IMG/VR virus record: IMGVR_UViG_3300042475_003311
Span: 1 to 28,183 of that record
Reading direction: 5' to 3' (one strand)
DNA: 28,183 nucleotides
Origin: a virus
Shown: positions 1-28,183 of the stretch, one piece after another
Position numbering within the stretch: the first letter of the stretch is position 1
Layout: each line of letters opens with the position of its first letter
Notes under the pieces: model-generated
Told to the model about the DNA's origin: nothing
Database searches by the model: none
The model's input: only the letters and a program-made list of their open reading frames with translations
Program-made: the position numbers and the translations under genes

Positions 1-75
1 GGGTACCCCGTACTCATGTCCAAATCGCGTGAAATATAAAATTCGTTATGTCACCACCACCATATTTTTAGAACT

Positions 76-555
76 ATGAAACCGAAGCAGAAAACCGCCC
101 CGGCACCGAAGACGGCCGACAGTCTCGAAACCTTGGCCCGCCTGGTGGGGCGGAACATCCGCACGATCCAACGGTACCGGAAAGACCCGGCGGCACCGCG
201 GCCCAACAAGTCCGGTCGGCACAACGTTCGCGCATGGGTCGCATTCCTGGCAGCGCACGGCCGCGACGCCAAAGCGTCGGACACGCCGGAGCTTGTCGCG
301 CTGAAATTGCGCAAGCTGCTTGCCGAGGTCGAGGAACGGGAGCTCAGACTTGCAGTCAAGCGCGATGAATACGTGTCGCTGGCAGAGGTGAAATCTGAAA
401 TCACGACTCTTGTCGGGCAATCCATCGCTGTTCTGCGGGCCAAGTTCGAGAATGAGCTACCACCGATCCTGTCAGGCATGGACGCCATTGGAATTCAGGA
501 AGAATGCCGCAGGGCGATTGACGAAGTGTGCGCCGTGCTGCACGGCATGGAATGA
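76..555 (+). CDS. Terminase small subunit, Nu1-like
   Basis: Probable DNA-recognition subunit of the packaging motor, binding phage DNA near cos/pac and recruiting the large subunit. The 159-aa product has a short Lys/Pro-rich start, then a helix-turn-helix-like segment at about residues 17-55 (LARLVGRNIRTIQRYRKDP), then a long charged helical region at about 70-100. This resembles lambda Nu1, which has an N-terminal winged HTH and a helical partner-binding half. Its stop codon overlaps the next start (ATGA at 552-555), implying translational coupling to the large subunit. The start ATG at 76 has no visible Shine-Dalgarno sequence. The call rests on HTH plus position directly before a GpA-type large terminase; no diagnostic catalytic motif exists for this family. 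Confidence 0.75.
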   Translation: MKPKQKTAPAPKTADSLETLARLVGRNIRTIQRYRKDPAAPRPNKSGRHNVRAWVAFLAAHGRDAKASDTPELVALKLRKLLAEVEERELRLAVKRDEYVSLAEVKSEITTLVGQSIAVLRAKFENELPPILSGMDAIGIQEECRRAIDEVCAVLHGME

Positions 556-2369
556 AGGCCCTGCATGACATCTACCGCGAGGCATGGCAGCCACCCGACC
601 GGCGACCACCGTGGGAATGGTGCGAGGACCACATTGAGGGCATCCCATACTCGCCCAACCCTGGTCGATTCCGTTCGGAAAACTCACCATGGATCAGGGA
701 CGTGATGGAGGCCATCGTCGATCCGCGAATCCGCCTGGTGTCTATCATCGCGTCGGTACAGTCGTCCAAGACCACCGCACCGGAACTTGCCCTCTGCTAC
801 ATCGTGGCCAACATGCCGGGTCCAACATTGTGGCTCGACCAGACCGACGACGATGCCAAGGACCATTCCGAATCCCGCCTGCAAAAACTGTTTGAGGAGT
901 GCCAGCCCGTCCATTCGCTTTTTCCGCTTGGGGCGAACCGGCACAAGCGCAAAACCTCATCCATCCAATTCGACAACGGCATGACGCTCTGGGTTCTCGG
1001 GGCGTCCAACAAAACCAACCTGCAGCGCCGTTCAATCCGCTGGCTCATTGGCGACGAAACATGGCGCTGGCCGGTCGGCCACATGGCGGAAGCCGAGGCC
1101 CGGGTAACTGCCTTCGGCTGGCTTGGCAAATGCGTCTTCATGAGCCAGGGCGGCGAGGAAGACGACGACACACATCGGAAATTTGAGACGACCGACATGC
1201 GAGAATGGACGTTCGCATGTACCGAGTGCGGGCACCGCCAAGCGTTCAAGTGGGAGCAGGTCGAGTGGAGCAAGGACGCGAAAGACGACGACGGGAACTG
1301 GAACTTCGAACAAGTCAGGAGCACAACGGCCATGCGCTGTGCGGCGTGCAATCACTATTTCGACGACGCCGACAGGACGCGCCGGATATTGAACGCATCT
1401 GGCAAATTTGCGCGGACGAACCCGGCGGCCTCTGTCGAGAATGTAGGTTTTCACTGGAACGCCATGTGCTCCATGCCATGGGGGCAACTCGCCGAACTCT
1501 ACCTGCGGGCCAAGGCGGCGGCGCGCAAGGGCGATGTGAGCCTGCTCCAGCAGTTCTATCAGAAGCGGCTCGGGCTGCCATGGCGCGATTATGTCGAGGA
1601 TTACAAGGTCGAGATTACGAAATCCGGCTATAAGCTGGGAGAAATCTGGGCGGATGAAGAGGGCGCCATCGACCCGCGGTCCGGAGGTGTGATGGCCGCC
1701 CCTTTGCCGGATCGCGCGGGATTGATCCCCCTGCGGGTCATCACGGTGGACTGTCAGATTGACCACCTTTTCGTGGTCGTCCGGTCATGGACGGCGGAAG
1801 GATCAAGCCGCCTGGTGTGGAACGAGCGCATTCTGACCTTCACCGACATCGATGTGCTGCAAGAGCGGTTCAATGTTAATCCCAGCTTGGTGTTCCTCGA
1901 CGCCGGCCACGCCACCTATGACGTCTATCGGGAGTGCGCCAAGCGGGGCTGGGTGGCGCTGATGGGGGACCGCCGGCCGGTGTTCGCGCACAAGGGAGCC
2001 AACGGGAAATCAATCCAGCGGTTCTACTCGCCGCGCCGCAAGGTGGTGCTGACCCGCACCCAAGCATGCAACGTCCACTACTGGTCCAATCTCAACATCA
2101 AGGATACCCTCGCCCGCCTGCGCCGCAACCAGGATCCCGACAAGGGTCCGACGTGGGAAGTCCCAGACGACGCCTCCGAAGATTATCTGAGCCAGCTCGA
2201 AAGCGAGCACCGGACCAAGGAAAAGGGTCAGTGGTCATGGAAGCAGATAGGCGCGCGACCGAATCACTACTTGGATTGCGAGGCCATGCAAGCCGCCGCC
2301 GCCACCATGCTGAAAATCGTCGGGAGAGAGTCGGTCACCGCCCCTGTTGACACCCGGAACGAATCATGA
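552..2369 (+). CDS. Terminase large subunit, lambda GpA family
   Basis: Packaging ATPase and nuclease that cuts concatemers and pumps DNA into the prohead. The product is 605 aa from the ATG at 552, which overlaps the stop of the small subunit; an in-frame GTG at 528 is less likely. A Walker-A-like SVQSSKT lies at residues 68-74, and a Walker-B-like WLIGDE at 164-169 with Asp168-Glu169. Cys223/Cys226 and Cys263/Cys266 form two CxxC pairs typical of the zinc-binding insert of GpA proteins. The C-terminal half (VDCQIDHLFVVV, then LDAGHATYDVY and GDRRP) fits the GpA nuclease domain. GpA terminases usually belong to cos-packaging phages. The 3' end overlaps the amidase start by 4 nt, and the last codons include a GTTGACACCC element. 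Confidence 0.95.
   Translation: MKALHDIYREAWQPPDRRPPWEWCEDHIEGIPYSPNPGRFRSENSPWIRDVMEAIVDPRIRLVSIIASVQSSKTTAPELALCYIVANMPGPTLWLDQTDDDAKDHSESRLQKLFEECQPVHSLFPLGANRHKRKTSSIQFDNGMTLWVLGASNKTNLQRRSIRWLIGDETWRWPVGHMAEAEARVTAFGWLGKCVFMSQGGEEDDDTHRKFETTDMREWTFACTECGHRQAFKWEQVEWSKDAKDDDGNWNFEQVRSTTAMRCAACNHYFDDADRTRRILNASGKFARTNPAASVENVGFHWNAMCSMPWGQLAELYLRAKAAARKGDVSLLQQFYQKRLGLPWRDYVEDYKVEITKSGYKLGEIWADEEGAIDPRSGGVMAAPLPDRAGLIPLRVITVDCQIDHLFVVVRSWTAEGSSRLVWNERILTFTDIDVLQERFNVNPSLVFLDAGHATYDVYRECAKRGWVALMGDRRPVFAHKGANGKSIQRFYSPRRKVVLTRTQACNVHYWSNLNIKDTLARLRRNQDPDKGPTWEVPDDASEDYLSQLESEHRTKEKGQWSWKQIGARPNHYLDCEAMQAAAATMLKIVGRESVTAPVDTRNES
2347..2352 (+). promoter_or_regulatory. TTGAC start-associated element 1
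   Basis: TTGACA within GTTGACACCC, inside the last codons of the large terminase gene. Its first T is 19 nt before the amidase ATG at 2366. It is one of nine such elements in the late region; function unknown. Confidence 0.6.
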
Positions 2370-2956
2370 GCGCACCACTTATCGCCATCTGCGTCGGACA
2401 CAGCCGGCTCATCAAAGGAAAAATAGAAGGCGGCGCCGTCGCTGTCGATGGTACCAACGAGTGGAAGTTCAACTGCGTTCTCGCCGGCTACGTTTGTTCC
2501 GATCTTGGCAGGCTGGGGATCACGTCTGTTTGCATCACTCGCTACGAGGGGGATGGCTACTCTGCCGCGCAACGGTGGCTCGCCAGTGAGTTGAGGCGGA
2601 TCGGCGCCGCGGCCGCGCTCGAATTGCACTTCAACGATTCCGACAACCCGAAGGCCAACGGCCATGAAATGCTCTACTGGCAGACTTCCGCGCGCGGCAA
2701 GGCTCTGGCGGCATCCATCGATGCCCAGTTTGACCGCTACATCCCCGAGATCGCCGACCGCAACCTTCTGGCCAGAACCGACAAAAACCGCGGTGCTGAC
2801 TTTCTCGGCAAAACGCATTGCCCCGCCGTCATCGTGGAGAGCTTTTTCGGCTCGAACGCGGACGACTGGCAGGACGCGAAGATTTACCTGCTAACCATCG
2901 CGAAGGTAATCGCGTTCGGGATCCGCGATTGGCTGGCCGCTGATTCGCGGCGTTGA
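2366..2956 (+). CDS. N-acetylmuramoyl-L-alanine amidase (Amidase_3-like), likely endolysin
   Basis: Predicted zinc amidase that cleaves the MurNAc-L-Ala bond of peptidoglycan. The 196-aa product shows the family landmarks in order: GHSR with His12, a Glu at 32 in the usual second-ligand region, ELHFN with His88 (family form SxHxN), and VESFFGSN with Glu158 as the expected catalytic Glu. There is no signal peptide and no separate wall-binding domain, so it would need a holin to reach the wall, or could be carried in the virion. Its place between the large terminase and connector genes is unusual. No other wall hydrolase is recognisable in the lysis cluster near 18.1-19.1 kb, so this is probably the endolysin. 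Confidence 0.85.
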   Translation: MSAPLIAICVGHSRLIKGKIEGGAVAVDGTNEWKFNCVLAGYVCSDLGRLGITSVCITRYEGDGYSAAQRWLASELRRIGAAAALELHFNDSDNPKANGHEMLYWQTSARGKALAASIDAQFDRYIPEIADRNLLARTDKNRGADFLGKTHCPAVIVESFFGSNADDWQDAKIYLLTIAKVIAFGIRDWLAADSRR

Positions 2957-2958
2957 CA
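2953..2958 (+). promoter_or_regulatory. TTGAC start-associated element 2
   Basis: TTGACA within GTTGACACCC. Its TGA is the stop codon of the amidase, and its first T is 19 nt before the connector ATG at 2972. Confidence 0.6.
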
Positions 2959-2971
2959 CCCGTCATCGTGC

Positions 2972-3232
2972 ATGGCGCGAGGTCTTTTCATCACTGGTTT
3001 CACGGTCGCCGAGGTTCTGGCCATCCAGGCCCGCGCAAAGGCGATGCTGTTAGAGGGCAAAACCATCATGAATTGGAGCGACGCCGAGACGTCGGCTGCA
3101 AAACAATTCGTCATGCCGGTCGACCAGGTGCTCGACGAGTGCCGATACGCGTTAAAAGTCCTCGACCCTGATACCTACGGCCGTTCTCGCTTCTCCACCG
3201 TTTCCAGAATCTCTGGCTACCTGCCCAAATGA
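2972..3232 (+). CDS. Small head-tail connector candidate (gpW-like position)
   Basis: An 86-aa protein lying between the terminase and portal genes, exactly where lambda-type phages encode gpW, the small head-completion protein. It has an N-terminal helix-prone stretch (TVAEVLAIQARAKAMLLEGK), a middle segment and a second helical stretch (VDQVLDECRYALKVL). This pattern resembles gpW-type proteins (helix, short hairpin, helix), but I see no diagnostic residue. The ATG at 2972 is supported by the GTTGACACCC element 20 nt upstream. The stop overlaps the portal start (ATGA at 3229-3232). Function is inferred mainly from position. Confidence 0.5.
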   Translation: MARGLFITGFTVAEVLAIQARAKAMLLEGKTIMNWSDAETSAAKQFVMPVDQVLDECRYALKVLDPDTYGRSRFSTVSRISGYLPK

Positions 3233-4668
3233 CCCTCAAATCGATCCTCGCCAGCCTGTTGCCGCCGATACTCACGCCCACGGCCTGGTCAACCACCTTC
3301 GAGTCTGCCAATTCTTCCCCGCGCAGGGGAGAGGTTCCCGGCGCCTATCCGACTGACTCGAAAAAGGAACTCACGCAATGGGTGCGGGCTGAACTGGTCC
3401 GCAAGTCGCGCTACCTGCACAAGAACAGCGGATTTGTCAGAGAGCTGGTTGGCAACATGGCGCTCTACTCGACCGGCGACGGCATCCGCGTGCAGGCCCA
3501 ATCTTCCAATCCTGATTGGAATCTGGCAGCAGAGGAATACTTCGACATGTGGTCAGCCGGATGCGAGGTCACCGGCCGTTTCTCTTTCGAGGAATGCCAG
3601 TCACTGGTTTGCCGCGGCGTCGACATTGACGGCGAATACTTCGTTCACAAAACCCGCAACCGGGCCGGCGAGCCCCGCCTGCAATTGCTGGAATCTCACC
3701 GGATAAGCGGCGATTGGAACGCGGCGTCCACCGATGGCGTCACCCTCGACGCGTATGGCGCGCCCATCTCCTACTGCGTGCGGCAGGACGACAACACCGG
3801 CACGGAAATCCCCGCAGCTGCCATGCTGCATATCTTCGAGCCGGAATGGGCGAGCGGAGTCAGGTCACATCCGACCATCCAACATTCCATCAACCACGTC
3901 CTCGATGAAATCGAAATGCTGGCGCTGGAAAAACACGCGGTCAAAGACAACTCCGACGTGTCCCGCGTCATCACGACCGAGCGCGGCGAGATTGACGAAA
4001 ACGGGGACTTCATAATAACCGGAGAGGCGGGTGGCGAGACCGCCGACGCCAGCGACCCTGCCGCGCTGCAAAAAATCGTTGGCGGCAAGATGGTGGCGCT
4101 CAAGCCAGGCGAGAAAATCGAAAGTTACACCAGCAACCGGCCATCTCCAACATTCACCGGATTCCTCGAGCACATCCGCCGCGACTCCGCTCTTGGCGTC
4201 CTGCCGTATGAGTTCGCCGCGGATTCCAGCAAGGTCGGCGGGGCGGGCGTGCGGCTCGTGGTAGCCAAGGCTGACAGGCGATTTTCATACCGACAGATGA
4301 TTTTGGAACGCCGGCTCATACGCCCGGTGTGGGCCTACGTCATCGGCGACGCCATCGCCCGCGGAATCCTTCAGCCTGCTGCTGGATGGTGGAAAATCAC
4401 CACCGTCCCGCCCCGCCGCATCACTGTCGACGCCGGCCGCGAAGCCCAACAGAACCGCGCCGACGTGGAAATGGGACTCAAGACCCTCACCGACCACTAC
4501 ACCGAGCTTGGTTCCACTTTCGCGCATGAACTCGAACGCCGCGCGCAGGATGCGAAGCTGATCGTAGAGACGGCCGCCAAGTACGGCGTCCCGGTGGATA
4601 TGCTGTGGAAGCCGACCGGAAGCCCCATATCCCCGGCGCTCCCCGAAGAACCCCCGCCCGGGCGTTGA
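3229..4668 (+). CDS. Portal protein, lambda GpB-like (Phage_portal_2)
   Basis: Forms the dodecameric ring at one capsid vertex through which DNA enters and leaves. The 479-aa product carries family-typical features: an N-terminal region with many aromatic and charged residues and VRKSRYLHKNSGFVRELV near residue 54, a GDGIRVQAQ strand, the DGEYFV segment at about 132-137, and the LLESHRI segment typical of the lambda-B/HK-type clip region. A conserved Gly-rich VGGAGVRLV follows at about residue 335. Length is slightly shorter than lambda B (533 aa). The C-terminus is Pro-rich. It is translationally coupled to the upstream connector gene and is followed by a protease and scaffold, as in lambda. 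Confidence 0.92.
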   Translation: MTLKSILASLLPPILTPTAWSTTFESANSSPRRGEVPGAYPTDSKKELTQWVRAELVRKSRYLHKNSGFVRELVGNMALYSTGDGIRVQAQSSNPDWNLAAEEYFDMWSAGCEVTGRFSFEECQSLVCRGVDIDGEYFVHKTRNRAGEPRLQLLESHRISGDWNAASTDGVTLDAYGAPISYCVRQDDNTGTEIPAAAMLHIFEPEWASGVRSHPTIQHSINHVLDEIEMLALEKHAVKDNSDVSRVITTERGEIDENGDFIITGEAGGETADASDPAALQKIVGGKMVALKPGEKIESYTSNRPSPTFTGFLEHIRRDSALGVLPYEFAADSSKVGGAGVRLVVAKADRRFSYRQMILERRLIRPVWAYVIGDAIARGILQPAAGWWKITTVPPRRITVDAGREAQQNRADVEMGLKTLTDHYTELGSTFAHELERRAQDAKLIVETAAKYGVPVDMLWKPTGSPISPALPEEPPPGR

Positions 4669-4670
4669 CA
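4665..4670 (+). promoter_or_regulatory. TTGAC start-associated element 3
   Basis: TTGACA whose TGA is the portal stop codon. The first T is 19 nt before the protease ATG at 4684. Confidence 0.6.
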
Positions 4671-4683
4671 TCTCGCAGGGTAC

Positions 4684-5478
4684 ATGACCCCCGCGTTTCT
4701 CCAATCCCGCGAATGGCTGATTCTGCAGGAATCGCTACAGGCGATGGCTTGCGCCTCTGAGGCGTTCTTCTCTTTGGAAATTCCCTCCAAGCCAAAGGCG
4801 TCGCTCCTATCCGTTTCCAACGGAGTTGCCACCATCGACATCACCGGGCCGCTCATGCGCAACCCCGACGCGTTTGATCGTTACATGTTGGACGCCACCG
4901 ACATGAACGACATCCAAGAGGCCATCGACCAAGCCGGCAGCCGGCCCGACGTGCATTCCGTCATGCTCAACATCGACAGTCCTGGCGGCACCGTGCAGGG
5001 AACACCGGAACTCGCTGCCGCCGTCGCCGATCTCGGCGAATCCAAGCCGGTATACGCGTTTTCGTCCGGCCTCATGTGCTCTGCCGCCTATTGGATCGCC
5101 AGCCAGGCCAAGGCCATCTATGCCACCCCATCCGCCAGGGTGGGAAGCATTGGCGTCGTGCTGGCTGTGGTCGACCAGAGCGAGCGGTTGGCGAAAGCGG
5201 GGGTCAAGGTCGAGGTCTTCACCAGCGGAAAATACAAGGCCATCGGCCACTCTGCAAAACCCATGACGGACGAGCACCGAGCGCACGTGCAAAGCCAGAT
5301 TGACGACGTGGGAGCTGACTTCCGCCAGGCCGTCACAACGCGGCGAAACGTGCCGGCCGACGCCATGGAAGGTCAGGTTTTCAGTGGAAAAAACGCCGGC
5401 AAGGTCAAGCTCATCACCGCCACGGTCAAGAACGCCGCAGATGCCTATCAGCGACTGGCACAACTCCCTCGCGGTTGA
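4684..5478 (+). CDS. Prohead protease, S49/SppA family (lambda gpC-like)
   Basis: Serine protease of the ClpP/SppA fold that processes scaffold and portal during prohead maturation. The 264-aa product contains IDSPGG at 97-102, the catalytic Ser133 in MCSAAYWIAS, and the partner Lys in SGKYKAIG (Lys185 most likely, Lys183 the alternative). These match the Ser-Lys dyad of S49 peptidases. In lambda the scaffold Nu3 is nested in the C gene; here the scaffold-like gene is separate and follows directly. The ATG at 4684 is 19 nt from the first T of TTGACA in the end of the portal gene, and the portal stop codon lies within that element. Confidence 0.93.
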   Translation: MTPAFLQSREWLILQESLQAMACASEAFFSLEIPSKPKASLLSVSNGVATIDITGPLMRNPDAFDRYMLDATDMNDIQEAIDQAGSRPDVHSVMLNIDSPGGTVQGTPELAAAVADLGESKPVYAFSSGLMCSAAYWIASQAKAIYATPSARVGSIGVVLAVVDQSERLAKAGVKVEVFTSGKYKAIGHSAKPMTDEHRAHVQSQIDDVGADFRQAVTTRRNVPADAMEGQVFSGKNAGKVKLITATVKNAADAYQRLAQLPRG

Positions 5479-5480
5479 CA
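5475..5480 (+). promoter_or_regulatory. TTGAC start-associated element 4
   Basis: TTGACA within GTTGACACCG. Its TGA is the protease stop codon. The first T is 20 nt before GTG 5495 and supports that start for the scaffold-like gene. Confidence 0.55.
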
Positions 5481-5494
5481 CCGCACCAACCACC

Positions 5495-5899
5495 GTGAAT
5501 CCGACCATCGAACAAGAACTCGCCACCGCCAAGGCCGACCTGGTTAAATTTCAGGCTGACCACAAGGCACAAACCGACCTCCTAACCGAAGAGTCCACCA
5601 AGCTCGCCGCCGCGCTGGCCGATGTCACCAAGCTCACCGAAGAGAAGACCAAGGTCGAAGGTGACCTGGCCGCCGCGAACGCGGAACTCGCCAGCGAGAA
5701 AACGAAAGTCACCGGGCTGGAAGCCAGCCAAAAGGACTTCGACACCAAGGTTCAGACCGAGCTCGCCCGGCTCGCTGCCGCCACCGGCACCCAGACCCCC
5801 GCCAACGTGACTGCCGCTGGTACCAACCCCGACGCCTTCGCCGGGAAATCCGGCATCGAGCTCATGCAAGCCGCATTCGACGCAGATCTCAAAAAGTGA
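5495..5899 (+). CDS. Capsid scaffolding protein candidate (coiled coil), GTG start
   Basis: A 134-aa acidic, Ala/Lys/Glu/Thr-rich protein. Residues 5-95 form an almost continuous predicted coiled coil (repeated TKL, TEEKTKVEGD, ASEKTKV stretches), and a short C-terminal domain ends in GIELMQAAFDADLKK. A helical protein between protease and major capsid genes is the expected scaffold or capsid-assembly factor. The reading frame stays open upstream to 5300 inside the protease gene, so a longer nested start is possible. I chose GTG 5495 because it follows the protease stop and sits 20 nt after the first T of a TTGACACC element. No sequence motif proves scaffolding; role inferred from position and coiled coil. 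Confidence 0.7.
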   Translation: MNPTIEQELATAKADLVKFQADHKAQTDLLTEESTKLAAALADVTKLTEEKTKVEGDLAAANAELASEKTKVTGLEASQKDFDTKVQTELARLAAATGTQTPANVTAAGTNPDAFAGKSGIELMQAAFDADLKK

Positions 5900-5941
5900 T
5901 TCGATAGATAATCTCAATCTTCATACCAAAAAAACAACACC

Positions 5942-6889
5942 ATGGCCTATCTCAATCTACTCGACCTAACCAAGCTGCGCGGCCACGCCCGCGAAGTCGG
6001 TATCATCGAATCCATCGTCACCGCAGCGCCTGAGTTGGCCATCATCCCGGCCCGCACCATCTCCGGGACGTCCTTCAAGACGGTCGACCGCACAGCGCTG
6101 CCCGCCACCGGGTTCACCACCGCCAACGCCGGCATTGTTCCCGGCAAATCCTCGTTCGCGACCAAGCTCGTGGAATGCTTCATCTTCCGCGGTGCCATCA
6201 ATGTCGACGAGGCCGTCGCAATGGCGCACGAAGACGGCCCCGCCGCCCTGCAAGCCATCGAGGCCGATGGCGTCGGGCGCTCTGCCGGCATCGAAATCGG
6301 CAAGCAAGTATGGTACGGGCTGGACGAAGACGCCAACGGCTTCCCCGGCATCCGCTCGCTATGCCCGACCGACATGAAGGTCGATGCCACCGGCACCACC
6401 GCCACCACCGGATCTTCCGTCTTTGGCGTGAAGTTCGGCCCACAATTCGTGCAGCTCGTCTTCGGTGGCGGCTCCACCATCCGCCTGCCCGAGTTCCGCA
6501 AACAATCCGTCACCGATGCCAACAGCGGCCAATACGACGCGTTTGTTTCCAACCTGACCGCATGGGTTGGCCTGCAATGCGTGCATCCCTATGCCATCGG
6601 ACGCCTTTACAACTTGACCGCCGACAGCGGCAAGGGCCTTACCGACAGCCTGCTTGCCGACTTGCTCGCCAAGTACCCGGTCGGCTTCACTCCTGATGCG
6701 TGGTTCATGACACGCCGCAGCCGCACCCAGCTCCAAAAGTCGCGCACGGTCACTCTGACGGGCAATGGCAGCCGCGGTTCAGTCGGCTCGGAAACCGGCC
6801 TCATCGCCCCGCTTCCCACCGAGGCGTTCGGCATCCCGATCATCGTCACCGACAACTTGCTCAACACCGAAACCCTCGGCGCAGCCTGA
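5942..6889 (+). CDS. Major capsid protein
   Basis: A 315-aa protein that most likely forms the HK97-fold capsid shell. It begins with a helical N-arm (LTKLRGHAREVGIIESIV), then P-loop/A-domain-like segments with many Thr and Ala, an extended central region with Gly-rich FGPQFVQLVFGGGSTIRLPEF, and a late FMTRRSRTQLQKSR followed by EAFGIPIIVTDN, a pattern common near the C-terminus of phage coat proteins. Position after protease and scaffold and before a cement protein supports the call. It is the first gene after the scaffold, separated by a 42-nt AT-rich spacer without a Shine-Dalgarno sequence. Identification is by context and coat-like style rather than a named family signature. Confidence 0.85.
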   Translation: MAYLNLLDLTKLRGHAREVGIIESIVTAAPELAIIPARTISGTSFKTVDRTALPATGFTTANAGIVPGKSSFATKLVECFIFRGAINVDEAVAMAHEDGPAALQAIEADGVGRSAGIEIGKQVWYGLDEDANGFPGIRSLCPTDMKVDATGTTATTGSSVFGVKFGPQFVQLVFGGGSTIRLPEFRKQSVTDANSGQYDAFVSNLTAWVGLQCVHPYAIGRLYNLTADSGKGLTDSLLADLLAKYPVGFTPDAWFMTRRSRTQLQKSRTVTLTGNGSRGSVGSETGLIAPLPTEAFGIPIIVTDNLLNTETLGAA

Positions 6890-6928
6890 TCCACCACAGA
6901 ATAACCGAACCCAATCCATTACAACATC

Positions 6929-7324
6929 ATGGCAAACACACATTCACGGATGATTCGCGACGCCGGCCTCACCACCGCCGCCAAGGCGATGCACACCACG
7001 AAGGCGGATGGCGCATCCATTGACCTCGGGCAGGTACTCGGCGGGCTCATCGAGGGCTGCGTCTGCGAGCTCGTATCGAGCGCATCAGATGCCACCACCG
7101 GCAAAATCTGCACCTACAAGTTGGAGGACAGCGCCGACAACTCGACATTCGCCGCCGTCGACCCAGCGGTGACCACGACCATCACCGCGGCGGATTCCGC
7201 CCTGGCAGCAAAGACGGTTCTTTTCCGTCTGCCGCCCAACGTGAAACGTTACATCCGCATTGCGCAGACCGGAGACACGCTGGGCACAGTTACCGGTACA
7301 TTCACCCTCGCCGTTCTCACCTGA
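6929..7324 (+). CDS. Capsid cement/decoration protein candidate (Bbp16-like)
   Basis: A 131-aa predominantly beta protein (ASIDLGQVL, CELVSSASDA, YKLEDSADNSTFAAV, RYIRIAQTGDTLGTVTGTFTLAVL). The arrangement of a short N-terminal tail, an IDLG motif and a DSxDNSTFA segment recalls Bbp16-type capsid cement proteins, which sit directly downstream of the major capsid gene in several phages. It probably binds the outside of the capsid and stabilises it. It is the last head gene before a strong terminator. The family link is from memory and moderate; the gene itself is secure from the open frame and spacing. Confidence 0.6.
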   Translation: MANTHSRMIRDAGLTTAAKAMHTTKADGASIDLGQVLGGLIEGCVCELVSSASDATTGKICTYKLEDSADNSTFAAVDPAVTTTITAADSALAAKTVLFRLPPNVKRYIRIAQTGDTLGTVTGTFTLAVLT

Positions 7325-7360
7325 TTCTTGCTGGTTCGTCTGAATTGTTACTGTTAGGGG

Positions 7361-7395
7361 AAGGCCCGCCGCTCGTCACGGCGGGCCTTTTTTTT
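7361..7395 (+). terminator. Strong intrinsic terminator at the head/tail boundary
   Basis: A perfect 10-bp stem (AAGGCCCGCC at 7361-7370 with GGCGGGCCTT at 7380-7389), a 9-nt loop and an eight-T tract at 7388-7395. It lies 36 bp after the cement gene stop and would cut transcription between head and tail genes, presumably partially or under antitermination. The last two Ts are also the first bases of a TTGACA element. Confidence 0.93.
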
Positions 7396-7399
7396 GACA
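7394..7399 (+). promoter_or_regulatory. TTGAC start-associated element 5
   Basis: TTGACA emerging from the T tract of the 7361-7395 terminator, 19 nt before ATG 7413. No upstream stop codon is involved here, so the element is not just a by-product of TGA use. Confidence 0.6.
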
Positions 7400-7412
7400 T
7401 GTTCGCCCAGGC

Positions 7413-7724
7413 ATGAGCCTGGAATCAGAAATCGCCGCAGACTTCGAATCGCTCGCTGCCGAACACGGAGTGTCAGTGACGTGGATGGGCATCACCTTTT
7501 CCGCGATGGTCAGCCGCGCGAGGCTCGACCAACAAATCGACATCGGCGGATTTGTCAGCTCGTACGACATGACTTTGCGGGCGCTCAAAGCGTCATTCAG
7601 CGCCGCCCTGCCGGAAATTGGCGACATCATGACAGTGGACGGCACCGCGTACCGGTCGACTAAAATTTCCAACCATCCCCGCTCCCCGCTCCTGCTCATA
7701 AACCTGTCCACGCCCGATGAGTGA
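7413..7724 (+). CDS. Head-tail joining protein candidate
   Basis: A 103-aa protein with an N-terminal helix (LESEIAADFESLAAEHG) followed by beta-rich sequence ending in DIMTVDGTAYRSTKISNHPRSPLLLINL. Small beta proteins of this kind (gpFII-like or related joining proteins) occupy this position after the capsid genes and before the tail completion genes. It is the first gene after the head/tail terminator. The stop overlaps the next gene (ATG 7717 lies inside the last codons), which implies coupling. No catalytic motif is expected, and the assignment is by size, fold impression and position. Confidence 0.5.
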   Translation: MSLESEIAADFESLAAEHGVSVTWMGITFSAMVSRARLDQQIDIGGFVSSYDMTLRALKASFSAALPEIGDIMTVDGTAYRSTKISNHPRSPLLLINLSTPDE

Positions 7725-8523
7725 CGTCAGGATAACCGCCACCATGCACGGCGCGAGTAATGTCGCCCGCCTGCTGAGCCGTCACCCCGAGAAGATCGGC
7801 CGCACGCTGGAATCGCTGGTCAAACAGGAGGCGCGCGGGATGGCCGTCGAGCTCGCCCGCCACACCCGCCCGTTCGGGTTCGGGGAATCCGCCAAGGCGC
7901 GCGGCGAAAAGGCCGTCAGGGCCGACATCCACCGCGTCTACAAGCCGCCGGCCGAAGCGTATGAGCAAATGAAGAAAGTGGATCCTGCCCTTGCTGATAG
8001 GTTTTGGGCAGCTGTCACAAACCGCCGGTTCGTCAAGGCCAACAAGGTGATGCAGGATTCGTCATCGCCGATGCACGGCGTCTCCATGGGTAGGCTCGAC
8101 CCATCGCTGCACAAGTCAGCCAGAACCGGCCCGCACGCCAATGTTCCGCGCCGCACCAAGCCGTCACAAATCGTCACCAGCCAGACCGCTATCGACTCTT
8201 ACGCGAAAAAGAAATTGCGAATGGTCGGCTTTGCCAAGGCGTCGTGGATCAACTGCGCCAAGGCCATCGGCGGGCGCGTCCGAGGTGCCGCGCAATGGGC
8301 CACTCGGCACAAAAAAGCCCCCGGCACCGCCACCGTCAAGACTGGTGCCAACCCATCGGTGACGCTGATAAACAGCCTCTGGTACATCGACCAGGTATGC
8401 CCGGTATCTTCCGTGGAGATGGCGCTGAAGAGCGCGTCAGAACGCTTGCGCAAGGCGCTGGCACATTCCATGGCCGCTATTGCGAACCGCACCAACGCCG
8501 CCCTGCGCCGCCGCGCCGGTTGA
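7717..8523 (+). CDS. Minor tail or head-tail protein (gpZ/HK97 gp10-like position)
   Basis: A 268-aa strongly basic protein rich in Arg, Lys and Ala. The N-terminal segment ITATMHGASNVARLLSRHPEK, followed by a helix with EARGMAVELARHTRPFG, resembles tail-completion proteins of the HK97 gp10/lambda gpZ type (bundle of helices with a conserved turn near residue 40-50). A central insert (HGVSMGRLDPSLHKSARTG...) is basic and Ser-rich, and the C-terminus is helical. It overlaps the joining-protein gene and precedes a tail-terminator candidate, matching the Z-U-V order of lambda. Assignment is inferred and moderately supported. Confidence 0.5.
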   Translation: MSDVRITATMHGASNVARLLSRHPEKIGRTLESLVKQEARGMAVELARHTRPFGFGESAKARGEKAVRADIHRVYKPPAEAYEQMKKVDPALADRFWAAVTNRRFVKANKVMQDSSSPMHGVSMGRLDPSLHKSARTGPHANVPRRTKPSQIVTSQTAIDSYAKKKLRMVGFAKASWINCAKAIGGRVRGAAQWATRHKKAPGTATVKTGANPSVTLINSLWYIDQVCPVSSVEMALKSASERLRKALAHSMAAIANRTNAALRRRAG

Positions 8524-8525
8524 CG
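8520..8525 (+). promoter_or_regulatory. TTGAC start-associated element 6
   Basis: TTGACG variant, whose TGA ends the upstream tail gene, 19 nt before ATG 8539. Confidence 0.5.
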
Positions 8526-8538
8526 CGCGCAACAGGCC

Positions 8539-8961
8539 ATGCCACTGATCGAAGACGCGCTGACAGAAAACCTCAGGGGATGGATGGAAACCAACCGCCC
8601 CACCGGGATACCGACCACCATCCCCATAATCATATCTAACCGGGATGCAGTCAGAACCCGCCCGTGCATCGTGCTGGAAGCGCCGGAATCCAAGCGCGTC
8701 ACCGCAATGCGGCAGACCGCCCGCGTCAAGCTCGACGTCCATCTTTTCTCCCAGGCGCACGACACCACCGCCGCCGATCACGGCGTGATTGCCAAGGACA
8801 TCGAGGACATGTTGGACGCCAAGACGGCGATCCAGACCGATCTCAACTCGACCACGTTCAAGTTGCACGACTTGATCCTGCGCGAAACCTCGACTGTCCC
8901 AGACGAAGATCACGGCCGCGAAACCGTGCTGAGCTACGAGGCGGTCGTGTCCGCCGCATAG
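8539..8961 (+). CDS. Tail terminator candidate (gpU-like position)
   Basis: A 140-aa protein with an N-terminal helix (IEDALTENLRGWMETNRP), then alternating strands including RPCIVLEAPESKRV, TARVKLDVHLFSQ, a helix HGVIAKDIEDMLDA and a final strand set. This mixed alpha/beta pattern with a central VKLDVHLF strand is common among tail-terminator proteins, which cap the tail tube at the head-proximal end. It sits between the gpZ-like gene and the probable tail tube gene, as gpU does in lambda. The start is supported by a TTGACG element 19 nt upstream. Function from position and fold style only. Confidence 0.5.
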   Translation: MPLIEDALTENLRGWMETNRPTGIPTTIPIIISNRDAVRTRPCIVLEAPESKRVTAMRQTARVKLDVHLFSQAHDTTAADHGVIAKDIEDMLDAKTAIQTDLNSTTFKLHDLILRETSTVPDEDHGRETVLSYEAVVSAA

Positions 8962-8967
8962 TTGACA
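8962..8967 (+). promoter_or_regulatory. TTGAC start-associated element 7
   Basis: TTGACA within GTTGACACCG, directly after a TAG stop, 19 nt before ATG 8981. The TGA here is not used as the stop codon. Confidence 0.6.
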
Positions 8968-8980
8968 CCGACGTAAAAGC

Positions 8981-9358
8981 ATGGCTGCAACCGAACTTGG
9001 GACTGTGGGGATTTGGGGCATAGGCGCCGACGAAACCGGCATCCTCATCACCGATCATTCATTTGATTTTTCCGACTCTGAAAAGCTGGTCCTCGACAGG
9101 AGCGGCGAAATCATCGGCATGGGACTCTATCAACCCAAGATCGAGTGCAAAATTTCCGGTCTGGTGCCGTCGGCATCGGCATTCAGCGGCAAGATCGCCG
9201 CCGCGCTCACCCTCGCCAACGCTATCCCCGATCACGCGCAGGCATCGTCCGGCGGATCGACCATTCTCCGCACATTGAGCCGCTCGGCGAACAATGAGGA
9301 TTGGGAGAAGATCGAACTCGGGGCTGTCCATTACGCATCGCTCACCATCGGAACGTAA
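8981..9358 (+). CDS. Tail tube (major tail) protein candidate
   Basis: A 125-aa Gly/Ser/Ala-rich protein with beta strands (GILITDHSFDFSDSEKLVL, GMGLYQPKIECKISGLV) separated by a helix with KIAAALTLANAI and ending in LGAVHYASLTIG. The DRSGEIIGMGLYQPKIECKISG stretch, a loop followed by a beta hairpin, is reminiscent of small phage tail-tube proteins. It lies between the tail-terminator candidate and the tail chaperone genes, where the major tail protein is expected, though the next gene could also be the tube. A GTTGACACC element precedes the start. Confidence 0.5.
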   Translation: MAATELGTVGIWGIGADETGILITDHSFDFSDSEKLVLDRSGEIIGMGLYQPKIECKISGLVPSASAFSGKIAAALTLANAIPDHAQASSGGSTILRTLSRSANNEDWEKIELGAVHYASLTIGT

Positions 9359-9390
9359 CGCCGGCACCCAACCCCCAACCCAGATATTAG

Positions 9391-9792
9391 ATGTCCTCTG
9401 TTTTTCATATCTCCGGCACCGCCACCGCGAACACCGCGCTCGCCGCCGCCCTCACCGCGGTTGGCATTCAGCTGGCGGAAAAGCCGTTTATCAAGACCGT
9501 GGGAGACGGCATTTTCAACGAACGCACCATTTGGTTTTTCGAGCCCGCCAGCCCGTGCGGCAAGTACAAGACCAAGGAACTCATTGCCGCATGGAGCGAT
9601 GACGCCTGGCACGCCGCCAACCCCGAACACCCGTTCGCCTACATCAAGTGCGCGCTCAGCAACCGGGAACGCCTGGTCGATAAAGTCAAGCAGGGCGTGC
9701 CGCTTGCCTGTGTCAGACGCAAGGGCAAAATCGCTTTCATCCCTCTCAATGCCGACCTGCGCACTGAAGAATTATTCATGCGCCAGCTCTGA
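9391..9792 (+). CDS. Uncharacterised tail-region protein
   Basis: A 133-aa protein that I do not recognise. The N-terminal third is Ala/Thr-rich (TATANTALAAALTAVGIQL) and the rest is mixed, with WFFEPASPCGKYKTKELIAAWSDD and ACVRRKGKIAFIPL. Three Cys residues are scattered and do not form a metal motif. It sits between the tail-tube candidate and the tail assembly chaperone, so a structural or assembly role in the tail is likely. The leader before ATG 9391 is C-rich and has no Shine-Dalgarno sequence. Confidence 0.6.
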   Translation: MSSVFHISGTATANTALAAALTAVGIQLAEKPFIKTVGDGIFNERTIWFFEPASPCGKYKTKELIAAWSDDAWHAANPEHPFAYIKCALSNRERLVDKVKQGVPLACVRRKGKIAFIPLNADLRTEELFMRQL

Positions 9793-9815
9793 CAGAATCA
9801 CCCCCCCCAGATCCC

Positions 9816-10238
9816 ATGAACGATACCGATAGATCCTCGCTCCTGTCAGGAGCATTCCACGACGTCGAGACCATCGTCGGAGGCCACGTCATGCGGCCCC
9901 TTTCCCTGGCCACTTATGACGTCATGCTGCGCACCGGCAACCCGCTTGCGGATGGCGACATGCCAGCCGAAGGCACGCCGGCATTCTCCGGTGCCATCAT
10001 GGGCTTTATCTACGCCCACTGCGGCCAATGGGTCGAAGTGGTCAGAGCCTCGTTCGACAACCAATCGTTCCGCGAGGCAGCGCTGATTTTCTGCGGTGAC
10101 CTCACCCCGGGCGACTTCCAGACCGCGTTCAAATCCCTCGAGCGCCAGAGCAAGGACTTGGAAGCGGCGCAAGCCGAAGCCGTAGGGGGCGGCAGCCGCG
10201 CAAAAAAGCCACGGCCTGCGACGAACCGGGATTCATAG
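9816..10238 (+). CDS. Tail assembly chaperone, zero-frame product (gpG-like)
   Basis: A 140-aa protein expected to coat the tape measure protein during tail-tube assembly. It is helical with VMRPLSLATYDVMLRTGNPLAD near the N-terminus, a signature style of phage tail chaperones, then FIYAHCGQW and LTPGDFQTAF, with a basic, Gly-rich C-terminal tail (VGGGSRAKKPRP). Position directly upstream of the tape measure gene is canonical. The A AAA AAG heptamer at 10202-10208 lies in the right phase in the basic tail, so this is the non-shifted product of a G/GT pair. An eight-C run at 9801-9808 lies just before the gene. Confidence 0.85.
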   Translation: MNDTDRSSLLSGAFHDVETIVGGHVMRPLSLATYDVMLRTGNPLADGDMPAEGTPAFSGAIMGFIYAHCGQWVEVVRASFDNQSFREAALIFCGDLTPGDFQTAFKSLERQSKDLEAAQAEAVGGGSRAKKPRPATNRDS

Positions 10239-10468
10239 CGGCGCACATCTTCTCCCTCGCCGCGGAAACCGGATGGACCGAGGAACGCATCATGTTCATG
10301 CCCCTGTCACGACTGGCACAATATCAGCATTGCCTGCTGCGCAGGAGTGGCACCAGGACCGCGTGGGCCAACTCGCTGATGCCAGAGAGCCGCCTCGGCC
10401 TCAAGGAGCAGATGGAGACACTCAGGGCGCAATGGATGGGCAAGGTTGACTCGGCACCAGAAGCATGA
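9816..10468 (+). CDS. Tail assembly chaperone, -1 frameshift fusion (gpGT-like)
   Basis: Predicted longer product made by -1 slippage on A AAA AAG at 10202-10208. After decoding 131 zero-frame codons the ribosome would resume with GCC at 10208-10210, reading 86 further codons to TGA at 10466-10468, giving 217 aa. The extension reads ATACDEPGFIAAHIFSLAAE and continues with GWTEERIMFMPLSRLAQYQH, which is helix-rich and has the look of lambda T-domain equivalents. It has no ATG start of its own near its beginning and exactly fills the otherwise gene-free gap before the tape measure gene, whose ATG overlaps its stop (ATGA at 10465-10468). Confidence 0.87.
10202..10208 (+). promoter_or_regulatory. 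Programmed -1 frameshift slippery heptamer
   Basis: A AAA AAG in the zero frame of the chaperone gene (codons GCA AAA AAG), the most efficient bacterial -1 slippage heptamer. An AGGGGG tract at 10184-10189 lies 12 nt upstream and could act as an internal Shine-Dalgarno stimulator, as in dnaX. I did not identify a clear downstream stem-loop by eye. Confidence 0.88.
10446..10451 (+). promoter_or_regulatory. TTGAC start-associated element 8
   Basis: TTGACT variant inside the -1 frame of the tail chaperone extension (read as Val-Asp), 19 nt before the tape measure ATG at 10465. Confidence 0.5.
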
Positions 10469-12165
10469 GCTCGCTAACCGTCACACTCGGGGCTGACATC
10501 TCCTCGCTGAAGCGCGGCCTGGCATCCGCCACGTCGCTTGTCGCTGCATCCGCATCCCGCATGGGCCGGACTGTCGGCGCGGGACTCGCCGGGCTGGGGA
10601 AGGCCGGCATCGGTGCCGCGCTGGCTGGCGGAGCCGCCGCAGTTGGCATCGCCGCCAAGTCCATCTCATCCGCTGCCGATTTTGAGCAGACCAAGGTGGC
10701 GTTCACCACCCTGATAGGCGACGCCGCCAAGGCGGAACAGACTCTTGCGCAACTGCGCAAGCTCGGCGCGGAAACCCCGTTCGAGTTTCCCGAATTGGCA
10801 GACGCCGGCCGCAAGCTCATTGCCTTCGGGGAGGGCTCTGATACCGTTGCCGCCACCCTGCGCAAGATCGGCGACGTGTCGGCCGGCGTGCAAGCACCCA
10901 TCAGCGACATTGCCGAGATCTACGGCAAGGCGCGCGTGCAGGGCCGCTTGTTCGCCGAGGACATCAACCAACTGACCGGGCGCGGCATCCCGATCATCGG
11001 CCAGCTTGCCAAGCAGTTCGGCGTGTCAGAGGGCGAGGTCAAGAAGCTCGTAGAATCCGGCCAGGTCGGCTTCCCGCAAATCGAACAGGCGTTCACATCC
11101 ATGACCGGCAAGGGTGGCAAGTTCGCCGGCATGATGGAAGCGCAGAGCAAAACCACCAAGGGACTGTTTTCCTCGCTCAAGGACTCCATCAACGAAGCGT
11201 TTCTGGCGCTCGGCACTCCAATCAACGATGCGATTCGCCCGATGGTGGAACAAGCAATAGGCCTCGTGTCGAAGCTCGCCCCGCTGGCCGCCGATGCTGG
11301 CAAGCGCGTCAAGGAGGCCATCATGTTCGTCATCGCCGCCTTCAAGAGCGGGCAGATTCTCGACCTCGTTACGGCATCCCTGCAGCTCGGCTTCGCTGTG
11401 GCGATCAACTCGCTCATCAACGGCTTCCGCGCCGCCGTGTCATTCCTGTTCTACTTCATCAGCGACGGTGCCATGTGGAAGGGGCTCGGGACCATCCTGC
11501 TAGGTCTGGCTTCCAGTTTCGGCCTCGCCATTCTAAGCGCGTTCGAGATGCCGATTACCTATCTCAAGGCCGGTATCGAGTGGGTCGTCGCGCACATGCT
11601 CAAGGGACTGGCAAAAATCCCCGGCATGTCCAAGCTAATGGGGTTTGAGTCTCAGGACGTGGACACGAACTTTGGGAACATCCTGGCATCCAACAAGGCG
11701 GAAGGCGGCAAGCTGTTTGGCGTGGACTACAAGGATTTGCAGCGGGAGAACAACCGCCTGATTGAGTCCGGGGCATCGGGCCTCGGAACGAGCGCGGCCA
11801 ACGCTGCCAAGAAAACTCTCGCCTTCGGGTTCACCGATACCATCGACACCACCGGCCTGCGGAACAACATGGGCAACGTGGTGCGGACGATTCAGGAATC
11901 CATGCCCAAGCCGGAAGCGCTCAAGAAGGCAGCCGACGCAGCGAAGGGAACGACCGACACCACCAAGAAGGACAAGGTTTCCGCCAGACTGGAACCCTTG
12001 GTTTCATCGCTCGGCAAGGTCGGCGGCGGCGGCTACGGATCGGGCGCCCTCGACGCGCAGCGCGAAAACAACCGGCTCACCGGGCGCACGAACGACCTGC
12101 TCACAGATCTCAACAAAAACGTCGGCAAGCTCGGCGGCCGGCCGCTGGTGGCCACATACGGTTAG
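10465..12165 (+). CDS. Tape measure protein
   Basis: Sets tail length and is ejected with the DNA. The 566-aa product begins with LTVTLGADISSLKRGLASAT, followed by an Ala/Gly-rich helix, then AADFEQTKVAFTTLIGD and the conserved TPFEFPELADAGRKLIAFG segment, a hallmark of tape measure proteins. Further typical parts are LFAEDINQLTGRGIPIIGQLA and FTSMTGKGGKFAGMMEAQSKTTKGLF. Two hydrophobic segments (about 308-330 and 335-360) could span the inner membrane at infection. At roughly 0.15 nm per residue the length predicts a tail of about 85 nm, short for a siphovirus. Start overlaps the stop of the frameshift extension, and a TTGACT element lies 19 nt upstream. Confidence 0.95.
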   Translation: MSSLTVTLGADISSLKRGLASATSLVAASASRMGRTVGAGLAGLGKAGIGAALAGGAAAVGIAAKSISSAADFEQTKVAFTTLIGDAAKAEQTLAQLRKLGAETPFEFPELADAGRKLIAFGEGSDTVAATLRKIGDVSAGVQAPISDIAEIYGKARVQGRLFAEDINQLTGRGIPIIGQLAKQFGVSEGEVKKLVESGQVGFPQIEQAFTSMTGKGGKFAGMMEAQSKTTKGLFSSLKDSINEAFLALGTPINDAIRPMVEQAIGLVSKLAPLAADAGKRVKEAIMFVIAAFKSGQILDLVTASLQLGFAVAINSLINGFRAAVSFLFYFISDGAMWKGLGTILLGLASSFGLAILSAFEMPITYLKAGIEWVVAHMLKGLAKIPGMSKLMGFESQDVDTNFGNILASNKAEGGKLFGVDYKDLQRENNRLIESGASGLGTSAANAAKKTLAFGFTDTIDTTGLRNNMGNVVRTIQESMPKPEALKKAADAAKGTTDTTKKDKVSARLEPLVSSLGKVGGGGYGSGALDAQRENNRLTGRTNDLLTDLNKNVGKLGGRPLVATYG

Positions 12166-12174
12166 ACTGAAATC

Positions 12175-12900
12175 ATGGCAACCCACATCAACATCCTCCC
12201 CGGCACGCTCTACCCGCAACCCGGCGCCACAATCCAAGTCGACAAAGAAGGCAAATGGACAGCCACGGAGGTGTATTTGTGCCACCGCTTATCGGCAGTG
12301 GCACTGATGCCGCGCCCTGGCACCGCCCATCCCGAGATCAGCTTTATCGAAGTCGCCACCGCATCCATCAATTACGGCGAGGGCGACGTTGCGGAAATTA
12401 CCTGCCAATACGCCGGGGCCGAGGACAAGGATCCCGAGGACGAAAAGAAGAATGCCGTCTATTCCATGGGGCTGTCAGTGGGCGAGGAAAATATCCTGCT
12501 TTGCTACCGCTACAAGGATTTAGTGACGTCGGAATTGGAAGCGCTCAAGGGCCTCATGGCCGGCAAGGACAAGGACGACCAAACCGTCACCCTGCGCTCG
12601 AAGGTGACCAGCACGCGTGGCTTGGAAGCGCTCGCCAAGATCGACCGCGGCCAGACATCCTACTATTGCCCGAAAATCACCTGGCGCGAAAGCTGGGTGC
12701 GCAACCGGCCGGTGGAAGCCGCCGAACTCAACAAGATCGGCAAGATCGACACCCCGCTCGGCCCGGCCCCAACCCTGGCAGGAACCCGCAACTGGCTGCG
12801 CAACGGCTGCACCCAGGAGCAGGACGGCAAGGCGTTCAAACTCGAACTCGAATGGCTCGCCAGCAATGAGGAAGGTTGGGATCCCAATATCTACGCCTGA
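12175..12900 (+). CDS. Uncharacterised tail-tip region protein
   Basis: A 241-aa protein directly after the tape measure gene, where lambda-type phages encode distal tail and tail-tip components. It is rich in charged residues with a central acidic stretch (GAEDKDPEDEKKN) and beta-like segments (ISFIEVATASINYGEGDVAEITCQY; KITWRESWV). Cys residues occur singly and form no zinc motif. I do not recognise the family. A role as distal tail or baseplate hub protein is plausible from position only. Start is the ATG at 12175, nine nt after the tape measure stop. Confidence 0.6.
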   Translation: MATHINILPGTLYPQPGATIQVDKEGKWTATEVYLCHRLSAVALMPRPGTAHPEISFIEVATASINYGEGDVAEITCQYAGAEDKDPEDEKKNAVYSMGLSVGEENILLCYRYKDLVTSELEALKGLMAGKDKDDQTVTLRSKVTSTRGLEALAKIDRGQTSYYCPKITWRESWVRNRPVEAAELNKIGKIDTPLGPAPTLAGTRNWLRNGCTQEQDGKAFKLELEWLASNEEGWDPNIYA

Positions 12901-12904
12901 CCGC

Positions 12905-14008
12905 ATGAAATTACCCGACAAAAAGAAGCCCGGCGACGTCATCAAGGCGTCGGATTGGAACGCGCTCATAGACGCCCTGGCAGCCCGCACGCCACGTTCC
13001 GGCACCGGCCTGGCAATGTCGGAGTCGTCAGGAGGTTTCGCCTACTCGCTGCCAACCCCGCTCGGGCAACTCCCGAAGGGGCAGCCGCCATTCTCCGTCA
13101 TCGCCATCGAGAAAAGCGGCAACAGCTACCTCGTCACCATCAAGGAGGGGTGGGTCATCGAGCGCCAACCGAAGACAGCCTCCCACCCGCATGTCAAGTT
13201 TCACATGCCCGAGTATGACGGCGATCCCATCGATACGATCCCGCGCATCCGACTCACCATGGCGGTCAATGACATCGCGTGGTGCCGGTACAAGACCGAT
13301 GACCGAGGGATTGTCACGTCCGAGAAGCCGACGATTGAGATCGAGCCAGATGACCAGAATGGCGCCCACTACTGGCCGCCGGACCCTGCCGGATCAGGTG
13401 GGGATGGCGACTACTATGTGAAGCTGTTCAAGCTGACCCTGGCGGATGGATCACCCTATATCACACCCTATCAGCAAAGCGACATCGAGCATTCGGCGCA
13501 ACTGTGGTTCGGCCAGAACACGGGGTCCGGTGGCGGCATCTTCAAGGAACATGACGAGGCCACCAACACGTTCAAGTTCCGATCCGTCCGGGGCGACTAC
13601 GGCATTGTCGAGCACCAGGACGCCGACGAGGTGTCGCTCGATTTCCACGCAGAGAACAAGGGTGCCGGCGCCCCCGTGTACGTCTTGCCACTCCTCAACG
13701 GGCAGCCTGACCCCAACCCGCCGGACGGCCCCGCGCAGTTCCGCGGCATTGCCGCCCGTGCATCCAACCCGCAGGTGCACGTTGCTTGCACGCCTGTTGC
13801 CGGTGTCCTGCCTGACACGATAACCGTGGAAGGGAACGGGGTTGTCGGCGCAATTCAGTGCATCAACGAAGACACGTCCACCACCACCCTTGTTGCTTGG
13901 GATGACGGACTGATGACCACCCATGGCAATGTCATGCTCAAGGTGCAAGAGTTCATGGTCTGCATATCCGGCACCCCCACTGCGGTTAAATTCCTCGTTC
14001 TCGACTGA
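12905..14008 (+). CDS. Tail tip/baseplate-associated protein
   Basis: A 367-aa protein starting MKLPDKKKPGDVIKASDWN at 12905. The frame is open further upstream to 12617, but that part overlaps the previous gene in another frame and is not credible. The N-terminal PGDxIKASDWNALIDAL pattern (Pro-Gly-Asp, then D-W-N and a helix) is one I associate with structural tail and fibre-attachment proteins. The body is beta-rich and Gly/Asp-rich with many aromatic residues (IAWCRYK, YYVKLFKLTL) and a late beta segment (ITVEGNGVVGAIQ). The end overlaps the next start by 1 nt (TGATG at 14006-14010). Exact role unknown. Confidence 0.6.
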   Translation: MKLPDKKKPGDVIKASDWNALIDALAARTPRSGTGLAMSESSGGFAYSLPTPLGQLPKGQPPFSVIAIEKSGNSYLVTIKEGWVIERQPKTASHPHVKFHMPEYDGDPIDTIPRIRLTMAVNDIAWCRYKTDDRGIVTSEKPTIEIEPDDQNGAHYWPPDPAGSGGDGDYYVKLFKLTLADGSPYITPYQQSDIEHSAQLWFGQNTGSGGGIFKEHDEATNTFKFRSVRGDYGIVEHQDADEVSLDFHAENKGAGAPVYVLPLLNGQPDPNPPDGPAQFRGIAARASNPQVHVACTPVAGVLPDTITVEGNGVVGAIQCINEDTSTTTLVAWDDGLMTTHGNVMLKVQEFMVCISGTPTAVKFLVLD

Positions 14009-14514
14009 TGGCCCACCTGATCGTACCAATGTCATTCGACGGGGATCTCTATTGCTGCGATCCCGACACGCGGCGCACCACCGCCCTGCTGAGTGGCGAC
14101 GCCGCGGAAATCGCCGCGAGCGAGTGGGAGGTGTTTCACGCGACGGCGTGGGGAGATCCCGTCACCAACCCGAACGCATACAGCACCGCAACTTCGACCG
14201 GGGCCGTCAAGTTCGGCGTGTGCTGCGCCTCAGAAGTGGAGCTTGAACTGACCGGCCAGATGGAAACCCTCGGCAACAGCTTCGATTGGATAGAGGTCAA
14301 GCTGAACGGCACCCGGGTGTACTTCCAAGCCAGCGTGTCCTCCAGCAACGACCCGTGGGACACCGAGGCTGTCGGGCCGGTCACCGTGACCTTGGAATTG
14401 ACCGACCGCCCGTGCGGTCACGTCATTGAGATCCTCGGCAGCACCGGGATAAACGGCGGGCTTACCGCCAACAACGACGTTTGGTGGCGGGCCAAAATCG
14501 TCTCAATTATTTGA
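14008..14514 (+). CDS. Uncharacterised tail-tip region protein
   Basis: A 168-aa protein coupled to the upstream gene through TGATG. It begins with MSFDGDLYCCDPDTRRTTALL and is otherwise beta-rich (VELELTGQMETLGNSFDWIEVKLNGTRVYF; VTVTLELTDRPCGHVIEILG). It contains five Cys, including CC pairs at about 16-17 and 72-73, which is unusual for its neighbours but fits no metal-binding motif I know. The beta-sandwich impression and position between baseplate-type genes suggest a structural or carbohydrate-contacting module. Function not recognised. Confidence 0.6.
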   Translation: MAHLIVPMSFDGDLYCCDPDTRRTTALLSGDAAEIAASEWEVFHATAWGDPVTNPNAYSTATSTGAVKFGVCCASEVELELTGQMETLGNSFDWIEVKLNGTRVYFQASVSSSNDPWDTEAVGPVTVTLELTDRPCGHVIEILGSTGINGGLTANNDVWWRAKIVSII

Positions 14515-14516
14515 CA
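14511..14516 (+). promoter_or_regulatory. TTGAC start-associated element 9
   Basis: TTGACA within TTTGACACCC. Its TGA ends the upstream gene, and its first T is 20 nt before GTG 14531. Both GTG-started genes in the set use 20 nt instead of 19. Confidence 0.55.
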
Positions 14517-14530
14517 CCCGAACAAATACC

Positions 14531-15472
14531 GTGAAGCTCTACATCGACCTCGAAAGCCGCGAACTCATCGAAGCCCCGGGATTCCGCAACCCCGTGACGA
14601 CTCTTCGGTTCAAGCGCGGCGATTCTGCGAAGCTCGAGGTCGCGTTTCTGACCGACCGCACGACCTACACCTCTCTCGGCGATGCCGAAGCGATAACGAT
14701 GCGCTTCGGCGTCAAGCAGTCCAACCGCTTCGACCTCGATTTCCTCGCCTACTGTGCCGACTGGATCATGCCGGGAGAGGAAGACGTCAGTCCCGTTTAC
14801 GTGTGCTACCCGAGCTTCAACACAGCGGGACTCGACGCCGCGCTGGACGTCGGAGAGAACCCCGAGATTGCATCACTGACGCTGATGGGCGAAATCACAT
14901 GGAGCGTGGGGGATGGCGAGCCGACCAGCACGCGCACCTTCGTTGTCATCGTGGAAAACGACGTCATCCGGGGCAACGAGTCCGGCCCGTCTGGAATCAC
15001 CGCCGGCATCCCGACTAACGCCACGCTGGAGATTGCGGGAACGCTGTCTCCTGATGTCACCGGATTTGTCGATTGCTATATCGACACCGATGGCAATCTA
15101 GCATTCACCGAGGGTGCGATTGTCTATTCCGATGTTAGCTATACCGGACCAGCCATCGTCAACAACATGGCAACTGGAAAGTGGAGCATTTACGACGTCA
15201 CTGCCGGCGTTGCCGCAGCTGCCGGCTTCTCCAGCATCGAGACTGTTCTGGTTGCTCCGACTCCGAATCTGGCAACATGGACCAATGTTGGTGGATCGAC
15301 CGGAACGTCAGAGGTGACGATAAAGTACGCTCCAACGTCCGGTCATGTCGGAACGATGAAGGTCGCCGCGGGAACGCTCTACGTCTGCGTGCTCTCCCCC
15401 TCCGGAATGGCAACCTGGCAAAAGGCCACGCTATCCGCCCACAACCTGTTCTTGGAAATCAGCCCGCCATAA
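14531..15472 (+). CDS. Baseplate/fibre adaptor protein with BppU-N-like N-terminus, GTG start
   Basis: A 313-aa protein. Residues 1-150 contain TTLRFKRGDSAKLEVAFL followed by a beta-sandwich-like region, the pattern seen in the N-terminal domain of baseplate upper proteins that dock fibres onto the tail tip. The C-terminal third (GTLYVCVLSPSGMATWQKATL) resembles short terminal modules of phage fibres. The gene may therefore be an adaptor fused to a fibre-like tip. The GTG at 14531 is favoured because a TTGACACCC element precedes it at 20 nt and the previous gene stops inside that element. Confidence 0.62.
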   Translation: MKLYIDLESRELIEAPGFRNPVTTLRFKRGDSAKLEVAFLTDRTTYTSLGDAEAITMRFGVKQSNRFDLDFLAYCADWIMPGEEDVSPVYVCYPSFNTAGLDAALDVGENPEIASLTLMGEITWSVGDGEPTSTRTFVVIVENDVIRGNESGPSGITAGIPTNATLEIAGTLSPDVTGFVDCYIDTDGNLAFTEGAIVYSDVSYTGPAIVNNMATGKWSIYDVTAGVAAAAGFSSIETVLVAPTPNLATWTNVGGSTGTSEVTIKYAPTSGHVGTMKVAAGTLYVCVLSPSGMATWQKATLSAHNLFLEISPP

Positions 15473-15491
15473 CAATTTTGCGCAACACACC

Positions 15492-15845
15492 ATGGCCGCC
15501 GAAAAACTCAATCTAGATATAACCAAGGGCACGTCCTACGGCCCCGTGCAAATCTCCTGCACCGACGCCCTCGGTGCTCCCGTCCCCCTTGCCGGATGGA
15601 AGGCATTCGCGGAGGCGAGAAAAAGCGTAAATGGCATCGTCGTGCTCGACTTCGCCCCGGTCATTGCCGCCGACGATGCAGCCGGCCTCGTGACCTTCCC
15701 GGCGCTGGCCTATGCCGCCACCGCCGCCCTGCCGGCCGGATCGTTCGGCTGGGACGTCATCCTCGAAACCCCCGCAGGAATCCGCCTTGAACCGTTTCTA
15801 GCAGGAGTGCTGACCGTCACTCCGATCAACACCCAAAAAGCATGA
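15492..15845 (+). CDS. Small baseplate/fibre adaptor (Ig-like fold candidate)
   Basis: A 117-aa protein beginning LNLDITKGTSYGPVQISCTD, followed by LAGWKAFAEARKSVNGIVVLDF and AGSFGWDVILETPAGIRLEPFLAGVLTV. This alternation of strands with an ITKGTSY motif resembles the upper-baseplate/fibre-attachment domain also suspected at the N-terminus of the preceding gene, though as a stand-alone protein. It overlaps the following fibre gene by 4 nt (ATGA at 15842-15845), so it is probably produced with it and may form the joint between tail tip and fibre. Confidence 0.55.
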   Translation: MAAEKLNLDITKGTSYGPVQISCTDALGAPVPLAGWKAFAEARKSVNGIVVLDFAPVIAADDAAGLVTFPALAYAATAALPAGSFGWDVILETPAGIRLEPFLAGVLTVTPINTQKA

Positions 15846-16816
15846 GCGAGCCGGTCAACTACAGCGTCGTCATCACCACCACCTCGCCCATCGTGGCGGT
15901 GAAAGTGGCCATCGGCAGTCCCGTGCAGGCCGCCGACATCGCGTCCGCCATCCATGCCGCCACCGCCGTCACCACCCCGGCCGATGCCGACGAAGCAGGG
16001 CTGATCCTCTCGGCCGCCTGGCCGCTGCGGAAAATTACCTGGGGCAGCATCAAGGCATGGGTAAATGGATTTCTGGGAGCCGCCGCCCAGCTCAATGTAG
16101 GCACGGCATCCGGCACCGTGGCCGCAGGCAACGATTCGCGCATCCTGCTAGGCGCGAGCGCAAAACAACCCGGCACGACCCTCGCGCATTACGGCATCGC
16201 CGACGCTGCCCGTGCGCCTGAGAAAAAATATTATCCATTTACTGCTGTGGTTGGCGGCCTATATCAGTTGGAAGGCGAAGTTGTTGCGACTGTCTTTGAC
16301 CCCATAGGCACCCCAACAACTGGGGACAGTTACGAGGTAATCGTTGGCAGCACCAGTGCTGGTACGCAATTCAATGGCATAGGAACACCATATTATCCAT
16401 CCCGCTTCCCCATCCGCAGGGAATATAACGGGTCAGCATGGGTTACGACGCAACCATTCCTATCAGACGGCCTATCATTTTCCGCCGCCGCCAAAGCAAC
16501 TACTTTAAATAATCTTCAATCCGCCCCAATATCAGAAACCACCACGGGGCGCATATTAGCATTATCAGATGCATCCCAATATATCCGCTATACCCATGCC
16601 AGCGGGTGCGCCATCACCATGCCCCAACAAGGCTCTGAGGTAGGTCAAGTTATATGGCCGGATGGCGCAATCATCTACGGCAGGCGGGTGGGAGCAGGGG
16701 CGATCACCTTAGGCGGAAGTGGGATCACATTCAATAATTCAGACATCGCCAACGTCCCTGTTGGCGGCTCGTTCGCGCTTCGCAAGGCGGCAACGGACAG
16801 TTGGGATTTTATCTAA
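15842..16816 (+). CDS. Tail fibre protein, chimeric composition
   Basis: A 324-aa fibre-like protein. Residues 1-130 are GC-rich in coding and include AGLILSAAWPLRKITWGSIKAWV and the typical fibre-shaft motif TVAAGNDSRI, then LAHYGIADAA. From about codon 125 (near 16215) codon use becomes AT-richer, and the sequence turns into a beta-rich tip (GGLYQLEGEVVATVF, NGIGTPYYPSRFPIRREYNG, ITLGGSGITFNNSDI). Such a conserved shaft with an unrelated tip is expected of host-range fibres that exchange receptor-binding domains. It is coupled to the adaptor upstream and followed by a second fibre-type gene of similar composition. Confidence 0.75.
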   Translation: MSEPVNYSVVITTTSPIVAVKVAIGSPVQAADIASAIHAATAVTTPADADEAGLILSAAWPLRKITWGSIKAWVNGFLGAAAQLNVGTASGTVAAGNDSRILLGASAKQPGTTLAHYGIADAARAPEKKYYPFTAVVGGLYQLEGEVVATVFDPIGTPTTGDSYEVIVGSTSAGTQFNGIGTPYYPSRFPIRREYNGSAWVTTQPFLSDGLSFSAAAKATTLNNLQSAPISETTTGRILALSDASQYIRYTHASGCAITMPQQGSEVGQVIWPDGAIIYGRRVGAGAITLGGSGITFNNSDIANVPVGGSFALRKAATDSWDFI

Positions 16817-16818
16817 TC

Positions 16819-17643
16819 ATGAATTTGCTATCGGTCATCGCAAGCAGCAGACGGCGCATGGATGCCGATGTGCTAGCATTCCGCACGGTCAGCGGTGCGA
16901 CTGATGTGACCATTGCCAACCAGCTTGCAAAATACCTGAAGGCTCAGTCGCTGTGGCCGAGTTGCCGATTCTTTCCGTTCAAGGCGGCTCAGAACAAAGG
17001 AAGCGGAACAACGGTTTATGGATTGGGTGGGTGGACATCGAATGATGTGACGCTGGTCAACGGTCCTGTATGGGGTGCTAATGGAGTGGCGTTTGATGCT
17101 GTGGATGATCGGGGGACATGGGATGGGACTGGGATCGCAACGCTTTCGGAACTCTATTCCTTCGATGTTCAGATTCCGACAGGAGCGAGCTTGGCGGATA
17201 CGGCTAGGTATGGGGTTTTATCAGTCGGATCTAACGGAGCAAACACTATCGTTTATATGAATATAGTTGCCAGTGCTATTTATCAAGAAACAATAGCGTT
17301 TGGTGTTACTGCCAACGCTGACGTCAGGCGCGCTGGTTCGTCAACCCCGTCATGGTCCGCTGGCGATCGGACACAAATTATCAGCAGGCTCGCGCAAACG
17401 GGCTCCGCGATGTGGAAAAGCAAAAGCGCGGCCACACTGGACAAAAAAAGCGGAACGCAAGACTTCCGACCGTCTCAGAGCGGGTGGACTTCTGGCTCTA
17501 TATTAAACATAAATTGCTCCGACAACGGAGGGGGCAACTATGCAAACTTCGTCGCCACCACCCGCGTTGCCCTCCTCTTCTGTAAAACCTCCCTCACTCA
17601 ATCGCAGCGAGAAACTATAACGGATTACTTGGACGCCCTGTAA
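16819..17643 (+). CDS. Putative receptor-binding or fibre-tip protein
   Basis: A 274-aa protein from ATG 16819, just after the TAA of the fibre gene; an in-frame TTG at 16801 is a less likely start. It reads as a lectin/LamG-like beta domain: VYGLGGWTSNDVTLVNGPVWG, AVDDRGTWDGTGIATLSELYSF and a terminal helix LTQSQRETITDYLDAL, a C-terminal pattern common in laminin-G-like phage proteins. G+C is visibly lower than in the flanking genes, with codons such as TTA, ATA and TAT. Together with the fibre gene upstream it forms one atypical block, likely acquired or replaced by recombination. Ligand unknown. Confidence 0.62.
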   Translation: MNLLSVIASSRRRMDADVLAFRTVSGATDVTIANQLAKYLKAQSLWPSCRFFPFKAAQNKGSGTTVYGLGGWTSNDVTLVNGPVWGANGVAFDAVDDRGTWDGTGIATLSELYSFDVQIPTGASLADTARYGVLSVGSNGANTIVYMNIVASAIYQETIAFGVTANADVRRAGSSTPSWSAGDRTQIISRLAQTGSAMWKSKSAATLDKKSGTQDFRPSQSGWTSGSILNINCSDNGGGNYANFVATTRVALLFCKTSLTQSQRETITDYLDAL

Positions 17644-17656
17644 CACCCAACTTCAC

Positions 17657-18127
17657 ATGAACATCATCACCCTCCCGCACCCCTCCCCCGAACCCTCGGC
17701 CACATTAATAGCCCGCAGCGAACTAGGGCATCTCAACGCCAGCCTTGCCCGAAGAGTCGAGGAACATTCTGCACGATACGCGGCATTTTGGGACGCTAAT
17801 GACGCAACGCCTGATGAGATACTGGCCGCGATGGGGGGGGGCGCTATTGTATGGCTGGCCTGCGCCGCTGAGAGTGTCGGCCATATTTCCCGCATCGCCG
17901 CCATCGTCGGCCTATCCCTAACCGACTTCCTGCCCGCCGACCGCTGGCAGCCCCGGCGCGGGTTTGTGGTGGCGGATGGCCGCGTCACGCTCGAACCTCC
18001 CGTTGACGGGTGCGACCCGCACGGATTGCTCATCCCGCTGCCGCCCGATTTACCCGCTCCCGATCCGACCGATCCGACCGATCTCCCTCTCCCTGAATCC
18101 GATCCAGCCACTCCACCCGCTCCATGA
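17657..18127 (+). CDS. Uncharacterised protein with proline-rich tail and G9 tract
   Basis: A 156-aa protein. Residues 20-105 are mostly helical, with RVEEHSARYAAFWDANDATPDEILAAM and a hydrophobic IVWLACAAESVGHISRIAAIVGL. The last 35 residues are a Pro/Asp-rich low-complexity tail (PDPTDPTDLPLPESDPATPPAP). The codons ATG GGG GGG GGC at 17831-17842 make a nine-G run in the middle of the gene. Position between the fibre block and the lysis cluster suggests a fibre-associated or morphogenesis role, but I do not recognise the family. The stop overlaps the next start (ATGA at 18124-18127). Confidence 0.55.
   Translation: MNIITLPHPSPEPSATLIARSELGHLNASLARRVEEHSARYAAFWDANDATPDEILAAMGGGAIVWLACAAESVGHISRIAAIVGLSLTDFLPADRWQPRRGFVVADGRVTLEPPVDGCDPHGLLIPLPPDLPAPDPTDPTDLPLPESDPATPPAP
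17833..17841 (+). repeat. Nine-G homopolymer inside a coding region
   Basis: An uninterrupted run of nine Gs within the 17657-18127 gene, encoding Met-Gly-Gly-Gly. Slippage by one base would truncate or alter the protein. Confidence 0.9.
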
Positions 18128-18471
18128 CCTCCCAAATCGACACACTATCCGCCGGTCTGGCGGCGATCGCTGCAAGCACCGTTGGTTCCCGCATCCTGCC
18201 GTTTCTGGCCGATACGGCGGATGTGCCGATGCCTGACTGGCTGCGGGTGCTGCTAGGTCCGCTGGGCGCGCTCGGCTGCCTCATCGTCGCGATCTGGTGG
18301 ATGGCGCAGCGCCTCAACCGCGCCGAGTCCCGCTTCGAGGAGCGCGACCATGAGCGCGACGCGGACAGGCGCAGCCTGATTCTGGTGGTCGAACAAAACT
18401 CTCAGGCGCTCCGTGAGGTTACGGGCGTCATTTCGAAATGCAAAGGACACCAACACAACAACACGCCATGA
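18124..18471 (+). CDS. Membrane protein with coiled coil, lysis cluster (holin-like or accessory)
   Basis: A 115-aa protein with one clear transmembrane segment at about residues 42-61 (LLGPLGALGCLIVAIWWMAQ) followed by a strongly charged coiled-coil-like region (RLNRAESRFEERDHERDADRR). This single-TM plus charged-helix plan is found in XhlA-type holin partners and other small phage lysis proteins. It is coupled upstream and downstream by ATGA overlaps (18124-18127 and 18468-18471) with the proline-tail gene and the holin candidate. I cannot tell whether it forms the lethal membrane lesion or assists. Confidence 0.55.
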   Translation: MTSQIDTLSAGLAAIAASTVGSRILPFLADTADVPMPDWLRVLLGPLGALGCLIVAIWWMAQRLNRAESRFEERDHERDADRRSLILVVEQNSQALREVTGVISKCKGHQHNNTP

Positions 18472-18644
18472 AGAACTGGAAAACCACATTGCTAGGGGCC
18501 GCTGCCGCGGTCGTCGTCGCCGTCTCCACCTATGCTAACAACGGGGGCAACCTCGCCGACTGGAAGCTGTGGGCGGGCGCTGCCGTCGCTGCTCTATTCG
18601 GGTACTTCACCAAGGACGCCGGGGTGACTGGCACCAAGGTTTGA
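18468..18644 (+). CDS. Holin candidate, two transmembrane segments
   Basis: A 58-aa protein starting MKNWKTTLLGAAAAVVVAV. It has two hydrophobic segments (about 6-23 and 38-54) separated by a short polar loop (NNGGNLADWKLW), and a positively charged end (TKDAGVTGTKV). This is the layout of small class-II-type phage holins. It would form holes in the inner membrane that let the cytoplasmic amidase reach the wall. The start at 18468 overlaps the previous stop; an in-frame upstream ATG at 18438 lies in that other gene and is less likely. The stop lies in a TTGACACC sequence just 8 nt before the next ATG, too close to belong to the late-gene element set. Confidence 0.65.
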   Translation: MKNWKTTLLGAAAAVVVAVSTYANNGGNLADWKLWAGAAVAALFGYFTKDAGVTGTKV

Positions 18645-18648
18645 CACC

Positions 18649-18852
18649 ATGACGGCACTGTTCGCTGCCATCGCCGCCGCATGCAACGCCTACGCTGCGT
18701 GGGTCGGGATGCGGCAGCGGGAGCGGTACGCCGACCTCGTACTCCAAGCAAAGGATGAACTGGACAAGCATACTCCTGCTGGCAATCAGCGTGCTGCCCT
18801 CCTGTCAGACTTCGCCAAGCGCGAAAGCACTGAACCGGAGCGCACTCTATGA
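18649..18852 (+). CDS. Small membrane protein, inner-membrane spanin candidate
   Basis: A 67-aa protein with an N-terminal hydrophobic anchor (MTALFAAIAAACNAYAAWVG) followed by a charged helix (MRQRERYADLVLQAKDELDKH). An N-terminal anchor with a periplasmic helix is the plan of Rz-type i-spanins, although lambda Rz is much longer (153 aa). A lipoprotein-like gene starts inside its second half in the +1 frame, as Rz1 does in Rz. It lies directly after the holin candidate. The short length leaves doubt, and it could instead be another small holin-cluster membrane protein. Confidence 0.5.
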   Translation: MTALFAAIAAACNAYAAWVGMRQRERYADLVLQAKDELDKHTPAGNQRAALLSDFAKRESTEPERTL

Positions 18853-18991
18853 CCCGCCGATGATCTCGCTGCAACGCGGAATCACCTATCGCTTTGTCGA
18901 GGGCGACCTGGTTGGTCGCGGGCAGTTTTTTCATAGCGACTACGCATTCCAAAACGCCTTCCTGCTGGGGCTCAAGCCTCCAACCAAATGA
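18755..18991 (+). CDS. Lipoprotein-like protein, outer-membrane spanin candidate
   Basis: A 78-aa protein encoded in the +1 frame relative to the 18649 gene and overlapping its last 98 nt. It starts MNWTSILLLAISVLPSCQTS, a short signal peptide ending in a lipobox-like LPSC with the lipidated Cys predicted at 17. The mature part includes DPPMISLQRGITYRFVEGD and a C-terminal AFLLGLKPPTK. The embedded-lipoprotein arrangement matches Rz/Rz1 spanin pairs that fuse inner and outer membranes at lysis, and would imply a Gram-negative-type host. The mature domain is longer than in lambda Rz1, so it could be an unrelated lipoprotein. Confidence 0.6.
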   Translation: MNWTSILLLAISVLPSCQTSPSAKALNRSALYDPPMISLQRGITYRFVEGDLVGRGQFFHSDYAFQNAFLLGLKPPTK

Positions 18992-19083
18992 ATCCACTCC
19001 TTGGCTGGATTGTGACATACGCCATGGCGGTGCTGGCAGCAGTGCTCGCGTGGCATATTCTCGCCTGGCACATCCTGCCGTGA
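18988..19083 (+). CDS. 31-aa single-TM micro-protein
   Basis: A very small ORF, MNPLLGWIVTYAMAVLAAVL then AWHILAWHILP, starting at 18988 with ATGA overlap to the lipoprotein gene. Almost its entire length is hydrophobic and could form one transmembrane helix. The overlap and its place at the end of the lysis cluster support it being translated, possibly as a regulator of the holin. It ends about 100 bp before the tRNA fragment. No homologue is known to me. Confidence 0.5.
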   Translation: MNPLLGWIVTYAMAVLAAVLAWHILAWHILP

Positions 19084-19180
19084 TCTACAAAAGTTCTACG
19101 TTTTCGCGCCTCACGGTGCCGCATGGTGTTTCATAACTCGTTGTAAATGCGCGAAAAGCCTGGAGCCGCAAAGAGCCAGC

Positions 19181-19208
19181 ACGGGTTCGAGCCCCGTCCG
19201 CTCCGCCA
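19181..19208 (+). other. tRNA 3' end fragment, probable attP core
   Basis: ACGGG-TTCGAGC-CCCGT (19181-19197) is a perfect T-arm with a 5-bp stem and 7-nt loop. It is followed by acceptor strand CCGCTCC, discriminator G and CCA ending at 19208. No matching 5' acceptor strand (GGAGCGG expected) lies upstream, so this is the 3' part only, not a full tRNA. A tRNA end beside an integrase gene is the classic phage attachment site; on integration this copy restores the host tRNA. The identity block with the host may extend left toward about 19157. Confidence 0.82.
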
Positions 19209-19221
19209 TCCCTCGGGAAAT

Positions 19222-19255
19222 AAAGCCCTGCAATTCAATGAGTTGCGGGGCCTTT
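19222..19255. terminator. Terminator hairpin between the tRNA fragment and the integrase gene
   Basis: AAAGCCCTGCAA (19222-19233) pairs with TTGCGGGGCC-TTT (19243-19255) through one G-U pair and one bulge or mismatch, with a 9-nt loop and T-rich 3' flank (CTTTCTTTG). It would end rightward lysis-operon transcription and, read from the other strand, leftward integrase transcription. It may be the original terminator of the host tRNA carried in attP. Confidence 0.72.
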
Positions 19256-19287
19256 CTTTGCCTGCCACACCCATGTTCTGCGATGTT

Positions 19288-20442
19288 CTACGGATCGAGC
19301 ACGGCAAACCACAGCCCCGCATCGTCCCGCGATTTGGCGTCATGGTAGGAACGCCGGGCCTCGCTTTCGGAGTTGCCGGCCTCGAGTGCGGTTTGAGCGA
19401 GCCCGACTTGGGCGGCCCGGTATGAGATGAACGAATTGCGCAGGGCATTGTTGCGCCATCCGCCGATGATGGCGCCCAGCGTGGCCGTGACGGCCTCGGA
19501 ATGCTTGAGTCGCTTGTTGGGTGGCCGAACCGGACAGACGCGGCCAGACGCGCCCACAGAGAGCCACCGCGCCGCGCCTGGCTGTACCGGGATCATCCTG
19601 CGCTCGTTGAGCTTGGACGTCTCGGGCCGCACGGTGATGAGTCCGCGGGTCATATCGATGTCCGACCACATGAGCGGGCTCTTGTCCGATCCGGACGGCG
19701 GGAATAATTCCGAGTAGCGCAAACCGTGGAACCCAGACAAGACCAGCCACGGCGCGTATTCCGGCGGGCAGGCGGCGAGCATGGCCCGCATTTCGTCGGG
19801 CGTGATGGTCTCGGGGATCTTGCGCGTGACGCGGGGGACTTCCAGCATCTCGGCGGCCGTCAGTTCATGGGGCAGGTACTTGCGCCGGCGCGCCCAGCGG
19901 AACAGGTTGACGGCTGATGACCTGAGGTTCTTGCGGCGCTTGGCGGATTTGCCGGCGTGCTGGCTCATCCAGCGCTCCATGTCGGCCACGCTGATTGCTG
20001 TCAGTTTGGTTTCCGGCCCGAACGCGGCTTGCAGGCCGCGCATGTCGCCGCGCAAGGAGCGGATGTTCCGCTCCGACAGGCCGCGGTTGGCTTCCTTGAG
20101 GGCGAGGAACTCGGCAATGGTGGCGTGCAGGGTCACGGATTGGCCCTGCGCCTGTTGCCAGTCGAGAAAGGCGGCGTAGCCGGTGAGGTGAGGATCGGCC
20201 GCCAGGATGTGGGCGAGGCGCGCGCGGACGGATGGCGGCAGTTCGCCGGGCTCGATGGCGCCGGCCAGCAGTCTGGTGATTTTCCCGACCAGACGCTCGG
20301 GGGTGGCGGCGGTCATCTGGCGGCGCGAGCCGGTGTGCGGGTCGATGTGGTCCCAGCGCCAGTAATCGTGCCCGGCGGGATGCCGCCACGGATAAATCTC
20401 GACGCTGAATTTCCCGACCTTGAGCGTGCGGCGTTGGAGCAT
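19288..20442 (-). CDS. int: Tyrosine site-specific integrase
   Basis: A 384-aa integrase that would recombine attP with a tRNA attB. The N-terminal third carries arm-binding-like sequence (residues 1-60) and a core-binding SAM-like domain (about 101-190, with TIAEFLALKEANRGLSERNI). The catalytic domain shows Arg242 in HGLRYSEL, Lys277 in TSKLNERR, Arg335 in NALRNSFISY and the presumed nucleophile Tyr366 in RRSYHD. The usual His of the HxxR box is Asn332 here, and the second conserved His/Trp position is Asn357 (GNSES), variants known in some integrase subfamilies. It lies 80 bp from the tRNA fragment and is the last gene of a leftward unit with the repressor. Confidence 0.95.
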   Translation of the reverse strand: MLQRRTLKVGKFSVEIYPWRHPAGHDYWRWDHIDPHTGSRRQMTAATPERLVGKITRLLAGAIEPGELPPSVRARLAHILAADPHLTGYAAFLDWQQAQGQSVTLHATIAEFLALKEANRGLSERNIRSLRGDMRGLQAAFGPETKLTAISVADMERWMSQHAGKSAKRRKNLRSSAVNLFRWARRRKYLPHELTAAEMLEVPRVTRKIPETITPDEMRAMLAACPPEYAPWLVLSGFHGLRYSELFPPSGSDKSPLMWSDIDMTRGLITVRPETSKLNERRMIPVQPGAARWLSVGASGRVCPVRPPNKRLKHSEAVTATLGAIIGGWRNNALRNSFISYRAAQVGLAQTALEAGNSESEARRSYHDAKSRDDAGLWFAVLDP

Positions 20443-20448
20443 GGCATG

Positions 20449-20652
20449 TCAGATCTTCACCTTGCCGCATTGCTTGCCGCGGAACGGCTTGAAGGCGCTC
20501 ACGACGATGAGTGGCAGCCACACGAAAAGTGCCCACACAGCGCAGGTGAATACGGACATGAGCAAGTGCAGCGCGTGATTCGGGCTCTGCCTAACGAATG
20601 GACGGTGTTGCTCGCAGTACGAGCAGTAGCGGCGAATGGTTTGTTCGGACAT
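20449..20652 (-). CDS. Small Cys-containing membrane protein in the lysogeny operon
   Basis: A 67-aa protein from the ATG at 20652; a TTG at 20676 overlapping the repressor stop would add eight residues. It has an N-terminal CSYCEQH motif (Cys10, Cys13, His16), an NHALHLLMSVFT segment leading into a hydrophobic span of about 25 residues, and a terminal KQCGKVKI with Cys62. The pairing of CxxC at one end with a C-G near the other suggests a split zinc ribbon around a TM helix. The NHxLHLLLS style resembles small uncharacterised membrane proteins I have seen in phage and bacterial genomes. Wedged between repressor and integrase with 6 nt to the latter, it could contribute to superinfection exclusion. 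Confidence 0.6.
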   Translation of the reverse strand: MSEQTIRRYCSYCEQHRPFVRQSPNHALHLLMSVFTCAVWALFVWLPLIVVSAFKPFRGKQCGKVKI

Positions 20653-20672
20653 GGTGTTAGGACGGGCATGTT

Positions 20673-21116
20673 TCAAGCCAGAAGCTCGAGCACGAGGCGC
20701 GTCACCTTGCCAGGTTTTTCGCGGTTCTCGGTGGATATTCTAACAATTTCTTCGCCGATTCTTTTCATGCAATCGGTGGGGATGAATTTAGGGGTGAACA
20801 CCACATGCACCATGGCGGCTTGGAGGGCGCTTGCCACGGCGGCAAAACCTTTGTTGCGGTCAAACTCGGCGGCGATCTGCATGGCCCTGGCTGAAATCTG
20901 CGATTCGTCTACCCTGCGGAGCTTGAAAAAGCTGATTCCCAAAATGTGCATCAGTTTCTCCACTTGATCGTCGGAAATGGTTTTTATTTGGCCGTTAAGG
21001 AGCCTCGTGGCCCATGATTTGTGCAACCCCATCGCGTCGGCAAGCCAAATCTTGGTTTGCTTCTTCTTTCGCAATCCTTGCAAAATCAATGCTTTAGCTG
21101 ATTCGTCAATAGTCAT
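20673..21116 (-). CDS. HTH (XRE-type) phage repressor, cI-like without peptidase domain
   Basis: A 147-aa predicted repressor. Residues about 10-60 form a Cro/C1-type HTH (LRKKKQTKIWLADAMGLHKS, then WATRLLNGQIKTISDDQVEKLMHILGI). The C-terminal half is helical (AMQIAAEFDRNKGFAAVASALQAA) and has no LexA-like Ser-Lys peptidase motif, so direct RecA-stimulated self-cleavage is unlikely and induction may rely on an antirepressor. It is divergent from an RHH regulator across a region with two identical-geometry operators. Its ATG is only a few bases from the predicted transcription start, which suggests a leaderless message. Confidence 0.85.
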   Translation of the reverse strand: MTIDESAKALILQGLRKKKQTKIWLADAMGLHKSWATRLLNGQIKTISDDQVEKLMHILGISFFKLRRVDESQISARAMQIAAEFDRNKGFAAVASALQAAMVHVVFTPKFIPTDCMKRIGEEIVRISTENREKPGKVTRLVLELLA

Positions 21117-21125
21117 AACAAAAGA

Positions 21126-21154
21126 AGAATAAAAAAAAGTTGCGCCTTATGCAA
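21126..21154 (-). promoter_or_regulatory. Predicted promoter of the repressor-integrase operon
   Basis: On the minus strand, TTGCAT (21154-21149) and TATTCT (21131-21126) are separated by 17 bp and match the -35/-10 format. Transcription would start near 21119, two to four bases before the repressor ATG at 21116. The left operator (21137-21157) covers the spacer and the -35 box, so the repressor would regulate itself. Confidence 0.6.
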
Positions 21155-21157
21155 CTT
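21137..21157. promoter_or_regulatory. Operator 1 (AAGTTGC-N7-GCAACTT)
   Basis: Perfect inverted repeat with 7-bp arms and 7-bp spacer; the arms extend to 10 bp (AAAAAGTTGC / GCAACTTTTT, 21134-21160). It overlaps the predicted repressor promoter. Confidence 0.85.
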
Positions 21158-21169
21158 TTTTCTTGCGTG

Positions 21170-21190
21170 AAGTTGCGAGTTGCGCAACTT
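21170..21190. promoter_or_regulatory. Operator 2 (AAGTTGC-N7-GCAACTT)
   Basis: Same arms and spacer length as operator 1, centre to centre 33 bp away, about three helical turns. It also contains the nested perfect palindrome AGTTGCGCAACT (21178-21189). It lies 15 bp before the rightward ATG at 21205, where it could block early transcription. Confidence 0.85.
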
Positions 21191-21204
21191 TCGCGCCGCA
21201 ACCA

Positions 21205-21393
21205 ATGTCAACCATGCCAAAAGTAATCCTCACCGCCCCTGTCGATAAGACGGTACAAAAAGACGTCCACTTGCAGGCCAAGAAACACAACATCCCGATC
21301 CGCGTGCTCTGCGCCATGCTGATCGAGCACGGCTTGGAAGACATCGCTAAAGGCAGGCTGGAGGTCACCCGCCCCAGCCTGGTCAAGTCATAA
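21205..21393 (+). CDS. Ribbon-helix-helix-like regulator, Cro-position
   Basis: A 62-aa protein from ATG 21205; ATG 21214 is equally possible and gives 59 aa. It has a beta-strand start (KVILTAPVDKTVQKDVHL) followed by helices (AKKHNIPIRVLCAMLIEHGLEDI), the pattern of RHH DNA-binding proteins of the Arc/CopG type. As the first gene transcribed away from the repressor across shared operators, it occupies the place of Cro and may promote the lytic path or regulate the early operon. The residues responsible for DNA recognition would be in the first strand. Assignment by pattern only. Confidence 0.6.
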   Translation: MSTMPKVILTAPVDKTVQKDVHLQAKKHNIPIRVLCAMLIEHGLEDIAKGRLEVTRPSLVKS

Positions 21394-21405
21394 CCTGCCG
21401 CGTCC

Positions 21406-21669
21406 ATGGCCACCGAGATCACCCCAACCGAACGGCGCTACGTGCTGGACGCCGCCGCCGCCATCCTCGCTGACGACCTGTCGCGCAGCATGGAATTGCT
21501 CTACCCGGAGCAGGTCGCCTACCTCTGCAAGTGCGACTGCCGGACGCTGGAAAAGAAGGGGCTCGTCCGGCGCTACATGGGCCGGTCTGTCCGTTATCGC
21601 AGGGCTGACGTGGAGGCGCTGATTGCCACCAGCGGCCAGCAACCGCGACCAAACGCCGGTGGCAAATGA
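21406..21669 (+). CDS. Excisionase/MerR-like DNA-binding protein
   Basis: An 87-aa protein. Residues 32-75 (ELLYPEQVAYLCKCDCRTLE followed by KKGLVRRYMGRSVRYRRADV) match the winged-helix HTH_17 pattern: a helix-turn-helix, then R-Y-xx-G-R-S-V-R-Y-x-R-x-D and a helix. Proteins of this size and fold next to phage regulatory regions are often excisionases (Xis/AlpA) directing the integrase to excise, or early transcription factors. Its frame is in the operon opposite to the integrase, consistent with expression on induction. Two Cys in CKCDC are unusual and probably not metal-binding. Confidence 0.72.
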   Translation: MATEITPTERRYVLDAAAAILADDLSRSMELLYPEQVAYLCKCDCRTLEKKGLVRRYMGRSVRYRRADVEALIATSGQQPRPNAGGK

Positions 21670-21717
21670 GAAGCCAGTCCATGCGGAACCAAGCAACACA
21701 CCAACCGACCTAACACC

Positions 21718-21930
21718 ATGTCACATTCATTCAACAAATTCACCCTCACCGACGAGCAGCTTGACTGGCTGCATGAGGAGTTCAAGGCGCGGGCCACAGC
21801 GGGTGGAGGTTTCGGCATGGCCTACGAGGAGGCGGCGCGGATGCTCAACAATGCGCGGATGGACGCCCACAAGGAACGCTCCGCGAAGGTGCTGGCGAAG
21901 CTCAAGCAGAAACACCAACTCGGAGTATGA
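21718..21930 (+). CDS. Small uncharacterised early protein
   Basis: A 70-aa protein with SFNKFTLTDEQLDWLHEEFK and a later helix (YEEAARMLNNARMDAHKERS) ending in a basic tail (KVLAKLKQKHQLGV). Helical and soluble; it is not related to a family I recognise. The stop overlaps the next start (ATGA at 21927-21930), and it follows the excisionase-like gene by 48 bp. It is likely part of the early operon and dispensable or host-directed, as many genes in this region are. Confidence 0.6.
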   Translation: MSHSFNKFTLTDEQLDWLHEEFKARATAGGGFGMAYEEAARMLNNARMDAHKERSAKVLAKLKQKHQLGV

Positions 21931-22103
21931 GCCACGACCCCAACCAGAGAGCCATGAACCGCGACCGATTCGTGCATGAGGATGACGAGCGCCCGCTGAG
22001 AGACAGGTTCAGCGACGATGAGTGTGCGCGAGGTGACTACGAGTACGACCTACAGCGCGACAATGACCTGATTGCAAAACTTGAATCCAACGACAAGCCA
22101 TGA
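21927..22103 (+). CDS. Small acidic uncharacterised early protein
   Basis: A 58-aa protein, MSHDPNQRAMNRDRFVHEDD, then ERPLRDRFSDDECARGDYEY and ending DLIAKLESNDKP. It is strongly charged with many Asp and Arg residues and contains a single Cys. Start and stop overlap both neighbours through ATGA (21927-21930 and 22100-22103), which supports it being real despite its size. Function unknown; small acidic proteins in early phage regions can act against host factors, but nothing in the sequence shows this. Confidence 0.6.
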   Translation: MSHDPNQRAMNRDRFVHEDDERPLRDRFSDDECARGDYEYDLQRDNDLIAKLESNDKP

Positions 22104-22342
22104 ACCATTACGAACGAAGAGCGAAAGAAGACGCGGGCCGCGGGATGGTGTGCCTGGCCGGGGCGGCAGTCATGGTGACGCTGTGCGTGGTGTCAGCGGC
22201 ATGCCTGCTGGCGGGGTGGGCGGTGGTGTGCGGCTGCATGGCGGTGTTCTGCTGGTTCGGGGCGCGGGTGTATTTCCATGACGCGGCGGTGAACCGGCGC
22301 AAGGCGCGGTGGCGCGAGAGGCCACACGATTTCCCATACTGA
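22100..22342 (+). CDS. Two-TM small membrane protein
   Basis: An 80-aa protein with two hydrophobic segments (about residues 16-38 MVCLAGAAVMVTLCVVSAAC, and 39-58) and a basic C-terminus (NRRKARWRERPHDF). It is coupled upstream by ATGA. The basic tail would face the cytoplasm by the positive-inside rule. Early membrane proteins of this kind may affect superinfection or host membrane functions. No family recognised. Confidence 0.6.
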   Translation: MNHYERRAKEDAGRGMVCLAGAAVMVTLCVVSAACLLAGWAVVCGCMAVFCWFGARVYFHDAAVNRRKARWRERPHDFPY

Positions 22343-22387
22343 AACAAACGCGGCCCGCGAGGCAGGGCACCAAAAAGACAAACCACC

Positions 22388-22606
22388 ATGAGCAAACCAA
22401 CGAAACAAAAGATCGCACCGATCACCATCAAGACCACCGTCAAACCGGGAGGCCACTCCATCTGGGACGCGGTGACCACGACTTATCTAAAAACCGCCAT
22501 GAAGGCGCGCGGCATTCCGATTCCGAAAACAAAGGATGAGATGATCGGGCGCATCAAGGACTGGGCGGCGACGAACGGTGCAACCTTGCATCTGACCATC
22601 GGCTAA
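22388..22606 (+). CDS. Small uncharacterised protein
   Basis: A 72-aa basic protein (KIAPITIKTTVKPGGHSIWD, YLKTAMKARGIPIPKTKDEM, IGRIKDWAATNGATLHLTIG). It begins with strand-like sequence and continues with a helix and another strand. I do not recognise it. It follows the membrane protein gene by 45 bp and precedes the SSB-like gene by 38 bp. The A/C-rich leader before ATG 22388 lacks a Shine-Dalgarno sequence. Confidence 0.55.
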   Translation: MSKPTKQKIAPITIKTTVKPGGHSIWDAVTTTYLKTAMKARGIPIPKTKDEMIGRIKDWAATNGATLHLTIG

Positions 22607-22644
22607 CAAACAAACCATTCACCACTAACAACAACAACACATAT

Positions 22645-23406
22645 ATGAAACTGAGCGAAAAGAAAGGCGGCGACTTCACGCCGCATCCTGAGACTGACGG
22701 CACCGTGAAGGCGGTGATTGTGGACATCACGCCCTTGAAAAAGGTGCAGAGCGAATACGGTGAGCGGGATGTGTTCCGCCTGGTGTTTGAGACGGAAGTG
22801 GTGGACGAGGACAAGGGCCACCGGCATTGCATCTGGAGCCGTCCGTACACGCCTTCTTTGAACGAAAAGGCAAATCTTCGCAAGGATCTCAAACGCCTGC
22901 TGGGCCGCGACCTGACGAAAGCGGAACTGGAAGAGTTCGACACGGAAGGTCTGATGGGGATGGGCGCCAAGCTCATCATCCAGCATGAAGAGGGCAAGGA
23001 TGACAAGACGTATGCCATCATCTCATTCATGGGGCCCGACAAGGACGGCAAGCCGCTCAAAGCGAGCGGGAAGTACATCCGGGTGAAGGACCGCGAGGAC
23101 AAGCATTACGACAATGGCGGCGGCGATGCTGCCGGCAGCCAGGCGGGCTATCGGAAGGCACCGGGAGCGGCCGAAGATGAAGGCCGTCAGCCGTGGCAGA
23201 AGTGCAAGGTGCACGTGGGCAAACACGCGGGGGTGGATCTGGGTGACCTGGACACGCCGGCCGTGGAGGCGCTTATTGAGAAGTGGTTGCCCAAGGCGAA
23301 GGCGGAAGCAAAGCCAAAGGCCGACGACAAGCGGCTGATGGCGGCCTTGCAGGAGGTTAGCGATTTGATGACCGGCACGGCGCAAGTGGCGGAATGCGAG
23401 TTCTAA
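22645..23406 (+). CDS. Phage single-stranded DNA-binding-like protein
   Basis: A 253-aa protein that begins MKLSEKKGGDFTPHPETDGT, followed by VKAVIVDITPLKKVQSEYGERDVFRLVFETE, a sequence of beta strands typical of an OB fold as in phage SSB or DUF669-type DNA-binding proteins. Residues 75-130 contain a helical insert (LRKDLKRLLGRDLTKAELEEF), and later a Gly-rich linker (NGGGDAAGSQAGYRK) precedes a C-terminal acidic, helical part. It would protect or present single-stranded DNA during replication or recombination and lies ahead of RusA and helicase genes. The fold assignment is from style, not a firm motif. The C-terminus has a Cys (AECEF). Confidence 0.62.
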   Translation: MKLSEKKGGDFTPHPETDGTVKAVIVDITPLKKVQSEYGERDVFRLVFETEVVDEDKGHRHCIWSRPYTPSLNEKANLRKDLKRLLGRDLTKAELEEFDTEGLMGMGAKLIIQHEEGKDDKTYAIISFMGPDKDGKPLKASGKYIRVKDREDKHYDNGGGDAAGSQAGYRKAPGAAEDEGRQPWQKCKVHVGKHAGVDLGDLDTPAVEALIEKWLPKAKAEAKPKADDKRLMAALQEVSDLMTGTAQVAECEF

Positions 23407-23441
23407 CCTGAAGCATCCTCATTCCCCCCATACCCACCACC

Positions 23442-23864
23442 ATGACCATCGCCGAATTATTGGCCAGGAAGGCAGCCACCGCAGGTACTCGCGCGGCGAC
23501 GCTGGAAAAGCCTGCCCCCGTCAGTCCGCTGATTGTGCGGGCGGGCGGGGTGGAGCCGGAGCCGGAAGCACCGCGGCAAACGGTGGAGCCGGAGCGGCGC
23601 AGCCTGGGCGGCCCCAAGGGGGAGATGGTGCCGGTGACGCCAGCCCATGCGACGCCCGAGGAGGCGGCGTGGCATCTGGCGGCGCAGGGGTTGGAGGGGG
23701 AGCTGTGCGCGGTGCGCCATCCGGACGACCCGGAGACGGCGTGGATTGCACTGCGCCACCCGAGCAACCGCGCGCTGCCGATGCTGCTGCTGCATCCGCT
23801 GCCGTGGGTGCTTTACGACGAGGCGGTGCCGGGGACGGTGCGGCCGGAAGACGAGCCGTATTGA
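23442..23864 (+). CDS. Uncharacterised protein with variable Pro/Glu-rich linker
   Basis: A 140-aa protein with an N-terminal helix (TIAELLARKAATAGTRAATL), a Pro/Glu/Arg-rich low-complexity middle, and a C-terminal domain with EEAAWHLAAQGLEGELCAVR, HPDDPETAWIALRHPSNR and MLLLHPLPWVLYDEAVPG. I do not recognise the family. The stop overlaps the next gene's TTG start (TTGA at 23861-23864), so the two are likely translated together. Very high G+C. Confidence 0.55.
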   Translation: MTIAELLARKAATAGTRAATLEKPAPVSPLIVRAGGVEPEPEAPRQTVEPERRSLGGPKGEMVPVTPAHATPEEAAWHLAAQGLEGELCAVRHPDDPETAWIALRHPSNRALPMLLLHPLPWVLYDEAVPGTVRPEDEPY

Positions 23865-24034
23865 GCATTCAGGAGCACCTGGCGGAAGCAGCGCGCAAGG
23901 CTCGCGTGAAACCCTGCCCGCCAGGTCTGTGTGAGAGATGCTTCCACCAACGCTACCGCATGTTTGCCCTCGGGACATGCGTGTGCACGGGAGACATCAG
24001 CCAGTTTGCACCGAGGCTTTTTGAGAGAGGCTGA
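23861..24034 (+). CDS. Small Cys-rich (zinc-binding) protein, TTG start
   Basis: A 57-aa protein, MSIQEHLAEAARKARVKPCP followed by PGLCERCFHQRYRM and GTCVCTGDIS. Cys19, Cys24, Cys27, Cys40 and Cys42 suggest a small zinc ribbon or knuckle. The frame is open further upstream but only through another gene, and the TTG at 23861 overlapping the previous stop is the natural coupled start. No ATG is available. Small zinc proteins in early phage operons may bind DNA or host proteins; the exact role is unknown. Confidence 0.6.
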   Translation: MSIQEHLAEAARKARVKPCPPGLCERCFHQRYRMFALGTCVCTGDISQFAPRLFERG

Positions 24035-24064
24035 CAACATAACAACCAAACAGAAAAACAAGCG

Positions 24065-24832
24065 ATGAATGAACTAACGAATGAAACGACGCAGGACTTC
24101 CGCGCGCTGATATTGCAGGGCGACGGGTATGAACTCATCGTGCCGCCCGAGGCCGCGGCGCGCAAACAGGAACTCATGGCGCTGGCCGGTGCCGTGGTGT
24201 GCGTGAATGACCACGAGGAGAGCCAGATGGCGCAGCACGCGGTGCGCCGGTTGTCGGAAATCCGCCTCCAGGTGGAGAAGGGACGCGAGTTGGTGAAGCG
24301 GCCGGTGCTAAAGATCGGCAAGGAGATCGACGCTGCGGCGAAAGAATTCCTTGCGGACATAAAGACGGAAGAGGACCGCATCCGCAAGCTGGTCGGCGAC
24401 CACGCGCAGGCAGTGGCACTGGCCAAGGCACAGAAGGAGGCGGCGGAACGCGCGGCATTCGAGACGGCTCGCAAGGCGCGCGAGGAGGCGGAAGCGGCGG
24501 CGGCGAAAGCCACGCAAACCAACACCATCGCCGATGTGATAGCCGCCAAGCAGGCGGAACGCGAACGCGAGGCGGCGCTGGCAGCCCGCATGGACGCCAG
24601 CGCGGAAGTGGCCGCCGAGACGTTGGCCGGCGGGGTGCGCTTCGCCCTCGATTACGAGGTGTTCGACATGGAGTTGCTGATGGCGCGGCGCGACCTGGTG
24701 GAAATCACGCCGCGGCGCTCGGTGATCCTGGCGGAACTGAAAGCCATGGAGGTGGACGGCAACAAGCCGTCGTCCTATTGGGCGGCGCTGGGGTTGCGGG
24801 TGTTCAACCGGCCGGTGGTGGCGAGCAGATAG
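24065..24832 (+). CDS. Coiled-coil phage protein (DUF1351-like style)
   Basis: A 255-aa protein: an N-terminal segment ELIVPPEAAARKQELMALAG with VVCVNDHEESQ, then a long charged helix from about residue 55 to 160 (RLSEIRLQVEKGRELVKRPV, LKIGKEIDAAAKEFLADIKT, ERAAFETARKAREEAEAAAAK) and a C-terminal domain (ALDYEVFDMELLMARRDLVE; AELKAMEVDGNKP). The sequence design, a coiled coil followed by a small mixed domain, is like DUF1351-type proteins found near SSB or recombinase genes in phages. It may assist single-strand annealing or replication. No catalytic motif visible. Confidence 0.6.
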   Translation: MNELTNETTQDFRALILQGDGYELIVPPEAAARKQELMALAGAVVCVNDHEESQMAQHAVRRLSEIRLQVEKGRELVKRPVLKIGKEIDAAAKEFLADIKTEEDRIRKLVGDHAQAVALAKAQKEAAERAAFETARKAREEAEAAAAKATQTNTIADVIAAKQAEREREAALAARMDASAEVAAETLAGGVRFALDYEVFDMELLMARRDLVEITPRRSVILAELKAMEVDGNKPSSYWAALGLRVFNRPVVASR

Positions 24833-24872
24833 AAGAATCTCCTAAACCAAACAACTGATAGAAAAAACGAGC

Positions 24873-25778
24873 ATGCAACACAAGACGATCAAGCAATCAC
24901 TCATCTGCGACCTGACCGACAAGGAACGGCGCGAGTATGGCATCCAACTGGCAACCACGCTGGGCGACATGGAGGACGTGGAGGCGGAAAAGAAACGCCA
25001 CATGGACCACTACAAGGACCGCCTCGGCGGGATGCAGGCGACGGCCGACACGCTGGGCCGCAAGGTGCGCGACGGCAAGGAATGGCGCGACGTGGAATGC
25101 CGGGTGGTGCTCGGCCAACCCGATAAGACGCACAAGCAGACGATCCGCCTGGACACCGGCGAGACGGTGAAGACGGAGATGATGGATGAATACGATTTGC
25201 AGCGGGTGCTGCCGCTGGATGAGACAGAAGAGGAGAAGACAGAAGACAGAAGACAAGAGGAAGACGACTATGCGGGGACTGGCTGGGACGAGGAACTGCT
25301 GGAAGACACGCTGGTGGATTTGCTGGAAGCTCTGCCACGCGAACGCGCGGAATTTCTGGCAAACGCATTCGGCGATGGCACCGGCGGCGCGTTCCTGGAT
25401 TACGTGCTCGGCAGTGCCCGCGCTTGCGATGCGGTGAAGCACGAAGCGAAGCGCGCGATGCTGGAAGTGGCCCCGGACTATCCGCATGAGTGGATCAGCG
25501 AGGAGGCGATGGCAGAGTTGCTGAAAATCACCAAGGAGAAAACCGAGAAGAAACAACTGGCGGCATTGCAGAAGGCCGGCCAATCGCTGCCGCGCCAATT
25601 GCTGTGCGAAATGGATTTGCTGGTGTTCTCGCAAGCGGGCCCCGACCTGCCGGTGAATCTCAAAGTGCGCGAGGTGTTGGAAAGCGGCGTGGCCGAACAA
25701 CTCGCGTTCGACGATCCGGCGCACACGGGCAAGAACCTGATGGTACAGGATGACGAACCGGAGGGCGGAAGTTATTGA
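24873..25778 (+). CDS. Two-domain uncharacterised protein joined by a repeat linker
   Basis: A 301-aa protein. Residues 1-110 (ICDLTDKERREYGIQLATTL; KVRDGKEWRDVECRVVLGQP; IRLDTGETVKTEMMDEYDLQ) resemble a compact domain seen as a stand-alone small protein near phage recombination genes, with a helical hairpin followed by strands. Residues 112-135 are Glu/Asp/Lys/Arg-rich and encoded by a purine tract with three copies of a heptamer. Residues 136-301 are a separate, mostly helical, acidic domain (LLEDTLVDLLEALPRERAEF; LKITKEKTEKKQLAALQKAG). It is upstream of RusA by 3 bp and probably co-expressed. Function unknown. Confidence 0.58.
   Translation: MQHKTIKQSLICDLTDKERREYGIQLATTLGDMEDVEAEKKRHMDHYKDRLGGMQATADTLGRKVRDGKEWRDVECRVVLGQPDKTHKQTIRLDTGETVKTEMMDEYDLQRVLPLDETEEEKTEDRRQEEDDYAGTGWDEELLEDTLVDLLEALPRERAEFLANAFGDGTGGAFLDYVLGSARACDAVKHEAKRAMLEVAPDYPHEWISEEAMAELLKITKEKTEKKQLAALQKAGQSLPRQLLCEMDLLVFSQAGPDLPVNLKVREVLESGVAEQLAFDDPAHTGKNLMVQDDEPEGGSY
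25236..25256 (+). repeat. Tandem AAGACAG heptamer repeat
   Basis: Three adjacent heptamers (AAGACAG, AAGACAG, AAGACAA) in an in-frame purine tract of the 24873 gene. The unit is not a multiple of three, so gain or loss of one copy would change the reading frame of the downstream domain. Confidence 0.85.
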
Positions 25779-25781
25779 TCC

Positions 25782-26255
25782 ATGAGCGGTGGCACCTTTA
25801 TTCAAAAAGTCAGGGTGGGACAATGGTTGGTTAAAGGGTCACCCAAGGGTCAACCGCGCCCCCGCGCGTTTGTGCGCGGGGGGCGGGCGGCGGTGTATGA
25901 CTGCGGCACCGCGGAAGGGTGGAAAGGACAGGTGGCCGTGGCGTGCCGCGAGCTGGAAGGGCGCTGCCTGCACCAGTGCCTGGCGGTGTCGCTCACGTTC
26001 TATCTGGCGCGGCCGAAAGGGCATTTCCGCAGCAATGGCCAACTCAAGCCGAATGCGCCGGTATTCCTACACGATAAGAAGCCGGACGTGGACAACCTGG
26101 CAAAAGCGGTGCTCGACGCGCTGACCGGCATCCGGGCGTGGCTCGATGACGCGCAGGTGTGCGAGCTGAATGTTAGAAGATACTACGAGCTTCCCGGCGA
26201 GTATGTGCAGGGGTGCCTGATTCGGATTTCAGAACTGACGGAGGCAACGCTATGA
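25782..26255 (+). CDS. rusA: RusA-type Holliday junction resolvase
   Basis: Endonuclease that cuts four-way junctions formed during phage replication and recombination. The 157-aa product shows the N-terminal GSPKGQPRPR segment and the central KKPDVDNLAKAVLDALTG, with Asp102 and Asp104, followed by LDDAQV with Asp122/Asp123. These correspond to the acidic metal-binding cluster of RusA proteins. An N-terminal extension of about 18 residues is present. The gene is coupled to the zinc-protein gene by ATGA (26252-26255). It is the clearest recombination enzyme in the early region. Confidence 0.93.
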   Translation: MSGGTFIQKVRVGQWLVKGSPKGQPRPRAFVRGGRAAVYDCGTAEGWKGQVAVACRELEGRCLHQCLAVSLTFYLARPKGHFRSNGQLKPNAPVFLHDKKPDVDNLAKAVLDALTGIRAWLDDAQVCELNVRRYYELPGEYVQGCLIRISELTEATL

Positions 26256-26617
26256 AACTAACAGAAGAAGAATTGGAACAGGCGAAGCGCGAGGCGGCGC
26301 GGTATTTGTCTGGCATGGCACGCAGCGGGAAGGCTGCGGATTGCCCGCGCTGCAACGGCTCGGGCTCGGTGCGGGTTGGCCTCGGACGCCGAACGCAGGA
26401 CTTTAAGCGGTGCCCGGAATGTGTTGGTGCTGGAAAGGTGACTCTTACCCAGGAAGATGTGGATATCATGAAGAAATACCCGCGCCACACGCTGGCGCAG
26501 GCGCGCGAGATCGACGGCCCGCGGCTCCCGTACACGGGCAACGGAATAGTCAGCGGGTTTGAAAAACTCATCGCGCAAGAGCGGGGCGATTTCCACCTCG
26601 GAGGGGAACACACATGA
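26252..26617 (+). CDS. Protein with DnaJ-type zinc-finger repeats
   Basis: A 121-aa protein from ATG 26252 (overlapping the RusA stop; GGAGG lies 7 nt upstream). It has a helical start (LTEEELEQAKREAARYLSGM), then CPRCNGSGSVRVG (Cys31/Cys34) and CPECVGAGKVTL (Cys54/Cys57), two CxxCxGxG half-sites as in the DnaJ zinc-finger centre, here forming one zinc site. No J domain is present. Such proteins often occur in phages and may stabilise or regulate partner proteins. The C-terminal half has an ordinary mixed composition. The stop overlaps the helicase ATG at 26614. Confidence 0.72.
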   Translation: MKLTEEELEQAKREAARYLSGMARSGKAADCPRCNGSGSVRVGLGRRTQDFKRCPECVGAGKVTLTQEDVDIMKKYPRHTLAQAREIDGPRLPYTGNGIVSGFEKLIAQERGDFHLGGEHT

Positions 26618-27984
26618 AAACCGATCCTGACCAAAGCGCTGCACTCGCCAGAATCAATGAGGGCAAAAACGTCTTCATCACCGGCCCGGCCGGCACGGGT
26701 AAATCCTCCGTGACGGTGGAGGCCATCCGCCGGCGCATCGGCGACCGCTCGCTGAAAGTGTGCGCAACCACTGGAGTGGCGGCATTGAATCTGCGGGATA
26801 AGCTGCACGCGCTCTTCGGCCAGCACGTGGACACGTCCACGATCTACCGGTGGGCTGGCATCGGGATCGGTCCAAAAGACGGCCAGTCGTTCGACGATTA
26901 TCTCGGGTACATGCGCAGCCGTGGGCGCTCGTTCGACGGCGCAGTGCAGCGCATCCGCGGCACCAAGACACTGGTGCTGGATGAGGTGAGCATGCTGCCG
27001 GGGCGGATCCTCGAATTGGTAAACTTCGTGTGCCGCGAGGTGCGCGGCGACCCGCGGCCGTTCGGAGGCATCCAGGTGATCGCAGTGGGCGATTTTCTGC
27101 AACTGCCGCCGGTGAGCAAGACCGGCCGCTACGATTGGGCATTCGCATCTCCGGTGTGGGCGGCGCTGGGGTTCTCCAACGTGACATTGCGCACGGTGCA
27201 CCGCCAGGGCGACCCTGAGTTTGTGCGCATCCTCAATGATTTCCGCGAGGGCAGCATCTCCAAGGACAGCGCGATCATCCTGAAAAAGCGGGTGGCGATG
27301 TTTCCTGACAGAAACATCCTGCGCCTATTCACGCACAACGCTCAGGTGGACAAGTGGAATTCCTACCAACTCGGCACTATCGATGGCGAGCCGACCGAGT
27401 TTGCGGCGACGGGCACCGGCGAGAGCAGCGAAATCGAATGGCTGCAAAAGAACCTGGTGACCCCCACAATCCTGAAACTCAAGCCGGGCGCCCGCATAAT
27501 GGTGACGGCGAACCTGCCAGACCCGGAGAAGCCGGAAAGCCTGCGCGCCGCTAATGGCGACATGGGCGAGGTGCTGACGTGGGATGGCGCACAAATCCGC
27601 GTGCGCTTGGACAACGGCCGCACCATCACGGTGGAGCCGCACAAGTGGGAGTTCGACCCGACGCGCGAGGGCTCGGCGGTCTTCACCCAATTCCCGCTGC
27701 GCCTGGCATGGGCGGCAACCATTCATAAGTCGCAGGGCCTCACCCTCGACGCGGCATTGATCGACATCCGGGCGGCGCGCGAGCCGGGGCAGGCGTATGT
27801 GGCGGTTTCGCGCGTGCGCTCGATCGACGGACTGCACCTTAAAGATTGGTTTTCCGGGATGTTCATCTCGCCGGAAGCCAAGGAGTTTCACCGGCGGATC
27901 GCGGCCGGTGTATCAATTGATACCACCGCGCCCAAGGTGAGCGCGCCGGCATTCAAACTGGATAGGGAGGAACTGCCGTGGTGA
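26614..27984 (+). CDS. Pif1/RecD-like superfamily 1 DNA helicase
   Basis: A 456-aa 5'-3' type DNA helicase for phage replication or recombination. Visible motifs: Walker A GPAGTGKS (24-31), CATTGVAAL (50-58) as the Pif1 Ia region, VLDEVSML (121-128) with Asp123-Glu124, GDFLQLPPV (158-166) as motif III, HRQGDPEF (195-202), and the helicase C-terminal signatures LAWAATIHKSQGLTLD (363-378) and GQAYVAVSRVRS (391-402). The set matches Pif1-type SF1B enzymes. The gene follows a GGAGG Shine-Dalgarno at 26596-26600 and overlaps the zinc gene. No primase or polymerase is seen in the window. Confidence 0.93.
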   Translation: MKTDPDQSAALARINEGKNVFITGPAGTGKSSVTVEAIRRRIGDRSLKVCATTGVAALNLRDKLHALFGQHVDTSTIYRWAGIGIGPKDGQSFDDYLGYMRSRGRSFDGAVQRIRGTKTLVLDEVSMLPGRILELVNFVCREVRGDPRPFGGIQVIAVGDFLQLPPVSKTGRYDWAFASPVWAALGFSNVTLRTVHRQGDPEFVRILNDFREGSISKDSAIILKKRVAMFPDRNILRLFTHNAQVDKWNSYQLGTIDGEPTEFAATGTGESSEIEWLQKNLVTPTILKLKPGARIMVTANLPDPEKPESLRAANGDMGEVLTWDGAQIRVRLDNGRTITVEPHKWEFDPTREGSAVFTQFPLRLAWAATIHKSQGLTLDAALIDIRAAREPGQAYVAVSRVRSIDGLHLKDWFSGMFISPEAKEFHRRIAAGVSIDTTAPKVSAPAFKLDREELPW

Positions 27985-28067
27985 ATGCCAGTGAATTGAA
28001 ACCATTGTTCATCCCGCTGAAATCTGCGGGCCTGAAACCGCGTGCTCTTGTATCACTATCGAATTGA
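27978..28067 (+). CDS. Short ORF after the helicase, possible truncated ASCH-like gene
   Basis: A 29-aa ORF from GTG 27978 (GTG 27981 is an alternative), reading MVNASELKPLFIPLKSAGLK then PRALVSLSN and a stop. A GGAGG at 27966-27970 gives a well-placed Shine-Dalgarno, and the start overlaps the helicase stop. The opening ELKPLFIPLK resembles the N-terminus of small ASCH-domain phage proteins, where about 100 further residues would follow. If that is right, this is a decayed remnant, but a short genuine peptide is equally possible. Confidence 0.35.
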   Translation: MVNASELKPLFIPLKSAGLKPRALVSLSN

Positions 28068-28105
28068 ACGACCAGCCCACCCGTGGGCGCAACTGAAAAA
28101 GCAAC

Positions 28106-28183
28106 ATGAAAACCATCTGCAAGCACGGATACCCCGCAGACCTTTGCGGAACCTGTAACCCAATAGCCAAAGTGACAGCGAAT
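28106..28183 (+). CDS. Small Cys protein, cut by the window end
   Basis: The first 26 codons of an ORF starting MKTICKHGYPADLCGTCNPI, still open at the end of the window. Cys5, Cys14 and Cys17 (with His7) look like a zinc-binding start. There is no Shine-Dalgarno sequence before ATG 28106. Too little is present to name it. Confidence 0.45.
   Translation, partial: MKTICKHGYPADLCGTCNPIAKVTAN

Follow-up and report, generated by a model that had tools for sequence, protein, structure and literature searches.

A TTGAC element locked to late-gene start codons of Verrucomicrobiota phages, a candidate RNA-level start signal

What is the role of a short sequence that recurs at a near-fixed distance before the start codons of many late genes of a phage, accompanied by neither a -10 box nor a Shine-Dalgarno sequence? 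The question is raised by a 28,183-base IMG/VR virus record from a Verrucomicrobiota-type phage, which was analysed as a whole and is here called the window. As set out below, GTTGACA about 20 nt upstream probably tells ribosomes where to begin.

Element sites in the late operon of the window

The late operon of the window is lambda-like and comprises terS, a GpA-type terL, Amidase_3, a gene in the gpW position, portal, an S49 protease, a GP7-type capsid, attachment and tail genes, the positions of its unnamed genes being inferred from gene order. Downstream of it lie an integrase and a repressor, followed by a rightward early region. The close relatives of the window's terminase found in species genomes are all located in Verrucomicrobiota assemblies (Akkermansiaceae, Verrucomicrobiaceae, Prosthecobacter, Chthoniobacter, Puniceicoccaceae and others). 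Gene starts are predicted ones, and the loci that enter all phage counts given here are mutually related.

A first-pass annotation of this DNA had reported TTGAC before nine late starts, and all nine coordinates are right: the motif begins at 2347, 2953, 4665, 7394, 8520, 8962 and 10446, each time 19 nt before an ATG, and at 5475 and 14511, 20 nt before a GTG. Its sixth base is A in seven of the nine sites, as had been noted. All sites lie on the plus strand. The first, GTTGACAC at 2346..2353, precedes the ATG at 2366 of the Amidase_3 gene and is placed inside the end of terL without being the terL stop. A second copy of GTTGACAC (2952..2959), whose TGA is the amidase stop, stands before the ATG at 2972 of the gpW-position gene MARGLFITGFTVAEV, for which start and element are the same in relatives. 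The S49 protease gene (ATG 4684) is preceded by GTTGACAT at 4664..4671, with the TGA as portal stop, and its start codon is found in a small predicted hairpin; the S49 stop in turn is the TGA of GTTGACAC at 5474..5481, before GTG 5495.

On the 3' side of the capsid genes, an intrinsic terminator (7363..7395, plus strand; GGCCCGCCG-N7-CGGCGGGCC followed by T8) extends with its T-run into the next element, TTTGACAT at 7393..7400, and the start codon of the head-tail attachment gene behind it (ATG 7413) lies in the loop of CCAGGC-AUGA-GCCUGG. A similar terminator-into-element layout is seen in the related loci L006, L008, L022, L036, L090, L114 and L123. The tail-terminator-position gene (ATG 8539) follows GTTGACGC at 8519..8526, which contains the upstream stop as its TGA, and the related family MPNLIEDRL has the element in 16 of 17 members. 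At 8961..8968, GTTGACAC with the upstream TAG stop immediately 5' of it precedes ATG 8981, and all 18 members of the related tail gene family MAATFLG carry the element. The remaining sites are GTTGACTC (10445..10452) before the tape measure gene (ATG 10465) and TTTGACAC (14510..14517) before GTG 14531, the TGA of the latter being the upstream stop. The five cases in which TGA had been described as the upstream stop (2953, 4665, 5475, 8520 and 14511) thus hold, while the site at 10446, claimed as a non-stop case, can be read either way, since the ORF before it spans 10273-10449, in which case this TGA is its stop, or 10292-10468.

The claimed positional excess was also recovered. Nine of the 29 late starts have TTGAC at 19 or 20 nt, compared to 0.047 expected for these two positions (Poisson P ~3e-18), and none of the 14 early starts has it, in agreement with the statement that the early region is free of the element, which accompanies late-type genes only. 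As a word, TTGAC is about as frequent in the window as expected (52 versus 49 copies); it is enriched in position, not in number.

Position of the element in related phages and in their hosts

In a set of 131 loci that includes the window, the element keeps a distance of 19-23 nt to starts, lies essentially on the coding strand and occurs in at least 22 gene families, counting families with three or more members. In 80 IMG/VR relatives and the window, TTGACA is found 319 times on the coding strand versus 23 times on the other strand. An ATG stands 19, 20, 21 and 22 nt from it in 55, 56, 15 and 88 cases, respectively, with 0-1 cases at 16-18 and at 23-27 nt. Locked copies amount to 268 of 311 on the coding strand versus 8 of 21 on the other strand in the 80 loci. 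For coding-strand TTGAC in all related loci, the counts at 19, 20, 21, 22 and 23 nt are 253, 125, 95, 173 and 80, versus 10-15 at 16-18 nt, with values near background at 16-18 and 24-25 nt. The lower edge at 19 nt is hard, with a tail to 23. When near-identical sites are removed, 265 are left at 19-23 nt, and conserved protein N-termini back the start codons in many phages. The consensus, spanning about -20 to -13, reads (G/T)TTGACA(C), followed by a C-rich stretch and by G-rich sequence directly 5' of the start.

A hard edge with a short tail, as if the 5' end of the RNA were fixed, would also be expected of a phage-specific late promoter in which a phage sigma factor or RNA polymerase reads GTTGACA at about -19 and gives each late gene its own leaderless or nearly leaderless transcript. 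This is the main rival reading, and one that the first-pass annotation had not considered; overall we regard it as unlikely. In its favor, leaderless sites make up 10-15% of transcription start sites in certain gut species, Akkermansia among them (PMC4782308). Against it, no second box is found at any spacing when sequences are aligned on the element. A sigma-70 promoter of normal spacing could be dismissed, as no -10 hexamer is present 16-18 bp after TTGACA, and the annotation had thus rightly set these sites apart from ordinary promoters. Moreover, the spacer between element and start, where such a promoter would have to open the DNA, has a higher GC content than the flanking sequence (AT 0.32 vs 0.41), and no phage polymerase or sigma factor was seen among the genes looked at.

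Gene families are consistent in carrying or lacking the element. The genes behind it include terS (60 of 64 at upstream gaps of at least 14 nt), terL, protease (S49, 59 of 63), connector and tail genes, and the methyltransferase gene has it in 23 of 23 cases. Early families lack it (0/32, 0/31 and so on). It is missing throughout from the major capsid gene (0/47), presumably the late gene with the highest expression, and this absence counts against a start signal acting at the RNA level. Sites elsewhere, collected by DNA pattern alone, belong nearly all to the same lineage, plus the distant kin L298 and L330; L315, L291, L325 and L311 were discarded as carriers, since their one shared match looks like chance. 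At the annotated starts of the cultured Akkermansia phage Moulinsart and of P8625 the element is absent.

One gene caller was used throughout. In phage contigs, 253 of 942 starts have TTGAC at 19-23 nt, and in prophage loci 182 of 703 do. In 400 kb stretches of three host chromosomes the corresponding values are 2/261, 0/274 and 2/302, that is 4 of 837 starts. Whole-genome matches to the pattern cluster on prophage contigs in several hosts, and counts over 195 genomes of the phylum are low, barely exceeding those of the reversed-pattern control. Host-chromosome starts and low phylum counts together rule out a host-wide signal. The comparison of related phages and hosts that the annotation had outlined accordingly yields a strong excess in the phages and none in the hosts.

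Sequences resembling Shine-Dalgarno sites, scored as 4-mers, are near background in both phages and hosts, in line with the earlier remark that these starts lack them. The hosts are scarce in Shine-Dalgarno sequences, and published counts for Akkermansia and other Verrucomicrobiota agree with this result (PMC10783764). The host 16S tail is intact and ends CACCTCCTTT. As to pairing with the element, no UGUCAAC but only the 5-mer GUCAA occurs within the 16S of G002 and G012 (the minus-strand loci L137 and L138 having been read in one orientation only). Among the papers searched, we found none joining TTGAC with Verrucomicrobia and Shine-Dalgarno.

Start classes, folding around the start codon and the proposed signal

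The presence of the element depends on the distance between the upstream stop and the start, a dependence that argues against a leaderless promoter. Where the stop lies 3-13 nt from the start, 6 of 196 starts have the element, and at gaps of 14-23 nt 71-73% have it. The gpW family shows 0/26 at gaps of 3-13 nt versus 49/52 at larger gaps, although few evolutionary events may be behind this pattern; the MSTFSDWF family shows 0/23 at gaps of 3-13 nt versus 4/4 at the ATGA overlap. Starts without the element at short or moderate gaps have G-poor, A/C-rich and unfolded leaders (MFE ~-3.5 to -3.9); for starts with the element the MFE is -10.4, and the leader is not of the A/C-rich, unfolded type. 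Late genes have either the element, or an unfolded A/C-rich leader, or an upstream stop at 3-13 nt, and these are exchangeable even within one family. Alternative start signals would be expected to show such an exchange.

No upstream ribosome is required: the ParB-like CAH gene, which opens a divergent unit and has no translated gene before it on its strand, carries the element as well. Strict reinitiation, which had been listed among the candidate roles, is therefore not supported, all the more as TGA is the upstream stop in only 90 of 208 cases (43%). At divergent genes, elements are arranged back to back about 43 bp apart, and an inverted TGTCAA-N2-TTGAC pair is found in a regulatory region beside an HTH gene. 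The inverted pair would suit stoperator-like DNA sites, oriented and close to gene starts, through which a bound phage repressor stops elongation in the lysogen; so would the asymmetry of the element, its single orientation to transcription, its location near gene starts and its absence from the host. Repressor sites, however, need neither a 19-23 nt start lock nor a link to leader type or stop distance, and we consider this reading very improbable.

At starts with the element there is no unfolding upstream, and abrupt unfolding sets in from the start codon on. This is the profile expected of mRNAs beginning there, and it weighs against the RNA-level start signal. Because this profile, the 19-nt edge, the strong terminators found directly next to the element in many phages and the divergent elements arranged back to back would also fit a leaderless promoter, the latter stays the main rival.

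Start codons behind the element tend to sit in a small hairpin, for which the evidence is moderate and serves as supporting rather than decisive. Pairs from -5:8 to -2:5 are enriched around them, leaving the start codon in the loop. The stem score of 4.75 vs 4.01 (sd 0.13) for permuted data exceeds all 200 permutations, which do not fully remove relatedness. A within-family permutation gives z 5.0, and the test with one representative per family is weak (z 1.5). At starts without the element and at host starts the same stem is neutral or depleted. In the S49 family the stem is 66.9% paired versus 62.1% in shuffled sequences, is the best register and shows both-side changes at all five pairs. 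This covariation of the upstream half with the coding half argues against a leaderless promoter, for which an untranscribed upstream half would be useless. A hairpin between element and start was rejected, as it shows no covariation. The window itself has the start-codon hairpin plainly at 7413, also at 4684, and not at 2366, 5495 and 14531; it is clear in two or three of the nine sites, a low number that detracts from the RNA-level start signal.

Two further readings, like the stoperator less likely ones, take up the RNA structure. In one, a site-specific endonuclease would recognize UUGACA plus structure and cut just 5' of the start codon, so that polycistronic late RNA is split into leaderless messages. 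Such processing would account for the fixed distance, the RNA structure, the restriction to phages, the GC-rich spacer and the leaderless-like folding, but it has no nuclease candidate and leaves the adjacent terminators and the divergent first gene unexplained; we deem it improbable. In the other, a phage protein would bind UUGAC together with the start-codon hairpin and repress late genes until they are needed. A start codon in a hairpin loop, a capsid gene without the element and the restriction to late-type genes agree with a translational operator of this kind. Yet the hairpin is weak in many sites, no binder is known and the element-less starts with a nearby stop are left unexplained, which makes an operator similarly doubtful.

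The non-Shine-Dalgarno initiation signal, named first among the annotation's candidates, is the best-supported reading. Judged from sequence comparisons, we hold with slightly better than even confidence that the element acts at the RNA level as a start signal for phage late genes and that a phage-specific factor reads it. Action on RNA and in translation is suggested by its lock to the start codon, by its exchange with other kinds of start and by the folding around the start codon. In the late mRNA, (G/U)UUGACA(C), located between about -20 and -13, would mark the start codon 19-23 nt 3' of the first U of UUGAC. It would let ribosomes begin at starts having neither a Shine-Dalgarno sequence nor an open A/C-rich leader, with the start codon often in a small hairpin. 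Since host genes do not use the element, its reader would most likely be a phage-made factor or a phage-modified ribosome; binding in trans and activation rather than repression are likewise presumed. A candidate factor is missing, which speaks against the proposal: no universal phage regulator or factor emerged, the genes universal to element-bearing phages being structural, packaging or ParB-like. More tentatively, and with rather low confidence, we suggest a non-Shine-Dalgarno signal for starting translation, with UUGAC at about -19 and the start codon in many cases exposed in a hairpin loop. It would be confined to Verrucomicrobiota phages, and an initiation factor made by the phage would read it, with late genes then being translated by a non-host route.

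If true, a previously undescribed start signal would operate in bacteria that seldom use Shine-Dalgarno sequences. A direct handle on how such bacteria choose start codons is given by this strong, portable and sequence-defined start mark, which one phage group carries at hundreds of sites and host genes lack. It bears on whether the phages bring a translation-initiation route of their own or a system of leaderless promoters. In these phages, the element moreover allows gene starts to be corrected and late genes to be recognized.

Comparison with known systems

Like a Shine-Dalgarno sequence, the element is fixed upstream of the start codon and lies on the RNA strand; unlike it, the element has no complement to CACCUCC, is located further upstream and is not used by the host. 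With the stoperators of L5-like mycobacteriophages it shares the form of oriented short repeats near gene starts. The consensus of these stoperators contains TGTCAA, and they are transcription-blocking repressor sites that are not known to be locked to start codons, whereas the element has a fixed position 19-23 nt before such codons.

In P8625-like Verrucomicrobia phages, whose gene order is related, late genes are likewise preceded by TTGACA. There, however, it lies 35-43 nt from the ATG, in many cases with an AT-rich -10 in between, compared to 19-23 nt and a GC-rich spacer for the element. A hairpin bridging the 36-nt spacing of P8625 to an effective 19 nt looked striking in three P8625 sites but was abandoned; the P8625 sites are probably better read as promoters because relatives show an AT-rich -10. 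The occurrence of TTGACA promoters in this lineage, at 35-43 nt from several starts, again favors the leaderless-promoter reading.

The closest known kind are the start-associated sequences (SAS) of cluster K mycobacteriophages, for which a role in translation has been proposed (PMC3203893, PMC11373665). SAS and the element are both short asymmetric repeats in one orientation at a near-fixed distance before many starts of one phage group, sometimes contain the upstream stop and are nearly absent from the host. SAS comprise 13 bp (GGGATAGGAGCCC), lie 3-9 bp before the start, have an AGGAG (Shine-Dalgarno) core and precede non-structural genes. The element, in contrast, comprises 7-8 bp, lies 19-23 nt from the start, lacks such a core and precedes late genes. 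In addition, ESAS contain putative sigma-70-type promoters, whereas the element is without a -10. As the logic is common, but sequence, distance, Shine-Dalgarno core and gene class differ, we regard the element as a variant of this kind and not as a member of the SAS.

Late operon: terminator and lysis gene

A strong intrinsic terminator (window 7363-7395) separates the capsid genes from the tail genes, and many relatives carry a terminator at the same position; late transcription must therefore read through or restart there. The Amidase_3 gene (2366-2956) follows terL and precedes the gpW-position gene, which is an uncommon site for a lysis enzyme.

Divergent control region upstream of terS

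In L238 (3400-3860), L245, L026, L102 and L115, all loci compared with the window, terS is preceded by a short divergent control region, in which a ParB-like gene is encoded on one strand and either an HTH gene or terS on the opposite one. Inside it, back-to-back TGTCAA-N2-5-TTGAC is found, together with a second dyad, ATCCGTAGTCTGCGGA or TATGCGT-N-GCGTAT, at the position expected for a -10 box. This region is possibly the switch of the late operon.

Unusual locations and the integrase side

Outside the late operon, a cargo-like NAD epimerase gene (L246:3190-4122; L238:13559-14491) has TTGAC 19 nt before its start, as though the element moved along with genes. In L095, terS and terL lie on one strand, and the other strand holds the remaining late genes and their ten locked TTGAC sites, reflecting either a rearranged prophage or an assembly artefact. 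Adjoining the integrase, a piece resembling a tRNA 3' end (GGTTCGAGCCCCGTCCGCTCCGCCA; window 19160-19210) is likely the attachment site; ARAGORN found no whole tRNA there.

Probable TTGACA promoters of P8625-like phages

Several late genes of P8625 (L232; 5412, 10736 and 15558) and of the P8625-like phages L249-L287 are preceded by probable TTGACA promoters, which have AT-rich -10 boxes and leave very short leaders.
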